Of a DNA stretch of 64,000 nt, positions 1 through 64,000 are shown piece by piece. The position numbers and the translations under genes are program-made. Below the pieces are notes generated by a model. The model worked only from the letters and a program-made list of their open reading frames with translations. It was not told where the DNA came from and did not search any database. The DNA lies in the NCBI GenBank assembly GCA_022827275.1, contig JAJDTG010000005.1, forward strand, positions 90,442-154,441, in the 5' to 3' direction. The stretch comes from Candidatus Dadabacteria bacterium (GTDB lineage: Bacteria; Desulfobacterota_D; UBA1144; Nemesobacterales; Nemesobacteraceae). Within the stretch, counting starts at the first letter, position 1. The number at the start of each line of letters is the position of its first letter.

Positions 1-1
1 T

Positions 2-229
2 CTTGATATCTGGGAAACGCGGTATCTCCATGCGCTGGAAGGGGATGATCCTGTTTTTGAATGGGTTATGGGCAGCGGTCTGCGCCCGATCCTAAATGGT
101 CTGTCCGATACTGAGCGGAACCGGTTTTTAGAGGTATACAAGCAGCGGCTTCGGGATGCTTATCCGAGGGTTTCGGGGAACCGTACGCTGTATCCCTTTC
201 CTCGACTGTTCGTCATTGCGCTGGTCTGA
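2..229 (+). CDS. tam: Trans-aconitate 2-methyltransferase, C-terminal part
   Basis: This reading frame enters from the left edge and ends at TGA 227-229, giving the last 75 residues of a protein. The piece carries the Tam family C-terminal pattern: an IWET-Y segment, then GSGLRPIL, a RFLEVYKQRL helix and a closing FPRLFVIAL strand. Tam is a cytosolic SAM-dependent enzyme that methylates trans-aconitate, a damaged by-product of the aconitase reaction. The SAM-binding half lies outside the window, so the assignment rests on the C-terminal signature alone. Confidence 0.8.
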   Translation, partial: LDIWETRYLHALEGDDPVFEWVMGSGLRPILNGLSDTERNRFLEVYKQRLRDAYPRVSGNRTLYPFPRLFVIALV

Positions 230-296
230 GAGCGAGGCGAATCTGGAATCTTGCGTCAGTCGATTGCGGCGAAAACAGAGGGCTTCTGAAACCTTT

Positions 297-578
297 TTAC
301 TGTGATTCGGTTTCCGCGGTCTCTTCCTTGGCGGACTTTTTCTGGTACTTGCGGCGGAACTTCTCGACCCTGCCTTCTTTTTTAAAGTGCTTTTCCTTCC
401 CGGTATAGAAGGGGTGAGAGTCGCTTGAGATCTCCACGCTTATAAGCGGATACTCGTTTCCGTCTTCCCATTTGGTGGTTTCCTCCGATGTCCTGGTCGA
501 GCGGGTAAGGAACATATGCCCGGTGAACGAATCCTTGAAGACCACATAGTTATAATCTGGGTGAATGTCTTTTTTCAT
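297..578 (-). CDS. rpmE2: 50S ribosomal protein L31 type B
   Basis: This 93-residue protein starts [10 protein letters not shown] and contains [21 protein letters not shown] and [10 protein letters not shown], which are diagnostic of type B L31. It lacks the CxxC zinc ligands of type A L31, so it is the zinc-independent form. Type B L31 binds the large subunit near the central protuberance. The tail is lysine- and glutamate-rich and longer than in many homologues. The gene is convergent with tam and stands alone. In bacteria with both types, type B is induced under zinc limitation, but no Zur site was recognised here. Confidence 0.95.
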
Positions 579-990
579 CTTGTCTGTCCAGTGTTTTTTG
601 AGAAAGGAAATTCTATACGACTATAAGATTTTGTAAAGCGCGCCCCAAAACATTTCTCAGATCTTTCATACGAAGTGATTAATCGGCATACCAAATAGTT
701 CCCCAGATCATAAAAAGCTAAAGGAGAGAAAAAGAAAGTTGTTATAGCAACTGAAAATTCTGTGTAGCGGTAATAAACGTTTGTACTCGGGGCGAAAAAC
801 TACGGAGAAATATAATTAATAGCAGTCCTTCGTTTTGAACATAGGTGCGGGGATGAACTATCTTGAAAGAATTGTACGTGGTAGATTGTTGGTTTGTTAA
901 ACAATACTTCAGGGTATTTTTAGTACCTTTAAAAATTATTTAATAAACCCGGTTCTTGGCTTAGTTTAAAAAAATACATATATTGGTACT
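579..990. promoter_or_regulatory. Divergent intergenic region with an AbiE operator candidate
   Basis: This 412-bp AT-rich gap separates rpmE2 (leftward) from the abiE locus (rightward) and must carry both promoters. A perfect inverted pair, TAGTACC at 921-927 and GGTACTA at 985-991, brackets the likely abiE promoter, and its right arm overlaps the abiEi start codon. AbiEi antitoxins are known to repress their own promoter by binding inverted repeats, so this pair is a candidate operator. No coding frame was recognised. Confidence 0.45.
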
Positions 991-1776
991 ATGAATGCTG
1001 AAAGCAATTCCAAAATAAACCAACTTTTAAAGACTGTACCTAGAGAAGTTGTGCTGCTATCGTCATGGCTGTCAGAGCAGGGATACAGCACAGATCTTCA
1101 AAAACGCTATAGACGCAGTCATTGGTTTGATTCAATAGGAAGGGGGGCTATGGTTCGTGCCGGGGCCAGAGTTGATTATTTGGGAGCGCTCTATGCCCTG
1201 CAGAAGCAGCGAGGTTTAAGCGTTCACCCTGGTGGTAGAACTGCTTTGTCATTGCTTGGTAAATCCCATTATCTTGAGATGTCCCCCAAGCGGGCAGTAC
1301 TATTTGGTGATGCCGGAGAGAAGCTCCCTCTTTGGTTTAAAAGGTATGACTGGGAGCTAGAAGTTTATTACCGCGCATCTTCTTTTCTTCCCCCACGTCT
1401 GGGACTGACCAGCGTTGAACAGAAGACTTTTTCTGTCAATGTGTCCGGTGCTGCGCGAGCACTGATGGAATGCCTCTATCTTGCGCCAAGAAAACAGTCT
1501 TTACTGGAAGCGTTTGAGTTGATGGAAGGACTTAACAATTTAAGACCTGACCAAGTCCAAACATTGCTTGAGCAATGCAGCTCGGTGAAAGTGAAGAGGC
1601 TTTTTTTATATCTGGGTGAAAAAGCCGCACATAGCTGGTTTGATTTTCTGAATTTAGAAAAGATCGATTTGGGCAAAGGCAAGCGAAGTCTTCTGAATAA
1701 TGGTACTTACGTGCCGAAATATCAAATCACTGTTCCCAAGGAATTAGAAGCAAACAGTAATGAGACAAAACTATAG
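991..1776 (+). CDS. abiEi: AbiEi-type antitoxin (type IV toxin-antitoxin)
   Basis: This 261-residue protein resembles the AbiEi_3 family. The N-terminal ~95 residues form a winged-helix region (EVVLLSSWLSEQGYS to GGRTALSLLGKSHYL). The rest matches the conserved C-terminal domain, including SVNVSGAARALMECLYLAP and the closing GTYVPKYQITVP. AbiEi proteins antagonise an AbiEii nucleotidyltransferase toxin without direct binding and repress the operon. The stop overlaps the downstream toxin gene by 17 nt, as is typical of abiE. No Shine-Dalgarno is evident before ATG 991. The partner toxin has lost its catalytic core, so this antitoxin may be an orphan. Confidence 0.85.
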   Translation: MNAESNSKINQLLKTVPREVVLLSSWLSEQGYSTDLQKRYRRSHWFDSIGRGAMVRAGARVDYLGALYALQKQRGLSVHPGGRTALSLLGKSHYLEMSPKRAVLFGDAGEKLPLWFKRYDWELEVYYRASSFLPPRLGLTSVEQKTFSVNVSGAARALMECLYLAPRKQSLLEAFELMEGLNNLRPDQVQTLLEQCSSVKVKRLFLYLGEKAAHSWFDFLNLEKIDLGKGKRSLLNNGTYVPKYQITVPKELEANSNETKL

Positions 1777-2137
1777 AAAACAGGCGGAACTTTTGCTTGA
1801 AATTTTGCCCGAGGTTGCAAAGCTATCCTGCTTTGCACTCCATGGTGGTACGGCAATTAATTTTTTCGTGCGAGATATGCCGCGTGAACCTTTTCCCTAT
1901 GAAGAATACGAGGAAGCTAGAAATAAACCAGTTAGCATGATCAATAAGTCTCTTACTGACGAAGACAGGGATTTTCTTCTAAGTTTTGACAATGCTGAAC
2001 CCGATTGGAGTCTTTACAGTTTTGAACAGTTTCCCGCGGTACGGTGGAAACTTCAGAATTTGAGGGAACTACGAGATACAAACCCTAAGAAGCACAGAAA
2101 GCAACATGAACTGCTGGAAAGGGTCTTATCTGGATAG
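1760..2137 (+). pseudogene. abiEii: AbiEii-type toxin with internal deletion
   Basis: The 125-residue frame joins the two ends of an AbiEii nucleotidyltransferase. Residues 1-42 hold the N-terminal signature (FALHGGTAINFFVRDMPR). Residues ~43-125 match the C-terminal region (FPYEEYEEAR, LTDEDRDFLLSF, EPDWSLYSF, ending in RKQHELLERVL). Intact family members are about 300 residues. The segment that should follow DMPR, containing the catalytic VDIDL-type metal site, is absent, so the missing ~170 residues were lost without breaking the frame. The product should be inactive as a nucleotidyltransferase. It is translationally coupled to abiEi. Confidence 0.8.
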
Positions 2138-2198
2138 GTTAAATTTTAGGTTTCCGTGAGTTTGTCCGGTTATCAGTAGAAAGTCTCTTTCCTAATTG

Positions 2199-3233
2199 CT
2201 AAGTTCGGCTAAGAATTTCGGCCGCCTTTTTCGCAAAATAGGTGATTACCATATCAGCCCCGGCCCTTTTTATGCTAAGAAGGCTTTCAAGGATGATTTT
2301 TTCCTCATCAAGCCACCCCGATTGCGCGGCCGCCTTTATCATGAGGTATTCTCCGCTTACCTGGTAAGCGGCAAGCGGAAGATCGGTGTTTTCCCTAAAC
2401 AGCGATACGAGGTCAAGGTAATACCCCGCGGGTTTCACCATTACCATGTCCGCGCCTTCCTCTTCGTCCAAAATGAGCTCTCTCAGGGCTTCCGTTGAGT
2501 TTGCGGGGTCCATCTGGTAGGTCATCTTGTCCCCGCCTCTCGGCGCTGAGTCAAGCGCTCCGCGAAACGGTCCGTAAAAAGAAGAGGCGTACTTTGCCGT
2601 GTACGACATTATCGAAACGCTCGTATAACCCTCTTCGTCGAGAGTCTCCCTGATCGCTCCGACCCGCCCATCCATCATGTCGCTCGGAGCTACTATGTCG
2701 ACTCCCGCGGTGCCATGGCAGAGTGCCTGTTTGCAGAGCACCTCGACCGTTACGTCGTTAAGTATTTCCCCTGACGGGGAAACCACGCCGTCGTGCCCGT
2801 CGCTTGAGTACGGATCAAGGGCGATATCCGTTATGACGGCGACTTCCGGAACCTCTTTTTTAATGGCGGCTATGGCTCTTGGCACAAGACCCCTCGGGTT
2901 ATAGCACTCCTCGGCGAAGGGGGATTTAAGACCGTCTTCGATTGCCGGGAAAATCATTACCGCCCCGACGCCCAGACTGTGGGACTGCCTCACTTCCTCC
3001 ACAAGACCCGGGACGCTCCACCTTTTGCATCCGGGCATCGATTCTATTTCCTCGTCGCCGTTTTTATCGTGGATAAAAAGCGGGTACACGAGGTCTCCCG
3101 ACAGAAGCGAAGTTTCCCGCACGAGGTTTCTTACGGAAGGGGATTTGCGGTTTCTTCTCGGTCTTGCGGAGAGGTCAAGGGACGGGATGTCTCTCTCCGG
3201 CGTTTTTATTTTAGGTTTTCTTCTGGTGCTCAT
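2199..3233 (-). CDS. hemB: Delta-aminolevulinic acid dehydratase (porphobilinogen synthase)
   Basis: This 344-residue cytosolic enzyme condenses two 5-aminolevulinate molecules into porphobilinogen, an early step of haem synthesis. The active-site lysines are seen as K214 (SYTAKYAS) and K267 (MVMVKPAGYYLD). The metal-binding loop reads ALDPYSSDGHDG around residue 138, the Asp-rich magnesium type, not the Cys-rich zinc type. The basic N-terminal tail (MSTRRKPKIK) precedes the conserved RPRRNRKSPSVRNLVRET. Length is normal for the family. The gene is monocistronic, with no recognisable terminator behind it. Confidence 0.97.
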   Translation of the reverse strand: MSTRRKPKIKTPERDIPSLDLSARPRRNRKSPSVRNLVRETSLLSGDLVYPLFIHDKNGDEEIESMPGCKRWSVPGLVEEVRQSHSLGVGAVMIFPAIEDGLKSPFAEECYNPRGLVPRAIAAIKKEVPEVAVITDIALDPYSSDGHDGVVSPSGEILNDVTVEVLCKQALCHGTAGVDIVAPSDMMDGRVGAIRETLDEEGYTSVSIMSYTAKYASSFYGPFRGALDSAPRGGDKMTYQMDPANSTEALRELILDEEEGADMVMVKPAGYYLDLVSLFRENTDLPLAAYQVSGEYLMIKAAAQSGWLDEEKIILESLLSIKRAGADMVITYFAKKAAEILSRT

Positions 3234-3535
3234 GGCTTTTGCGGTCCTGGTTTTACAAGCATGGGAGGAAAAGCGCTTTTACACAGCACGAAACCCCCGG
3301 AAAACAATTTACTGCTTGAACTTTAAACTACACTGCTCATTCGGAAATCTTCTTTGAGCAGGAGTTTAACACAGGGACGGGCAAGGAACAATGATTTCGC
3401 GGTGAGGGTGGAGTTCGAGCGAAGAAGTCATTTGTCTTGGCCTGTCCCCAATCTGGAAAAACCCGAAGATAAGAAAACGCTCGACGCGCAAGCCGAAAAA
3501 CTTTTACCGCTTATTTCCGGGCAAGCGGGAAACTC
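3234..3535. other. Intergenic region
   Basis: This 302-bp stretch separates hemB from the FN3/LRR gene. Both genes are on the minus strand, so it should hold the hemB promoter and the end of the upstream transcript. No credible gene, repeat or clear hairpin terminator was seen. Confidence 0.4.
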
Positions 3536-4972
3536 TCAGGCCCTTGCTTTCTTTCTCCCAAGCACCGCAAAGACAACAAGAGTCAGGAGAAACAAGCTGA
3601 ATGGGGAAGAACCTTCGGGGCTTAAGGCGCAGCCTCCAGAACTTGTCGTTATCATTATCTCCCTGAGTTCTTTAAATTGAGAACGGATACTTTCCGGAAT
3701 CTCTCCGGGGAGATCAAGCTCTGTCACTCTTCCATCATCATCCGTCGTGACTCCCTCGTGCCAGTCCTCGAAGTCAAAAGGGTCTTCATAGTCTTCAAAC
3801 CACTCGGGGTTAAGATTAAGCATTTCCGCTATGTCTCTTAACGCCGCTCTCTCAACGGCCAGTACAAGTTCCTCCGGCACATCTCCCGAAAGATCTTCGT
3901 TGTCCCAGAGGGCAAGTTCCTTAAGTTCCGTGTTTTCATTAAGACACAGAAGTTCTTCTGTCGGCATATCTCCCGAGAGATTGTTATCCGAAAGACGAAG
4001 GGATATAACCTCTCCGTCTTCATCGGTTCCTACTCCGAACCACTGATCGAGAGGTTCTTCCGAGTTCCAGTTTTCATTCACATGCCACGCATCTCCCCCC
4101 GTGGCTTCGTAGAACCTCTCAAGGTATTCCCTGTCGCTTTCTCCGCAGCGGGCAGGGGTGTCAGAATCCGGGGTGGGGTCGGAGGGTCCTGCGGGCGGAG
4201 GAGCGCCACCGTCGGGTGAAGGACCACCGCCAGTGGGTGGAACGCTTCCCGTAGGGGGAGCAGGCGTGTTTGTGGGCGGAGGCTGAGGCGGCACGGGGTC
4301 AGTGGTGGTCTGCTCCGAGAACGTCCAGGGGCATTGCGCCGTGACTCTGGTGTTGTCCTTGAGTCTGAATTCAAATCCCTTGAAACCGGGGTAGGCATTG
4401 CGCATCTGGGCAAACGTATTCTCGCGAGATATATAGATGGAGGAGCCAGATGTTCTGATTGGGATCGCCGCCAGCCATTGCCCTGAGGTACTGTTGATAA
4501 TCCAGCGATGCTGTGTTTCGTTCTCCGAAGCCGGGGCGGGCATAAGCACAAGAGCATACGTTGGCCCCACGGAGGTGTCGGTGACCTCAGACCCGCATGG
4601 CGGGTCGGCGTCGACGCTCAGGGTGTAGGGCGGCGCCTCCGGCGTGCCAGTCGTGGACACCCAATTGAATGCGGGCTGCGTATCGATGTTATGCGCGATC
4701 ACTCCGACCTCATAGATCGTGCCGCCGTCCAAACTCCCTATTTCATAAGTTGTTCGAAGACTAAGTTCACCTGTGCTCTGCCATGTGCCCGCCCCCTGCT
4801 TCCTCCAACGAACGAAAGTGCGATGCGACGACGCCATGGCACTAGAGGGGTTCGTCCAGGATACCGTGAGCTTATTGACGCCCGGAGTTGCGACCAGATT
4901 GGTCACCGGGTCCGCCTGCTGCGCCTGCGCGACGGCTAACAGGAACAGCGCGCTGAGAAGCGCGGCCAGCAC
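3536..4972 (-). CDS. Secreted FN3/leucine-rich-repeat protein with Cys-containing C-terminal sorting signal
   Basis: This 478-residue exported protein begins with a signal peptide (cleavage near AQAQQ). A fibronectin type III-like domain follows at ~20-112, then a beta-rich region of unknown type at ~115-220, a Pro/Thr/Gly linker at ~225-275, and a plant-type leucine-rich repeat region from ~285 (WFGVGTDEDG, LRLSDNNLSGDMP). The end is tripartite: SSGGCALSPEG, a hydrophobic segment (FSLFLLTLVVFAVL) and GRKKARA. That resembles Cys-containing CTERM sorting signals of the JDVT/MYXO type. The protein is probably surface-anchored. No function is assigned. Confidence 0.75.
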   Translation of the reverse strand: MLAALLSALFLLAVAQAQQADPVTNLVATPGVNKLTVSWTNPSSAMASSHRTFVRWRKQGAGTWQSTGELSLRTTYEIGSLDGGTIYEVGVIAHNIDTQPAFNWVSTTGTPEAPPYTLSVDADPPCGSEVTDTSVGPTYALVLMPAPASENETQHRWIINSTSGQWLAAIPIRTSGSSIYISRENTFAQMRNAYPGFKGFEFRLKDNTRVTAQCPWTFSEQTTTDPVPPQPPPTNTPAPPTGSVPPTGGGPSPDGGAPPPAGPSDPTPDSDTPARCGESDREYLERFYEATGGDAWHVNENWNSEEPLDQWFGVGTDEDGEVISLRLSDNNLSGDMPTEELLCLNENTELKELALWDNEDLSGDVPEELVLAVERAALRDIAEMLNLNPEWFEDYEDPFDFEDWHEGVTTDDDGRVTELDLPGEIPESIRSQFKELREIMITTSSGGCALSPEGSSPFSLFLLTLVVFAVLGRKKARA

Positions 4973-5221
4973 AAGGGAAACGAATGTTCCCTGATTATGT
5001 ATTACGGAATCAAATCTCTGAGGGGGGAGGCGCTCTTTAAAGCTAAACGGGCGATAAAAGGCCCGGGAGAAACAAAAGGGAATATTCTCGGCCGGTGCTT
5101 TGAGGATAGGGACGGTGGAGAGGACTCTGCTCAGGTTTTTTCGGGATTCCGGTTTCGAAGGCCTTTTAAATGCGGCACTTGGGGTCTATAATGATTTGCC
5201 AAAAACACTGAGGAGAAATCC

Positions 5222-5972
5222 ATGAACAGCAAAAAGACTCAAGATGCTTCCACTGCCACTTATGCCATGCGATACAGCGACGATTTTCAGAAACTGCTAA
5301 GGCGCCGCAACGCGCAGACCAGCGCCGCGCACCTGCTCCCGCACCTTGAGCCGGGCATGCGCGTTCTTGATTTCGGGTGCGGTCCCGGAACGATTCGAGA
5401 TCGCACGGGTCGCTGCGGAGGCCGGCGGACACCGAAACGCGGCATTCAAGACCGCTGACGTGGCGGATCTGCCCTTTGATGCTAACTCGTTTGACGTCGC
5501 GCACTGCCACGCCGTGCTCATGCATGCCCCGGACACGGTGGCCGTTCTGGCGGAGGTGCGTCGGGTCCTGAAGCCCGGCGGTATCATCTCAAGCCGGGAG
5601 ATGTTTGTTGACTCTTCGTTTTTGGAGCCTTCAATGAGAGACGGATGGGAAACGTTTGCGAAGCTTATCGAGGCCAATGGGGGCCACCCTCAGATCGGCA
5701 GGGAGCTCAAGCGGCTGTTTATCGAGGCCGGTTTCCGGGATGTAAGCGCAAGCGTTTCATTTGAGCCTTTCTGCACGGACGAAGACATTGAATTTCTTCA
5801 CGAGTTCATTATCGGCTGGTTTCTCGCTCCGGCTACAGTTTCGGCGGCCACAAAATACGGGATTGCCACCCGGGAACAGTTCGATGGCTGGCACCGGGAG
5901 CTTGATGAGTGGAAGGACACCCCCGGAGCGCTTGCGGCTTTTGCCTGGGGGGAGACAATAGGGCGCAAATAG
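5222..5972 (+). pseudogene. SAM-dependent methyltransferase (UbiE/Methyltransf_11 type) broken by deletion
   Basis: A strong Shine-Dalgarno (gaggag) precedes ATG 5222, and the first frame (5222-5458) reads through motif I (RVLDFGCGPGT). It then falls out of frame. The remainder continues in another frame to 5972 (EIARVAAEAGGH, DLPFDANSFDVAHCHAVLMH, EVRRVLKPGGIISSRE). Compared with the family, about 20 residues after GPGT, holding the second SAM-binding strand and its acidic ribose-binding residue, are missing at the junction near 5390-5400. The deletion is not a multiple of three. The gene is therefore judged inactive. The C-terminal part is otherwise well conserved, which suggests recent loss. 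Confidence 0.75.
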
Positions 5973-6092
5973 GGTTGCCTCTGGGGCTTAACCCAAGACC
6001 TGACCCCATGTCTTTCTTCCGAGCCCTCCGCGATAAGTTCTCTGTCCTGGGATATTTATCGTATAAAAAAACGGTTCTCGGGCCGCATGCAC

Positions 6093-6170
6093 TTGTCAAG
6101 GGAGCAATCAGTCTTATTTTTACTAATGTGAAAAAGGTTTTTCCAAGCGGAATTTGCCGCTTAATGGAGG
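6093..6170 (+). promoter_or_regulatory. Candidate htpG promoter, leader hairpin and RBS
   Basis: A sigma70-like pair, TTGTCA (6093-6098) and TATTTT (6115-6120) with 16-nt spacing, lies ahead of htpG. The leader contains a 6-bp hairpin (AAGCGG 6145-6150, CCGCTT 6157-6162) immediately upstream of the TGGAGG ribosome-binding site at 6165-6170. These are pattern matches only. No CIRCE or sigma32-specific element was recognised. Confidence 0.3.
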
Positions 6171-6175
6171 TTTAG

Positions 6176-8026
6176 ATGACCAGGGAGAAAACTGAAAAAC
6201 ACGAGTTCCAGGCCGAAGTGCGAAGGCTGATGGATATCGTGATCAATTCCCTCTATACGGACAAGGAGATATTCATCAGGGAGCTGGTCTCAAACGCTTC
6301 TGACGCGCTTGAGAAACTGAGGTACATACAGCTTACCGATAAGGAGATATACGACGAGGCTCTCCCGCTTGAAATCGAGATATCCACCTCAAGCGAGGAC
6401 AATACGATCACCTTTACCGACTACGGCATCGGAATGAGCAGAAAGGACCTCGTTGAGAACCTGGGAACTATAGCCCGCTCGGGCTCAAGGAGCTTTCTTG
6501 ACGCGATAGAGAAAAGCGGGACCGAAGGGGGGGACCTGATCGGGCAGTTCGGGGTGGGCTTTTACAGCTCCTTTATGGTTGCCGACTCGGTTGAGGTAAC
6601 GACCCGAGGCTACAGGAAGAATTCAGAGCACCTCGTCTGGCGAAGCGGCGGGGACGGGGTGTTCGAGATTACCAAGGGAAAGGGGCACAGAAGGGGCACT
6701 AAGGTCGTCGTGTCTCTCAGGGAAGATGCCAGGGAGTACTCAGACCCTGACGTGATAAGGGACATCCTTAGAAAATACTCCGCGTTTGTTCCCTTCCCCC
6801 TTAAGCTGAACGGCGAGCAGATAAACACCACGGAAGCCGTCTGGCTTCGCAGCAGAAGCGAGATTACGGACCAGGAGTACGGCGGCTTCTACAGGTTCCA
6901 GACAAACTCCTTTGACGAACCCAGATACAGGCTTCATTTCTCCTCGGAAGCCCCGATTGACATGAACGTGCTTCTGTTCGTCCCGGAGGACAACATGGAG
7001 CGCCTGGGATTCGGGAGAATGGACCCCGGAGTGAGCCTTTACTCAAGGCGAGTTCTTATAGACGCCTCCCCCAAGAACCTTCTTCCCGAATGGGCGAGGT
7101 TCCTTAAGGGCGTGGTCGACAGCGCCGACATCCCCCTTAACATCTCGAGGGAGACCATGCAGGACAGCTCCCTTGTGAGGAAGCTTAATTCCGCCATCAC
7201 CAGAAGGTTCATAAGATTCCTTGAGCAGAGCTCGACTGACGACCCGAAAAGTTACGGCGATTTCTACGGCAAGTTCGGTTTTTTCATAAAAGAGGGAGTG
7301 GCCTCGGATTTTGAGCACAAGGAGCAGCTTCGGGGGCTGCTTCGCTTCGAGTCCTCGCGCAGGGGGGAAGGGGAACTGGTTTCCTTTGAGGATTACCTCT
7401 CGGGGATGCGTGAAGGCCAGGAGGAGATCTATTACCTGTTCGGTTCCGCAAGGGACGCGCTTGAGAACGGACCCCACATGGAGTTTTTCCGCTCAGAGGA
7501 CGTCGAGGTTCTTTTCATATACGAGCCGATTGACGAATTCGTGATGTCGACTCTCGGGGAGTATGAGGAAAAAAAGATTGTTTCCGCCGACAGCGTTGAC
7601 GTAGGAGTTGCGCACAAGGATGCGGAGAGTTCCCCTGAGGGTCCCTCCGAGGAGGAAAAATCGCTTTGCGGCTGGATGAAGGAAGTGCTTGGCGATAGGG
7701 TCGGGGACGTGCGCATGAGCCGGAGGCTGGTTGAGAGTCCCGCCGCCGCGTTTAACTCAGATTCCGCCATGACCCAGGGGATGAAGAGGATTATGAGGAA
7801 CATAAGCGCGGGCGGTGATTTGCGTTCCGTTGTCCGCCTTGAGATAAACGGCAATCACGCGCTTATAAAGAACCTTGCTTCCATGAGAGAAAAAGACACG
7901 GAATTCGCCGCGATCATAGTTGAGCAGCTCTTTGATAACGCGCTTTTGGCCGCCGGGTACATGGAGAATCCCGGAAGCATGGTCGGAAGAATAAACAGGC
8001 TGCTTGAGCGGCTGAGTTCCGGGTGA
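6176..8026 (+). CDS. htpG: Molecular chaperone HtpG (Hsp90 family)
   Basis: This 616-residue cytosolic ATP-dependent chaperone has the GHKL nucleotide-binding fold at the N-terminus: ELVSNASDALEKLRY (36-50), the DxGxG motif DYGIGM (82-87) and GQFGVGFYSSF (from 123). The middle domain carries PLNISRETMQ, the conserved catalytic-loop region. The C-terminal dimerisation domain follows (ALIKNLASM to GRINRLLERL). Length is normal. acpH begins 9 nt after the stop, so the two are probably cotranscribed. Confidence 0.97.
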   Translation: MTREKTEKHEFQAEVRRLMDIVINSLYTDKEIFIRELVSNASDALEKLRYIQLTDKEIYDEALPLEIEISTSSEDNTITFTDYGIGMSRKDLVENLGTIARSGSRSFLDAIEKSGTEGGDLIGQFGVGFYSSFMVADSVEVTTRGYRKNSEHLVWRSGGDGVFEITKGKGHRRGTKVVVSLREDAREYSDPDVIRDILRKYSAFVPFPLKLNGEQINTTEAVWLRSRSEITDQEYGGFYRFQTNSFDEPRYRLHFSSEAPIDMNVLLFVPEDNMERLGFGRMDPGVSLYSRRVLIDASPKNLLPEWARFLKGVVDSADIPLNISRETMQDSSLVRKLNSAITRRFIRFLEQSSTDDPKSYGDFYGKFGFFIKEGVASDFEHKEQLRGLLRFESSRRGEGELVSFEDYLSGMREGQEEIYYLFGSARDALENGPHMEFFRSEDVEVLFIYEPIDEFVMSTLGEYEEKKIVSADSVDVGVAHKDAESSPEGPSEEEKSLCGWMKEVLGDRVGDVRMSRRLVESPAAAFNSDSAMTQGMKRIMRNISAGGDLRSVVRLEINGNHALIKNLASMREKDTEFAAIIVEQLFDNALLAAGYMENPGSMVGRINRLLERLSSG

Positions 8027-8035
8027 TGCCCGCAG

Positions 8036-8635
8036 ATGAACTACCTTGCCCATATCCGCCTTGCCGGGGATGACCCGGAGTGCCTTGTAGGAAATTTCCT
8101 GGGCGATTTCGTGAAGGGCCGCCTCACCGAGGACCGCTATTCCCCGGGCATAAGACGCGGGATAATGATGCACCGCAGGATTGACGCCTGGACGGATTCT
8201 CATGAGATAACGAGGGAATGCGCCCGGCTTATAAGTCCGGAGCGCAGGCGCTGGAGCAGGGTTATTATTGACATCTTCTATGACCACCTGCTTGCCGTTA
8301 ACTGGGAGAGGTATTCTGATGAGAGCCTAAGGGACTTTCTTGACAGGTCGTACGCTGTAATCCTCGGGGCGGCGGATATCTTCCCCGGGGATGCGGCGGC
8401 CAGGATAAACACCATCATCAAGGACGGCTGGATAGAGAAGTACCGGAGCATTTCCGGGCTCAGCGTCGTATTCCAGGGGATGTCGATAAGAGTAAGGAGA
8501 GAAAATCCTCTTCCCGGGTCCGAGCGGGAACTCGTGGCGCACTACGACGAGATGAACGAGCATTTCAACCGGTTTTTCCCGGAAATTCTCGAATACGCGA
8601 AACATCTTCGGAAAGCGGACGAGATTCAGTCCTGA
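8036..8635 (+). CDS. acpH: Acyl carrier protein phosphodiesterase
   Basis: This 199-residue protein matches the AcpH/YajB family. It starts MNYLAHIRLA and has GNFLGDFVKGRL, MMHRRIDAWTDSH and SPERRRWSRVIIDIFYDHLLA. The conserved Asp and His residues form the metal site of an HD-like all-alpha hydrolase. AcpH removes the 4'-phosphopantetheine arm from holo-acyl carrier protein and so affects fatty acid synthesis capacity. It follows htpG by 9 nt. The downstream neighbour is convergent, with 54 bp between them. Confidence 0.9.
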   Translation: MNYLAHIRLAGDDPECLVGNFLGDFVKGRLTEDRYSPGIRRGIMMHRRIDAWTDSHEITRECARLISPERRRWSRVIIDIFYDHLLAVNWERYSDESLRDFLDRSYAVILGAADIFPGDAAARINTIIKDGWIEKYRSISGLSVVFQGMSIRVRRENPLPGSERELVAHYDEMNEHFNRFFPEILEYAKHLRKADEIQS

Positions 8636-8689
8636 TCGACCTCGAGCTCTTTCGCCGGATCCCGCTTCCGTCGAAAGTTATCCGGGAAC

Positions 8690-9559
8690 TCAGATGCCCA
8701 GACCGAATCCGGTAGCGAAGGTATAGCCGACGTAGGCCCCCCATTCACTGATCTCAAAATCGTAATCAACCTTTGACGTCGAGGTGGTCAGTCCGTCTCC
8801 CGAGCTTGAATCGAATTTATATCTGGAGTAGGTAACCCTCAGATCAAGACGGTTCTGTTCGCTTCCGAATTCTACTCCGGCTCCCACAAGCCAGGGCCAC
8901 GTGCTAGGTTCCTTGCTGTCCACGCCCGCAATCCGCTGGGTAGTGCCGTCGGGAAGAACGACCATGCCGTCATAACCGCCGTCAAACGTGAAGTCCGCCC
9001 ACTTAACGCCTCCGACCAGGTAAACAGACCCGCCGCTTCCCAGAATGTCTTCCTGGGGCGAGAACCCCAGCTTCGCGTTAAATCCCGCGCTGTAGTTCTT
9101 CTCCAGGTCCCAGTCTCCCGGAAACACGTCGGGAGCCTCCGGCGAAGAAGTGTCGTCAACTCCTTTAAGCCTGCCGTCTACTTTTTTGTTCAGGTTAAAA
9201 GCGAAGTCAAGTTCGCCTGAAAAATAGGTTTTGCCGGGGAGATTCCATCTATGTCCCAAGATGGCCTTGATGGAGCCGATTCCACCTTTGCCGTTATCGC
9301 TTTCGTGGGTCGACATGAGTTCCATGTCGGGAAAATTGTGAATTACCGCTTTCCTGTAATCCACGTCGGCGTATTCTCCTCCGACCGCCGCCCCGATGTA
9401 AAAACCGCCCATGCCCTCGGCATTTGCGGTCTGGGGTTGCGACGCGAAGCAGAAGGTTGCCAGGATTAAAGCCGCGGCAAGCTGCCGCAAACGGGCTCTC
9501 GGCTGATTAAAATACCGTGGTGCAGTATGTACGGATGACCGGAAAGTTTCCTTTCCCAT
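8690..9559 (-). CDS. Outer-membrane beta-barrel protein
   Basis: This 289-residue protein has a long basic N-region followed by a hydrophobic core and a signal cleavage site near TANAEG (~46). The mature part begins GGFYIGAAVGGEYADVDY and is built of alternating beta strands such as GILGHRW-type, VYLVGGVKWADFTF and LVGAGVEFGSEQNRLDLRVTYSRYKF. It ends WGAYVGYTFATGFGLGI. This is the layout of small OmpW/OmpX-like porin-fold proteins. An AAGGAGGT ribosome-binding site lies 9 nt ahead of the ATG. The substrate or function cannot be read from the sequence. Confidence 0.75.
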   Translation of the reverse strand: MGKETFRSSVHTAPRYFNQPRARLRQLAAALILATFCFASQPQTANAEGMGGFYIGAAVGGEYADVDYRKAVIHNFPDMELMSTHESDNGKGGIGSIKAILGHRWNLPGKTYFSGELDFAFNLNKKVDGRLKGVDDTSSPEAPDVFPGDWDLEKNYSAGFNAKLGFSPQEDILGSGGSVYLVGGVKWADFTFDGGYDGMVVLPDGTTQRIAGVDSKEPSTWPWLVGAGVEFGSEQNRLDLRVTYSRYKFDSSSGDGLTTSTSKVDYDFEISEWGAYVGYTFATGFGLGI

Positions 9560-9693
9560 TTCGTTCTTAACCTCCTTGTTTGTTTCGCCGTTATCGTTAC
9601 TGTTCGATTTTGATGGTATTATTCTATCTCAAATAACCCCTGAAGTTCTAGAGATTCCTATAACTAAACGCCCGATATAAACCGAGGCAAAGA

Positions 9694-10362
9694 ATGATCG
9701 ATCTATACACGGCGGCCACGCCGAACGGCAAGAAGGTTTCAATAATGCTTGAAGAACTGGGAGCCGCCTACAAGGTTCACGCGCTTAACCTCTCTGAGCT
9801 TGAACACAAGGAGCCGTGGTTTCTCGAGATAAACCCGAATGGGAAAATACCCGCGATAGTTGATAATGATGACGGCACGGCGGTTTTTGAGTCAGGAGCC
9901 ATACTCATATATCTTGCCGACAAGTTCGGAAACTTTCTTCCTCCCCTCGGAGACAGTCGCAGAACGACGTGTATCCAGTGGCTCATGTTCCAGATGTCGG
10001 CTGTAGGGCCCATGCAGGGACAGCTGAACGTCTTTTTAAAGTACGCCCCGGAGAAAATACCCTATGCCATAAAGAGATACACCGAGGAGACTAAAAGGCT
10101 CTACTCGATACTCGACGAAAGACTTTCAGAGATGGAGTATCTTGCAGGAGAGTATTCGATCGCCGACATAGCCACGTGGCCCTGGATAAACGCTTACGAT
10201 TGGGCGGAACTGGATCTCGGGGCTTTTCCGAATCTTACCAGATGGCATGCCGAAGTTGGCGAAAGGCCCGCCGTGATAAGAGGAAACGGGATTCCCCCAA
10301 GCCCGAAGGAAGAGGAAACGGAAGAAGAGAGGATAAAGAGAATTCAGAAACTGCTTTCCTAG
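9694..10362 (+). CDS. Glutathione S-transferase, YfcG/Nu-class-like disulfide oxidoreductase
   Basis: This 222-residue protein has an N-terminal thioredoxin fold ([21 protein letters not shown]) with the Thr-Pro-Asn segment that replaces the usual catalytic Tyr/Ser/Cys in YfcG-type enzymes. The cis-Pro and [13 protein letters not shown] region binding glutathione is at ~65-83. The helical C-domain has [16 protein letters not shown], the N-capping box of GSTs. Homologues act as glutathione-dependent disulfide reductases in the cytosol. The C-terminal tail is very Glu/Lys-rich. The gene appears monocistronic. Confidence 0.9.
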
Positions 10363-10483
10363 TTTCCAAAAGAAGCACTCCCGATCATCCTTTCCCTAGA
10401 ATGTGGTCAGAAAACTACAAAATCTGTCATAATTAACTACAGTAAGCACTATTTGGTGACTGCAACCTGCTGTTATAGTTGAA

Positions 10484-10506
10484 TTATTCGACCTGTGGTC
10501 GAATAA
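10484..10506. promoter_or_regulatory. Operator-like palindrome upstream of the DUF4143 ATPase
   Basis: A perfect 9-bp inverted repeat, TTATTCGAC (10484-10492) and GTCGAATAA (10498-10506), is separated by CTGTG. It sits 60-80 bp before the probable start codon at 10566 in an AT-rich gap. The compact, symmetrical form suits a dimeric transcription factor site. The binding protein is unknown. Confidence 0.4.
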
Positions 10507-10565
10507 GCATAGTTAATTGCGCTTATTTGACTTTTCCTTCTTTCCCGCTTATTATATTGACTGCC

Positions 10566-12041
10566 ATGCTAAGAGTTTCAGAAGAAGAAATACTCCAGCG
10601 CTTCCGCACCGACAGTCCTTGGTGGGAGGACCGAAACGATATCCGGTGGAAAGAAGACCCTAAACGAGTCTATTTTACCCCATTTTTTGAACTGGTGACC
10701 GAGAAGAAGATCAATCGTGCGGTCGTCCTGATGGGCCCCCGCAGGGTCGGTAAAACCGTTATGGTTCACCAGGCGATTGCCGAACTTATAAGGAAAAGAG
10801 TTGATCCAAAACAAATTCTATATGTTCCTTTGGACAACCCTCTGTATTCAAGTCTCTCGCTTGAGAAAATACTCCTTATGTTTGTCGAACTGAATTCTAT
10901 AGCGCAAGACGAGTCTTGCTACCTTTTTTTCGACGAGATCCAATACCTGAGCGACTGGGAGCGACATCTGAAATCTCTGGTTGATTCCTACCCCCGGCAC
11001 CGATTCACAGTTACCGGCTCAGCTGCCGCGGCACTGAAACTGAAAAGCGATGAGTCCGGTGCAGGAAGATTCACCGACTTCATTCTTCCTCCCCTGACTT
11101 TCCATGAATACCTTAAGTTCTCGGGTGCAGAGATAAGGCTTTTCGGCCAAGAAGACCTCCCTGTCAATTTTCTGAGGGTTTTTGCTGAAAAAACTGAAAA
11201 AGTCGAAGAGCTTAACGAAGAATTCGTGAACTACATAAACTTCGGAGGCTATCCCGAAGCTGTATTCTCAAAGGAGATAAGAGCCAATCCTGATCGTTTC
11301 ATTAAGAGCGACGTTATAGAGAAGGTGCTTCTGCGCGACCTTCCTAGCTTGTATGGAATCCGCGATATACCGGAACTTTACCGGCTGTTCACAACGCTTG
11401 TCCATAACACCGGGCAGGAAGTAGACCTTCAGGGCATCTCTAAGGACTCAAACGTGGCCAAAGCCACGATATCAAGGTACTTGGAATATCTTGAAGCCGC
11501 TTTTCTGATAAAACGCGTGAGCCGCATCGACAGGAATGCAAAAAAGTTTAAAAGAGAGCACAAGTTCAAAGTCTATCTTACAAATGCTTCGATGTATCCG
11601 GCTTTGTTCGGCACTTTGGAAAAAGACGACAGAACTGTCTTGGGAAAGCTTGTGGAGACGGCGGTATTCAGCCACTACTTTCACCTTACTGAATACTCAG
11701 AAAAACCATATTACGCACGCTGGAAAAATGGAGAAGTTGACCTAATAACTATGGATGCAACAGAAGTAACAATGACAGTTGAAATCAAATGGTCCGATAG
11801 ACCGTTTGAAAACTCATCGGAAATCAAAGGACTGCTTGATTTTGCCGAAGAACATAAACTTAGCAGTTTTAACAGTTTGATCTGCTGCACGTTCAGCAAA
11901 ACCGATATAAAGCGATACAGGAATAAAGATGTTTTGTTTATCCCCACAAGCATCTTCTGCTTCATGTTAGGGCAGTATCTGAACAGCCGGAAATTCAGAG
12001 AAGGTCTGATCAGATCCGTCGTAGTTGGACAAAGCAATTAA
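10566..12041 (+). CDS. AAA ATPase with DUF4143 domain
   Basis: Starting at ATG 10566 the protein has 491 residues. An upstream in-frame ATG at 10479 would add 29 atypical hydrophobic residues and overlap an operator-like palindrome. The N-terminal P-loop ATPase has Walker A GPRRVGKT (57-64) and Walker B CYLFFDEIQY. The sensor region has RFTVTGSAAAAL and a FHEYLKF segment. The C-terminal DUF4143 domain looks nuclease-like (VDLITMDATEVTMTVEIKW, a D...E-x-K pattern). This family is widespread in accessory regions and has no settled function. A winged-helix stretch (SNVAKATISRYLEYLE) joins the two. Confidence 0.85.
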   Translation: MLRVSEEEILQRFRTDSPWWEDRNDIRWKEDPKRVYFTPFFELVTEKKINRAVVLMGPRRVGKTVMVHQAIAELIRKRVDPKQILYVPLDNPLYSSLSLEKILLMFVELNSIAQDESCYLFFDEIQYLSDWERHLKSLVDSYPRHRFTVTGSAAAALKLKSDESGAGRFTDFILPPLTFHEYLKFSGAEIRLFGQEDLPVNFLRVFAEKTEKVEELNEEFVNYINFGGYPEAVFSKEIRANPDRFIKSDVIEKVLLRDLPSLYGIRDIPELYRLFTTLVHNTGQEVDLQGISKDSNVAKATISRYLEYLEAAFLIKRVSRIDRNAKKFKREHKFKVYLTNASMYPALFGTLEKDDRTVLGKLVETAVFSHYFHLTEYSEKPYYARWKNGEVDLITMDATEVTMTVEIKWSDRPFENSSEIKGLLDFAEEHKLSSFNSLICCTFSKTDIKRYRNKDVLFIPTSIFCFMLGQYLNSRKFREGLIRSVVVGQSN

Positions 12042-12205
12042 TGAAGTCTAAGAACCTGAATATGCAAGCAGCATGACTGCAAATAAGAAGACTCTTTTCC
12101 CCGAAGCGTTGGCCAGTATGCTAGGCCCACAGCACCCTCTTGCGAGAAGAAAAGTAGTTTTATCAGCTTTCCTATATAATATCCCAACATTTGGGTTTAC
12201 TCTTA

Positions 12206-13653
12206 ATGTCCGAGGATAAGAAAAAAACCGGACCGTACTGGTGACAGGGGCAAGCGGTTACGTCGGCGGGCGCCTAGTCCCGGCTTTGGAGGAAAGGGGA
12301 GAGCGGGTGCGCTGTCTTGCCCGCAATCCCGGGTATCTCGCTGGTCGTTTCTCTCCCGATACCCGGATTATCGCCGGCGATGTGCTCGACCCGGATTCTC
12401 TTGAGACCGCGTTTGAGGGGGTGGACACGGCTTACTACATGGTCCATTCCATGGGTTCCGGGGACAACTTCGAGGAACAGGACCGTATCGGGGCCCGTAA
12501 TTTTGCCCGGGTTGCACGCCAACATGGGGTGCGTCGAATTATTTATCTGGGAGGCTTGGTCGGAGACGGCGAACTTTCCTCTCATCTGGCAAGCCGCAGG
12601 GAAGTAGGGGGTATCCTAGCCTCGGAAGGTCCCCTTGCCTTGGAATTTCGCGCTTCGATCATAATCGGCTCGGGATCGCTTTCTTTTGAGTTGCTGCGAA
12701 GCCTGGTTGACAGGCTGCCGCTGATGGTCACCCCCAGCTGGGTGAGAACTTTAACCCAGCCCATAGCCATTGAAGACGTAATAGCCTATCTCATTTGCGG
12801 TCTGGATCTGGAACTGCAGGACAGCGCGGTTTTCGAAATCGCCGGTCCCGACCAAGTCACCTACGGCGAATTGATGCAGGAGTACGCCCGCCAGATCGGC
12901 GTGCGGCGCTTCATGATTCCGGTGCCTGTACTGAGTCCCAATCTCTCGAGTCTCTGGCTGGGGCTCGTGACTCCCCTTTATGCGCGTGTGGGAAGGAAAC
13001 TCGTAGACGGCTTACGCAACGAGACCATTGTCCGCGATAAGGCGGCCCTGAACCACTTCCCGGTACGTCCCCTGGGAGTGCGCCAGGCGATAGACCGGGC
13101 TCTTAAGCGGGAGGATATGGAAGTGGCGCAGACTCGCTGGAGCGATGCCGTGTCTTCAAGCGGCAAACAGCAGTCTTGGGGAGGAAGGCGTTTTGGTTCT
13201 CGGCTTATTGACTGCCAGCAGGCCGTTGTCGACGTGGACCCCGCCCGAGCCTTTGCGCCCGTACGGCGCATCGGCGGGGACCAGGGCTGGTATTTTGCCA
13301 CCTGGATCTGGTATCTGCGCGGTCTGGTTGATCTGCTTCTGGGCGGAGTAGGCATGCGGAGGGGCAGGCGGCACCCGACCGACTTGCGCCCGGGCGATCC
13401 TCTGGATTTCTGGCGCGTTGAGGCGTATGAAGAGAATCGCCTGCTGAGTCTGAGAGCAGAGATGAAATTGCCCGGTCAGGCGTGGCTTCAGTTTGAAGTC
13501 GAACCCGCCGAAAAGGGCAGTTGGATAACGCAGACGGCCGTTTTCCAGCCTCTGGGCCTGGGCGGTCTGCTTTACTGGTATGGCCTTTGCCCCGTCCACT
13601 GGGTTATTTTCAGGCGGATGCTTAAGGAAATTGCGAAGCGCGTGGCTTATTAA
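12206..13653 (+). CDS. NAD(P)-binding SDR protein, YbjT/DUF2867 type, with A7 frameshift at the start
   Basis: The intact frame runs from GTG 12241 to 13653 (470 aa). It begins inside the first beta strand: the Rossmann motif should read TVLVTGASGYVGG, but GTG supplies only the last V of that strand. An ATG at 12206 opens MSEDKKK and runs into a seven-A tract (12221-12227). One extra A would join it to the main frame. The protein has YYMVHSMGSGDNFEEQDR and a C-terminal DUF2867 part, as in E. coli YbjT. Its function is unknown. It lies at the left edge of the sterol-type island, but no direct link is visible. Confidence 0.75.
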
Positions 13654-13783
13654 TTCCCTAAGGTATGCCCTCACCTGCGATGAAACTGAGCGAAAAACTG
13701 AAATTCCGCATTGCCGAGCAGAAGTGCGAACTGTCCGTCTTAAATGCGCCCGGGGTCGCCGGAGCGCTAGAAAATGCAGGGGT

Positions 13784-14806
13784 CTAGAGGGGTTTGCGTG
13801 TCAGGAAGCAATATAGGGGCGTGAAGATTCCGGTCCTGCCGCCCGCGATGTAGGCGTTGGCGGTCCGAGCGGTCAGCCTTGCGATTTCCGTAGAGCCTTT
13901 CGGGAACACCCCCAGTGTCTCGGCGAGCCTGGATGTCCCGATGAAAGTCTTACGGATCAGGGAACTGCTGCGTGGGGATTTGTCCAGCGTTCCGTGCCGG
14001 GTCTCCATGGGTTTATACCACGGCGTGGTCGAACCGTTCTCCTCGACGGCTCGGTCCACCCCCTCGACAACCTGGAATCCCGCGGCCTCAAGCGCCCGGT
14101 TCACCTCGCCCGTCGTCGCGATATCCCTGAGCGCAATGGAGTGCACCAATTCCTGCTTGATAGCCCGGTGCTGATTGTCGTCGGGATCGAACTTGTCCGT
14201 AACGCACATTTCCTGACCCCAGAAGAGGGCTCCGGGTTTCAGCACCCGGTAGATCTCGGCAAACGCGTCCGCCTTTTCTGGAGCATGACATGTCGATTCG
14301 ATTGCGTAGCCCCGGTCGAAGGTGTTGTCCGCGATGGCGCTCATGTCCATGAAGCTGCACGCGAGGTAGTCGACCATGTGGTCGAGCCCTGCCTCGACGT
14401 TCAATGATTTTGCCTTGTCCAGCTGGACTTCACTGTTGTTGACCCCGATTACCCTGACACCAGCCTCGCGGACGACGCGGCGCATCGGGCCGCCGACCCC
14501 GCAACCGATATCGACCACCGTCATCCCCTTGCGCAGATCCAGCTTGGCAATCATCAGCCGCTGATGCCGGATTATGGAGTCTTCCACGCTCTCGCGGGGG
14601 GACAGCGGCGCGAAGTGAAGGGATTCGCCCCAGCCGAACACCATGAACTCGTTGCATAGGTCGTAATATTCCTTGACGGTCTGGGTGTGGTCGTAACCTG
14701 CCCTCGTACCGGCATCCTCTGCGGCCGCCCTCTCGGTCCATCCATTGAAGTGTTGCACCCTGCGGGCGACGTCCGACCCGCTGTAGGCGATCTTCAGTCC
14801 GTTCAA
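13784..14806 (-). CDS. Sterol C-24 methyltransferase-like protein (SMT paralogue 1)
   Basis: This 340-residue class I methyltransferase belongs to the Erg6/SMT group. SMT region I reads VFGWGESLHF (56-65), SAM motif I is DIGCGVGGP (99-107), GVNNSEVQLDKA follows, and region II reads IESTCHAPEK (169-178). A C-terminal sterol-MT-like domain ends RTGIFTPLYCFLTRKPL. SMTs transfer methyl groups to C-24 of the sterol side chain. The open frame starts at TTG 14806, but an AGGGAG near 14833-14838 precedes an in-frame ATA (14824), so the true start is uncertain. It is the most divergent of the three SMT genes here and is divergent from the Rieske gene. Confidence 0.85.
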   Translation of the reverse strand: MNGLKIAYSGSDVARRVQHFNGWTERAAAEDAGTRAGYDHTQTVKEYYDLCNEFMVFGWGESLHFAPLSPRESVEDSIIRHQRLMIAKLDLRKGMTVVDIGCGVGGPMRRVVREAGVRVIGVNNSEVQLDKAKSLNVEAGLDHMVDYLACSFMDMSAIADNTFDRGYAIESTCHAPEKADAFAEIYRVLKPGALFWGQEMCVTDKFDPDDNQHRAIKQELVHSIALRDIATTGEVNRALEAAGFQVVEGVDRAVEENGSTTPWYKPMETRHGTLDKSPRSSSLIRKTFIGTSRLAETLGVFPKGSTEIARLTARTANAYIAGGRTGIFTPLYCFLTRKPL

Positions 14807-15257
14807 TAATTTGCGGAGTCGTATGGCGGGTTCTCCCTGTAAATTTTATGCATTATTTTTGTTACTCTTTTTTGCCGCGTGAGCTTCCGGAACTCTTATG
14901 TAACAGCATCTCTAGGCTCCCGAGCCTGCGAGGAGACAGTCACTATAAAGAAAATTCTATAGCACCGACCAGATGGTGTCAATGCTAGATGGTATTAATG
15001 AAAAGTGCAAATGATTTCAAAATCAACTTGGCTGGACGGGTGCCGTTTTGCCTGCGACCAGAATATTTCGTAATGACAGGCTATGGGCCTATGTTAAGGG
15101 AACGGACTAGCCGTGCATTGATCTAGACACAGAAGGCAAGCAAAACGATGGGAAGGAGCAGTGTGTTTACACTCTTTCCATTCATATATATAATCTCCAG
15201 GACTAATAACAAATGCATTTCTGGTACTTGACGCTGGATAAGCGGAGATAGCAGCAA
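14807..15257. promoter_or_regulatory. Divergent intergenic region between SMT1 and the Rieske gene
   Basis: This 451-bp gap must contain promoters for both genes. It holds a short palindrome AGGCTC-CC-GAGCCT (14914-14927) and two copies of AGATGGT near 14970-14990. No coding frame was supported. Confidence 0.35.
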
Positions 15258-16301
15258 ATGAATCCAAACCCAAACGTGCGCAAGGATGAAGCCTTGCTTT
15301 ATCCATTTCCTGAGGGCTGGTATTTCGTCGCCAGCCGCAAGATGATTAAAAAAAAGGGACTCCTGAAGAGAACCTGGCTCGGAGAACAGGTTGTTGTCTG
15401 GTGCAACGGGGAGGGGGAAGTTTGCGTTGCTGAGGCGGTCTGTCCGCATCTTGGAGCCGATCTCGGTCCCGAGGTAGGGGGACGGGTGCACGACGGTTGC
15501 CTTGTATGTCCTTTTCACGGTTTCCAGTTTGACGTGAGCGGTCAATGCGTGGCGACACCATTCGCTCCTCCGCCAAAAACCGCCAAGCTTAAGGTGTTCG
15601 AGACACGTGAAATCGAGGGTCTCATCTTTGCATGGTGGGGCAGCGGCGGTCGGGAACCTCAATGGCACCTGCCCGAAATTTCCACAACTCATACCGACTG
15701 GAGCGGGATGGAGTTCTGCCACCTCCGTTTTCCGGGACATCCCCAGGAAACTACTGAGAACTCCGTGGATGTTGCACACCTTAACTATGTGCACCACTAC
15801 AACAGTGTGAACATTGTCGGTTCGATATCAATTGACGGCACCTTGCTCAGAAATTCCTTCAACTTCAAACGCGGCCTTACGGTTGCCGGCATCAAGCTTT
15901 TCGAGTACGACGTTTCTGCGGTCGCCAGCATACACGGGCTTGGCTATTCAATTGTCGAGGTTCACGAACATTCGATCAATATGGACACCCGCCTGTGGGT
16001 GCTTGCAACACCGATTGATGGCAAATTTATTGAAATGACCTTGGTGAGCCAAGTGCGGCAACTTCGTAATCTGAAGGGAGTGGGCCACGGGCTGCGGCTC
16101 CTTCCCCTAGGGCTCAGGACCCGCCTCATGAACAAGGTCCTCATTTCCTCCCAGGAGCATGACGTCATGCAGGATGTCGTCATCTGGAGCAATCTGAAAC
16201 ATCGGTCACTTCCGAGGCTTTGCAGTGTTGACGGCGATATCGGGAAGTATCGGCGCTACTGCAGGCAGTTCTATCCGGATGGTCAGTATTATAATCCGTA
16301 G
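15258..16301 (+). CDS. Rieske non-haem iron oxygenase (steroid/sterol oxygenase-like)
   Basis: This 347-residue oxygenase alpha subunit has an N-terminal Rieske [2Fe-2S] domain with CPHLGADLG (C62, H64) and CPFHGFQFD (C84, H87). The catalytic domain carries the mononuclear iron ligands in ENSVDVAHLNYVHH (D171, H174, H179), and a later Asp in SSQEHDVMQD is the likely third ligand. The architecture matches single-component steroid oxygenases (KshA, DAF-36/Neverland) and the bacterial C-4 sterol demethylase SdmA. The exact reaction cannot be decided from sequence. No ferredoxin or reductase partner lies nearby. It sits between SMT1 and the first RND exporter. Confidence 0.85.
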   Translation: MNPNPNVRKDEALLYPFPEGWYFVASRKMIKKKGLLKRTWLGEQVVVWCNGEGEVCVAEAVCPHLGADLGPEVGGRVHDGCLVCPFHGFQFDVSGQCVATPFAPPPKTAKLKVFETREIEGLIFAWWGSGGREPQWHLPEISTTHTDWSGMEFCHLRFPGHPQETTENSVDVAHLNYVHHYNSVNIVGSISIDGTLLRNSFNFKRGLTVAGIKLFEYDVSAVASIHGLGYSIVEVHEHSINMDTRLWVLATPIDGKFIEMTLVSQVRQLRNLKGVGHGLRLLPLGLRTRLMNKVLISSQEHDVMQDVVIWSNLKHRSLPRLCSVDGDIGKYRRYCRQFYPDGQYYNP

Positions 16302-16320
16302 AAGTATCTAGAGGATGTTT

Positions 16321-16336
16321 ATGCCGATTTCGGCAT
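16321..16336. terminator. Possible bidirectional hairpin between convergent genes
   Basis: ATGCCG-ATTT-CGGCAT forms a compact hairpin in the 77-bp gap between the convergent Rieske and RND genes. A strong T-tract is missing, although CTTTT occurs 12 nt later. It may act as a bidirectional terminator. Confidence 0.3.
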
Positions 16337-16378
16337 GCTGTTCAGCTTTTCCATGCCGCACAGTGGAATCTTCGTGAT

Positions 16379-18709
16379 CTACGCGGTTGAGCCTCTCAAT
16401 CGTTCCCTGATCTGCTCGCTGGTTTCCTTGGTCTCGTCAAGCAGCATCAGAAGCGGTGGAAGGAAGAAAAAATCTGCCAGCAGGGCAATAATTACCGTTA
16501 TTCCCACCAAAAGACCAAGCACCTGGTTTCCCACCAACCCGGATGCTCCGAACACCATAAAGCCCAGCCCGAACACTACGGTAGTCGTAAACAGCGCCCT
16601 GCCCACAAAGCGAAAAGCTATTTGAACGGACTCCGAAGGCAGTTTCCCCGCCTTTCTGCTATCCGTGTATTTTGTCATGAAGTGGATGGTGTCGTCCACA
16701 ATGATGCCGAATGCTATAGCGGTGACGACCGCCGCCGGAACTCCTACATCTCCCACCAGATACCCCCACAGTCCCATGGCCATAGCGGCCGGAAGGAAAT
16801 TGGGGATCAGACTGACCAGCCCCAGGCGTATGCTTCTAAATATGGCGAACAGCAGCAGGGAAACGATGGCCATCGCCACAAAAGTGCCCTGCAGCATATT
16901 TTCAATGTTCCTCTGAATCGAATGAGACCCCACAATCGAAATTCCCGTAGCGCCGGTTTCCATGCTGGGGGCATTCTGCTGCAGCCACGCGCGTGCACGG
17001 TCGTCGAGATTAATCTTCTCCTTGCTGGACATACTCTTCACTGAGACCGTTACGCGTGTTGATCTCCGGTCATGGTCGATCAGATTGTTAAGGTCGCGGC
17101 CTATCGGGAGAGAAAACTCATAAAGCAAGAGATACTGCGCGGCGAGTTCAGGATCGTCGGGAAGCGCGTAGTAATCCGGGTCATCGCCATGCAGGTTCTT
17201 GTTCAGACGCTTCATGATGTCGGCAATTGAGAAGATATGGACAAATTCCGGTTGCTCCCGGTACCAATCCGCAAACGCTTCGACCTGTTTTAGGTACTCA
17301 ATGTCCGTGATGGCGCCCTCGCGGCCGGAATCCAGAGAGTACTCATAGGTTTCCACGCCAGGGAAGTTCTCGCTCAGGAAATCCGCGGACCGCCGGAACT
17401 CGTAACTCTCGTCAAGAACCTCAAGCCAGTTCTCCCTAAGTTCGATCTTGGAGATGCCGGCAACCAGAAAGACAGTCAGAATGCCAAAGAAACAAAGAAG
17501 GACCGTACGATAGGAGATGACAAAACGGCTGAGACGATCGAAAAAATCCTGTTTGTCTTCGCCTATTTTCCGGGGACGAATAGGTAGTATTGACAGGAAT
17601 GCGGGCAACAGAGTCACCGAAAAGACGAAAGCGCACATGGAACCGAACGCCACGATGTTACCCATGACCTTAAAGGGCGGCATATCTACGAAATTCAGGC
17701 TCAGAAATCCGATTGCAGTTGTGAACGAGGTAAGGAAAATAGGCCACACGTCCACTCGCACGGCATGGATTGCCGCTTCTGTTCTCGTCATGCCCTGGCG
17801 TAAGCCCCCGGACATTGCCTCGATAATGTGCACGGAGTGAGCGACGGTCACAGCCATCAGTACAAACAGTGCGGCACCGCTTTCACCAAACAGCTTTAAG
17901 CCTGTCCACCCGGCAAAGCCCAGCGCGGATGGGATGACGGCAACAATCATCAGCACAATGGCAAGTGTCCCCCATATCGAACGTATCAGAATCAAGGCGA
18001 CAAGCAGCATGGTTCCAAGAGCAATGGGCCCAAGGATGGCCGTTTCATCGTCAAGCGCGTCACCAATGACACGATTGAGGATGAGTCCGCCTAAAAGATG
18101 GTAGTCGATGGATGTATATTTCTCCCCGGCGGCGGCAGTAGTTTCATACAGGTAGTCGGTAACCTCTCGCTTGGCCAATTCCCGATTGTCGTCAGGAAGA
18201 GTAATGCTGACAACCAGGCCGGCAACTCGTCCGTCGCGGGAGACGAATCGCCCGGCAACTTCCTCAGTGCCGAGTGCGATATCCGTGATTCGTTGTATAT
18301 CGGTATCGCTCAGGGAACTGGCTTCGTCGATAAGCGGCTCAACAACCAGCTCATCTTCGAAACCCTCGCTATGTGTGTAGTTCGAGATAGAGTCGACACG
18401 GGTGGCGTACGGGGTGCGCCAAAGCTGCTCAGTCAACTCTTCAATGGCGACAAGCCTTTCCTGTGTGAAAATTGTGCCGTTATGCGGCGCTACGGCAACC
18501 AGTACAGCATCGGACAGTGCATATGTCTCTTCAAGCTGTTCCAGCGCTATGAGGTGTGGGTCGGATTCGCCAAAGTGGTTACGGAAGTCCACGTCCACCA
18601 CAATCAAACGCGCGGCTCCCGCGGCAAGGGCCAGCACAACAAGCAAAGAGATCAAAATGGTCAGCCAGCGGCGGGTGACGATCATTGAGATGCAAGATTC
18701 TAGGTTCAT
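16379..18709 (-). CDS. RND/MMPL-family exporter 1
   Basis: This 776-residue inner-membrane protein shows the RND layout: TM1 at the N-terminus, a large periplasmic loop, five TM segments, then a second repeat of the same. The second half has GIIVDDTIHFMTKYTD, the proton-relay motif of MMPL/HpnN-type transporters. The first half has TVAHSVHIIEAMSGG at the matching place. No membrane-fusion protein or TolC partner is adjacent. MMPL/HpnN relatives move lipids, and the RND protein BstA moves sterols in Methylococcus. Within this island a sterol or sterol-derivative substrate is a reasonable inference. Confidence 0.85.
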   Translation of the reverse strand: MNLESCISMIVTRRWLTILISLLVVLALAAGAARLIVVDVDFRNHFGESDPHLIALEQLEETYALSDAVLVAVAPHNGTIFTQERLVAIEELTEQLWRTPYATRVDSISNYTHSEGFEDELVVEPLIDEASSLSDTDIQRITDIALGTEEVAGRFVSRDGRVAGLVVSITLPDDNRELAKREVTDYLYETTAAAGEKYTSIDYHLLGGLILNRVIGDALDDETAILGPIALGTMLLVALILIRSIWGTLAIVLMIVAVIPSALGFAGWTGLKLFGESGAALFVLMAVTVAHSVHIIEAMSGGLRQGMTRTEAAIHAVRVDVWPIFLTSFTTAIGFLSLNFVDMPPFKVMGNIVAFGSMCAFVFSVTLLPAFLSILPIRPRKIGEDKQDFFDRLSRFVISYRTVLLCFFGILTVFLVAGISKIELRENWLEVLDESYEFRRSADFLSENFPGVETYEYSLDSGREGAITDIEYLKQVEAFADWYREQPEFVHIFSIADIMKRLNKNLHGDDPDYYALPDDPELAAQYLLLYEFSLPIGRDLNNLIDHDRRSTRVTVSVKSMSSKEKINLDDRARAWLQQNAPSMETGATGISIVGSHSIQRNIENMLQGTFVAMAIVSLLLFAIFRSIRLGLVSLIPNFLPAAMAMGLWGYLVGDVGVPAAVVTAIAFGIIVDDTIHFMTKYTDSRKAGKLPSESVQIAFRFVGRALFTTTVVFGLGFMVFGASGLVGNQVLGLLVGITVIIALLADFFFLPPLLMLLDETKETSEQIRERLRGSTA

Positions 18710-18829
18710 ACGATCATGCAGAATTATGCAATATGTGTAGGTTTCAGATCTGGCATTTCCTCTTTACTTTGCCACGTTAAGCTCTATCCACCTTTACAGT
18801 GCTATATTACTGAACACAGGAATTATAGC

Positions 18830-19350
18830 GCGACAATCAAGATGAAAATGGTTGCGGCAATCAAGACGAAATTCATGTCGCAATAAAAAAGACAATACCG
18901 GGATATTTCAGGGGATGCAACCTTGGGAGCTATATGATGGTAAAGTCAAAATCTTTCTCTGCTGCTCTGTAATTTGAGCATTTCTGCGAAGTCCCCTCCA
19001 AGTACCCGGTATAACGCCTCATGAGTTGGAATCATCGCTATATTGTGCTCGGCTGTCTGGCTACCTCTGCAGTTCCCATTGTAATCATTTACTCCTTCTC
19101 TAACTATCATCGAATAACCTGGATATTAAATCATTATTCTATTTCTCTGATATTTTGTTTTTCATTTTTATGATGTCCTCGTAATTTCTGTTGCTTGTTA
19201 TGGGGACAATTTCCACATATAGATTTCTGTCTGATAAAGGGCAGGAAGTTTCCGGCACCTGCACAATCCCCGATTCCCGGGGTTGCGTCCCCTGAAATAT
19301 TCCGGTATTGTCTCTCCTATCACAATATGAAATTTCATCTTGATTGTCGC
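18830..19350. mobile_element. MITE-like non-autonomous element with TIRs and a possible TSD
   Basis: The ends are a perfect 18-bp inverted pair, GCGACAATCAAGATGAAA (18830-18847) and its complement (19333-19350). A second inner inverted pair of 32 nt lies at 18891-18922 and 19281-19312, with two mismatches. TTATAG occurs directly outside both ends (18823-18828 and 19352-19357) and fits a 6-bp target-site duplication. The interior has no transposase. A minus-strand frame of about 41 codons (19139-19264, containing NLYVEIVPITSNRNYEDIIK) may be a gene remnant. The right end lies only 32 bp before the STAS gene and may influence its expression. Confidence 0.7.
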
Positions 19351-19382
19351 TTTATAGTCAGATAGATTGCTACAGGTGGACG

Positions 19383-19742
19383 ATGAGCATTCAAAATAAC
19401 CAACTTGAGTTGCAGGCCGATCAGATTGAAGGGGTCCTGATAATAAGCGTAGCTGGCCGGATTGATGGCATGAACGCGCAGGAATTCCACCAGAATCTGG
19501 ACAAAGAAATTGGCAGTTCTGAAAATCCCGTAGTTCTGGATCTTGAAAAGTTATCCTACATCAGTAGTGCGGGATTGCGTTCAATTCTGCTTATTGCGAA
19601 AACACTCCAAGTTAAAAAGACAAGATTTGTGCTTTGTTCCTTACCCGGCCCCATAAAAGAAATCTTCGAGATTGCGGGTTTTGACAAAATCATTAATGTG
19701 CTCGAATCCCGTTCTGATGCTCTGGCTACAATAACGGGTTAA
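19383..19742 (+). CDS. STAS-domain anti-sigma factor antagonist (RsbV/SpoIIAA-like)
   Basis: The 119-residue protein starting at ATG 19383 has an AGGTGG ribosome-binding site. A longer frame from TTG 19344 would begin inside a mobile-element end. The fold is a typical STAS domain: VLIISVAGRIDGMNAQEF, then VVLDLEKLSYISSAGLRSILLI, where the Ser in SSAGLR is the phosphorylation site. In partner switching, the unphosphorylated antagonist binds an RsbW-type kinase and frees its target. It faces the signalling operon on the opposite strand and is its likely final output partner. Confidence 0.88.
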   Translation: MSIQNNQLELQADQIEGVLIISVAGRIDGMNAQEFHQNLDKEIGSSENPVVLDLEKLSYISSAGLRSILLIAKTLQVKKTRFVLCSLPGPIKEIFEIAGFDKIINVLESRSDALATITG

Positions 19743-19747
19743 GCGCG

Positions 19748-21973
19748 TTAGGAAGAAGCAGTTGCCGAATCCTCGCCTTCTGCCGTCTCTTCTGGAATAT
19801 CAATCACTTGATTAGCTTGGGGGTCAAGCGGCAAGTCAACAATCATATCTGTATATTCGCCTTCCTCCGTTTCTACGCGAAACTCACCGCCGTGCTGTCG
19901 TACTATGTCGTTGGACAGCGATAATCCCAGACCTGTCCCTTTATCCGTGGGTTTCGTTGTATAGAACGGATTAAAGATACGCTCCAATGCAGATTGGGGA
20001 ATGCCGGTTCCATTGTCACGAACATGTATCTCAATACGATCACCAACCAGCCGCGTACTCAAATTAAGCGTCGGTTGATAATCCTTCTTTGACGCATCGT
20101 CGGCAGCAGCCAGTTTTTTTCGTTTTTCGTCCGCGGCATAGCAGGCATTGGTTACCAGATTTAGGAAAACCCGGCCAATGTCTTGCGGTTGCACGGTGAT
20201 CTCTCCTATATCCGGCGAATAGTCTTCTTGTATTTCCAGCTGGAAGTCAGGGTCGGCGGCGCGAGCACTGTGGAACGCAAGCAACGCATGCTCGTTAAGC
20301 AATATGCTGAGGTCAGTTGGTTGCCATTCCCCGCCACCACGACCCATCTTGAGCATGTCTGTTATAATTCGGTTCGCACGAGTTCCATGCTCGTGGATGC
20401 GCTTCAGATTTCCTGTCAAATCCTCGACTACTTCCTCGACTAACTCCGGATCGTATTCCTCTTTTGCGTCCCCGTTAGCCTCCATTTTGGCTACCTCTTC
20501 CAGCAGTTCTTCCAGCAGTTCTTGTGAAACCTCTGAGAAGTTCATGATGAAGTTCATGGGATTTTTGATTTCGTGCGCGACCCCGGCTGTCAACTGGCCA
20601 AGCGCGGCAAGCTTCTCCCGCATCACAATCTGGTCCTGAGCCCGTTTCAACTCTTCGTTAGTATGTGCTAGCTCCTCGTTTTTTTCCTGCAGTTGGTTAG
20701 CGAGTGTTTCTACAAGATTAAGGCGCTGTACTTCCAGTGCGTTATATCGGAACACCTCAAGCGCCTTGGCTAGTTGCGCGATTTCGTCATTACCTCTGGT
20801 GTCGACGGTTATTTCCAGGTTTCCATCAGCCATTTCCTGCATTTGACTCGATATCCGTTCCAGACGCCGAATCAGGCGGCGTTGTACAAACAGCCATCCC
20901 AGCAAGATTCCACCACTTATACTGACGATATTGAAAGCCAGCAGGACTTTCGTGCTGGTAGCAGTTACGGCGGCCGCTTTGCTCGCCATCTCCCCTGCAG
21001 CCATGCTTGAATCATTTACAACCCTTTCTACTCGCGCTACGATGTCAATTCCTAAAGCCTGATTTTTGAGGAGTAGGGCGGATAATTCATCGTCAACTGC
21101 AAGTTCCCGGCTGCGCAGGTCGAATCCGTTGTTTTCCCTTCTCCCGAATGAGATCAGGTCTTCGAAAATCCCAGACAGCTGGTCATGAAGGTCGCTTCCC
21201 TCCTGTTCGTATTTCTCAAGCGCATCAAGTGATCGGCTGGTGCTGCCGGCTGCGGCTTCGAACCGTTCTCGCAATGGCTGAAGCATGGCCGCCTCGGTCA
21301 CTACAAACGTGGTTGCAAGCAGCTGCGAAGCGACTACAGCCGCTTCACGAAGTTCAAACAAGCGGCGATAGATCAGGAATTCCGGTTCGGAGAAATGAAC
21401 CGAGCGGGGAGATTGCGCTGCATCAAGAGACCGGTGTCCGGTCATTACATAGAACATCTGATCGTCGATCTCGTTAATTATAATCGGCGTTATTTTACTT
21501 TGGATACCCTGAAGCTCGTCTCTAAGATTGAGACTGCTCTCGCGAAGGTCGAAACGTTCCCTGACAAGCAATTTGATTCGCTCAATGTTCTGGATTATGG
21601 CGACCCCGTCAGATTGAATCTGCCGCGCTTGTTCGCTTTCTCCCTGATTTTCCATCATTGCCGAGAGTTGTGTTTTAAATGCATCCGCCTGCAGGTCGAC
21701 CGTCTTGGATACGGTCCTGAACTGCTCAGGCGTGCTCGCGGTGAGTCGGGGAGCGGCGGCTACGAGCATGGCTGTCTGCTGGGCGATTGCAAACGCCGAT
21801 GTCATCTCGGGTATGTTCTTTTCATTAACGTTTTGCTGAACTTTGCCGATTTGGCTAAGGAAGAAAAGAGCCATCAAACTGACGATGATGATGAGCACTA
21901 CAGCACCTGCGTAACTTATATAAAGTTGCGTGGAAATCTGCGTAGAAATTTTGTTCCAGAGTTTTGAAAGCAT
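19748..21973 (-). CDS. Membrane sensor histidine kinase (TorS-like sensor part)
   Basis: This 741-residue kinase has TM1 at ~19-39, a ~300-residue periplasmic alpha-helical region, TM2 at ~343-363, a HAMP domain (~360-412) and a coiled coil to ~450. A HisKA domain follows with H467 in GVAHEIKNPMNF. The HATPase_c domain has NLVTNACYAADE, DNGTGIP and GTGLGLSLSND. A helical periplasmic sensor with a neighbouring binding protein recalls the TorS/TorT arrangement. No receiver domain is attached, so the partner is probably the upstream response regulator. It follows the binding-protein gene by 40 nt. Confidence 0.92.
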   Translation of the reverse strand: MLSKLWNKISTQISTQLYISYAGAVVLIIIVSLMALFFLSQIGKVQQNVNEKNIPEMTSAFAIAQQTAMLVAAAPRLTASTPEQFRTVSKTVDLQADAFKTQLSAMMENQGESEQARQIQSDGVAIIQNIERIKLLVRERFDLRESSLNLRDELQGIQSKITPIIINEIDDQMFYVMTGHRSLDAAQSPRSVHFSEPEFLIYRRLFELREAAVVASQLLATTFVVTEAAMLQPLRERFEAAAGSTSRSLDALEKYEQEGSDLHDQLSGIFEDLISFGRRENNGFDLRSRELAVDDELSALLLKNQALGIDIVARVERVVNDSSMAAGEMASKAAAVTATSTKVLLAFNIVSISGGILLGWLFVQRRLIRRLERISSQMQEMADGNLEITVDTRGNDEIAQLAKALEVFRYNALEVQRLNLVETLANQLQEKNEELAHTNEELKRAQDQIVMREKLAALGQLTAGVAHEIKNPMNFIMNFSEVSQELLEELLEEVAKMEANGDAKEEYDPELVEEVVEDLTGNLKRIHEHGTRANRIITDMLKMGRGGGEWQPTDLSILLNEHALLAFHSARAADPDFQLEIQEDYSPDIGEITVQPQDIGRVFLNLVTNACYAADEKRKKLAAADDASKKDYQPTLNLSTRLVGDRIEIHVRDNGTGIPQSALERIFNPFYTTKPTDKGTGLGLSLSNDIVRQHGGEFRVETEEGEYTDMIVDLPLDPQANQVIDIPEETAEGEDSATASS

Positions 21974-22013
21974 TCCGCTTATCTCAATGTCTTTTGCATA
22001 TCCAAAACGTCGG

Positions 22014-23213
22014 TCAGTATCGTCGTGTTAGAGTCGTGAGAGGCGTATACTGGCCATCAGGACCAATAATCGTCAAGAACACGCTGTCTGAGCCTTGATT
22101 GTCATTCTTGCTATATCGCAAGGTGAAGCCGTCCAAATTAATGTTGTTGCCAGTCCGCAGCACCGCGTCGATGCAATCGCGGTTAACCTGTTTGCCGCAA
22201 TTGTCTACTACATAGATAGCCAAACGCCCTGCTAAATATCCTTCATACGATATAAATCCGGGTTTTGCCGCCGGATCGTACGCCTTGAGCGCAGCACGAT
22301 AGGAAGCGGAAGCGGGCACCGTGTTTCCGGTTGGAAAAGGAACCACCTGCGTAACTAGAACTCCGGCTCCTTGATCACCCAGTTCGCTTGCCAAGGCATT
22401 GCTGCCTACGAAAGAAAGTGTCATAAAAATGGAATTCATGCCGATGTGGCGTGCCCACTTAATAAATGTCGCAGTTGGCTTGTAGGGACCAATAATGATC
22501 ACAGCTTCCGGTCCGGTGGCACGTAAATCAAGAAGCGCCGTCTTTATCGCGACAGTATTGCGAGAAAATATCCCCGTTCCGATAGTAGAAAGTTTGCGAC
22601 GTTCAAGAGCAAGAAGTATCCCTTGCAACCCGGCGCGACCGAATGAATCATCCTGATAGAGAATGGCAATGCGATTAATTCCGAGATCAGTCGTCAATCG
22701 TTCTACCATCTCCTCGGTTTCTTGATAATACGAAGCCCGAAGGTTGATTACTGTCCGGCGTGCATTGTCACGCAGGAATTCTGCACCGGTCATAGGAGCT
22801 ATGTAAGGTACATCGTGTTCCTCCGCGACAGGTACCGCAGCTTTGGAGGTAGGAGTGCCAACTGCGCCGATGAGTGCGAAAACCCTCTCACCAATCAGTT
22901 GCTGCGTATTTACGATTGCCGCCTCCGGTTCGTATGCGTCATCCAATGATCGCAGTTCCAGGCGACGTCCGTTAACGCCACCCCGGTCATTAACCTCTTT
23001 AAACGCGGCAAGAATGCCGACTTGCATGCCTTTACCAAGCTCGCTAGCTGGCCCACTGAAGGCAGCGGACTGACCAAAGACAATACGATCACTGTATACG
23101 CCCGGCACGGCGCGTGGTTGTTGTTGGGCTTCCCCTGACGCTACGCTTGTCAGTATTGCAACTATTGAAGCGGCAATCACTTTTTTGAGAGACAGTCTGC
23201 TTAATAACCGCAT
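22014..23213 (-). CDS. Periplasmic binding protein, branched-chain amino acid (Peripla_BP_6) type
   Basis: This 399-residue protein has a signal peptide (KKVIAASIVAILTSVASGEAQ) and the type I periplasmic binding fold: VFGQSAAFSGPASELGKGMQVGI, the ligand-region loop GAVGTPTSKAAVPVAEEHDVPYI, and NRIAILYQDDSFGRAGLQG. No ABC permease or ATPase is nearby. It lies between an RsbW-like kinase (10 nt upstream) and a histidine kinase (40 nt downstream), so it is more likely a signal receptor for the kinase than a transport component. The ligand is unknown. Confidence 0.88.
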   Translation of the reverse strand: MRLLSRLSLKKVIAASIVAILTSVASGEAQQQPRAVPGVYSDRIVFGQSAAFSGPASELGKGMQVGILAAFKEVNDRGGVNGRRLELRSLDDAYEPEAAIVNTQQLIGERVFALIGAVGTPTSKAAVPVAEEHDVPYIAPMTGAEFLRDNARRTVINLRASYYQETEEMVERLTTDLGINRIAILYQDDSFGRAGLQGILLALERRKLSTIGTGIFSRNTVAIKTALLDLRATGPEAVIIIGPYKPTATFIKWARHIGMNSIFMTLSFVGSNALASELGDQGAGVLVTQVVPFPTGNTVPASASYRAALKAYDPAAKPGFISYEGYLAGRLAIYVVDNCGKQVNRDCIDAVLRTGNNINLDGFTLRYSKNDNQGSDSVFLTIIGPDGQYTPLTTLTRRY

Positions 23214-23223
23214 TTCATTTTTG

Positions 23224-23658
23224 CTAAATTTTCTTGATCATAGTCAGATGATTACGATCACTGTTGCGTTGATAGCGCAGCTCTGTCATCAGTTGCTTCG
23301 CCAGCATTATTCCTGCTCCACCAATACGGCGGTCTTCAAGCGAACTTTCGACATCAAGCTCCGGCGCGTCTTCTAGCGGATTAAAGGGATATCCATCATC
23401 CAGTATCTCAACAGTCATGGTTTCACCTTCTCTCGAGAAGATGATTTCCACTTCATGTTCCTGATCATCATCATGCGCATAGCTTGCCACGTTGGTGAAG
23501 ATCTCCTCCAGGGAGAGTTGCGTGGGGAACAACGCTTCAGAGGGGAGACCCTGCTGTTCAAAAAATTCCTCCAGCGCTACCGCAATCGTTTGGATTTCTT
23601 CCATTCGATTGGGAACTATCAACGTACGTGAAGCTTGCATCTTACCGTCTTTGCCCAT
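23224..23658 (-). CDS. RsbW-like anti-sigma factor/serine kinase (HATPase_c_2)
   Basis: The 144-residue protein is a single GHKL ATPase domain of the anti-sigma type: LEEIFTNVASYAHDDDQEH (the N-box), VEILDDGYPFNPLEDAP (the G1 box), and GGAGIMLAKQLMTELRYQR (the G2 box). Such kinases bind and phosphorylate STAS antagonists and hold a sigma factor or another target. Its ATG overlaps the TAA of the SpoIIE gene (TAATG at 23656-23660), indicating translational coupling. No sigma-B-like factor is encoded beside it, so the output target is unknown. Confidence 0.85.
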   Translation of the reverse strand: MGKDGKMQASRTLIVPNRMEEIQTIAVALEEFFEQQGLPSEALFPTQLSLEEIFTNVASYAHDDDQEHEVEIIFSREGETMTVEILDDGYPFNPLEDAPELDVESSLEDRRIGGAGIMLAKQLMTELRYQRNSDRNHLTMIKKI

Positions 23659-24815
23659 TATGTGGTTCGCAGAACAAGACAGGTTATATCGTCAGATTGC
23701 GGATTTTCACCAGCGAACTCTTTGACTGTATCGAACACCTCATTCGTAATTTCCTCGGCGTCTTTGAAAGTACCGCTTTGGAAAATTTCGCAAAACCTGT
23801 CCATTTCGAATAATTCCTTATCTTCTTTTTCAGCTTCCACTACTCCGTCAGTGTAAAACACGATCATGGAACTCGGCTCAAGGGTGATTGTATTCTCCTG
23901 ATATTTGAAATCCGGCATTACGCCCAGAGCAACTCCCCCCGTTGACTCCAATAGCTCGGTTGTCAGGTTCTGTTTGACAATGACCGGCGGATTATGTCCG
24001 CCGTTTGCATAAACGAATTCTCTGGTTCTAGGATCGTAAATGCCATATAACAGGGTTACGAATGTCATGGCATCGTTGTCCTCAGACAACATTGTATTTA
24101 CCTGTTCCAGAACAGCGGCCGGAGAGGAGGAAATTGCCGCGCAAGCTTTCAGCAGTGTACGACTGGCCATCATGAACATTGCCGCGGGCACTCCTTTGCC
24201 CGACACATCAGCTATTGCAACGCCAACCCGGCCATCACTAAATTCATAAATATCGAAAAAGTCGCCGCCTACGGAAAGGGCTGGAACCATACTCGCGTAC
24301 AGATCAAATGACTCAGAAGTCGGAAAGGATTTTGGAAGAATGTCCTGCTGCATCGTCCTTGCCACATCGAGCTCGTTCTGGAGGGTTACAAGCTTGTCGC
24401 GCGCACTCAGTGCTTTACGCCACATAGCAAGGTTTTCAATCGTACGTTCGATTGTAGTCTTGAGGTCCGTGAAATCTATCGGCTTGGTAACAAAGTCAAA
24501 TGCCCCACGGTTCATGGCAGTCCGTATGTTCTCCATATCTCCGTATGCGGAGACCATTACGGCACGAACATCAGGGTCTACGTCCGGTATCTGTGACAAT
24601 AATGTCAGCCCGTCCATAACGGGCATGTTGATATCAGACAGCACAATATCGAACCCGTTGTCTTTGCGTAGAAGTTCGAGGGCTTCCACACCGTTGTGCG
24701 CAAATTCGAATTCGTAACGACCGCGGCGAACTTCACGCCGCATTCTCTGCAGCATGAGCTGTTCTAAATCTACTTCATCATCGACAACCAGAATTCGGAT
24801 TTTGCCGTCGTCCAT
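23658..24815 (-). CDS. Response regulator with SpoIIE/PP2C phosphatase domain (RsbU-like)
   Basis: This 385-residue protein has a receiver domain (1-~120) with phosphoacceptor D61 (IVLSDINMPVMDG) and the conserved Lys in FDFVTKPID. A helical linker follows, then a PP2C-type SpoIIE phosphatase domain from ~160 with metal-binding GGDFFDIYE, VAIADVSGKG and the C-terminal SDDITCLVL. It should dephosphorylate the STAS protein when activated by the histidine kinase. It is first in a leftward operon with RsbW-like, binding-protein and kinase genes, and it overlaps the next gene by 1 nt. Confidence 0.92.
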   Translation of the reverse strand: MDDGKIRILVVDDEVDLEQLMLQRMRREVRRGRYEFEFAHNGVEALELLRKDNGFDIVLSDINMPVMDGLTLLSQIPDVDPDVRAVMVSAYGDMENIRTAMNRGAFDFVTKPIDFTDLKTTIERTIENLAMWRKALSARDKLVTLQNELDVARTMQQDILPKSFPTSESFDLYASMVPALSVGGDFFDIYEFSDGRVGVAIADVSGKGVPAAMFMMASRTLLKACAAISSSPAAVLEQVNTMLSEDNDAMTFVTLLYGIYDPRTREFVYANGGHNPPVIVKQNLTTELLESTGGVALGVMPDFKYQENTITLEPSSMIVFYTDGVVEAEKEDKELFEMDRFCEIFQSGTFKDAEEITNEVFDTVKEFAGENPQSDDITCLVLRTT

Positions 24816-25171
24816 TTAGAACCTACCTTGCCGTTTAGAGCCTAATCTAACCATTAAATTGGTAATTATATACCTGATTACACGAAGTTATGTAGAGGGA
24901 ATCATATACTTGACCCGGCAAAGTGTCTGTGTCCGACTCTAGCAAATCCACGGAAAAGCAGTTGTTTTGTGGCAAATGCACCAGGGAGGAGTTTCCGTAA
25001 AGACATTTCATCTTGGTGAAATTAGATCAGCCGGATACGCCGCTTTCTTTCAGAACTTCCGCATGCGAGATTTGAATATAGCTCTTGTGGTTGGTACGCT
25101 ACACAGTGTGTACGGACTGGTATGCAAACATTCGGTTTTCTGGCAGACACCAATTACTCTGGAACCGTTAA
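24816..25171. other. Intergenic region, promoter side of the signalling operon
   Basis: This 356-bp gap between divergent genes must hold the promoter of the leftward signalling operon. On the minus strand a TATAAT-like hexamer occurs inside the AT-rich stretch near 24860-24875. A plus-strand frame at 24967-25188 has no recognisable features and is not accepted as a gene. Confidence 0.35.
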
Positions 25172-25963
25172 ATGAAAAGTCGGAATAAACACTGTCCAGT
25201 TAATGCTGTCTGCCTGTTTTTTTTCTGCTGTCTGGCTTTTGTCTACGCCTTGGCGCTGGTCGGTGTCGTCCACGCAAAAACCATTGACGAGGCAAATGCG
25301 GCCTATGCACAGGGGCGATTCGCCGAGGCGGCCCGGATCGGTGAAAGCCTCGGGACTTCACAGGGGTTTGCGCTCTCCGCAATGTCGCTTTCGGTTCACG
25401 CCAACTACATCGCTAAAGAGGGTGAGAAGAAAAAATTGCTTGAGCATGCCGTGACGCTGGCGAGAAAGGCGGTTGTCTCCGACCCCAATAATGCGGAGGC
25501 CCATCTTCAGCTGGCGCGTGCTATCGGACGGCGCGCGGAGACTGTCGGCGTATTGGAAGCAGCGGGCGAAGCGGAAAAAATACGCGAATCCACGGAAAAT
25601 GCGCTTCGAATTAATCCCAAATTGGTATCAGCATATCTCAGCTTGGGGCGGTGGCATTTGGAATTGGTTGGCGCAATGGGTTCATTCATGGCCCGCACCC
25701 TCTACGGTGCGCGGAAAAAGGATGGCATTGCTTCCTTCGAAAGGGCTCTTGTCCTGGCTCCGGATGCGAAAGATGTGCTCCTGCAATACGCACTCGGCTT
25801 AATAGCGCTGGATGATTACCAGTACCGGAAGAAAGCGCGGGATCTGCTGACGCGCGCCATCAAGTTGCCGGCGAAGGACGCTTACGAACGGATACTGGAC
25901 AAAGAAGCGGTCGAGACCCTAAATAGCCTTGATGAATTTGAGGATGAAGATGACGACTGGTGA
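25172..25963 (+). CDS. Periplasmic tetratricopeptide-repeat protein
   Basis: This 263-residue protein has a signal peptide (CLFFFCCLAFVYALALVGVVHA) and then TPR-like helical pairs: ANAAYAQGRFAEAARIGESL, LARKAVVSDPNNAEAHLQLARAIG, STENALRINPKLVSAYLSLGRWHLE and SFERALVLAPDAKDVLLQYALGLIAL. It ends in an acidic tail (EFEDEDDDW). TPR proteins mediate protein-protein contacts. A TPR protein, BstC, is part of the known Methylococcus sterol transport set, which makes this a candidate trafficking component, but homology to BstC was not tested. Confidence 0.8.
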   Translation: MKSRNKHCPVNAVCLFFFCCLAFVYALALVGVVHAKTIDEANAAYAQGRFAEAARIGESLGTSQGFALSAMSLSVHANYIAKEGEKKKLLEHAVTLARKAVVSDPNNAEAHLQLARAIGRRAETVGVLEAAGEAEKIRESTENALRINPKLVSAYLSLGRWHLELVGAMGSFMARTLYGARKKDGIASFERALVLAPDAKDVLLQYALGLIALDDYQYRKKARDLLTRAIKLPAKDAYERILDKEAVETLNSLDEFEDEDDDW

Positions 25964-26004
25964 CGACCTGCCGTACCTTCAGCAACCGGGATGCCGGGGC
26001 TGTT

Positions 26005-27360
26005 CTATGCCTTTCTGAGACGCCAGCCGTACATCATGCGTCCGTAGAAGTTAAACCACTTCCTCGCTTCGGAATCCTGAAACGGATAGTCTGCTCCAAG
26101 TTGTCTCGCCGTAACGAGGCCGGAGACGAAACATGTCTCTTGACTGTTGATCAGAGTGTGGGCGCCACAGTGCCAGGTTCTTTTCTTTCCCTGAACGAAA
26201 CCAAACAGATTAATCAGAAAAGCTGTGTGGAACACATCGTGTACGATATGCTGAAACCACCATTTCTTTACGATTTTTTCTTCGTTGATACGACTGATCG
26301 GGTTGTAGGTTACAAGACATGGCTTGTCCGATTTTTTTGCCCAGGGTTGCTGGTTGTGCATGATGTAGGTGATTTCATAGTTGTCTGGTCTCACACCGTA
26401 CTGTTCAATGTAGTTGCTCCGGGTCTCGAGGGGTTTGACCTCGTTATCCGGGAGGACCGAGGCATCCGAATGGACAACCGTATGGTTGTGCAATTCGCTC
26501 TCGTAACGAACTGAAGAGAGAAGGAAGCTCTCCAAGAAGGTCGGATTGTCGAGAATCATCAATGTCTGGTTCGCGTTGCAGGCAAAGACCACATCGTCAA
26601 ATGTCTCCGTGGTTCCGTTTTCATCTTCAATGACCACGCCGGATGCGCGCCGATATACTTTTCTCACGGGCCTGTTGAGGTATATCTTGTCCCGAAATCC
26701 GGCTGACATTTCCTCGTATATACGCCGCGTACCCCTATCCCATGTTTGCATTGGTGTTGCGGTTTCTATATCAAAGAACTCCAGATACCGGGCAAACAGG
26801 GACGCAGGCATGTCGAACACATTTGTTGCCATCAGGAAATTGACGAACATCGGCTTCAGAACCTTGTACCTGAAGTCTCCTGAGAACCTGCCCCAGTTGA
26901 GAACCGTACCCATGCTGATGTAGTTAAATGGATTGAGAGCATTGAGCAGTAGGGATCTGGAGTGGTTAAGTCGACCGAACCACTTGAGACGCTTAAGGAG
27001 TTTCTGGAACTTGGCAATTTCCGGTTGCAGCTGACTCCTGATATCTGAGTCGAAATCGTGTGCATAAATTTCGCCACGGTACTTTACGCTGTAGTTGAAT
27101 TTGGTGTCTAACAGATCAATGCCGTGTTGCTGCAGGAACAGCACCATATGATGATATGCCGATGGAATGCATGCGGTAACGGAAATATCGAACGGGATCG
27201 AGGTTCCATCTTCTTGAGGCATGTCGGCTGTTATGGCATTGCCGCCGAGCTGAGACTGGGCTTCAAAAATTCGAAACTCAAACAGATCAGGGTGTCGGTC
27301 CAGAGCCCAAGCCACCCCCAACCCGGATACTCCACCACCGATAATGGCAACCTTTTTCAT
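26005..27360 (-). CDS. FAD-dependent amine-oxidase-like oxidoreductase
   Basis: This 451-residue flavoprotein begins with the dinucleotide-binding motif KKVAIIGGGVSGLGVAWAL and FEAQSQLGGNA, and closes with SQETCFVSGLVTARQLGADYPF, the usual FAD-contacting C-terminal strand. It belongs to the NAD(P)-binding/phytoene-desaturase-like group often found beside cyclopropane-fatty-acid synthase-type methyltransferases. Related proteins reduce methylene intermediates after methyl transfer. By analogy it could reduce or desaturate the sterol side chain, but this is inference. ATG 27360 has no strong ribosome-binding site. Confidence 0.82.
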   Translation of the reverse strand: MKKVAIIGGGVSGLGVAWALDRHPDLFEFRIFEAQSQLGGNAITADMPQEDGTSIPFDISVTACIPSAYHHMVLFLQQHGIDLLDTKFNYSVKYRGEIYAHDFDSDIRSQLQPEIAKFQKLLKRLKWFGRLNHSRSLLLNALNPFNYISMGTVLNWGRFSGDFRYKVLKPMFVNFLMATNVFDMPASLFARYLEFFDIETATPMQTWDRGTRRIYEEMSAGFRDKIYLNRPVRKVYRRASGVVIEDENGTTETFDDVVFACNANQTLMILDNPTFLESFLLSSVRYESELHNHTVVHSDASVLPDNEVKPLETRSNYIEQYGVRPDNYEITYIMHNQQPWAKKSDKPCLVTYNPISRINEEKIVKKWWFQHIVHDVFHTAFLINLFGFVQGKKRTWHCGAHTLINSQETCFVSGLVTARQLGADYPFQDSEARKWFNFYGRMMYGWRLRKA

Positions 27361-27638
27361 TTTTCCAGTGTTCTCCCTCTTTGTTTATAGCCGGCACTAT
27401 GGCCTCTTAATTGCTTGCCCATTATAGCACCCGGTCAGCCGAGTGTAAAACTAGGACATGTCAATTCCCCGGGCCTCGAAACGCTTGACAAATCCACGCA
27501 GTCTTCTTGTAGAAGAGAGCCAAGGCTGTTAGACAAACTGAACGAAAAAAGATCTGCCGGCATCACCTTGACCGGTATTATCCCGGGAAACTAAAATTCG
27601 GTTCCCACCGCGTCAACGTATTCAGGGACCATGGCACA

Positions 27639-29657
27639 TCAGACGGGCAGTTCGCGTTTCTGTTCGGCGATATGAAATTTAAGCTTCTTGTCCGGCTTCA
27701 TTGATGGAAACGCGGTGATTCCAAGTTTATAGTCTTCGGGGTATACGCGAAGAGTAAAGTAATGCGCTATGATCAGCAGGTTGACAGCCATATGAAGTGT
27801 CATCCATCGGGCGCCAAGGCACGTGTGCGGGCCCAGTCCGTATGGGGCGTATCCGGGGTTTCTATGCTCATTGCGAGGCGGAAGGTAGCGGTCGATATCA
27901 AATGAAAGAGGGTCCGGGAAGGAATCTTCCATATAGTGCGGGGCGGTTTGTGCAATGTTTATTCTGGACCCCCGCGGTATTTCGTAGCCCTCGATCGTGA
28001 ACGTGTTCACGACGTCGCGCATAGTCATTGGGACAATCGGGTACACCCGAAGGCATTCATTGATGAAGCGATCGGTGACTTCTATGCTGGAGGGAGTGAA
28101 GTCTTTTCCGGTTGGATCACCGTTTGAAAACAGTGCGTCGGCTTCACTTCGAATTTTCTCGTAAAGCTCAGGGTGTGACGCCATTGCATAAAGGGCGAAG
28201 TTAAAGCCGTCACCCAGATACATGCTGGCAAGCACCACTGCCGATAGAGCGAAACTCAGATTCGACTCGGGCATCAACAGCGGGTAGTTCGCATTGAGGC
28301 TTAGCAGATCATCCACAAAGTTTCGCGGACAACCGGCCCGTTGGGCTGATGTATGGACACTTTGTACCCGCTCCATCAAAACGCCTATTGCCTTGGCCCT
28401 GCGTTTCATTCCCGGTGTTTTCAGCATGAATTTTGGCAGGATGTGTAAGAGATGGGTGCTGAGTGCCCGCTCCTTGTAGGCAATTATATCGTCCATGATA
28501 TCCTGCGTATCAATACTCATGGATAGAGATGACATCTGAGCGTTAATCATTTTTCGGCACAGATCCCTTGCGGGATAACTTTCGCCCACTTTCCAATTTG
28601 CCATGTATTCGCGAGCCTTACTGAAGACCACATCGATCTGTCCTTCCAGTCTCCCGCGGGAGTAGGCTGGAGTCATGGTTTTTCGATACCGGAAATGGTC
28701 TGCGCCATCCAGGGCAGGCAATATGCCTACCGCCCCATACACTTTCTCAAAGTCGCTAAAGAGATTCTTGGATGTCAGATACTTCCGTCCGTGTCGACGT
28801 GCCCAGCGGTTTATTTCTGGTCCGGAAAGAAAGATATTTGGCTTTGAAAAAGGAGGAGCGATTTCAAAGACCGGGCCGTACTGCTCTGTCAAATCTGCAA
28901 AAAGCGCTGGAAGATTTCCAGTGCGAGCAAGTGGGTTGAACAGTAGCCGAGGAAGTGAAACGCGCGGGATTTTCTTGCTAACATGAGAAGTTGCAAGCAG
29001 CGGATTATTGATGTTTTCTTTGACCGCGTCCGCCATTGAACGGCCGATTAGGTCCATCCTGCAGATAAGCTCGATCCGCTCTTCCGCCTTTTTGTCGAGC
29101 TTAAACATTAGGGGAAAGATATCGCATGTCTCGATCAGGCAAATGATGATAATATCTCGCGGATCCGGAATGTCGTCTGAAAAGATGTCTTTGCCGATTC
29201 TGATTCTGATGAACTGACTTAAACTCGCATCTTCATCGTCGCCGTTTACATCCGCGTACAGTTTGCCAGCTGCCACTGTCCAGAAATCACCCCGGTGATG
29301 CTCCAGAATTCCCATGTTAACCAGATTTTCTAATGTCAAATCAGTGATCGTTTCCGCATGGCTGATGAGCTTTTCAATCCAGTATTGGGCGTTGTGCTTA
29401 ACTGGCTCATCGACGATTTCCTTGAGAATTATGTCCAAGCTTGGGTTGCCCGTTTCTGTTGGATCCAGGAGGAGAAGAGACTCGACGTCCGTGTCGATAC
29501 GAGAAAGCAGAGAGAGTTCTGCAAGTGCCGCACCGATAATAACGCAGTTCATTTTGTGGGCGGCTATTTGGTAAAAGTAGCCGCTCTCCTCGTCGAGGAG
29601 CATCAATATGAACTCGTCAAGCAAGCTCAGTGGCTGGCTCTCAATAGGATCATTCAT
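27639..29657 (-). CDS. GPP34 (GOLPH3-like) domain fused to a cytochrome P450
   Basis: The N-terminal ~215 residues resemble GPP34/GOLPH3/Vps74 (LSLLDEFILMLLDEESGYF, IIGAALAELSLLSRI, LVNMGILEHH). Residues ~230-672 form a P450 with the ExxR motif E534-C-L-R537 and haem loop YGLGPHTCLG (C613 as thiolate ligand, Tyr replacing the usual Phe). Aligned through FALY and the HPE turn, the I-helix oxygen-activation pair is replaced: the Thr position is Y480 and the acid position M479. GPP34 domains in eukaryotes bind phosphoinositide and enzyme tails; here the domain may tether the P450 to membrane. No N-terminal membrane anchor is seen. Confidence 0.85.
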   Translation of the reverse strand: MNDPIESQPLSLLDEFILMLLDEESGYFYQIAAHKMNCVIIGAALAELSLLSRIDTDVESLLLLDPTETGNPSLDIILKEIVDEPVKHNAQYWIEKLISHAETITDLTLENLVNMGILEHHRGDFWTVAAGKLYADVNGDDEDASLSQFIRIRIGKDIFSDDIPDPRDIIIICLIETCDIFPLMFKLDKKAEERIELICRMDLIGRSMADAVKENINNPLLATSHVSKKIPRVSLPRLLFNPLARTGNLPALFADLTEQYGPVFEIAPPFSKPNIFLSGPEINRWARRHGRKYLTSKNLFSDFEKVYGAVGILPALDGADHFRYRKTMTPAYSRGRLEGQIDVVFSKAREYMANWKVGESYPARDLCRKMINAQMSSLSMSIDTQDIMDDIIAYKERALSTHLLHILPKFMLKTPGMKRRAKAIGVLMERVQSVHTSAQRAGCPRNFVDDLLSLNANYPLLMPESNLSFALSAVVLASMYLGDGFNFALYAMASHPELYEKIRSEADALFSNGDPTGKDFTPSSIEVTDRFINECLRVYPIVPMTMRDVVNTFTIEGYEIPRGSRINIAQTAPHYMEDSFPDPLSFDIDRYLPPRNEHRNPGYAPYGLGPHTCLGARWMTLHMAVNLLIIAHYFTLRVYPEDYKLGITAFPSMKPDKKLKFHIAEQKRELPV

Positions 29658-30010
29658 CAGCCGGCGCCTCCTTCAATCTGAATCCGTGGCACGGTAATGA
29701 TTACAGGAAATTGTAAAACCTACGATCATAGTTCGTAACATTAGAACTGTATATTCCGACCGTGATATAGTCAAATCTGGCGTATGTTGAACAAGACCGA
29801 AGTTTAGACTCATGAGTCTTTGAATCTAGACTGAAGAAATACCGAAGACTTGAACTTACGAAAAATTCCAAACACTACCCTTCTATATAACATGATATAT
29901 AATCTATATTCTACGAATATTATTTAAATTCCAGTTGTCGTGTGTCATTGATCTTTTCTGTGACCGTATCCATAAAGTGACCACTTCACTGCAGGAAGGG
30001 GGATTTTGTT
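29658..30010. other. AT-rich divergent intergenic region
   Basis: This 353-bp gap lies between the leftward P450 gene and the rightward sterol reductase gene. It is strongly AT-rich around 29880-29930 (several TATA-like hexamers), consistent with promoters for both. No coding frame or clear palindrome was recognised. The sterol reductase ribosome-binding site (AAGGGGG) ends it. Confidence 0.35.
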
Positions 30011-31150
30011 ATGATTGAATGGCTTGGTATTAGCCACCTTTTTGAGCTTTCCCAGGCGGAAGCGATTGCGGGGTTTTTCACCCCGCTGGTGATTTTTGCC
30101 GTGTTTTTCCTGGCGCAGATTATACTGCCCGGAAGATGGGTTCCCGGCTACGTTATTAATCCGGAGACCGGCGAGCCCCGCAAGTATAGGCTGAACGGTC
30201 TTTTGGTGTTCGCGGTTGCGCTGATCGTCTGGGCTTTCGAGCTCACCGGGATGCCGCGTGAGTGGTTCTACCGGTCCTCGATCTATGCCGTGGTCGGCGG
30301 AACAGTCTTCACCGCAATCTTTGCGGTCATAGCGGTCTTCAGTCAGCCGCAAGGCAAGATAAAGAACCCGCTTCTGGCGCTTTGGGACGGTCGGACGCAG
30401 GAGCTGTCGTTCTTCAATGACCGCTTCGATGTGAAGATGTATTTCTATGTCGTCGGTGGGACGATGCTGGCGCTCAACGCCTTGTCCGGAGCCGCGTACA
30501 ACTACGAACTCTTTGGCGAGAACTACAATCCGGGCGTTTTCCTGTATGCGGCGTTCTTCGCATTCTACATACTGGATTACTTTATCTTCGAGCGCGTCCA
30601 GCTATATACCTACGATCTGATCCATGAGGGCATCGGCTTCAAAATGTTCTGGGGAGGCCTCGTGATCTACGGGTGGCTCTTCATCCTCCCGTTGTGGGGC
30701 ATGGCCGCTTACCCGTCCCCCGGATTCTCATCGGGATGGACATATTTCTGGCTAATCGGAACGCCTTTGCTGTTCCTGTTCGGGTGGGGCATCTCGCGCG
30801 GCGCCAACATGCAGAAATACACATTCAAGCGATGGCCCGACCGCAAGTTTCTCGGGATCATCGAGCCTGAGTACATCCAGGCCGGAGACCGCAAGATCCT
30901 GTGCAGTGGCTTCTGGGGTGCCGCTCGCCACTTCAACTACCTGGGCGAAGGCTTCCTTGGTCTTTCAATTGCCTTGGCATTCGGCTACTTCACTAATCTC
31001 TGGGCGTGGACCTACTTTATCTTCGTCGTAACGTTTTTTACCTTCCGTCAACGTTTTGACGATGCATACTGTGCCGAGAAATACGGCGCCGAAAAGTGGG
31101 CAGAGTATCAGGCACGGGTGAAATACCGGATTTTTCCCGGCATTTACTGA
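30011..31150 (+). CDS. Sterol reductase, ERG4/ERG24 family
   Basis: This 379-residue polytopic membrane protein (about 8-10 TM segments) carries family hallmarks in order: LWDGRTQELSFFNDRFDVKM (as GRELNPR..FDLK), YDLIHEGIGFKMFWGGLV (as DI-HDGFGFML-GDLVW), GFWGAARHFNYLGE (NADPH region) and the C-terminal FDDAYCAEKYGAEKWAEYQ then YRIFPGIY. Members are NADPH-dependent sterol reductases acting at C-14, C-7 or C-24(28). Sequence alone does not fix the double bond. Placed among three SMT genes, a C-24(28) or ring reductase role is plausible. It is convergent with SMT2. Confidence 0.87.
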   Translation: MIEWLGISHLFELSQAEAIAGFFTPLVIFAVFFLAQIILPGRWVPGYVINPETGEPRKYRLNGLLVFAVALIVWAFELTGMPREWFYRSSIYAVVGGTVFTAIFAVIAVFSQPQGKIKNPLLALWDGRTQELSFFNDRFDVKMYFYVVGGTMLALNALSGAAYNYELFGENYNPGVFLYAAFFAFYILDYFIFERVQLYTYDLIHEGIGFKMFWGGLVIYGWLFILPLWGMAAYPSPGFSSGWTYFWLIGTPLLFLFGWGISRGANMQKYTFKRWPDRKFLGIIEPEYIQAGDRKILCSGFWGAARHFNYLGEGFLGLSIALAFGYFTNLWAWTYFIFVVTFFTFRQRFDDAYCAEKYGAEKWAEYQARVKYRIFPGIY

Positions 31151-31234
31151 GGAGATTTCCTGCGAGTCCATACAGGGTGATTACGATCGCCGCCTGCCCG
31201 CATTGTGCTTGAGTTGTACAGATTACTCTACGGG

Positions 31235-32236
31235 TCACCCCGGTTTGCGCGCCTTGTGGTAGTACATGGGCGTAACAATTCCCAGGCGTCCTGCGGCCAA
31301 GAGGCTGTCGGCCACGACATTGATAATTTTCCGTGCCTCGGACGACCCCTTGGGTACGGCGCGTACGCCTTCCAGAACGGGGAGAACCGCCGAAGCGATT
31401 TTTCGGCCAAGGGCCGTTCTCGAGAGACTCCTCAGATCCAGGTTGCCCCCTTCCAGCGGTTGATACCACGGCGTCTTGGGGTTGGCGTCAAGAGCGCGGT
31501 CACGCGCCTCGACAAGTTCGAAACCGACTGCCCGCAGGCTGTCGTCTACCTCCGTGAATGAAGCGATTTCCGGAAGAGCGGAGACGTATTCGTTTATTTC
31601 CTTGAGTTCCCGGTGCTTAGGATTTCCGCCGTCGTAAAGCGGGGTCATGCACACATCGTAGCCGACGAAGATCGCACCGGGGCGCAATACACGGAATATC
31701 TCGGCAAAGGCTGCGGTCTTATCCGGCGCATGACACAGGGCCTCGATATGGTAGGCCGCGTCGAAGCTTCCGTCTTCCGCCGGTATATTCAGGAAATCGC
31801 CGTGCAGGACGCTGCAGAGATGGTCCAGGCCAGCCTCGCTGTTATACACAGAGCACTTCCCGAGCTGATATTCGTTGATGTTTAGGCCCACGATCGAAGC
31901 GCCGAATTTTCCTGCGAGGGAGCGTTGGGGTCCGCCCACGCCGCATCCGACATCAAGCACCTTCATGCCCGGCCTCAATCCAATGGCTTCGCCCAGAAAA
32001 TACTCATGGTTGGCAATGGATTCCTCGAAAGACACCCCCGGATCCATCAGTGCGAAGTGAATCGACCGCCCCCATCCACGCTCGCAAAAGTCGGTAATGA
32101 GGTTGTAAAATGCCGTCACCGTGCTGGCGTACTCTTCCTTGCTCATCCCCTGGCTTCTGCGGTACTTCAACAGCCTTTCCATAATATCATCCGGCTGAAC
32201 TGCATTTGAAACTGCGTTATGGGAGTCATCTGCCAC
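31235..32236 (-). CDS. Sterol C-24 methyltransferase-like protein (SMT paralogue 2)
   Basis: GTG 32236 is chosen because GGAGGG lies 9 nt before it and the N-terminus then aligns without gaps to SMT3; ATG 32263 lacks a ribosome-binding site. The 333-residue enzyme has altered region I (CERGWGRSIHF, 51-61, against YEYGWG-FHF in eukaryotic SMTs), SAM motif DVGCGVGGP (95-103), and region II IEALCHAPDK (164-173). The C-terminal sterol-MT domain ends GRLGIVTPMYYHKARKPG. The central ~100 codons are almost identical in nucleotide sequence to SMT3, which points to recent duplication or gene conversion. Confidence 0.87.
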   Translation of the reverse strand: MADDSHNAVSNAVQPDDIMERLLKYRRSQGMSKEEYASTVTAFYNLITDFCERGWGRSIHFALMDPGVSFEESIANHEYFLGEAIGLRPGMKVLDVGCGVGGPQRSLAGKFGASIVGLNINEYQLGKCSVYNSEAGLDHLCSVLHGDFLNIPAEDGSFDAAYHIEALCHAPDKTAAFAEIFRVLRPGAIFVGYDVCMTPLYDGGNPKHRELKEINEYVSALPEIASFTEVDDSLRAVGFELVEARDRALDANPKTPWYQPLEGGNLDLRSLSRTALGRKIASAVLPVLEGVRAVPKGSSEARKIINVVADSLLAAGRLGIVTPMYYHKARKPG

Positions 32237-32480
32237 TTGTGTTTCCCTCCGTGGAATCTTCATATATGAAAGACTTCTTATTACCTTCTGATTTTTTCTA
32301 AATTTTGGGAAACGATCTTATCCAATTTCCTTCAACGGGTCAAAATATTCTTCGGATCGCCAAGCCCGTTTTTTTCAGAACCTCGATAAAACCAGATTTG
32401 AATATAATTCTGCTTCAGAACCCGGAACGCGGGAATTTAGGTTACTATATTCTTAAGTAAAAGGCTCACGCACTAATATC

Positions 32481-33827
32481 ATGTCGTTTGAAAAGACCCA
32501 GCGCCGGATTCTCAAAAATCCGTTCACCTCACCCGGTGAGACCGGCAAGAGCGTTCCGGTTTCAATCCTCTCAGCGATTTTAGCGGTGGTGCTGGGGATT
32601 ATTGTTTCGGTGTTCCCGACCGTAGCGTACCCGGCCGGCTTCACCGACGAGGTTGATATCTCCGGGCGCCTCTCGACTGAGACTTGGCTGTATCCCCAGA
32701 GCGCCGCGTATCCCGACCAGCGTTCGTATGCCGGCGGGCTTGCCCTGGAGACAACGTTCTATGTTGAGAGCGAGGAAGGCACAAGCATAACGGTTACTCC
32801 CTTTTTGCGGTACGATGCCGGGGACCCGGATCGCACGTACGGTGATTTCCGTGAGGCCTATCTGCTGATGTACGGCGATATTGGCGACGGTGAATGGGAA
32901 TTGCGTCTGGGCATCGATCGGGTGTTTTGGGGCGTCACGGAGTTGCGTTCCCTGGTGGATATCATCAATCAGACCGATGTTATTGAACACCCGAACGAAA
33001 AGATAAAGATGGGTCAGCCGATGGCCCATCTCACTTGGTCGGGTGACTGGGGAGCACTGGAATTTTTCGCGACGACATGGCACCGTGCGCGCACCTACCC
33101 GGGCCCGCGTGGTCGCCAGCGGTATGAGTTCATTGTGGACCAGGATATGATTTCATACGAATCCGGTGCGAAAAAGTGGAATATTGATCTCGCCAGCCGG
33201 TACAGCGGCTTATTCGGGCCGCTCGAAATTGGTCTAAGCGTGTTTGACGGTACGAACCGAGAGCCCACTCTCTTGCCGATATTTCTCGACTCCGGATTGG
33301 TCCTGGCTCCACATTACGAGAAGATTCGCCAATTCGGTGTGGATGCACAGCTTAACAGGGGCTCTTTGCTGCTCAAGCTGGAAGCGATCTACCGCGCCGG
33401 CGCGAGGAACAGCAGGTACATTCAACACCTCAATACCTTAGAGGAAGAGGACTATGCGGCTTTTATCTTGGGTAGCGAGTACACGCTCTATTCCGTATTG
33501 GGTTCGAACTCTGATCTGGTCCTGTTTGCCGAATGGGCTTACGATGGACGTGGGCGGTGGGCAACCAATGCATTCGAGAACGACCTGTTCATTGCCGCAC
33601 GTCTCGGGTTGAACGATCCGCATGGCACCGAATTTGTCGTCAGTGTTTTAGGTTCCCTCAACAAGAGCAGTCGCGTCCTCGCAGGCGAGTTCAAGCGTCG
33701 CCTTTCTTCGGACAACTGGCTTCTGCATATTGAGACCTCAGTTTTTCTGGATATCGACGAAGACGACTTCATATACTACGTGCGGCGCGACAGCTACGTG
33801 AAGATCAATCTGGCCTACAGTTTCTGA
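32481..33827 (+). CDS. Outer-membrane beta-barrel protein (DUF1302-like)
   Basis: This 448-residue protein has a long N-terminal region with a hydrophobic signal (SILSAILAVVLGIIVSVFP, cleavage near AYPAG) and a mature part made of regular beta strands ending YVKINLAYSF, with the C-terminal aromatic residue of outer-membrane proteins. Strands such as FREAYLLMYGD and WELRLGIDRVFWGVTE resemble DUF1302-type barrels found beside RND exporters and LolA-like proteins in lipid and hydrocarbon clusters. It could be the outer-membrane step of sterol trafficking. Family placement is tentative. Confidence 0.75.
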   Translation: MSFEKTQRRILKNPFTSPGETGKSVPVSILSAILAVVLGIIVSVFPTVAYPAGFTDEVDISGRLSTETWLYPQSAAYPDQRSYAGGLALETTFYVESEEGTSITVTPFLRYDAGDPDRTYGDFREAYLLMYGDIGDGEWELRLGIDRVFWGVTELRSLVDIINQTDVIEHPNEKIKMGQPMAHLTWSGDWGALEFFATTWHRARTYPGPRGRQRYEFIVDQDMISYESGAKKWNIDLASRYSGLFGPLEIGLSVFDGTNREPTLLPIFLDSGLVLAPHYEKIRQFGVDAQLNRGSLLLKLEAIYRAGARNSRYIQHLNTLEEEDYAAFILGSEYTLYSVLGSNSDLVLFAEWAYDGRGRWATNAFENDLFIAARLGLNDPHGTEFVVSVLGSLNKSSRVLAGEFKRRLSSDNWLLHIETSVFLDIDEDDFIYYVRRDSYVKINLAYSF

Positions 33828-34077
33828 ACCGGCCCGGGATCCCAAAGCAACTGGATCAATGACTTTTCGGTACTTGCCTTGTCAAAGTTGGCGAAACGTG
33901 AGACAGGGGGCAATCGGGGTGGTGTGCGTATACGGTATTGGTTTTTTTAACGGAGCAACGGAAAATCTGTTACCATATAGCGGAACGGTTCTATCATGCA
34001 TGGGTTGCTTTATCGAATATATAACCGCGATTTTATCCGGACTATCGGGCCGATGACTTGGCTGGGGAGGGGTATGA

Positions 34078-35079
34078 GTGGGGATTAGCTTCCATAACCC
34101 AATTTCGAAAGCGGTTCGGCCGGAGGACACGGCGGAGACTCTGTCTGAGTACCGCAGAAGCCAGGGGCGGGGCAAGGAAGAATACGCCCGCATGGTAACG
34201 GCGTTTTACGACCTCATTACCGACTTTTACGAGTATGGATGGGGGCAGTCATTTCACTTCGCGCCGATGAAGGTGGGGGAGTCTTTCGAGGAAGCCATCG
34301 TCGGCCATGAATATTTTCTGGGCGAAGCCATTGGATTGAGGCCGGGCATGAAGGTGCTTGATGTCGGATGCGGCGTGGGCGGACCCCAGCGCTTTCTCGC
34401 AGGAAAGTTCGGCGCTTCGATCGTGGGCCTAAACATCAACGAATATCAGCTCGGGAAGTGCTCTGTGTATAACAGCAAGGCTGGCCTGGACCATCTCTGC
34501 AGCGTCCTGCACGGCGATTTCCTGAATATACCGGCGGAAGACGGGAGTTTCGACGCGGCTTACCATATCGAGGCAATGCCTCATGCACCGGATAAAACCG
34601 CCGCTTATGCCGAAATATTCCGCGTATTGCGCCCCGGTGCGGTCTTCGCAGGCTACGACTGGTGCATGACTCCGCTTTACGACGGCGCGAACCCCGAGCA
34701 TCGGGAACTCAAGACAGGAATCGAATACGGCAACGCTCTTCCGGAAATCGCTTCATTCACGGAGGTAAACGACAGCCTGCGGTCGGTCGGTTTCGAACTT
34801 GTCGAGGCGCATGACCGCGCCTTGGACGCCAACCCCAAGACGCCGTGGTATCAATCGCTTGAAGGCAATGGCCTGAAGCTCAGGAGTTTCCCGAGAACGT
34901 CCCTTGGCCGCAGAGTCACCTCGGCGGCCCTGCGCGTTCTGGAAAGCGTACGCGCCGTACCCAGGGGATCGTTCGAGGTGCAGAAGATTCTCAATATCGC
35001 GGCCGACAGCTGCGTGGCCTCAGGACGTCTTGGGATTTTTACGCCCATGTACTACCACAAGGCGCGCAAACCGGGGTGA
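34078..35079 (+). CDS. Sterol C-24 methyltransferase-like protein (SMT paralogue 3)
   Basis: This 333-residue enzyme starts at GTG 34078 with GGGGAGGGG just upstream; the nearby ATG 34074 stops after four codons. Region I is canonical (YEYGWGQSFHF, 51-61). The SAM site is DVGCGVGGP (95-103). Region II reads IEAMPHAPDK (164-173), with Pro where other SMTs have Cys in CHAP. The C-terminal sterol-MT domain ends GRLGIFTPMYYHKARKPG. It has the most eukaryote-like sterol-binding region I of the three paralogues. A LolA-like protein and an RND exporter follow on the same strand. Confidence 0.88.
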   Translation: MGISFHNPISKAVRPEDTAETLSEYRRSQGRGKEEYARMVTAFYDLITDFYEYGWGQSFHFAPMKVGESFEEAIVGHEYFLGEAIGLRPGMKVLDVGCGVGGPQRFLAGKFGASIVGLNINEYQLGKCSVYNSKAGLDHLCSVLHGDFLNIPAEDGSFDAAYHIEAMPHAPDKTAAYAEIFRVLRPGAVFAGYDWCMTPLYDGANPEHRELKTGIEYGNALPEIASFTEVNDSLRSVGFELVEAHDRALDANPKTPWYQSLEGNGLKLRSFPRTSLGRRVTSAALRVLESVRAVPRGSFEVQKILNIAADSCVASGRLGIFTPMYYHKARKPG

Positions 35080-35173
35080 CACGTACGGTAATAGAGTCCG
35101 ATGCAAACACTATGCGGGCCTGCGGTGACCGTGTCGGCAAGCCGCCAGCCGCGGTACTATTCCTTCTCCACCG

Positions 35174-35197
35174 TGTGCCGCTCGATGTCAAGCGGCA
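35174..35197 (+). terminator. Hairpin after SMT3
   Basis: GTGCCGCT (35174-35181) and AGCGGCAC (35190-35197) form a perfect 8-bp stem with an 8-nt loop, 95 bp after the SMT3 stop and before the LolA-like gene. It lacks a T-tract, so it could be a weak terminator or an operator. Confidence 0.3.
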
Positions 35198-35319
35198 CTT
35201 CCAGATCTATATGGAATCAAGGTAAAATCATACAATCAAGCCGTTGCTTGATCATGTCTCCATACACCAGATTTGACTATATCTCCGGTTTTGTTTATAT
35301 CCATTAGCAGGAGAAACCA

Positions 35320-36141
35320 ATGATTAAGTCTTCAATCTCGCGCACAATGCTTGCGCTCCTTGGGAGCTTTCTTGCAATTTGTTTCTGGCCGGCTGAGTCG
35401 CATTCCGATCTTCTGAGTGGTACCGCTGAGGAAGTGGGTCTCAAGGTTGCAACCGAAGCTCGTGAGAACCAGAAGGGTTTCGGCAATTTCACCGCGAACC
35501 TGACCATGACGCTACGTAACAAGCAGGGGCAGGAAAGCCAGCGTTCACTTCGCCTCAAACTCATCGAAATCCCGGAGGACGGGGATCGAACTCTGTTTGT
35601 GTTTGACCACCCGAAGGATGTCAAAGGGACCGCCTTTCTCGTCCACGCCCACAAGGATGGGCCAGACCAACAGTGGCTCTATCTTCCAGCCCTGAAACGG
35701 GTGAAGGGCATCAGCGCCTCAAAACAATCCGGCTCTTTCATGGGCAGTGAGTTCTCCTACGAGGACATGGGAGCAGTTGAGGTTGGGAAATTTACTCACC
35801 GGTTCCTTCGTGAAGAGCCCTGCGGTGATCTCAAGTGCTTGGTTCTGGAACGTATCCCGAAAAGTGAGGATTCCGGGTACTCACGCCAGCTGGTTTGGCT
35901 CGACCGCGAGGAACTTCGAACAATTCAGGTCCACTACTTCGATCGCAGGAATGAGCACCTCAAGACGATGGTCGTGGAGGGCTATGCAAAATACCTTGAT
36001 CGATTTTGGCGGAGCAGCACTATAACGATGACAAACCTTCTGACGGGCAAGAGTACCGTGCTGCTATGGTCAGACTACAAGTTCGGGACCGATCTCGACG
36101 CCAAGGACTTTACCAAAACAGCGCTAAAGCGGATACGGTAG
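35320..36141 (+). CDS. LolA-like outer-membrane lipoprotein-sorting protein
   Basis: This 273-residue periplasmic protein has a signal peptide (MLALLGSFLAICFWPAESHS). The LolA-like half-barrel fold has LTMTLRNKQGQESQRSLRLK, FVFDHPKDVKGTAFLVHAH, QQWLYLPALKRVKGIS and FMGSEFSYEDMG. These motifs are typical of the LolA-like proteins coupled to MMPL/RND exporters, where they probably ferry a hydrophobic cargo across the periplasm. CAGGAGA precedes the ATG. It lies 231 bp before RND exporter 2 and likely works with it and the outer-membrane barrel. Confidence 0.88.
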   Translation: MIKSSISRTMLALLGSFLAICFWPAESHSDLLSGTAEEVGLKVATEARENQKGFGNFTANLTMTLRNKQGQESQRSLRLKLIEIPEDGDRTLFVFDHPKDVKGTAFLVHAHKDGPDQQWLYLPALKRVKGISASKQSGSFMGSEFSYEDMGAVEVGKFTHRFLREEPCGDLKCLVLERIPKSEDSGYSRQLVWLDREELRTIQVHYFDRRNEHLKTMVVEGYAKYLDRFWRSSTITMTNLLTGKSTVLLWSDYKFGTDLDAKDFTKTALKRIR

Positions 36142-36372
36142 AGAGAATTTCTTGACTGCCCTGTCCGGTTTGTTGCCCGCCGGAGTGACTGCAGCTGAAG
36201 TTGGGCGAATATACCACTAGACGAACGGAGAGTTTCCGTAAGTTGGATTCAGCAAGCCCATGAAAAACAGCGGAATACCGATGCCCTCGACCCTTCCTAC
36301 AACCGATGACCCAGGATCTGGGGGCGTAGCCCTTGGTCCTGAGCGCAAGTCAAATTCCCTGTTTTGGCAATA

Positions 36373-38739
36373 ATGAAATTGCTGAGAGATATAGAATCAC
36401 GGCTGGGCAACTGGGCCATCACGCTTCGGTGGCCGATCATCGTCGTCGCCATTGTCTTGACCGGGATTGCAACAAGCGGCACGTTGTTGCTTGAGTTCTC
36501 GACTGACCACCGCGTCTACTTTTCCAAAAACAACCCTCAGCTCTTGGCATACCAGGAGATGGAGGACACGTACGGCAAGAGGGACAACGTTTTTTTCGCC
36601 ATCGCGCCGGAGGATCGAGACGCCACATCGGCTCTCGCCCTTGAAGCCACTGCGTGGCTCACCGAACAGGCTTGGCAGGTCCCATTCGCGAGCCGCGTCG
36701 ATTCCATTACCAACTTTCAGCATACCACAGCCGCTGGCGACGAGATACTTGTGCGTGAACTGGTGGACGGGAATACCTACAGTGATGCCGAAGAGCGGTC
36801 ACGGATTCGCGAAATCGCCCTGGCGGAACCGGCCCTTGCGGGGCGCCTGCTGGCACGCGACGGCGGTGTTTCGGGAATAAACGTCACATTGCAGTTGCCG
36901 GGTGAGGACCAGATGCGCGAAGGTGCGGAGGTTACTGAGCACTCACGGAAACTTGCGAATGAGTTTCGGGAGCGTTTCCCCGGCATTGATTTGCTGTTGG
37001 CTGGAATGGTGGTTTTTAACCAGGCCTTTATGGAAGCGTCGCTGGACGATCTTCGGACGCTCATCCCGGTGAGTTTCTTGGCAATGGCGTTCATGCTTCT
37101 GTTGCTGACGCGGGGATTTTCAGGAACGTTCGCAATAATGCTAGTCGTGACGATGTCGGTAATGACCGCTGTGGGCCTCGGGGGCTGGGTAGGACTTCCA
37201 ATGACATCGCCTTCTGCGGTCGCCCCGGTTGTCATACTGACGGTAGCTATTGCCAGCTGCGTCCACATCTATTCCACTTTTATCAACTACATGCATGATG
37301 CGGCGTCCGGCACGTCTGAGAATCGCGGCAGCAGGACCAAGCAGGATGCGATCGTCGAGTCGATTCGGGTGAATCTTCAGCCGGTCTTCCTGTCGAGCCT
37401 GACCACCACGCTCGGCTTTTTGAGCTTGAACTTCTCCGATTCGCCCCCTTTTCGTCATTTAGGCATCTTCGTTGCATTTGGGGTCGGTGCAGCGTTCGTG
37501 CTTTCCATAACTTTTCTGCCAGCGTTGCTCTCGCTGTTGCCGGTTCGGGTACGTGCATCCCTGCCTCGAGAGAATTCTGTAATAGAAATGTTCGGCAAGT
37601 TCGTTGTACGCCGAAGCCGGCAATTGCTCTGGGGTTCCGGGCTAATCGTGGTAGTGCTTGTAGCATCGATTCCCCAGAACGAGCTAAACGATGTCTTCCT
37701 CCACTACTTTGACGAGAGCGTCGAATTCCGAAAAGACTCCGACTTCATCGTGAACAACCTCACCGGTTTGTATGCCATGGAGTACTCGCTCCCATCGTAC
37801 TCCCAAGGTGGGATCAGCGACCCGGCGTATCTCTCCGATGTCGAAGCGTTTGCCGAGTGGTACAGGGGACAACCTGAAACCATACACGTAAATGTCATCA
37901 CCGATACCTTCCGACGGCTAAACAAGAGCATGAACGGAGACGATCCCGCCTATTACCGGTTACCGACAAACCGGGAGCTTGCTGCGCAGTACCTGCTTCT
38001 CTACGAGATCTCTCTACCCTATGGTTTTGATCTCAACAATCAGATCGACGTCGACAAGTCATCCACCCGGATGGTAGTGAGAACGCAGACGCTCTCATCA
38101 AACGAAGTGATCGCGCTTGATCAGCGCGCACAGCAATGGCTCGCAGGCTACGCGCCAAATATTGCCGGTACGGTGAGCTCCGGCACCACGTTGATGTTTG
38201 CCAATCTCGGCCGCCGAAATATCATCTCTATGCTCGCTGGAACCACACTCGCCCTCGTTGGAATTTCCTTCGTTCTCATCTTCGCATTGCGATCATGGCG
38301 ACTCGGAATCATGAGCATGGTCCCAAACCTGATTCCCGGGGCATTGGGCTTCGGTATATGGGGTTTGACAGTCGGACAAGTGGGAGTATCGCTTTCAATG
38401 GTAACGGCCATGACGTTGGGTATTGTGGTCGACGATACTGTCCACTTTCTCAGCAGGTACCAGCGGACCCGACGCGAACTCGGTTCCACCTCTGCTGACG
38501 CGGTACTGACTGCCTTCCGAACCGTGGGTCAGGCACTGCTTACGACCTCGCTTGTGCTTGTGGCAGGCTTTGTCGTGGTGAGTTTTTCCAGTTTCGAACT
38601 CAATTCAGCGATGGGCAAGCTCACAGCGCTTGTAATCGCTTTGGCCCTAATAGCCGATTTCCTTCTCCTGCCGCCGCTTCTCGTGAAGTTCGACGTGAAT
38701 GGACGTCCCGTCTTCTCTGAGAGGCGGTTATCAGGGTGA
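36373..38739 (+). CDS. RND/MMPL-family exporter 2
   Basis: Starting at ATG 36373 (a TTG nine bases upstream is also possible) the protein has 788 residues with the same two-fold RND plan as exporter 1. The second TM block has GIVVDDTVHFLSRYQRTRR, and the first has TVAIASCVHIYSTFINYM. Shared segments with exporter 1 include LLEFSTDHRVYFS-type N-terminal loops and a closely similar ELAAQYLLLYEISLP. The two are clear paralogues. Adjacency to the LolA-like gene suggests transfer of a hydrophobic molecule to a periplasmic carrier. Confidence 0.87.
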   Translation: MKLLRDIESRLGNWAITLRWPIIVVAIVLTGIATSGTLLLEFSTDHRVYFSKNNPQLLAYQEMEDTYGKRDNVFFAIAPEDRDATSALALEATAWLTEQAWQVPFASRVDSITNFQHTTAAGDEILVRELVDGNTYSDAEERSRIREIALAEPALAGRLLARDGGVSGINVTLQLPGEDQMREGAEVTEHSRKLANEFRERFPGIDLLLAGMVVFNQAFMEASLDDLRTLIPVSFLAMAFMLLLLTRGFSGTFAIMLVVTMSVMTAVGLGGWVGLPMTSPSAVAPVVILTVAIASCVHIYSTFINYMHDAASGTSENRGSRTKQDAIVESIRVNLQPVFLSSLTTTLGFLSLNFSDSPPFRHLGIFVAFGVGAAFVLSITFLPALLSLLPVRVRASLPRENSVIEMFGKFVVRRSRQLLWGSGLIVVVLVASIPQNELNDVFLHYFDESVEFRKDSDFIVNNLTGLYAMEYSLPSYSQGGISDPAYLSDVEAFAEWYRGQPETIHVNVITDTFRRLNKSMNGDDPAYYRLPTNRELAAQYLLLYEISLPYGFDLNNQIDVDKSSTRMVVRTQTLSSNEVIALDQRAQQWLAGYAPNIAGTVSSGTTLMFANLGRRNIISMLAGTTLALVGISFVLIFALRSWRLGIMSMVPNLIPGALGFGIWGLTVGQVGVSLSMVTAMTLGIVVDDTVHFLSRYQRTRRELGSTSADAVLTAFRTVGQALLTTSLVLVAGFVVVSFSSFELNSAMGKLTALVIALALIADFLLLPPLLVKFDVNGRPVFSERRLSG

Positions 38740-38823
38740 GAATGAATCAGGTGTTTTTGCCTTTTAAAGAGGGGTGAATTAGAATTTCTGCATACCCAAA
38801 TACTAAAAAGGGAATCGCACACC

Positions 38824-39972
38824 ATGCTCGCTTCGTCTCTTACGCAAGAGCAGCGTCTAATTAAGAATCTGGCCTCAGAGTTTGCCGAGAAAGAAATCAG
38901 ACCGGCTGCCTCTGAAATTGACAAAACCAGCGCTTTTCCCGCGGAAATCGTGGAAAAACTGTTCGGTCTGGGCTTCATGGGCCATTTCATTGAAGAGCGC
39001 TACGGCGGAAGCGGCCTCGATTGCCTGTCATATGTGATTGCCCTTGAGGAGATATCCAGGGCCTGCGCTTCAACCGGGACGATAGTTATGGCCCATAATT
39101 CCCTTGCGTGTGCCCCGATCATTGATTTCGGCACCGAGGAGCAGAAGGAAGAATTTCTGCCGCGGATGTGCCGGGGTGCCGTAGGGTGCTTCGCTCTTAG
39201 CGAACCCGAGTCAGGTTCGGATGCGGCAGGCATAAAGGCAAGCGCCGTGAGAAAAGGCGGGGCTTACATTCTTAACGGAACGAAAAGCTGGGTTACAAAC
39301 GGTCGCGAGGCGAAAGTCGCCGTGGTTTTCGCGAAGACCGATAAAACGAAACGAAGCGGTGGGATAACGGCGTTTATCATTGATCTTGACGCCCCGGGAA
39401 TCTCTCTTGGAAAATCGGAAAGCAAGCTTGGAATAAAGGGAACGAGTACCTCTCAGATTGTTTTTGAGAACTGCGAGGTGCCGGCAAGCCGAGTCCTCGG
39501 CAAAGAGGGAGAGGGCTTTAAGGTCGCCATGAAAACGCTTGATGCGGGAAGAATAGGGGTCGCGGCCCAGGCCGTGGGTATAGCCCAAGCGGTCCTTGAC
39601 TCTTCAACGCGGTATTCTCAGGAAAGGGAGGCTTTCGGCAGGAGAATCTCGGATTTTCAGGGGATACAGTTCATGCTTGCCGACATGGCGACCAGGATCG
39701 AGGCCTCGAGGCTGCTTACCTGCAAGGCGGCCTTGATGAAGGATCGCGGAGAAAAATACGCCAAGCACTCCTCCATGGCCAAGCTCTACGCTTCGGAAAC
39801 CGCCATGTGGGTGGCGACCAAGGGAATTCAGGTGCACGGAGGAAACGGATATACGACCGATTATCCGGTGGAACGCCACTTCCGCGACGCCAAGATAACG
39901 GAGATATATGAAGGAACCTCTGAGATACAGAGGATCATCATTGCCAGGCAGGTTCTTTCCGAGTCACTCTAG
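38824..39972 (+). CDS. Short-chain acyl-CoA dehydrogenase
   Basis: This 382-residue flavoenzyme introduces the alpha-beta double bond in acyl-CoA. It has the FAD/substrate motif [15 protein letters not shown], then [17 protein letters not shown], and the catalytic base E363 within [11 protein letters not shown]. The position of the Glu fits the short-chain (butyryl-CoA) group. It is first of a tight cluster with 3-hydroxyacyl-CoA dehydrogenase (48 nt), crotonase (11 nt) and thiolase (2 nt), together a complete short-chain beta-oxidation or butyrate-type set. Confidence 0.95.
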
Positions 39973-40020
39973 GGTGGTATAATTCAAGGTTCATAATCAG
40001 TTATAAGCCGGGGGAAAAGC

Positions 40021-40887
40021 ATGTCCGAGTCAAATATAAACACTGTGGGTATCGTGGGGGCTGGCACTATGGGTTCGGGGATAGCTGAGCTCGTCGCCTC
40101 AGCGGGGAAAAACGTCGTTCTTTTGGATATTGAAAAAAATATTGCGGAGGGTGCGGTTGCAAGAATAGAAAAGAGCCTCGGCAGACTGGCGCGAAGAGGC
40201 AAAATCGACAATGAGCAGGCCACCCTGATAGTCTCGAGGATTCAGCCGACCGGAGACTACGGGGATTTCCGCGGCGCGGATATGGTGATTGAGGCGGCAA
40301 GTGAGGATATGGACCTGAAAAAGACGGTTTTCGCCAAGATCGAGGAGAACACCGTAGAAGACGCAATTATCGCCACAAACACTTCGACCCTGTCAGTTAC
40401 CGAGCTTGCCATGGGCACCTCTAGGCCCGAAAAAGTTGTTGGAATCCATTTTTTTAATCCCGCTCCGATAATGAAGCTGGTTGAGGTGATCAATACCGCG
40501 AAGACATCCCCCGAGACCCTCGAGCAGGCGATGGAATTCGCACGAAGCCTAGATAAATATCCTGTTGAGGCGAAAGACAGGTCGGGATTCATTGTAAACA
40601 GGATTCTGCTGCCGATGATAAACGAGGCGATCTTCGTGCTTGATGAAGGCACTGCTGCTGCGGCAGAGATTGATAACGCCATGAAACTGGGAGCGAATCA
40701 TCCCATAGGGCCTCTTGCGCTTGCGGATCTTATAGGGCTTGACGTTACCCTGAGCGTGCTTGACGTTCTTTACACAGAGCACGGAGACCCGAAGTTCAGA
40801 CCCGCTCCGCTGCTTAAGGAAATGGTAAGGGCGGGCCATCTGGGCAGAAAAACGGGAAAAGGTTTTTTTGAATACGGAAGAAGATAA
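40021..40887 (+). CDS. hbd: 3-hydroxybutyryl-CoA dehydrogenase
   Basis: This 288-residue NAD-dependent enzyme oxidises 3-hydroxyacyl-CoA. It begins with the Rossmann motif [14 protein letters not shown], then [13 protein letters not shown] and the catalytic His in [18 protein letters not shown]. The C-terminal dimerisation domain has [19 protein letters not shown] and [12 protein letters not shown]. Length fits the single-function Hbd/PaaH type. It is the second gene of the beta-oxidation cluster. Confidence 0.96.
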
Positions 40888-40898
40888 GGGAGGCATAA

Positions 40899-41681
40899 AT
40901 GTACAAGGATCTTTTGTTTGAAAGTATTGATGACGGCGTGGGAGTGTTAACGATTAATAAAGAGAGGTCTATGAATGTCCTCAATGGCGACACCCTAGGG
41001 CAGCTCAAAGACTTCGTGACTGAAAAGCTGCCCGCTGAGAATCTTAAGGTGCTGGTTGTTACCGGAGCCGGAAGAAAGGCTTTCGTTGCGGGGGCAGACG
41101 TAAGGCAGATGAGTCAAATGACGGCGGACGACTTCAAAGATTACTGTGCCTTGGGAAGAGGAGCTTTTGACTATCTGGAGCAGGCCCCTTTTGCGGTTAT
41201 AGCCGCGATAAACGGATATGCGTTGGGAGGAGGGCTTGAACTTGCGCTTGCATGCGATATAAGAGTCGCCTCCGAAAATGCCCGAGTGGGTTTTCCCGAG
41301 ACCAAGCTTGGTCTCTTTCCCTGCTGGGGGGGAACCCAGAGATCAACCAAGCTTATAGGGCCCGGAAAGACCAAGAAACTGATTTTTACCGGGGAGATGG
41401 TTACCGCTTCTGAAGCGCTTGCTCTCGGGCTTGTGGATAAGGTAGTGGAGAAGGAAGAACTTATGGACGAGGTTATGAAAATAGCCGGGCAGATCGCGCG
41501 CAACAGCCCTCTTGCTGTCAGCTATGCCAAAAAAGCGATAAACCAGGGATGCGAGACGGGACTTTCCGAAGGACTTGCGTACGAGATGGAAACGGGATTT
41601 CAGTGCTTTGATTCCTATGACCGGGTTGAGGGAATGAGCGCGTTTGTTGAGAAGAGGACGGCTGAGTTCAAAGGAGAGTAG
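40899..41681 (+). CDS. Enoyl-CoA hydratase (crotonase)
   Basis: This 260-residue crotonase has the oxyanion-hole segments KAFVAGADVRQM and INGYALGGGLELALACDIRVA and the second catalytic region VGFPETKLGLFPCWGGTQR, with Glu at the expected place. It hydrates short-chain enoyl-CoA and feeds the dehydrogenase upstream. GGGAGG precedes its ATG. It ends 2 nt before the thiolase start. Confidence 0.95.
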   Translation: MYKDLLFESIDDGVGVLTINKERSMNVLNGDTLGQLKDFVTEKLPAENLKVLVVTGAGRKAFVAGADVRQMSQMTADDFKDYCALGRGAFDYLEQAPFAVIAAINGYALGGGLELALACDIRVASENARVGFPETKLGLFPCWGGTQRSTKLIGPGKTKKLIFTGEMVTASEALALGLVDKVVEKEELMDEVMKIAGQIARNSPLAVSYAKKAINQGCETGLSEGLAYEMETGFQCFDSYDRVEGMSAFVEKRTAEFKGE

Positions 41682-41683
41682 CA

Positions 41684-42874
41684 ATGGAAAAAGTTGTTCT
41701 TTCAGAACCACTTAGAACCGCGATAGGGACGTTCGGAGGAACGCTTAAGGATATCTCCGCAGTCGATCTCGGGACGGCGGTTGTCAAGGAGATTATAAAC
41801 AGGGCGTCCCTGCCGCCCGAACAGGTGGATGACTGCATAATGGGCAACATACTGGGAGCGGGACAAGGACAGAATCCGGCTAGGCAGGTATCGATTAATT
41901 CCGGATTAAAAGCTGAGACTCCCGCGATTACTGTTAACAGGGTCTGTGGTTCGGGCCTTCAGTCCGTCGTAAATGCCGCACAGGCCATAAAGTCCGGCGA
42001 CTGCGGATGCGTTGTGGCGGGAGGGATGGAAAGCATGAGCGTGGCTCCATTCTATCTTCGGAAAGCCAGGTGGGGATACAAGATGTCAACACCTTCCGAT
42101 GAGCTTGTGGACGGAATCCTGTGTGACGGGCTCATGGATGCGTTTAACGATTACCACATGGGCGTTACGGCGGAGAACCTTGCGGAGAAATATGAAATAT
42201 CAAGGGAGCGCCAGGACGAGTTCGCTTATTCAAGTCAGATGAAGGCCAAAGCCGCGATGGAGAACGGGAAATTCGCCTCCCAGATAGTCCCGGTGTCTGT
42301 TCCCGGGCGAAGGGGCAGTTCCATTCAGTTTGACACTGACGAGCATCCGAGGCTGGATGTTACGCTTGAGAATATCTCGAAGTTAAGACCGGCTTTCAAG
42401 AAAGATGGCACGGTAACCGCGGCAAACTCATCGGGCATTAACGACGGAGCCGCTGCCTTGATCGTCACGTCTGAGAGCAAAGCGGAAAAACTGGGTCTGA
42501 ATCCGCTTGCGTCGATTAAATCCTATGCAATTTCCGGTGTTGACCCTGCGATTATGGGGATCGGTCCGGTTCCCGCCATGCGCATGGCTCTTGACAAAGC
42601 CGGGCTCGGAATCGACGATATCGATCTGGTTGAACTCAACGAGGCCTTCGCGGCGCAGTCCCTCGCCGTACTGAGCGATTTTCCCATCGCGGAGGAAAAA
42701 CTGAACATAAACGGCGGAGCCATAGCGCTCGGGCACCCCGTGGGGGCCACGGGAGCGGTACTGCTCGTGAAACTTCTTCATGAATTTGAAAACGTCCGCC
42801 CCGGTGGATATGGAATGGTTTCCCTGTGCATGGGGGGCGGCATGGGTATAGCAATGATTGTCGAAAAGATGTAA
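41684..42874 (+). CDS. Acetyl-CoA acetyltransferase (thiolase)
   Basis: This 396-residue thiolase has the acyl-accepting Cys88 in NRVCGSGLQS, the GHPVGATGA His motif and the C-terminal Cys in SLCMGGGMG. All three catalytic elements are intact. It catalyses the reversible acetoacetyl-CoA/acetyl-CoA step and completes the four-gene cluster. A role in supplying acetoacetyl-CoA for isoprenoids is possible but not indicated by context. Confidence 0.96.
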   Translation: MEKVVLSEPLRTAIGTFGGTLKDISAVDLGTAVVKEIINRASLPPEQVDDCIMGNILGAGQGQNPARQVSINSGLKAETPAITVNRVCGSGLQSVVNAAQAIKSGDCGCVVAGGMESMSVAPFYLRKARWGYKMSTPSDELVDGILCDGLMDAFNDYHMGVTAENLAEKYEISRERQDEFAYSSQMKAKAAMENGKFASQIVPVSVPGRRGSSIQFDTDEHPRLDVTLENISKLRPAFKKDGTVTAANSSGINDGAAALIVTSESKAEKLGLNPLASIKSYAISGVDPAIMGIGPVPAMRMALDKAGLGIDDIDLVELNEAFAAQSLAVLSDFPIAEEKLNINGGAIALGHPVGATGAVLLVKLLHEFENVRPGGYGMVSLCMGGGMGIAMIVEKM

Positions 42875-42932
42875 ACTCAGACGTAACCGGTGGCTGTCTG
42901 GGGGAGCGGATTGCCTTAACCAATAGCCTGAT

Positions 42933-43343
42933 ATGAGTGAGAAAGCAAAAGTAGAAATCATGGATGACGGCCCCCTGATCGTAAGCGGCCTCAAGTCGCT
43001 TGAAGACGGGGAAGGGCGTGAACTTGCGATAAAAAAGAAAATCGCTCTTTGCCGCTGCGGGGCTTCTGGGAACAAGCCGTTTTGCGACGGTTCGCACAGG
43101 GGAGCGGGTTTTAAAAGCAGTCTTTCTCCCGGCGAGTCTTCTGTACCCGTCAAGGAGGGGGATATGGTGATAAGATCGCTTAAAAACGGCCCCTACGAGG
43201 TTTGCGGAGATATCGAGCTTTGCGTTGAGGATGATTCGGAGCTCTCGGGAGACGACCCCTACTATCTTTGCCGCTGCGGGGCTTCTGAGAACAAGCCGTT
43301 TTGCGACGGTTCGCACAAGCGGATCGGTTTCACCGACAAATAA
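42933..43343 (+). CDS. Double CDGSH iron-sulfur domain protein
   Basis: This 136-residue protein contains two CDGSH [2Fe-2S] motifs: CRCGASGNKPFCDGSH and CRCGASENKPFCDGSH, each with the three Cys and one His ligands. The spacing is 73 residues. A divalent or lone strand region links the halves (IVSGLKSLEDG, MVIRSLKNGPYEV). Related small proteins transfer electrons or clusters in the cytosol. The DNA encoding the two motifs is almost identical (43047-43098 and 43266-43317), implying internal homogenisation. Confidence 0.9.
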   Translation: MSEKAKVEIMDDGPLIVSGLKSLEDGEGRELAIKKKIALCRCGASGNKPFCDGSHRGAGFKSSLSPGESSVPVKEGDMVIRSLKNGPYEVCGDIELCVEDDSELSGDDPYYLCRCGASENKPFCDGSHKRIGFTDK

Positions 43344-43369
43344 CTTGAAAACTTAGGAGAAGATAACAA

Positions 43370-43924
43370 ATGGTTAAGACTCTATCGACTATGATTCCAT
43401 TGGGGAGCGAGGCTCCCGACTTCCGGTTGCCGGATGTGGTAAGCGGCAGCGAATTGTCGCTGGGTGATCTCAAGTCTGATGTGGCTACGGTGCTTATGTT
43501 CATATGCAATCACTGTCCTTACGTAAAGCACCTGCAGGATGGGCTGGTGGAAGTTGCCGATGAGTACATTCCCAAAGGAGTTTCCTTCATAGCGATAAAT
43601 TCGAACGACGTTGAGAACTACCCTGACGATTCTCCCGAGAGAATGAAAGAAGTCGCGAAAGAAAAGGGGTACTCGTTTCCCTACCTATTTGATGAAACCC
43701 AGGAAATTGCCAAGGTTTACGACGCTGCCTGTACCCCCGACTTTTTCGTTTACGACCGGGACCTGAAATGCGTTTACAGGGGACAGTTTGACGACTCAAG
43801 GCCCGGAAACGGAAAACCGGTTACTGGAAAGGATATGCGTATGGCGCTCGACTCCATTGTAGCGGGCCAGGCAATTGAGTGGGAGCAGATTCCGAGCATC
43901 GGGTGCAACATAAAATGGAAATAG
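43370..43924 (+). CDS. Thioredoxin-fold peroxiredoxin-like protein
   Basis: This 184-residue protein belongs to the PRX-like/AhpC-TSA group. It has APDFRLPDVVSG at the start, FICNHCPYVKHLQ with a CxxC active-site pair, and ACTPDFFVYDRDLKCVYRGQFDDSRPGNG with the conserved cis-Pro. It ends PSIGCNIKWK, a family trait. No signal peptide is present. It probably acts in thiol redox, but the substrate is unknown. It lies 26 nt after the CDGSH gene and may be cotranscribed. Confidence 0.88.
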   Translation: MVKTLSTMIPLGSEAPDFRLPDVVSGSELSLGDLKSDVATVLMFICNHCPYVKHLQDGLVEVADEYIPKGVSFIAINSNDVENYPDDSPERMKEVAKEKGYSFPYLFDETQEIAKVYDAACTPDFFVYDRDLKCVYRGQFDDSRPGNGKPVTGKDMRMALDSIVAGQAIEWEQIPSIGCNIKWK

Positions 43925-44033
43925 TGCGGTTCTCCCCGCCGCGTGGAACCGCCCCCGGGGAAAAAGCGGACTATTTCAGGACCGCCACTTGGAATTCCAT
44001 CCTCTCGTTTAGTGGATTTCATCGCACGCAACC

Positions 44034-45734
44034 ATGAAACCGAAGGCCGACAAAGACGGACCCCCGGAGTCCGGAGATTTTATAAGGGCCAGGATAAGAA
44101 GCGATCTTCAATCCGACATCGCAAAGCCCGTTACCCGTTTTCCGCCCGAGCCCAACGGCTATCTCCATATAGGTCATGCGAAATCCATATGTCTTAACTT
44201 CGGTATAGCTGAGGAATTCGGGGGAACATGCAACCTGCGCTTTGACGACACCAATCCCTCAAAGGAAGACGTAAGATATGAAGAGGCCATCAGGGAAGAC
44301 GTCAGGTGGCTCGGGTTTGACTGGGAAGACAGGGTCTATTACGCCTCTGATTATTTCGAGCAGCTCTATGAATACGCCCTTAGGTTGATAAGCGAGGGGA
44401 AGGCCTACGTGGACGACCTGAGTGCCGAGGAAATAAGAAAATACCGGGGAACGCTTTCAGAACCCGGCAGGGAGAGCCCTTCAAGGGAGAGATCGGTTGA
44501 GGAGAACCTGAAGCTTTTCCGGGCGATGAGAGACGGGGATTTCGACGATGGACAGTACGTGCTCCGGGCGAAGATAGACATGGCTTCGGGCAATATGAAC
44601 ATGCGCGACCCGGTTATGTACCGGATAATGAAAAAGTCTCACGCCCGTACCGGGAATTCCTGGTCCATTTATCCGATGTATGACTGGGCCCACGGGCAAA
44701 GCGACTCCATTGAGGGCATAACCCATTCGCTCTGCACCCTTGAGTTTGAGGACCACCGGCCTCTTTACGACTGGTTTATTGCCCAGCTTGGCATATATCA
44801 TTCCCGTCAGATCGAGTTTGCGCGGCTCAACCTCAGCTACACGATTCTCAGCAAGAGAAATCTCATGAAGCTGGTTTCCGAGGGGTATGTGAGCGGGTGG
44901 GATGACCCCAGGATGCCCACCATCTCGGGATTGCGCAGGAGAGGATACACGCCTGAGTCGATAAGGGATTTCTGCCGGAAAATAGGCATCACGAAACAGG
45001 ACAGCGTTATAGACATGCAACTTCTCGAACACAGCGTAAGAGAGGATCTCAACAAACGGGCACAGAGGGTTATGGCGGTGCTTGATCCGTTGAAAGTGGT
45101 GATAGTTAACTATCCCGAGGGTGCGGAAGAGGAACTCGATGCGGTAAACAACCCGGAAGATCCCTCCATGGGAAAAAGGAAAGTGCCGTTTTCAAAAGAG
45201 CTTTTCATTGAAAGGGATGATTTTATGGAGAATCCTCCTAAAAAGTTCTACAGGCTCTCCCCGGGTTCCGAGGTGCGTCTGCGCTACGCCTACATAGTGA
45301 GGTGCGTGGGCTTTGAGCGCCACCCGGAGACCGGAGAGGTGACCGAGGTTCACTGCGAATACGATCCAGATACAAGAGGCGGGACCGCTCCCGACGGGAG
45401 GAAGGTAAGGGGTACCATACACTGGGTGTGTGCGAAAAGTGCTTCAACGGTGACCGTAAGGCTCTACGACAGACTTTTTACCGTTCCCGCCCCCATGGCC
45501 GACAAGCAAAGAGAGTTTACCGAGTTTCTCAATCCGGAGTCCCTCCGTATAATTGAGGACTGCGCGGCCGAACCGCTGCTTGGAGACTGTTCCGGGGAAA
45601 TTAACTACCAGTTTGAAAGAAAGGGGTACTTTATCCTTGATTCCGCGGATTCAGCGCCCGGGGCGCCTGTTTTTAACAGGACGGTTTCCCTCAGGGATTC
45701 GTGGGGCCGCCGCTCGGAGGGCAAAAGGGCCTGA
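44034..45734 (+). CDS. glnS: Glutaminyl-tRNA synthetase
   Basis: This 566-residue class Ib synthetase charges tRNA-Gln directly. It has the [15 protein letters not shown] motif (HIGH at 45-48), [18 protein letters not shown], and a KMSKS-like ILSKRNL around residue 273. The C-terminal anticodon-binding barrel is complete. Its presence suggests direct glutaminylation, not the GatCAB route, at least in part. Length is normal. A crotonase gene follows on the same strand. Confidence 0.97.
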
Positions 45735-45764
45735 TTTCGGCGCTCAGGCGAATTGAGAAACATT

Positions 45765-46541
45765 ATGAGTTGGGAAATTGAAAGAATTGGTGACGTCGCA
45801 GTTGTACGCATGAACTCAAACCCGATGAACGTCATGGGAGAGGGCTTCTTCAGTGATCTTGACGAGGCTTTCGTGACGCTTGAAAGCGATCACGCGGAAA
45901 GTCCCGTGGTGCTTACTTCTTCTCAGAGGGCTTTTTCCGCGGGCCTTGATCTTAAGTACCATCTTTCGCTTTTTACCACTGGGGACGAAGAGGAAATCTG
46001 GCAGTGGTACAAGCGTTTTCGCGGGGTCTTGCTTCGGGTTTTTACTTACGAAAAACCGGTCGTGGCAGCAGTAAACGGTCACGCGATAGCGGGTGGACTT
46101 ATACTGGCGCTTTGCTGCGATTACAGGGTATGCGTTGATTCAGGGGCAAGGTTCGGTCTTAACGAAATCACCATAGGTTTTCCCATTCCTTCGGCGATAG
46201 CCCAGATTGTGCTTTACTCTCTGGGTACGGCAATCGCACAGCAGGTCATGACAACAGGGTTCCTTTACGAACCCCGCGACGCCGTCAGACTCGGTTTTTT
46301 CGATGAAAGCCGCGAAACCGAAAGGCTTCTTTCCCACTGTGTTGAGTTCGCGGGACAGTACGGTCCGTCGCTTATTCCCGGCTACGCTTTTTCTAAAAGG
46401 GCCCTTCGCCGCGAGGTCGTGGCGAACATAGAGGGAGTCTGCGTCGAGGTTGACCGGGAACTTCCGCAGATTCTGCGCAGCCCGGAGGTTTTGGAGAGTC
46501 TCGGGGCTCTTGTTGAAGCTCTGGGGAAAAAGAGAAAATGA
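45765..46541 (+). CDS. Enoyl-CoA hydratase/isomerase family protein
   Basis: The 258-residue protein starts at ATG 45765; a TTG at 45753 is less likely. Crotonase oxyanion-hole segments are present: RAFSAGLDLKYHL and NGHAIAGGLILALCCDYRV. The second catalytic region reads ARFGLNEITIGFPIP. It differs from the first crotonase in the window and is probably specific for another substrate, or acts as an enoyl-CoA isomerase. The substrate cannot be read from sequence. Confidence 0.88.
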   Translation: MSWEIERIGDVAVVRMNSNPMNVMGEGFFSDLDEAFVTLESDHAESPVVLTSSQRAFSAGLDLKYHLSLFTTGDEEEIWQWYKRFRGVLLRVFTYEKPVVAAVNGHAIAGGLILALCCDYRVCVDSGARFGLNEITIGFPIPSAIAQIVLYSLGTAIAQQVMTTGFLYEPRDAVRLGFFDESRETERLLSHCVEFAGQYGPSLIPGYAFSKRALRREVVANIEGVCVEVDRELPQILRSPEVLESLGALVEALGKKRK

Positions 46542-46560
46542 TAATCTTGCGGGAAGAGCT

Positions 46561-47049
46561 TTGAAAGAGATAACCATAAGGAAAGCTGCCGGCGACGATG
46601 CGGAGGCGATGGCCCTGATACTGAGAGAGATTGGCTGGTCTGAGAGAAGGAACTCCCTTCCGCTTGAGGATGTATCGTCTCCGATTCGGGATCTCATACT
46701 TCAAGCCGGCGAAGACCCGGAAGGGCACACAATGTACGTGGCCTGTGATTCCGGGGGCAGGGTCCTCGGGTTCACCACCGTCCACTGGGTACCGTTTGTT
46801 ATGCTCGGAAGTTATGAGGGTTATGTCTCGGACCTGTTCGTAAGTCCCTCGGCAAGCGGCATGGGAGCGGGAAGCCGCCTTATCGAGGCGGTGATGGAAG
46901 AGGGTAGAAAAAGGGATGTTTACCGTCTGATGGTGACCAACGGCAAGGACAAACCATCGTATCTGCAGGGCTTTTACAGAAAAAAAGGGTGGACGGAACG
47001 GCCGAAGGTCGCTAACTTTACCTACTACTACAAGGAACCTTGGTCGTAG
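46561..47049 (+). CDS. GNAT-family N-acetyltransferase
   Basis: TTG 46561 is taken as start because GGGAAG lies 8 nt upstream and the GNAT fold begins at once (EITIRKAAGDDAEAMALIL). The longer frame from 46450 lies within the preceding gene. The 163-residue protein has VSDLFVSPSASGMGAGSRLIEAV, the acetyl-CoA pyrophosphate-binding motif, and SYLQGFYRKKGWTER. The acceptor is unknown. It lies 19 nt after the crotonase stop. Confidence 0.85.
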   Translation: MKEITIRKAAGDDAEAMALILREIGWSERRNSLPLEDVSSPIRDLILQAGEDPEGHTMYVACDSGGRVLGFTTVHWVPFVMLGSYEGYVSDLFVSPSASGMGAGSRLIEAVMEEGRKRDVYRLMVTNGKDKPSYLQGFYRKKGWTERPKVANFTYYYKEPWS

Positions 47050-47098
47050 CCCTGTAGGCGGAAGCCATCAAAAACCAGGGAAGGGATCTTAACTGAAA

Positions 47099-47968
47099 AT
47101 GCCGGAAAAACAGGAAGAAGCAATTCTGCTGGTGCACTCCCCGGACCGTCCCGGTCTTGTTAACGCGGTCACCAACTTTATATTCGAATACGGGGGTAAT
47201 ATCCACGCGCTGCAGCATTGTGTTGATCCGGCCGACATGGTGACCTTTATCCGGGCCAAGTGGGGGATGGACGGCTTTACTCTCTGCCGCGAGGAAACAG
47301 AAGAGATTTTCCGCGAGAAAGTAGCGAAGAAACTCGACATGAAATTCGAGGTTTTCTTTACGGGAGACGTCCCGCGCATGGCAGTTTTCGTTTCCAAGCT
47401 TCCCCACTGCCTCTCGGACATAATTTACAGGCTCCGCGCGAGGGAATGGAACGTCGAGATGCCTCTTGTGATAAGCAATCATCCGGACCTCAGGGATGTG
47501 GCAGGTCTTCATGGAGCGGACTTCTACGTGTTCGAGAACGTTCGGGACAACAAGGAAGAAGTGGAGGCAAAGCAGCTTGAGCTTCTTCGCAACTACAATG
47601 TGGATTTCATAGTGCTTGCAAGGTATATGCAGATTTTTACCGGGAATTTTGTATCGCATTACCCCAACAGAATGATCAATATCCACCACTCGTTTCTTCC
47701 GGCCTTTCCTGGTGCGCGTCCTTATCACTCCGCGTATGAAAGGGGGGTTAAGGTGGTCGGAGCAACCTGTCATTACGTGACCGACAAGCTCGATTCGGGA
47801 CCCATAATAGAGCAGGATGTCATAAAGGTTAACTATGATGATTCGATAGACGACCTCAAGAGAAAGGGGCAGGATCTTGAGAAACTGGTTCTTTCAAACG
47901 CGATCTGGTCCCATATAAACCGGGAGATTTTAATTTACAAAAACAGGACAATCGTATTCAATAAGTAG
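47099..47968 (+). CDS. purU: Formyltetrahydrofolate deformylase
   Basis: This 289-residue enzyme hydrolyses 10-formyl-THF to formate and THF, balancing one-carbon pools. The N-terminal ACT domain (ILLVHSPDRPGLVNAVTNFI) is followed by a formyltransferase-type domain with MPLVISNHPDL, the catalytic NIHHSFLPAFPGARPYH and TDKLDSGPIIEQD. All catalytic Asn, His and Asp residues are visible. Length is normal. Confidence 0.96.
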   Translation: MPEKQEEAILLVHSPDRPGLVNAVTNFIFEYGGNIHALQHCVDPADMVTFIRAKWGMDGFTLCREETEEIFREKVAKKLDMKFEVFFTGDVPRMAVFVSKLPHCLSDIIYRLRAREWNVEMPLVISNHPDLRDVAGLHGADFYVFENVRDNKEEVEAKQLELLRNYNVDFIVLARYMQIFTGNFVSHYPNRMINIHHSFLPAFPGARPYHSAYERGVKVVGATCHYVTDKLDSGPIIEQDVIKVNYDDSIDDLKRKGQDLEKLVLSNAIWSHINREILIYKNRTIVFNK

Positions 47969-48004
47969 GGGGAGTTCTTGCGGCTCCCTGCGGGTGGGTG
48001 AGAA

Positions 48005-48841
48005 ATGAAGTTCAAAGGCACAAACGATTACATAGCTACAGAAGACTTGGCCGTGGCAGTTAACGCGGCCATTACGCTTGAGCGTCCGCTCCTTGTTAAG
48101 GGCGAACCGGGAACAGGCAAAACCATGCTTGCATTTGAAGTCGCAAAAGCCCTTGGAAAGTCGCTTATAACCTGGCACATAAAGTCCACCACAACTGCGC
48201 AGCAGGGCCTCTACGAATACGACGCCGTTGCCAGACTTCGCGACTCTCAGCTCGGAGACGAGAGGGTGAACGATATCTCGAACTACATAAAGAAAGGAAA
48301 GCTCTGGGAGGCTTTTGATAGTCCTGAGCAGATAGTGCTTCTGATTGACGAGATAGACAAGGCGGACATAGAGTTTCCGAACGATCTTCTTTTGGAACTC
48401 GACAGGATGGAGTTTTACTGCTACGAACTCAAAAAAACCGTAAGGGCGGTTAAGAGAGTCTTAGTGATAATTACCTCAAATAACGAAAAGGAGCTTCCGG
48501 ACGCTTTTTTAAGAAGATGCTTTTTTCACTACATAGCTTTTCCCGACCGTAAGACTCTTGAGAAAATAGTTAAAGTGCATTACCCCGATCTTGAGCGCAA
48601 GCTCATGGATAACGCGCTCACCCTCTTTTATTCCGTAAGGGAAATCGACGGTCTTAAGAAAAAACCCTCCACGAGTGAACTTATAGACTGGATAAAACTG
48701 CTTGCGGCCGACCGCATGGCTGCGGGGGAACTGCCGGGAGTGGATCTTGAGGAGAGCCTTCCGCCTTACTCGGGTGCGCTTATCAAGAACGAAGCGGACT
48801 ACGAGATGCTTGAGGTGATGAGGCGAAGATTCAGAAGGTAG
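48005..48841 (+). CDS. MoxR-family AAA+ ATPase
   Basis: This 278-residue AAA+ ATPase has Walker A GEPGTGKTM, Walker B VLLIDEIDKAD, a sensor VIITSNNEKELPDAFLRR and an arginine-finger region. MoxR ATPases act as chaperones with VWA proteins to activate or assemble metal enzymes or complexes. It lies 12 nt before a VWA-domain gene, the standard partner. The target enzyme is not evident in the window. Confidence 0.93.
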   Translation: MKFKGTNDYIATEDLAVAVNAAITLERPLLVKGEPGTGKTMLAFEVAKALGKSLITWHIKSTTTAQQGLYEYDAVARLRDSQLGDERVNDISNYIKKGKLWEAFDSPEQIVLLIDEIDKADIEFPNDLLLELDRMEFYCYELKKTVRAVKRVLVIITSNNEKELPDAFLRRCFFHYIAFPDRKTLEKIVKVHYPDLERKLMDNALTLFYSVREIDGLKKKPSTSELIDWIKLLAADRMAAGELPGVDLEESLPPYSGALIKNEADYEMLEVMRRRFRR

Positions 48842-48853
48842 GGGGATAAGTTC

Positions 48854-50068
48854 ATGTTTCTTGATTTTTTCCTGCTGCTTAAAAACGACGGATTTCCCGT
48901 CACCTTAAAAGAGTATCTTGCTTTTCTCGAAGCCCTTGACCGTGACGTGATCGGTCATAATCCGACCGATTTTTACTATCTAAGCCGCTGCGTAATGGTG
49001 AAGGACGAGCGGCACCTCGACAGGTTCGACAGGCTCTTTTCCGCTTACTTCAAGGGGGCTCAGCTTGCCGATACCGAGCAGTTCATGCAGATTCCGCTTG
49101 AGTGGCTGCGTAAAAACTTCGAGAATGTCCTCTCCGAAGAGGATAAGAAGATGATCCGTTCCATGGGCGGGCTTGAAGAACTGATGGAGAGGTTGAGGGA
49201 GATTTTCGAGAAACAGAAAAAACGCCATCAGGGCGGAAACAGGTGGATAGGCACGGGTGGCACTTCTCCCTACGGGGCGTACGGTTACAATCCCGCCGGT
49301 GTTCGCATAGGGCAGGACGGAGGCAGGCAGAGGCGGGCCGTCAAGGTATGGGACAAAAGGGAGTTCCGCGATCTTGACGATTCGGTGGAATTAAACGTGA
49401 GGAACATGAAGATGGCTCTGAGGAAGCTCAGGGTTCTCACGAGAGAGGGGGTGGGGGAGGAGCTTGACATCGACAGGACGATCGACAGAACTTCAAAAAA
49501 TGCAGGGCTGCTTGACCTTGAATTTGCTCCCTCGCGCAAGAACAACGTCAAGGTTCTCATGTTCTTTGACGTAGGAGGTTCGATGGAAGACCATGTCGAA
49601 CTTTGCTCAAGGCTTTTCTCCGCCGCCAGACATGAGTTCAAGCACCTTGAATTCTATTGTTTTCACAACTGCATATACGAGGCCGTATGGAAAGACAATG
49701 CAAGACGCTTCACCGAGAGGATTCCGACCTTCTCGCTGCTTAACAAATACAACGGCGATTACAAGTGCATTATAGTCGGTGACGCCTCCATGTCCCCGTG
49801 GGAACTTGTCTATCCCAACGGAAGCGTTGAACACAATAACGATGAGCCGGGATTCCTGTGGCTTAACAGGATAAAGGCTAAATATCCTTTTACAGTATGG
49901 CTTAACCCCGTGCCGCAGGATGAGTGGAGGTGGACTGAGAGCATAGGTATGCTGAATGACTTTTACGAAGGCAACATGTTTCCCCTTACGCTCTCGGGCA
50001 TAAAGGACGCTATTCTTGCTCTTAAGCGGCGCCCCGGCCACCACGGTGCGTCGGGACTCACGGCGTGA
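48854..50068 (+). CDS. VWA-domain protein, CoxE-like
   Basis: This 404-residue protein is the usual partner of MoxR. It has an N-terminal helical region (LKEYLAFLEALDRDVIG, ERHLDRFDRLFSAYF) and a C-terminal VWA domain. The MIDAS site reads FFDVGGSMEDH, a variant of DxSxS seen in this family. FTVWLNPVPQDEWRW lies near the end. A low-complexity Gly/Tyr/Arg stretch sits in the middle. The stop TGA overlaps the next ATG by 1 nt. Confidence 0.9.
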   Translation: MFLDFFLLLKNDGFPVTLKEYLAFLEALDRDVIGHNPTDFYYLSRCVMVKDERHLDRFDRLFSAYFKGAQLADTEQFMQIPLEWLRKNFENVLSEEDKKMIRSMGGLEELMERLREIFEKQKKRHQGGNRWIGTGGTSPYGAYGYNPAGVRIGQDGGRQRRAVKVWDKREFRDLDDSVELNVRNMKMALRKLRVLTREGVGEELDIDRTIDRTSKNAGLLDLEFAPSRKNNVKVLMFFDVGGSMEDHVELCSRLFSAARHEFKHLEFYCFHNCIYEAVWKDNARRFTERIPTFSLLNKYNGDYKCIIVGDASMSPWELVYPNGSVEHNNDEPGFLWLNRIKAKYPFTVWLNPVPQDEWRWTESIGMLNDFYEGNMFPLTLSGIKDAILALKRRPGHHGASGLTA

Positions 50069-50859
50069 TGCGGGTATACACCGTTGACGCTTTTACCGAC
50101 GGGCCGAATTCCGGGAATCCGGCCGCTGTTTGCCTCCTTGAAAAAGAAATACCGGATCGGATAAAACAGGAGATCGCTTCCCGGGCAAATCTCTCAGAGA
50201 CGGCTTTTTTACTCAGGACAAAAGACCTTTTTGAACTCAGGTGGTTTACCCCCGAGATGGAAGTTGACCTTTGTGGACATGCCACCCTTGCAAGTGCCCA
50301 TATCCTTTTTACTCTCGGCATTCTTTCTGCTACGGAAGACGCCGTGTTCTCCACAAGAAGCGGGATCCTTACCGCGAGGAGAAAAGGCAATTTCATAGAA
50401 ATGGATTTTCCCTCGAAAGACCCCTGGGAAGTTAAGGGGCCGGAGGACCTGTTTATGGCGATTTCCTCTGTTCCTCTTTATGTGGGCAGAAACCGCTTTG
50501 ATTATATCGCTGTCTATGAGAGCGAAGAGACGATAAGAAATGCTGTCCCGGAACTCGGCCACGTCAAGAGGCTTGATTCCAGGGGGCTTATAATAACGAG
50601 CGTCTCAAGTTCCCACCGCTATGATTTCGTATCGCGTTTTTTCGCGCCCGGTGCCGGTATAGATGAGGATCCGGTTACGGGATCTGCTCACTGCTGCCTT
50701 TGTCCTTTCTGGAGCCGCAGGCTCGGGAAAAAAGAGCTTACAGGCTACCAGGCGTCAGAAAGGGGCGGCATTGTTCATACAAGATTTTTTGAGAAAAGAG
50801 TCTTTTTGTCGGGAAAGGCAATTGTTTCGGGAAACTTTGAAATTAATCCTCCACTGTGA
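50068..50859 (+). CDS. PhzF-family isomerase/epimerase-like protein
   Basis: ATG 50068 overlaps the upstream TGA. The 263-residue protein has the PhzF fold motifs VDAFTDGPNSGNPAAV, the catalytic Glu in LSETAFLLR, VDLCGHATLASAHI and the second-half FAPGAGIDEDPVTGSAHC. PhzF catalyses a proton shift in phenazine synthesis, but most homologues have other unknown substrates. No phenazine genes are near, so only the family is assigned. Confidence 0.9.
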   Translation: MRVYTVDAFTDGPNSGNPAAVCLLEKEIPDRIKQEIASRANLSETAFLLRTKDLFELRWFTPEMEVDLCGHATLASAHILFTLGILSATEDAVFSTRSGILTARRKGNFIEMDFPSKDPWEVKGPEDLFMAISSVPLYVGRNRFDYIAVYESEETIRNAVPELGHVKRLDSRGLIITSVSSSHRYDFVSRFFAPGAGIDEDPVTGSAHCCLCPFWSRRLGKKELTGYQASERGGIVHTRFFEKRVFLSGKAIVSGNFEINPPL

Positions 50860-50935
50860 CAGAACGCGGATGTGTTGCCTGCAAAGATTCACAAAACTTT
50901 TTTTTTCGGTAAAATTTAAAATCCCACGTTACAGG

Positions 50936-51010
50936 GGCGGCGTAGCCAAGAGGTAAGGCAACGGTCTGCAAAACCGTTATACCCCGGTTCGATTCCGGGC
51001 GCCGCCTCCA
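50936..51010 (+). tRNA. tRNA-Cys (GCA)
   Basis: The 75-nt sequence folds as a cloverleaf. The acceptor arms GGCGGCG and CGCCGCC pair fully, the anticodon loop CTGCAAA gives GCA, and the T arm is CCCGG-TTCGATT-CCGGG. CCA is encoded at the 3' end. It precedes tRNA-Leu by 24 bp, and the two are probably cotranscribed. Confidence 0.97.
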
Positions 51011-51034
51011 GTTCTGAACTCCGTTCAGCGTAAT

Positions 51035-51119
51035 GCCCGGGTGGCGGAATTGGTAGACGCAAGGGACTTAAAATCCCTCGGGAGTATCTCCCGTGCCGGT
51101 TCGAGTCCGGCCCTGGGCA
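51035..51119 (+). tRNA. tRNA-Leu (TAA)
   Basis: The 85-nt class II tRNA has acceptor arms GCCCGGG and CCTGGGC, anticodon loop CTTAAAA (anticodon TAA), a long variable arm (CGGGAGTATCTCCCG) and T loop GGTTCGAGTCC. CCA is not encoded, unlike the preceding tRNA-Cys. A T6 tract follows at once and may end the transcript. Confidence 0.97.
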
Positions 51120-51220
51120 CTTTTTTAACAAATCTCAAAGCAAATGTGTTAAAATACACAATATTAAGGAATAGGTAGTGCTAGTTACGGCAACCAGCTG
51201 ATTTTGAGGAGGTTTTGAAG

Positions 51221-53659
51221 ATGAATTTTAGAACTCGGCTTAATGCAGCTATTTTTGCATCTGTTTTCTTGTTTGCGCTGGTTTTTTCCCTGAATGTGGT
51301 TGCGCAGGAGGGACAAGATTCCGAGTCCAGCGGCCAGGATGAATCGAAAGAAAGTATCAGCACGGTGGAGGAGGGCAGCTACACGCTTCGGAGAATGCTT
51401 GTGACCGCCACCAAGCGCGTTCAGCTTGCCCAGGACGTACCTTTTTCCCTGAATGTTCAATCAGAAGAGGATATAAAGCGCCTTAACACTACTGACTTGG
51501 AGGATCTTTCCCGCAATGTTGCTGGACTCTCCATACAGAATCTCGGACCGGGCCAAAGCGTGGTTACCATCCGCGGCATTTCTTCCGGACAGATAGTGCG
51601 GGACCAGCCCGGCATAAAGGAGCAGGTTGGAGTCTATCTTGACGAAACCCCGATATCTTTGTCGCTTTTCACTCCTGATATAGATCTTTTCGACCTTAAC
51701 CGTGTAGAGACCCTGAGAGGACCGCAGGGTACGCTCTTCGGATCTGGATCGATCGGCGGTACCGTCCGCTATATAACCAACCAGCCGCTTTTGGGCGTAA
51801 ACGAGGTTAAAGTCGAGGTTGACGGAAATTATCTTGACGAAGGTTCTCTCGGGGGTCATCTGAAGACAGCCCTCAATGTTCCTTTAGGCGAAGATGCGGC
51901 TGTTCGCTTGGTTGTTTACGGTACTAGATACGGCGGTTTCATCGATGCGCACAAAGAAGGGGGCGCAGTGGATGAGGATGTAAACGACGGCACCCGCCAA
52001 GGCGGGCGTATTTCCCTTTTATGGGAGCCAACCGAAAACCTGTCCATCACCCCGCGAGTCGTATATCAAAACATTGATCTTGGAGGTTTCAACCGCGACG
52101 AGGTATTTAACCTTTTCGCAAACCCCTATACTGATCCCGAGATACGTACCCCGATCACTCTTGGGGAGAGGGAGCAGTTTTTGCTGCGTGACGAGGCCTT
52201 TGAAGATGAAACTTTGATTCTAGATGCGGTAGTGGAGTGGGAGATAGAAGATTTTTTTGATGTTACATACTCGGTGAGCTATATAAACCGCGACCTTTTG
52301 GTTAGCCGAGACGCAAGCGCGCTAACCGGCAGCGTAGGCGTGAACCCTATAGGTTTTCCGGATGAAGATATATTACTTCCATCAAATCTGCGTGACACTA
52401 CCGATCTTGAACAGATGACCCATGAACTTCGCTTGAGTTCAAGCGATGATAGTGCGCTTCAGTGGCTTGCGGGTGTCTTTTACTCCGATGTGGAGCGTGA
52501 CTATTCTCAGCGTTTACCGACGCCAGGATATGATTCACTACTTCCTTCAGCTGATCCACCTAATTTCCCTAGTGCAGTGGATTCACCTTATAATTCAGAT
52601 TTGACATATGATTTAAGACAGGTCGCGCTTTTCGGTGAGGCGACTTACAAGCTGCTTGACCGTCTTGGCTTGACTGCGGGATTGCGCTGGTATGACTGGG
52701 AGGAGGATAAGACTTTCAAATCAGGCGGTCCTTTCTCCAATAGCGATGCTCAGGATCAAGACGTCACGGTTTCCTCCGACGGATTCACGCCACGCTTCAT
52801 GGTGAGCTACGATGCTAACGATAATCTTACTGTGAATGCCCAGGTTTCCCGGGGATTTCGTCTCGGCGGAGTTAATGACCCGCTTAACCAACTGCTTTGC
52901 GAAGATGCCTATGACACTTTCCGGGGGTATCAGGAATTTGAAGACGAGACTCTCTGGAATTACGAGATTGGTTTTAAATCATCTTTCGAGAATGTTGTAC
53001 TCAACGGCTCGGTTTTTTATACCGACATTGAGAATCTGGGCGTGAACGTTGATGCGGGACCCTGCTCTTCCAGGGTTACGATCAGCGTACCTGAATCTCA
53101 CACTGCGGGAGCGGAACTTGAACTGTCTATCCAGCCGACAAGATCTTTGCTGCTCTCTTTTGCCGGAAGCTATTTAGAAGCAGAGTTCGATTCCACTATC
53201 AGGACATCAGGTGGGGATGTGGTTGAGGGAATAGAGGATGGTAACCGCATACCTTCTGTTCCAGATTGGCAGCTCTCGGGTTCCGCCACTTACACTTTGC
53301 CAGGTCTTCTGAGTGCTACGGAAAGCTATCTTTCGGCTTCATGGCAGTTTGTAGGAGACAGCATCACGCAGTCAGGCGATCAGATACCTGGAAGAGGAAC
53401 CTTCACGCATAATCTTGCGTATTCAGGTATCCCTGCCGACCAGACTACGGAGGTCGATCTACTGCTTGATTCATACCACCTGTTTAATCTTTCAGCGGGT
53501 TTGGTATATGACAAGATAGAATTCACAGCCTACGTAAAGAATATTACGGATGAAAACGTGAGACTTTCGTTTGACCGCGAGCGGGGAGGACGGGCCCGTC
53601 TTGCCTACAGAGTGGGTCAGCCCCGTACTTTCGGTGTGGTTACGCGTATGCGCTTCTGA
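51221..53659 (+). CDS. TonB-dependent outer-membrane receptor
   Basis: ATG 51221 follows GAGGAGG by 8 nt. The 812-residue protein has a signal peptide (cleavage near VVAQEG), a TonB-box-like RRMLVTATKR, and a plug domain with DVPFSLNVQSEEDI, VTIRGISSG and VETLRGPQGTLFGSGSIGG. The long barrel ends GVVTRMRF with a C-terminal Phe. It imports a bulky ligand powered by TonB. The plug resembles general TonB receptors that have sterol, vitamin or siderophore ligands; the substrate is unknown. No TonB-ExbBD genes are in the window. Confidence 0.93.
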   Translation: MNFRTRLNAAIFASVFLFALVFSLNVVAQEGQDSESSGQDESKESISTVEEGSYTLRRMLVTATKRVQLAQDVPFSLNVQSEEDIKRLNTTDLEDLSRNVAGLSIQNLGPGQSVVTIRGISSGQIVRDQPGIKEQVGVYLDETPISLSLFTPDIDLFDLNRVETLRGPQGTLFGSGSIGGTVRYITNQPLLGVNEVKVEVDGNYLDEGSLGGHLKTALNVPLGEDAAVRLVVYGTRYGGFIDAHKEGGAVDEDVNDGTRQGGRISLLWEPTENLSITPRVVYQNIDLGGFNRDEVFNLFANPYTDPEIRTPITLGEREQFLLRDEAFEDETLILDAVVEWEIEDFFDVTYSVSYINRDLLVSRDASALTGSVGVNPIGFPDEDILLPSNLRDTTDLEQMTHELRLSSSDDSALQWLAGVFYSDVERDYSQRLPTPGYDSLLPSADPPNFPSAVDSPYNSDLTYDLRQVALFGEATYKLLDRLGLTAGLRWYDWEEDKTFKSGGPFSNSDAQDQDVTVSSDGFTPRFMVSYDANDNLTVNAQVSRGFRLGGVNDPLNQLLCEDAYDTFRGYQEFEDETLWNYEIGFKSSFENVVLNGSVFYTDIENLGVNVDAGPCSSRVTISVPESHTAGAELELSIQPTRSLLLSFAGSYLEAEFDSTIRTSGGDVVEGIEDGNRIPSVPDWQLSGSATYTLPGLLSATESYLSASWQFVGDSITQSGDQIPGRGTFTHNLAYSGIPADQTTEVDLLLDSYHLFNLSAGLVYDKIEFTAYVKNITDENVRLSFDRERGGRARLAYRVGQPRTFGVVTRMRF

Positions 53660-53718
53660 TGAAAGAATGGGGGAGGCGTGTTAAGGTTCATCTTTCTTGC
53701 TAAAAAGTGAGACTCTTA

Positions 53719-53755
53719 CCTTGCAATTACGGTATCCAATGCCGTAATTGCAAGG
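53719..53755. repeat. Perfect 14-bp inverted repeat between convergent genes
   Basis: CCTTGCAATTACGG (53719-53732) and CCGTAATTGCAAGG (53742-53755) form a perfect 14-bp stem with a 9-nt loop. It sits 60 bp after the TonB receptor gene and faces a leftward gene. It may terminate transcription from either side, but no T-tract follows on either strand. A dispersed repeat is an alternative. Confidence 0.6.
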
Positions 53756-53938
53756 ATGATTGCTGAGAATATGCAAATCAGATTTAGAGCAACTTGCATA
53801 TTTCCGGTTTACAAATGGCGCCCGAAATCTTAAATGCGAGCACAGCCTAGTTCTTAGTGAATCGGGTTTTAACGGGGTTGGTTCGGGGGTTTCTTCCGCC
53901 AAGGCAGATCAGCGTGGGTCACCGGTTTTAGCCTTCAC

Positions 53939-54136
53939 TCAGTGAAGTACTCTTTTTCTTCTCTCTTCCCCTGTAATGTCCTCGGAATCGTCATCGTAAT
54001 AAAGGTAGTTCACCTCTTCGAAGAGCTCGTCGAACTCATCCGCAAATTCATCCTCAAGCCCATCATCTTCGTCAAACATGTCGGAGATGTCTAACGGGTA
54101 GAAGTCTTCATCATCTTTTTTGATAAATTTGAGCAT
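53939..54136 (-). CDS. Small highly acidic protein
   Basis: This 65-residue protein is unusually rich in Asp and Glu (DEDDGLEDEFADEFDELFEE) with a basic tail (GEERRKRVLH). GGAGGC lies about 6 nt ahead of the ATG, which supports translation. No family was recognised. The composition suggests a nucleic-acid mimic or protein-binding role, but that is guesswork. Confidence 0.6.
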   Translation of the reverse strand: MLKFIKKDDEDFYPLDISDMFDEDDGLEDEFADEFDELFEEVNYLYYDDDSEDITGEERRKRVLH

Positions 54137-54254
54137 GATTGCCTCCGGCGGGAAAAATTTTCAACCAAAAGCTACACCCCGGTTATCAAAAGTCAACATT
54201 TCAAGGTTAAGTTTTGGTTAAGTGACACAATTACTCTTATTCGTGATCTTTCCA

Positions 54255-55055
54255 TCAAAGCGGTTTTAAAAGAAAAGAGATGTTCTCAAGGACGAAATCG
54301 GGTTTTACTGCATTGTCCTCGAGATCGGTTTTCTTAGCAACTCCGGTCATTACAAGCGCCGTGCTATACCCCGCTTTTTCCCCTCCGACAATGTCGGTTC
54401 GGAGACTGTCCCCGACCAGAAGGGTCTTTTTCGTGGGCGCCACTCCGCTTTTCTCCAGAATATCGAACATGTATTTCTCGGGTTTTCCGGCCGTGACCGC
54501 TTTCTTCCCCGAGGCGACTTCCACCGATGCGAGGAGGGCACCTGTCGCGGGGGCCTGACCGTCTTCGCAGGGGTAGAAGAAATCTCCGTTTGTGCCGATG
54601 AAGTCCGCCCCGTTTCCGATCGCTATGGAAGCGGTCTTTATCTCCTCAAGATTAAATTCTGGGTGGCTTCCTATCACCACTAGGTCCGCGCCGAGAGAAT
54701 CATCTCCTGAAACCTCGACCAGTCCCGTTTTCCTGACCTCGTTCTTCAGATAATTGCTCCCAGCTATGAAGACCGTCTTCCATTTCTCTGAGAAAAGGCT
54801 CTCCTCTATCAAAGAAGCGGTTGCCATGGGAGAGGTTACGAACTCGCTAGCGTGCGAGTGAATTCCGAGTCCTCTGAGTTTTTCGGCGTAATCCGAAGGA
54901 GAGCGCGAAGGGTTGTTGGTTATGAAGCGTATCTCCTTTTTGTTCGTTCTTAATGCTTCTAACACCCCGGGCGAGTTGCCGATGGCCGTCTCGCCGGAAT
55001 ATATGACCCCGTCTAGGTCAAAGACAAAATGATCAAACGAATTTTGAAAATCCAT
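54255..55055 (-). CDS. HAD-IIA phosphatase, NagD-like
   Basis: This 266-residue cytosolic phosphatase has the HAD motif I FDLDGVIYSG, motif II FITNNPSRSPSDYAEKL, the IIA cap domain, motif III GKPEKYMFDIL and motif IV VGDSLRTDIVGGEKAG. NagD-type enzymes dephosphorylate sugar or nucleotide phosphates. It ends the leftward rpoN cluster after a small hypothetical gene, with a 33-nt gap. Confidence 0.92.
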   Translation of the reverse strand: MDFQNSFDHFVFDLDGVIYSGETAIGNSPGVLEALRTNKKEIRFITNNPSRSPSDYAEKLRGLGIHSHASEFVTSPMATASLIEESLFSEKWKTVFIAGSNYLKNEVRKTGLVEVSGDDSLGADLVVIGSHPEFNLEEIKTASIAIGNGADFIGTNGDFFYPCEDGQAPATGALLASVEVASGKKAVTAGKPEKYMFDILEKSGVAPTKKTLLVGDSLRTDIVGGEKAGYSTALVMTGVAKKTDLEDNAVKPDFVLENISFLLKPL

Positions 55056-55088
55056 AACAGGGGCCGGGAATTTTACGGGGAGGCTGTT

Positions 55089-55412
55089 TTATCCCCAGAT
55101 ATTCTTTTTAAGTTCTTCCTGAAGATTGGAGTCGTAGTTAGACCTCGTTATCCTGATCAGTTTGTTTTCCCTGTCTTCAAAAAACTCAACTCCCATGAAG
55201 GAAAGCACGTCAAATGCAGCCCTTTTGTACCCTTCGTAAAACTCTTCTATTTCTCCGGAAGCCCTGACGGTCTTTGAATCGAGGTAAAGGGCTATAGCTG
55301 CGATTTCATTTTTTATCTCGGGGGCTATTTCGATCTGAAACCCCTCAAGTTCGCCCTGAAGGAGATGATTTGTGTACATCTCGATTACAGCGTCAAGTGT
55401 GTATGCGTCCAT
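55089..55412 (-). CDS. Conserved-looking hypothetical protein
   Basis: This 107-residue protein was not recognised. It is mostly helical with a short beta stretch (VEFFEDRENKLIRITRSNY) and no signal peptide or membrane segment. It lies between the IIA-Man and HAD genes in the rpoN cluster, on the same strand with short gaps (23 and 33 nt), so it is probably cotranscribed. Confidence 0.6.
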   Translation of the reverse strand: MDAYTLDAVIEMYTNHLLQGELEGFQIEIAPEIKNEIAAIALYLDSKTVRASGEIEEFYEGYKRAAFDVLSFMGVEFFEDRENKLIRITRSNYDSNLQEELKKNIWG

Positions 55413-55435
55413 TTAAGCGTCCTCTCTAGCGTATT

Positions 55436-55846
55436 CTAACCGTTTTTACTAAGAAGTTCACTTGCCACTATTATGTTGTCTTTTCCCGCCTTGGCAGCGA
55501 GCTGCACCGCTTCTTTGAGGGTGGTTTTTTCCTCAACGGTGCCGAGTTTTAGAAGCATTGGCAGGTTTACCCCTGAAATCACCTCCATTTCGCCGCTTTC
55601 AAGAAACATCAGGCTTATGTTGGAGGGAGTTCCTCCGAACATATCCGTTACGAGCAGTATCCCGTCTCCCTCGTCAACTGTGTCGATCGAGGCTCTCACT
55701 TTTTTTTCGAAATCCTTGGAGTCTTTTGAGGCGTCTATTGAAACCGCGGTCATCTTGACCTTGGGTTCTTGGGGCAGGATGAAGTTCACTGCCGATACAA
55801 GCTCCTTCGCGAGCTCTCCGTGCGTGACCACTACTATGGAAAACAT
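55436..55846 (-). CDS. PTS mannose-type EIIA domain protein
   Basis: This 136-residue protein is an EIIA-Man type domain with the phosphorylatable H9 (VVVTHGELAKEL) and LLVTDMFGGTPSNISL. EIIA-Man takes phosphate from HPr. No sugar-specific IIB, IIC or IID gene is in the window, so it is more likely a regulatory PTS component. It lies 7 nt after rapZ. Confidence 0.92.
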   Translation of the reverse strand: MFSIVVVTHGELAKELVSAVNFILPQEPKVKMTAVSIDASKDSKDFEKKVRASIDTVDEGDGILLVTDMFGGTPSNISLMFLESGEMEVISGVNLPMLLKLGTVEEKTTLKEAVQLAAKAGKDNIIVASELLSKNG

Positions 55847-55853
55847 AGCACTT

Positions 55854-56711
55854 TTATAGCCTATTTATATCCCTGTGTCTAATAATCGCGGAATATTCGG
55901 AAAGGCTTTCGCCCAGAGCGTCAGCTATGACTACAGAGCGGTGCTTTCCTCCAGTGCAGCCTATTCCCAGAGTAAGATATGATTTTCCTTCCTCAGAATA
56001 TTTCGGGATCAAAAAGCGCAGAAAAGAACACAACTTCTCCAGGAACTCCCGCGAAGCTTTATCCGACATGACGAAGTCTACGACTTGGCTGGTGGTTCCG
56101 TCAAGATTCCTCAGGGATTCCGTAAAATGGGGGTTTTTCAGAAACCGAACGTCGAAAACCAGATCTGCGTCTTCAGGAATCCCGTACTTGTAGCCGAAAG
56201 AGAGAAAGGTGATAAGAGGGGTCTGCTTGTCGGCTGCTCCGGCAATCTTTGCTATGATCGCTTTCAGATCGTGAACGCTGAGGGCGCTCGTGTCTATGCG
56301 CTTGTCCGAGAGCTTTCGTATGTCTGCCAGGATTTGCTTTTCCTCTGATATCCCTTCGGGAAGGGTCTTCCCGCCTCCAAGCGGGTGAATTCTCCTTGTT
56401 TCCTTGTATCTTTTAACGATTGCCTCATCGGAGCATTCAAGGAACACGAGATCGACCCTTTCTGCCGATTCTCTTATCTTTTCCAGCACTTTCTCGAAAT
56501 CATAAAGCGCATCTTTTTCCGGTATCCGTATATCAATAACTGCGACCGCTTTTTTTATCTGCGTAAGAGATTTCCCGCAAAGGTCGATAAAAGAGAAAAG
56601 AAGCTCGGGAGGCATGTTGTCGACGCAGAAAAACCCCAGATCTTCAAGTGCTTTTGCAGCCGTGCTTTTTCCCGAACCGGAAAGTCCACTCAGTATTATT
56701 ATCCGTTCCAT
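55854..56711 (-). CDS. rapZ: RNase adapter protein / nucleotide-binding protein RapZ
   Basis: This 285-residue protein has the Walker A GLSGSGKST (9-17), FFCVDNMPPELL, and a C-terminal domain with IGCTGGKHRSVVIA. In E. coli, RapZ directs RNase E to the GlmZ small RNA and senses glucosamine-6-phosphate. It overlaps the hprK stop by 1 nt (TAATG). Its role in this organism could differ, as no GlmZ was seen. Confidence 0.95.
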   Translation of the reverse strand: MERIIILSGLSGSGKSTAAKALEDLGFFCVDNMPPELLFSFIDLCGKSLTQIKKAVAVIDIRIPEKDALYDFEKVLEKIRESAERVDLVFLECSDEAIVKRYKETRRIHPLGGGKTLPEGISEEKQILADIRKLSDKRIDTSALSVHDLKAIIAKIAGAADKQTPLITFLSFGYKYGIPEDADLVFDVRFLKNPHFTESLRNLDGTTSQVVDFVMSDKASREFLEKLCSFLRFLIPKYSEEGKSYLTLGIGCTGGKHRSVVIADALGESLSEYSAIIRHRDINRL

Positions 56712-57649
56712 TATTCCCGAGTGCCGGACGGAATCTCGATCTTCTTGCCGGTCTCCTTAAGTATCTGGTTTCGCACCGCCACGTCTATTACGGATGCCAT
56801 GTTTCTTCCCGGACTCACGGGCAGCACGATGTACGGCAACTCTATGTCGAGTATGGAGTACGTTTTCGTGTCCAAGCCCAGGCGATCATACTCCGTTTCA
56901 GAATCCCACTGGTGGAGCTCTATAACCAGGTCAATCTCTCTTTTTTCCATAACGCAGGTGGTTCCGAAAAGATCCTTTATGTTCACTATGCCTATTCCCC
57001 TTACCTCCACAAGGTACCTTATGTTCTCAGGACCCACTCCGATGAGCGTCTGGGAACCTATTTTCCTTATTTCGACCACGTCATCTGCGATAAGTTTCGA
57101 GCCCTGTATTATAAGGTCGATCGCGCATTCGCTTTTCCCAATTCCGCTTTTTCCGAGAATCAGGACTCCCGTATGATGCACGTCAAGAAGCACTCCATGA
57201 ACTGTTATGCGGGTTGCGAATTCCTCGGCGAGCAGTTCATTGAGAATGGTTATGAATTTCCCCGTGCCCAGGGTTGTTGTAAAAAGTGGTATCCGTTTTT
57301 TTTCAAAATGCTTGGTAAAGGATTCTCCCGGGCGGGCCCCTTTTGAGAGTATGAAGCAGGGAATATCGTTTGACAGAAGATTTGATATTATCTTTTTTTG
57401 GGTTCTGCTGGGAAACCCGCTTATGTAGGAGGTTTCTGTACTGCCGAGCACTTGTATGTTTCCGTGCTCGAGTTCTATCTTTTCCTCTATCATCCTTAGT
57501 CCCGGCTTCTTGGCGTTTGGTGAAATTATGCGTCTTTCAAAGCCGCTTTCCCCGGAGATAGATTCAAGAAATAGCTTTTCTCCGAATTTTCCGTAAAAGT
57601 CCCCGACCGAGAGGGAGTGGCTGTTTTCAGAATTTTTCATCTTCTTCAA
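56711..57649 (-). CDS. hprK: HPr kinase/phosphorylase
   Basis: This 312-residue bifunctional enzyme phosphorylates HPr at serine. The catalytic His is H151 (HGVLLDV), the P-loop is GKSGIGKS (166-173), followed by IIQGSKLIADDVVEI and the C-terminal signature VRGIGIVNIKDLFG. It overlaps ptsN by 23 nt. Its presence beside rpoN is typical of several proteobacterial and related lineages with an incomplete PTS. Confidence 0.96.
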   Translation of the reverse strand: MKKMKNSENSHSLSVGDFYGKFGEKLFLESISGESGFERRIISPNAKKPGLRMIEEKIELEHGNIQVLGSTETSYISGFPSRTQKKIISNLLSNDIPCFILSKGARPGESFTKHFEKKRIPLFTTTLGTGKFITILNELLAEEFATRITVHGVLLDVHHTGVLILGKSGIGKSECAIDLIIQGSKLIADDVVEIRKIGSQTLIGVGPENIRYLVEVRGIGIVNIKDLFGTTCVMEKREIDLVIELHQWDSETEYDRLGLDTKTYSILDIELPYIVLPVSPGRNMASVIDVAVRNQILKETGKKIEIPSGTRE

Positions 57650-58091
57650 TCAGCAGGTTATAAATATCGGAAACCTCTTTTGACGCGATAAGTTTTGACC
57701 TGACATTGCTTTGCTCAAGTATTCTGGATATCCGCGCAAGCAGGGTTATCCGGGTTTCCGTGGGGCAGTTCTCAGGGGTTATCAAGAGGGCGAAAAGATG
57801 GGTTTTTTCTCCGTCTAGCGAGTCAAAGTCAATCCCCGTTTCGCTTCTGGCAAAAGCTATGGTTATATCCGGAATGTCGAGGAGTTTTACGTGTGGAATT
57901 GCTATCCCGGAATCAATCGCGGTACTGCATAGCCCTTCTCGTTCAACCAGAGTTTCGTTAAGCCTCTGCACGTTAAGCCTGGGTACGGCTTCTGCGACTT
58001 TTTCCGAAAGCTCCCGGAGCACGTCCGGCTTTGTCGTCGAAACGAGCTGGGGAAACACGGAATTTTTCTCCAGACATTCAGAAATTTTCAC
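57627..58091 (-). CDS. ptsN: PTS nitrogen-regulatory EIIA (EIIA-Ntr)
   Basis: This 154-residue EIIA-Ntr protein has the active-site H67 in SGIAIPHVKL, and LDGEKTHLFALLITPE. The start codon is GTG (58091). In the Ntr PTS, it signals to potassium transport, nitrogen and envelope stress systems. It lies 16 nt after hpf and overlaps hprK. Confidence 0.94.
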   Translation of the reverse strand: MKISECLEKNSVFPQLVSTTKPDVLRELSEKVAEAVPRLNVQRLNETLVEREGLCSTAIDSGIAIPHVKLLDIPDITIAFARSETGIDFDSLDGEKTHLFALLITPENCPTETRITLLARISRILEQSNVRSKLIASKEVSDIYNLLIEEDEKF

Positions 58092-58107
58092 TTTTCTTTT
58101 TCCGCAG

Positions 58108-58650
58108 TCACGGGGTAAGAAGTCCTACCTTTTTCGAATCGGTTTTTTTGTAAACGACATTCATCTCAAGTGTCTCGCTGTTTCTAAAAGCCACGAAATT
58201 CTCTTCGGATGCGTCAAGTTGCAGCAGCGCTTCCGCAACGCTCATGGGCTTGGGGCTCAGATGCTGGTGATCTACCCTCAGATTGTTTTCCGTCTCGGCC
58301 CTCTGCACACGTGCGGCGGAAGGAGTCTTTGAGACGTTTCTTCTTCTCAGGCTCAACTGTTTGTCTGTCCTTCTGCGCAGCTGTTTTATAATCGTGTCAA
58401 AAAGTTTGTCTATGGCTGAGTGCATTTCGTCCGTTTCTACCGAAGCGGCTGCTTTTAGATGGCCTGAACTGATTGTTATCTCCGCATTATTTCTGAGTTT
58501 CTCTGCTGAAAGAACTATCTTCGCTTCCGAGGGGTTTCTCTCCGGGTCTATGTATCTCTGGAGTTTTGGCATTTTCTTCATTGCATAGCGCTTTAAGTGT
58601 TCCGACCTTCTTTTGTCTGGAATGTTTTTTGTGATGATATCGGTTTTCAT
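58108..58650 (-). CDS. hpf: Ribosome hibernation promoting factor, long form
   Basis: This 180-residue protein has the RaiA/HPF ribosome-binding N-domain (LKRYAMKKMPKLQRYI, AEITISSGHLKAAASVETDEMHSAIDKLFDTI) and a C-terminal dimerisation domain (MSVAEALLQLDASEENFVAFRNSET). The two-domain length is the long HPF type, which links ribosomes into 100S dimers. AAAGGAGG lies ahead of the ATG. It begins 3 nt after rpoN. Confidence 0.93.
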   Translation of the reverse strand: MKTDIITKNIPDKRRSEHLKRYAMKKMPKLQRYIDPERNPSEAKIVLSAEKLRNNAEITISSGHLKAAASVETDEMHSAIDKLFDTIIKQLRRRTDKQLSLRRRNVSKTPSAARVQRAETENNLRVDHQHLSPKPMSVAEALLQLDASEENFVAFRNSETLEMNVVYKKTDSKKVGLLTP

Positions 58651-58653
58651 GGT

Positions 58654-60075
58654 TCAAACCTCCTTTGATAGTCTTTTTGATGAACTGGGTATGCCAAGTA
58701 TTTTCCTGTATTTTGCAACCGTTCTTCTCGCAACTTTTATGTTTTTCATGGAAAGTATCCTGGATATATCTTCGTCCGAAAACGCACACTGGGCTGGCTC
58801 TTCATCAACTATTTCCCTGATCATTGATTTTATCTTTTCGAGTGAAACCTTTTGTCCGTTGGATGAGCGGACTCCTCTTGAGAAAAGCTTTTTAAGTTCT
58901 ACGATTCCTTGGGAGCATTGTATGTGTTTTCTACTTGTTATACGGCTCACGGTTGATTCATGAATGCCCACTGTATCAGCCACATCCTTTAGCTTCAGGG
59001 GTTTTATATAGGCGCTGCCATGATCGAAAAATTCCTTTTGCTCATCGATGATTTTCTCCATAACCTTGCGTATTGTAGTTTCTCGTTCTTCGATACAGCG
59101 GACGATTCTCTGGGCTACCTCGATTTTTTCCCGCAGATAGTCCGTGGTTTCTCCCGTCAGGTTCGCCCGGTCGGCGAGAATCTTTCTGCAGTAGGAACTT
59201 ATCCTGAGTTTCGGAAAGTTCCTGTTTGACTGCATCTGCAGGTCATCTCCCACTTTGTACACGTAGAAGTCAGGAACGATGTTTTTAGTCGTGTCTTTAG
59301 TGTAATAAGGCCGCCCGGGTTTTGGCTCGAGGGAAGTTATTACGGCTTCAATTTCCAGTATATCTTCCTTGCTTATGTCAAGTTCAGTGCAGATCTTGTT
59401 GTAATCTTTTCTGCCGAGATCGTCGATATGATTTTCTACCACCCTCACAAGGGAACTTTCCCTTTTGTAACCGAGGTCAAGAGCCTGTACGGCGAGACAC
59501 TCAGAGAGGGAGCGGGAACCGACTCCGATGGGATCAAACGTGGTGCGTACCTTCTCGGCTACCCGTATTACTTCCCCCATACTGCCACCTCCCGCCTCAG
59601 ACGAGCCTTCTACATCAAGCAGTCTTGCTATTTCCTCAAGTTCGATTTCAATGTATCCGTCCTCGTTTATGTTCCCGACGATAAGCGAAGCTATCTGCTT
59701 TTGCCGTTCGCTGAAGTCGGTCATTGACAGCTGCCAGTTAAGGTGCTCAAACAGGGAATCCTGATTAGGAATCTGGTTTTCCCATGTGGTCTCCTCGCTT
59801 GTTTCCGCGGAGAACTCCTCGGGTGCAGTATAATCGGTTTCCGTCGGGCCGAGCTCGTTTAGAAGGGATTCTCCTGGATCTTCTTTCTCCGTTTCAGAAG
59901 ATGAGTCTGGGTCTTCTTCCAGGGCGGGGTTCTCTGTTAGCTGTTCCTCAAGGTATTCCCTGAGCTCAACTGTGTTCATCTGTACCAGGCTTAGAAAAAG
60001 CCTTAGATGCTGGGTGAGTATGAGCTTTTGCTTTTGTGCTACATTAGGGGTCTGCGAAAGACCGAATCCGCTCAT
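58654..60075 (-). CDS. rpoN: RNA polymerase sigma-54 factor
   Basis: This 473-residue factor is read from ATG 60075 (MSGFGLSQTPN); a GTG three codons earlier or a TTG at 60114 could also start it. The N-terminal Gln/Leu-rich region (QKQKLILTQHLRLFLSLVQM) binds the activator, an acidic stretch follows, and the C-terminal RpoN box reads ARRTVAKYRKILGI. Sigma-54 reads -24/-12 promoters. It leads the ptsN-hprK-rapZ operon. No bacterial enhancer-binding protein lies in the window. Confidence 0.96.
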   Translation of the reverse strand: MSGFGLSQTPNVAQKQKLILTQHLRLFLSLVQMNTVELREYLEEQLTENPALEEDPDSSSETEKEDPGESLLNELGPTETDYTAPEEFSAETSEETTWENQIPNQDSLFEHLNWQLSMTDFSERQKQIASLIVGNINEDGYIEIELEEIARLLDVEGSSEAGGGSMGEVIRVAEKVRTTFDPIGVGSRSLSECLAVQALDLGYKRESSLVRVVENHIDDLGRKDYNKICTELDISKEDILEIEAVITSLEPKPGRPYYTKDTTKNIVPDFYVYKVGDDLQMQSNRNFPKLRISSYCRKILADRANLTGETTDYLREKIEVAQRIVRCIEERETTIRKVMEKIIDEQKEFFDHGSAYIKPLKLKDVADTVGIHESTVSRITSRKHIQCSQGIVELKKLFSRGVRSSNGQKVSLEKIKSMIREIVDEEPAQCAFSDEDISRILSMKNIKVARRTVAKYRKILGIPSSSKRLSKEV

Positions 60076-60304
60076 CTGAGCCACTTCTCTCCTTTTTTCG
60101 TTTCGAACCTCCAAGACCTAGCTGTTTAAATTATAACATACCATCTGATCCTGTATGGCATAAATGGCGGAGAGCCACATCAGGGTCACTGCCAAGGGCG
60201 GGTGCCGGGGCGTGGAAGAGAAGCGGCGGCGAAATGCCGTTCAGCCGTGATTGCCGGTCTGTATACAAAACCCGGATCCGGGGTCTGCCGGGTGACGGAT
60301 CGTG

Positions 60305-62029
60305 TTATTCTCTGTACCACTCGTGGATGTTCCACAGTTCGGAGTCCCAGCCGTTTGCCCGTACACCCTTCAGGCTGTTGCTGAAAGCCGACACGGAGGC
60401 GCGGTCGACCAGAGGAATAAGCACGTGGTTCTGAATCAGCATGTCGTTTATCCGAATAATCAGTTTTTCACGGTCAGGACCGACAGGGGTCTGCTTCAGT
60501 TCCTCATAGAGGTTATCGTACTCCTGACTGGACCAGCGGGGTACGTTGCCGCCCCTCCAGTTGTTTTCTGAGCCTGGAATCTCTTCAGTCTGCCAGTTTG
60601 AGAGATAGCTCTGCGGGTCAACGGATCCTCCGCTGTTGGCGTACATCTCAATGTCAGCATAAAATCTCCAGGCGTTGTCAGGACTGTCCGGATCGCTGTT
60701 GAAGAAGGTGCCCGCGTTAATGTTCTTTAACTCGGTTTCCACCCCTATTTCCCCCCACCATCCCTGGATAAGTTCCTGGGTACTCTGGCGAACCGAGTTG
60801 GTGGAAGTCTGATAAAGAATCTTAAGGCGGATTCCACCCTTCTCCCGGATGCCGTCTGCGCCGGGTATCCATCCGGCTTCATCAAGCAGGTTCCTTGCTT
60901 GCTCGATATCCTGAGTCAGGCAGTCTTCGTTATTTGGTGAGGTGTACCGGGGAGGGGCAGGAATGACATTGCAGGTCACCTTGCCCGCGGCGCCATAAAG
61001 CTGCTCGACTATGTGCCGACGGTCAATGGCCAGGGAAAGGGCCTCGCGCACGACTGGGTCGGTCAGAAAAGGATGAGGGTTGTTGCCGCCATCCCACTCG
61101 GAGCGGCGACTTCCGAGAGACGGGTCGGGGTTGGTGAAGTTGATTACCAGATATTCAACAAGAGATGCGAAGGCGGGCTTTACTGTTCCCTTGCCGCCAT
61201 CTTCCAGAGTTTTCAGTGTCTCGGGATCTACCTGCAGGTTCCAGCCGTAGTCCGCCTCGCCCGTTTCCAGAACGGTCCGCGCCGCGGTGACAGCGTCCCC
61301 GCCGCCTTTTATTCTCACTCTGGAGAACAGCCGGTCGGCCGCGCGGAAATGTTCGTTTTTCTCATAAACAATAGACGAGGTGATTCCTGCTTCTGATTCG
61401 CTGACCGTGAAATCGGTGACTCTGTAAGGTCCCGTGCCGATGGGATGGAGGTTCTCCATGTCGCATTCCCGGGCCGCTTCACCTAAGCAGGCTGTAAACT
61501 GCGCTTTCTGAAGAACAGGGGAGGATGCCCCGACAAAGAGAGTGTATGGATAGATTGCGGGGGAGGTAAAGGAGATTCTGACGCTTAGAGGGGAACCCTC
61601 AACAGGGTCCACATTTCCTACGGGCACGGTACCGCAGACATCTTCTGTTGATGGCAGGGAGCACATGTATCTGTGGGTAAATATGATGTCTTCAACCGTA
61701 AGGGGGGTGCCGTCGGACCAGAGCACACCTTCTTTGAGTTTCCAGGTTATGGTGGTCAGGTCCTCTGATACGCCGCCATTTTCCACGGTCGGAATTTCCT
61801 CGGCCAGACGAGGCACAAGGTTTCCTTCCTCATCATAATTCGCCAGAGGTTCCAGAATCAGAGTGCTGCTGTCAACATCCTTGGTCCCATTGGCGAGATA
61901 AGGGTTCGATATAGTAGGGGCCTGCCAGAGAAGTATAGTCAGGGCTTCATCCTCGTCATTTCCGCAGGAAATTACGAAGAGTCCTGCGATTATAATGACC
62001 AGGACCAGGAACATTTTTTTGTATTTCAT
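60305..62029 (-). CDS. Oligopeptide/solute-binding lipoprotein (SBP_bac_5)
   Basis: This 574-residue protein has a lipoprotein signal with lipobox FVISC (C22) and the SBP_bac_5 fold: LTILLWQAPTISNPYLANG, LKEGVLWSDGTPLTVEDIIF, HPIGTGPYRVTDF, and the closing PLVDRASVSAFSNSLKGV. Such proteins deliver peptides or other solutes to ABC importers. No permease or ATPase is adjacent. The gene stands alone upstream of rpoN. Confidence 0.92.
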   Translation of the reverse strand: MKYKKMFLVLVIIIAGLFVISCGNDEDEALTILLWQAPTISNPYLANGTKDVDSSTLILEPLANYDEEGNLVPRLAEEIPTVENGGVSEDLTTITWKLKEGVLWSDGTPLTVEDIIFTHRYMCSLPSTEDVCGTVPVGNVDPVEGSPLSVRISFTSPAIYPYTLFVGASSPVLQKAQFTACLGEAARECDMENLHPIGTGPYRVTDFTVSESEAGITSSIVYEKNEHFRAADRLFSRVRIKGGGDAVTAARTVLETGEADYGWNLQVDPETLKTLEDGGKGTVKPAFASLVEYLVINFTNPDPSLGSRRSEWDGGNNPHPFLTDPVVREALSLAIDRRHIVEQLYGAAGKVTCNVIPAPPRYTSPNNEDCLTQDIEQARNLLDEAGWIPGADGIREKGGIRLKILYQTSTNSVRQSTQELIQGWWGEIGVETELKNINAGTFFNSDPDSPDNAWRFYADIEMYANSGGSVDPQSYLSNWQTEEIPGSENNWRGGNVPRWSSQEYDNLYEELKQTPVGPDREKLIIRINDMLIQNHVLIPLVDRASVSAFSNSLKGVRANGWDSELWNIHEWYRE

Positions 62030-62178
62030 CTGAATTTCTCCTGAAAAGCTTAAAAGGCTGTTAATGTTTTTATAAAGTTCCTGAGAAGCGGTTAAAACGC
62101 AACTGTTGCCGGAAGACCAGCCAATTTCATTATGGCAGTACCGGAGAAGTTTTGAGACTTAGGGAACCGCTGAGATTT

Positions 62179-62523
62179 TCAGGATAGCCCCTTGTGATTT
62201 CTTACATTTAAAGCTTTCCATTGAAGATGCGGCTGGATCCTTATGCGTTTCTGTAGAGTTAGATCGGATGTCAGAAGTGTCGCATCAATCTCCCCTTCTT
62301 CAAGTAACAGGTCAAGAAAAGCTTTTTCAGCATCGGTAAAAGGTAGAACAACTGATAGAGCATCTCTACACTCATCTACAAGTTGCGTTCCATATTTTTC
62401 CGGTGAGTATCTTTCTTTTGATATATGGAGAGTGGGACTTAGTGTAGAGAGTACATTATATGACCGGTTTCTAAACACATGAGTTGACCGGTTTGGGGTA
62501 AGGGTGCAATTAGATTTATCCAT
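62179..62523 (-). pseudogene. Fragment of an AbiEii-like nucleotidyltransferase C-terminus
   Basis: The minus-strand frame from about 62523 to 62179 reads as the C-terminal end of an AbiEii-family protein: KYGTQLVDECRDALSVVLPF, TDAEKAFLDLLLEEGEIDAT and QWKALNVRNHKGLS. No ribosome-binding site or N-terminal catalytic part exists; the sequence upstream of it is IS-derived. The same frame runs further, into the transposase region, which is not meaningful. It is probably a remnant of a toxin gene cut by the IS. Confidence 0.5.
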
Positions 62524-62568
62524 TTCATAGCAAGGAGGAAAGAGAGGGATCAAACGAGGTATCTTCAG

Positions 62569-62890
62569 ATGGTAAGAACGAACCAGTTTGAGCGAGTATA
62601 CCGGAGGTGGAAGGAGAAGAAGGTCACTCAGGTGGAGGCAGCCAGACAGCTTGAGATGAGTGAACGGACATTGCGCCGTTACGTTGTGCGTTACGAGAGC
62701 GAGGGGTTTTGGGGCTTGCGGACAAGCGCTTGAACAAGAGGTCGCCTCGGCGGGCACCACAGCAAGAGGTGGAGGCAGTGGTGGCGCTGTACACAGAACG
62801 TTATTCCCGGTGCAACATAAGGCACTTCTACGAAGCTTACACAGAAGAGCATGGAGGCAAGCGCAGCTACAGCTGGTTTCGGATGGGCAA
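62569..62890 (+). pseudogene. Frameshifted, truncated ISNCY-type transposase
   Basis: The first frame from ATG 62569 gives RTNQFERVYRRWKEKKVTQVEAARQLEMSERTLRRY in two joined segments and stops at 62733. The rest continues in another frame (KRLNKRSPRRAPQQEVEAVV, SRCNIRHFYEAYTEEHGGKRSY) up to about 62885, then homology ends. This order (helix-turn-helix, RSPRRAP, then the start of the catalytic domain) is that of ISNCY-type transposases, which are over 400 residues long. The DDE core is missing, so it is an inactive remnant. Confidence 0.75.
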
Positions 62891-63133
62891 AATATTTCTT
62901 ACCCCGGAATTTCTGCCAAAACCCTCGAAAACCGCCTGATTCTCTTCAGAAACCCGGAATTTTCACCCCAAGACCAAACAGGTTTATGCCAGGTACTGGG
63001 AACTGTATACCCCAGCGGCCTACACAGGCGGCCTGCAAATCTTGCAGATCAATCTTCCGTGGTGTAGACTGTTTCTGTAATAAGATTTACAGTTTGCGAG
63101 GAGTTTGTTTTTCTGCATCAGGAGGTATACAGC

Positions 63134-63253
63134 ATGAGTATCAAAGATTTTCAATCAGTTAAAGAGACACCGTCCGTGGTTTCCGTGAGCAGCATTATAG
63201 GGGGGGGGTATGTCCCCATATATAGGCTGTTCAAGTTCTCCGTCATGCAGTAA
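63134..63253 (+). CDS. Short leader ORF running into a G9 tract
   Basis: ATG 63134 has a strong AGGAGG ribosome-binding site and opens a 39-codon frame (MSIKDFQSVKETPSVVSVSS). It crosses nine consecutive Gs (63200-63208) and ends at TAA 63251. With eight Gs, the same frame would continue directly into the Calx-beta protein. It is therefore probably the true N-terminus of the downstream gene, held out of frame by one base. Confidence 0.55.
   Translation: MSIKDFQSVKETPSVVSVSSIIGGGYVPIYRLFKFSVMQ
63200..63208. repeat. Poly-G (G9) homopolymer
   Basis: Nine consecutive G residues lie immediately before ATG 63210 of the Calx-beta gene and inside the leader ORF. Such tracts are prone to slippage and are the usual basis of phase-variable surface genes. 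A sequencing or assembly error in the homopolymer would look the same. Confidence 0.8.
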
Positions 63254-64000
63254 TTCTTCCAGCAAGTCTTATCGGCAAGGCCTGAGAGGCTCTGCTTCCT
63301 TTCTACAGCATTTATTCCTTTTTCTTTCCCAGCAGCGTGGTTGTCTTTTGGTTCTGCTGTGCCTGTCCTTGCTCAGCATATTCGCCAATGAAGCCGTCGC
63401 CCAAACTGTCTCCGTTCCGGCTACCCAGACAGTCGCTGAACCGGCAGCGCACACCCGTGTGTCCATGACCTTCACGGGTCCCGGAGGTAGTGGTGACTAC
63501 GCGACACCGTCTATAGTTTCTGGAGGAACTGCGAGCGGGCGGCAAAACAATGGGACCATATCCTGTGCTGTCGGCGACGACTTCGTGGTGGACCGGAGTG
63601 ACAGTGGCGTCACAATTACTGCAGGGCAGAGTACGCACACTCATGATACCTTCACAGTCTGCGCGGACACCGTGGATGAACCGGACGAGACTTTCACCAT
63701 CGGTTGGGGCGCGAGTTTAGGAAACCCGTTCGACTCAAACGCCTCCCATTGCACTAGCGCCTCATATTGTACCACCACCTTCACAATCACCGACGACGAC
63801 CCGACGGAGGTGAGCCTTGCGCGGGTGGGTTCGGGCGCGGTGACCGAGGGCCAGAAGATCGAGTTCACGGTAACGCTGGGCCGTGCGCTGGTTGCGGGCG
63901 AGACCATTGACGTGCCGCTTTCAATCGGCGGCACGAACGTCACCACCGGTGACTGGAGTCTTGCGCTGAAGCCGGGAGCGACCAACACGGGGGTCGCCCG
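63210..64000 (+). CDS. Calx-beta domain secreted protein, N-terminal part
   Basis: This open frame leaves the window on the right. The visible 263 residues have a long N-region, a hydrophobic signal core (CLLVLLCLSLLSIFANEAVAQ) and Calx-beta-type repeats: DEPDETFTIGWGASLG and FTITDDDPTEVSLARVGSGA, with VTEGQKIEFTVTLGRALVAG opening the next unit. Calx-beta repeats bind calcium and build large adhesins or surface proteins. ATG 63210 has a G9 tract, not a ribosome-binding site, ahead of it, so initiation at 63134 with a one-base slip is more likely. Confidence 0.75.
   Translation, partial: MSPYIGCSSSPSCSNSSSKSYRQGLRGSASFLQHLFLFLSQQRGCLLVLLCLSLLSIFANEAVAQTVSVPATQTVAEPAAHTRVSMTFTGPGGSGDYATPSIVSGGTASGRQNNGTISCAVGDDFVVDRSDSGVTITAGQSTHTHDTFTVCADTVDEPDETFTIGWGASLGNPFDSNASHCTSASYCTTTFTITDDDPTEVSLARVGSGAVTEGQKIEFTVTLGRALVAGETIDVPLSIGGTNVTTGDWSLALKPGATNTGVA

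Follow-up and report, generated by a model that had tools for sequence, protein, structure and literature searches.

A 64-kb stretch of a Candidatus Dadabacteria draft genome (all of it hereafter called the window) carries, between positions 13784 and 38739, three sterol methyltransferases (SMTs), an ERG4/ERG24-family reductase, a KshA-like Rieske oxygenase, an FAD oxidoreductase and a P450, along with two MMPL/RND transporters, a LolA-like carrier, a predicted outer-membrane barrel, a TPR protein and a signalling operon. We consider it probable that this island is a module for the tailoring, transport and sensing of imported sterols, housed in a genus—likely sponge-associated—in which we detected no sterol-making core. 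Directly established are the gene content, the missing core, conservation across the genus, the presence of relatives in other phyla and the linkage of some of these relatives to a complete sterol cluster.

Gene content and conservation of the island

The genes, in window coordinates, are as follows.

12241..13653, + strand: SDR (NAD_binding_10) and DUF2867 protein, kept beside SMT1 in G005 and G006
13784..14806, − strand: SMT1, class A sterol methyltransferase (Sterol_MT_C E 3.4e-13; tree)
15258..16301, + strand: Rieske oxygenase with KshA_C domain (Rieske and KshA_C, E 4.5e-25)
16379..18709, − strand: MMPL_A, MMPL/HAE3-like RND transporter (relatives in L155, 49%, and L162, 51%)
19748..21973, − strand: sensor histidine kinase with HAMP and a TorS-sensor-like N-terminal part (below Pfam cut-off)
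22014..23213, − strand: periplasmic binding protein (Peripla_BP_6)
23224..23658, − strand: RsbW-like HATPase_c_2 protein
23658..24815, − strand: response regulator-SpoIIE phosphatase
25172..25963, + strand: TPR protein with N-terminal hydrophobic segment (weak Pfam matches; model pLDDT 80)
26005..27360, − strand: FAD amine-oxidase-family oxidoreductase (74-85% identical in other phyla)
27639..29657, − strand: GPP34-cytochrome P450 fusion, sole P450 of the genome
30011..31150, + strand: ERG4/ERG24-family reductase, second subfamily (PF01222; solved relatives; tree)
31235..32263, − strand: SMT2, class B sterol methyltransferase (79% identical to SMT3; tree)
32481..33827, + strand: predicted outer-membrane beta-barrel (largely beta AlphaFold2 model; Foldseek)
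34078..35079, + strand: SMT3, class B sterol methyltransferase (Sterol_MT_C E 2.8e-20; tree), variable within the genus
35320..36141, + strand: LolA-like periplasmic carrier (PF17131, LolA_like, E 1.3e-59)
36364..38739, + strand: MMPL_B, MMPL/HAE3-like transporter (MMPL and Sterol-sensing domain match)

Every gene named in an earlier note on this DNA was confirmed at its position; the note had not mentioned the fusion of the P450 to GPP34. The clustering exceeds chance, gene order being the same in genome G005 of the genus and, apart from a relocated reductase, in G006; the transport and control genes that the note had assigned to the locus lie in the cluster and are conserved with it across the genus. 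An ORF at 25960-26514, antisense to the FAD gene, is probably spurious and was dropped. Base composition hardly marks the island (GC 0.52 versus 0.50-0.51 on the flanks), and Rfam at gathering scores returned nothing beyond two tRNAs across the window. An operon encoding acyl-CoA dehydrogenase, 3-hydroxyacyl-CoA dehydrogenase, enoyl-CoA hydratase and thiolase lies 3′ of the island, at 38824-42874.

The three methyltransferases do belong to the sterol (Erg6-type) family, scoring 49.9 (SMT1), 52.4 (SMT2) and 72.6 bits (SMT3) against a curated Sterol_MT_C cut-off of 21.7 and matching the SAM fold too. These are the only three places in the genome above that cut-off, and the same search found none in 14 control genomes. 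GWG, GCGVGG and HAP are present in all three proteins (the GWG of region I and HAP are motifs of sterol C-24 methyltransferases), and region I varies between MVFGWG (SMT1), CERGWG (SMT2) and YEYGWG (SMT3). The classes come from a quick tree search with a single long-branched outgroup, on 63 of 91 collected rows after duplicate removal, fragments included; GWG occurs in 51 of these 63, GCGxGG in 59 and ExxxHAP in 51. Both this tree and that of the reductase were built without eukaryotic SMT/ERG4 sequences, and the functional Aplysina SMT also lies outside the comparison. SMTs are present in 12 of 13 same-genus genomes, at 0-4 copies per genome, and in none of 47 other relatives. Because copy number varies in this way, and because SMT3 is absent from the G005 stretch and reduced to a 119-codon remnant in that of G006, three-step alkylation is not fixed in the genus.

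The reductase matches ERG4_ERG24 (PF01222) at E 7.8e-32 (111 bits versus a cut-off of 27) and conserves the SGxWG, RHxNYxGE and CxxKYG positions; 4 of 88 rows, lacking the anchor motif, were left out of the tail motif comparison. Its membership of the sterol family holds: both solved relatives (E up to 1) are delta14-sterol reductases, neither an isoprenylcysteine methyltransferase, and the match to 4quv has E 8.4e-32. We nevertheless rejected it as the C14-sterol reductase of the known CSG and msb sterol clusters, from which it is split in the tree (SH-aLRT 100; identity 31-33%). The two types occur together in seven genomes, and the second-subfamily reductase matches 4quv at 114 bits versus 232 bits for the C14-reductase of the clusters. 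We infer that the island enzyme acts on a double bond other than delta14. G002 and G004 hold an additional reductase, 32% identical. The 8,14-sterol reductase of PMC13277303, as presented in the available part of that source, belongs to the NTF2 superfamily and is unrelated.

Among the oxidative enzymes, the Rieske protein shares both its Rieske and KshA_C domains with the 3-ketosteroid 9alpha-hydroxylase KshA, its nearest solved relative (4qdf, E 5.7e-22); it differs in being encoded with alkylation genes and in being common to a biosynthetic cluster, and its likeness to KshA is one of sequence. The candidate proteins all fell below the equivalog cut-offs for SdmA and BstA, profiles proposed as checks in the earlier note, and for SdmB. 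For the Rieske and SDR proteins, NF052579 and NF052578 gave 34 and 36 bits against cut-offs of 600, which homologues in the Nitrospirota locus L150, at 415 and 303 bits, likewise failed to reach; for BstA (NF045600), MMPL_A gave 34.8 versus 1400 bits and MMPL_B had no match. Nor is the P450 a CYP51, its best match to a solved CYP51 being 1.5e-19 versus 1.3e-103 for the P450 of L150. No redox partner was identified for the Rieske enzyme or the P450.

On the transport side, MMPL_B exceeds the 22.3-bit cut-off of the Sterol-sensing domain (40.4 bits) and MMPL_A falls under it (19.7); HpnN (TIGR03480) membership was rejected for both (88.8 bits for MMPL_A and 85.2 for MMPL_B versus 751.85). The barrel protein has no Pfam match; its AlphaFold2 model is largely beta (mean pLDDT 64), with porins and AlgE as Foldseek matches, and a Nitrospinota homologue has a weak DUF1302 match below cut-off. 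The TPR model resembles TatT/BstC (7t1s) among other TPR folds, BstC lying within 1 Z of PTPIP51 and a Thermus TPR protein, and the protein has no match to BstC by sequence.

The missing sterol-making core

The earlier note had envisaged a complete pathway, which the searches do not bear out: squalene synthase and cyclase went undetected in 13 genomes, as did epoxidase in the one genome searched for it, and CYP51 is lacking. Neither a squalene synthase (squalene/phytoene synthase) domain nor a cyclase domain was found in any of the 13 same-genus genomes, which include the one-contig, 91% complete G006; no squalene epoxidase domain was found in the window's genome, the single genome covered by that search. 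A de novo cluster of the CSG/msb type was thus rejected, oxidosqualene cyclase and squalene epoxidase not having been found. Two candidate core genes were dismissed: the coordinates of L092_6 show it to be a long ORF antisense to the reductase gene, and L077_14 proved to encode a peroxidase. PF13249 matches of about 1e-106 to 1e-120 were taken as squalene-hopene cyclase, the only one checked (L119; TIGR01507, 720 bits) being over its cut-off; nine of 1e-41 to 1e-48 were taken as oxidosqualene cyclase, the only one checked (L150; TIGR03463, 728 bits) being below its cut-off of 851. Four Acidobacteria genomes (G078, G079, G081, G083) gave matches at 1e-8 to 1e-10, which were assigned to neither cyclase type.

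Relatives in other phyla and known systems

In the Nitrospirota locus L150, orthologues of the tailoring genes border a complete sterol cluster that includes oxidosqualene cyclase and CYP51; in Chloroflexota, Gemmatimonadota and Nitrospinota, such orthologues are present but no oxidosqualene cyclase was detected. Phylum counts follow record titles via NCBI names, under which Dadabacteria are Thermodesulfobacteriota and 4 of 80 loci have no phylum. Between phyla, identity is 67-85% for the reductase, the FAD enzyme and the class A SMT versus 44-57% for a housekeeping control, with SMT1 relatives at 67-77% in Gemmatimonadota, Chloroflexota, Nitrospirota and Nitrospinota. These identities, and the fact that relatives adjoin a complete sterol-making cluster in another phylum, suggest that the tailoring enzymes have spread by horizontal gene transfer. 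Relatives of the class B SMT, TPR, MMPL and barrel proteins (about 48-54%; TPR 48-51% in L150, L155, L157 and L162) are no closer than the control. Of 73 loci in other phyla, the GPP34-P450 and FAD oxidoreductase are found in an identical set of seven (hypergeometric p 6e-10, which overstates independence because six of the seven form one Chloroflexota clade of the reductase tree), and in four Chloroflexota loci the reductase has a response regulator-SpoIIE homologue upstream of it. Outside the genus, the loci examined contain barrel and LolA-like genes only in L155, and MMPL genes in L155 and L162, so the transport genes accompany the tailoring genes less widely.

The rarity claimed for such bacterial clustering needs qualifying: SMTs and sterol clusters of sponge symbionts are already published (PMC10070321, PMC9531527, PMC7074536), but the cyclase-free tailoring module appears new, and we found nothing on it or on Dadabacteria sterol genes among the open-licence papers listed by our searches. 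The SMTs reported from sponge symbionts and a Chlamydiae MAG (Brown et al. 2023, PMC10070321) share enzyme family and niche with those of the island, and the Chlamydiae MAG likewise carries an SMT but no other sterol genes; that paper discusses whether the enzyme might act on sterols of the host. In the portion of that paper available, however, SMTs stand singly or in sterol clusters, whereas the Dadabacteria island joins them to a reductase, oxygenases, transport and signalling, without the core; the word Dadabacteria is absent from its main text. The clusters of steroid genes (CSG) of Ircinia symbionts span many phyla with signs of horizontal transfer, often with an SMT at the edge (Kelly et al. 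2022, PMC9531527), and the msb cluster is known from Melophlus (PMC7074536). As far as the available text of these two sources goes, CSG and msb are defined by C14-reductase, CYP51 and (epoxidase-)cyclase, a core of CSG type being present in L150; the window has none of these, its reductase is of a different subfamily, and the passages seen make no mention of a GPP34-P450/KshA-Rieske/FAD module. In the sections available on the sterol transport proteins BstA/B/C of Methylococcus (PMC10942540), an RND-type membrane protein works alongside periplasmic carriers, as may hold for the island, which lacks a BstA equivalog or BstC sequence match and has LolA-like and barrel proteins instead.

Proposed working and alternatives

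No sterol-making core having been found in the genus, the island is predicted to act on sterols from the host or neighbouring symbionts; its substrates and transport direction are what we infer. Sterols would enter through the predicted barrel, and the BstC-like TPR and LolA-like proteins would carry them between the outer membrane and the two MMPL transporters. The SMTs, differing in their region-I motifs, may add methyl groups stepwise at C-24 of delta24/delta24(28) side chains, after which the reductase would saturate a double bond, most probably one belonging to the new side chain. The KshA-like Rieske enzyme, GPP34-P450 and FAD oxidoreductase could act on the nucleus or side chain by oxidation or desaturation. 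The island has no proven desaturase for the delta24 bond that SMTs require, and one of these three enzymes may create it. The binding protein, histidine kinase, RsbW-like protein and SpoIIE regulator could switch the system on when ligand is present.

Sterol catabolism, in which the Rieske enzyme, P450 and beta-oxidation operon would break down host sterols to sustain growth while the role of the SMTs would be limited to conditioning side chains, is unlikely. Among solved proteins KshA is the one closest to the Rieske enzyme, and the operon follows the island and is conserved beside it in L158; the methyltransferases and reductase, however, are biosynthetic in kind, tailoring genes adjoin a complete biosynthetic cluster in L150, and nothing in 73 loci of other phyla is more than 50% identical to any of the four beta-oxidation genes. 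Less probable again is that the substrates are imported isoprenoids other than sterols (hopanoids or further triterpenoids): family names do not prove substrates and bearers of the module can make hopanoids (the squalene-hopene cyclase L119 comes from the genome of L081), but membership of the Sterol_MT_C and ERG4/ERG24 families and the linkage to oxidosqualene cyclase and CYP51 in L150 speak for sterols, and any triterpenoid would need import because none of the 13 genus genomes gave a squalene/phytoene synthase domain. De novo synthesis with a core lost from the assemblies is highly improbable, since drafts of 89-97% completeness could hide it in one genome but hardly in 13, one-contig G006 included.

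On the reading of a module for imported sterols, the second-subfamily reductase, GPP34-P450, KshA-like Rieske enzyme, FAD enzyme and class A SMT form a defined gene set for expression tests. A wider and more tentative possibility is that the work of sterol assembly is divided among the members of sponge symbiont communities: Nitrospirota, Binatota and others would make sterols with cyclase clusters, and Dadabacteria, Nitrospinota and Chloroflexota, holding only the horizontally shared tailoring module, would take up these sterols or those of the host and carry out as many as three alkylations. In that case, 24-alkylated (even 24-isopropyl) sponge biomarker sterols might be finished by bacteria unable to make sterols. 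C-24 alkylated steranes, with 24-isopropylcholestane foremost among them, are taken as evidence for the earliest animals. If our reading is true, bacteria can remodel host or neighbour sterols in place, cyclase genes alone do not reveal which microbes shape the sterol record, and such bacteria could help to finish the sterols that serve as fossil evidence of early animals.

Gene content and distribution in the genus

Every gene family named in the earlier note is present in the window, whose source genome is a 1.77-Mb draft in 25 contigs (95.7% complete) with Candidatus Dadabacteria MAGs (L030–L036; reductase identity 90–93%) as its closest named public relatives. Sterol_MT_C matches occur at three places in the whole genome, all three inside the island. 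SMT1 and SMT3 are 40% identical, SMT2 and SMT3 79%; the latter pair has a near-identical SAM-binding core and diverges in region I and beside the HAP motif, as if substrate pockets had diverged or the core had been kept alike through gene conversion. The only P450 in the genome is fused to a GPP34 domain, which in eukaryotes defines a Golgi phosphoinositide-binding family. This joining occurs in four phyla, adjoining sterol genes; among the literature matches listed for the fusion, GPP34 was named only in an insect genome paper.

Class B methyltransferases and GPP34-P450 fusions (window positions unless prefixed by a locus)
31235–32263: SMT2, class B, region I CERGWG
34078–35079: SMT3, class B, region I YEYGWG
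27639–29657: GPP34-P450 fusion
L150:1276–3345, L155:16101–18146, L085:2901–4928: GPP34-P450 fusions elsewhere

Among the relatives compared (13 same-genus genomes and 47 others), the island is a trait of one genus. Sterol_MT_C was found in 12 of the 13 and none of the 47, at zero to four places per genome across the genus; the reductase was found in 11/13, with one marginal match of 83 residues among the 47. GPP34-P450 was full length in 8/13 and partial in 2/13; matches in the other 47 cover either GPP34 or P450 and never the two together. The synteny comparison proposed earlier showed island order retained in the same-genus genome G005 and also, with the reductase moved, in the one-contig G006. 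The G005 stretch compared has no SMT3; in G006, an SMT remnant (L158:9630–9788; G006:C1:497630–497788) whose open frame of 119 codons matches Sterol_MT_C sits between the LolA-like and barrel genes, the position of SMT3 in the window.

Immediately behind the island lies a beta-oxidation operon (38824–42874; acyl-CoA dehydrogenase, 3-hydroxyacyl-CoA dehydrogenase, enoyl-CoA hydratase and thiolase), retained there in G006 (L158), which could be part of the island or a plain neighbour. The window also holds an AbiEi-type antitoxin gene close to its start (991–1776), an AAA ATPase and VWA (CoxE-like) pair (48005–50068) and, behind tRNA-Cys and tRNA-Leu, a TonB-dependent receptor (51215–53659), a possible further uptake route.

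Sterol-making core and reductase subfamilies

The complete pathway envisaged in the earlier note was not recovered: domain searches of the 13 same-genus genomes found no squalene-hopene/oxidosqualene cyclase (1/14 control genomes positive) and no squalene/phytoene synthase (7/14 positive), and a search of the window's own genome found no squalene epoxidase domain (0/1). The island P450 is distant from CYP51 (1.5e-19), the positive control, a cyclase-adjacent P450 of the Nitrospirota locus L150, matching a solved CYP51 at 1.3e-103. The SDR as SdmB and the Rieske protein as SdmA, an identity the earlier note had wanted checked, were both ruled out.

Seven of the eight cyclase-bearing genomes with a fetched cluster region carry a reductase just 31–33% identical to that of the window, on the cyclase stretch itself in six and on another contig in G072; the same seven hold an orthologue of the window reductase (77–85% identical) on a different contig. 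Against a solved delta14-sterol reductase, the L150 cluster reductase scored 232 bits and the window reductase 114, and the reductase tree splits cluster-type from window-type groups (SH-aLRT 100). Given this coexistence, the bit scores and the split, the window reductase is likely not a C14-reductase; from its position beside SMT2, we infer side-chain reduction. A second ERG4/ERG24-family reductase, 32% identical, in two same-genus genomes (G002:C10:117628–118653 and G004:C6:980–1999) is possibly of the cluster type.

Tailoring genes and sterol clusters in other phyla

Reductase-bearing MAG loci were taken as the best 80 of 176 (73–93% identical; 10 named phyla, four loci without phylum). Among these, GPP34-P450 and the FAD oxidoreductase occur together in 7 of the 73 loci outside Dadabacteria (Chloroflexota L076, L081, L083, L084, L085 and L096; Gemmatimonadota L074), six of the seven with an SMT and six with a KshA-like Rieske gene. 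The Chloroflexota loci are not independent, because they form a single clade in the reductase tree. In three other Chloroflexota loci (L091, L097, L107) the reductase is in two tandem copies with a response regulator-SpoIIE gene upstream, and L085 has two reductase ORFs side by side. Regions fetched from further genomes each carry a subset of the island genes.

Island genes in regions fetched from further genomes
L150, Nitrospirota: all five tailoring genes, class B SMT, TPR
L156, Nitrospirota: GPP34-P450, SMT1, Rieske, FAD enzyme
L162, Nitrospirota: GPP34-P450, class B SMT, TPR, MMPL
L151, Binatota: GPP34-P450, class B SMT, Rieske, FAD enzyme
L155, Nitrospinota: SMT1, class B SMT, Rieske, GPP34-P450, TPR, MMPL (Sterol-sensing match above cut-off), barrel (weak DUF1302 match), LolA-like; no FAD enzyme within the fetched stretch

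One 20-kb stretch of L150 carries tailoring genes, then a complete sterol cluster, then TPR, the order after the class B SMT being SdmB-like, SdmA-like, C14-reductase, CYP51, epoxidase-cyclase fusion and TPR. Identities to the window are 85% (FAD enzyme), 71% (SMT1), 67% (KshA-like Rieske), 61% (GPP34-P450), 51% (class B SMT) and 49% (TPR). The squalene epoxidase-oxidosqualene cyclase fusion (L150:14375–18001; 1208 aa) is of the same kind as the published MsbE of Melophlus (PMC7074536). Among Ircinia symbionts, Kelly et al. (2022; PMC9531527) describe clusters of the C14-reductase-CYP51-LSS type from 10 phyla and infer horizontal transfer; their 3765-position LSS alignment suggests that the same fusion is carried there under the name LSS.

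Among 49 genomes searched (from 50 of the 80 reductase loci), 9 gave an oxidosqualene-cyclase-type match and 40 gave Sterol_MT_C; match score served to separate hopene from oxidosqualene cyclases, and a single example of each type was checked. Sterol_MT_C occurred without a cyclase-type match in 32/49, a count of detections only, as MAG completeness is not given; two are doubtful (G066, a 25-position match only; G083, a weak cyclase-family match of unsure kind). The 32 take in all six Dadabacteria searched, the six Chloroflexota and one Gemmatimonadota (G102) genomes that carry the module, and Nitrospinota G076.

Probable horizontal transfer and overall reading

As a housekeeping control, window ALAD was compared with genomes outside Dadabacteria (39/43 matched; 44–57% identity). 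Reductase (73–85%), FAD enzyme (74–85%) and SMT1 (67–77%) lie above this control and the KshA-like Rieske (57–67%) slightly above; class B SMT, TPR, MMPL and barrel relatives (~48–54%) do not. For GPP34-P450, identity is 58–63% at nine loci (seven of Chloroflexota/Gemmatimonadota, two of Nitrospirota) and 30–41% in L151, L155, L156 and L163. The reductase tree needs 17 phylum changes (least possible 9; shuffled mean 47.8), thus a strong phylum signal, yet the gene was likely passed between phyla several times. Dadabacteria form one clade there (SH-aLRT 99), neighboured by one Gemmatimonadota sequence (87). The SMT tree sets class A (SMT1) apart from class B (SMT2, SMT3 and cyclase-cluster SMTs; support 92 and 91); within class A, same-genus sequences fall at two places and G003 at a third, a scatter that fits more than one acquisition.

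Literature matches listed for Dadabacteria sterol genes in sponges held only a sponge genome note, and among the record titles shown a sponge is named for L051 only (Spongia). The MAG name prefixes RHO, COS, SB066 and APA presumably mark sponge bins. Brown et al. (2023; PMC10070321) show that 24-isopropyl sterols are made by each of three single SMTs; a metagenome of Aplysina aerophoba supplied two of them and a Chlamydiae MAG the third, which is discussed as possibly working on host sterols. Sterol transport by BstABC is described in PMC10942540.

The island is real, conserved within its genus and partly common to other phyla. The analysis establishes its gene content, the absence of the core from the genomes searched, its linkage and its phylogeny; the best interpretation is an island for sterol remodelling without a cyclase, with predicted substrate, product and transport direction.
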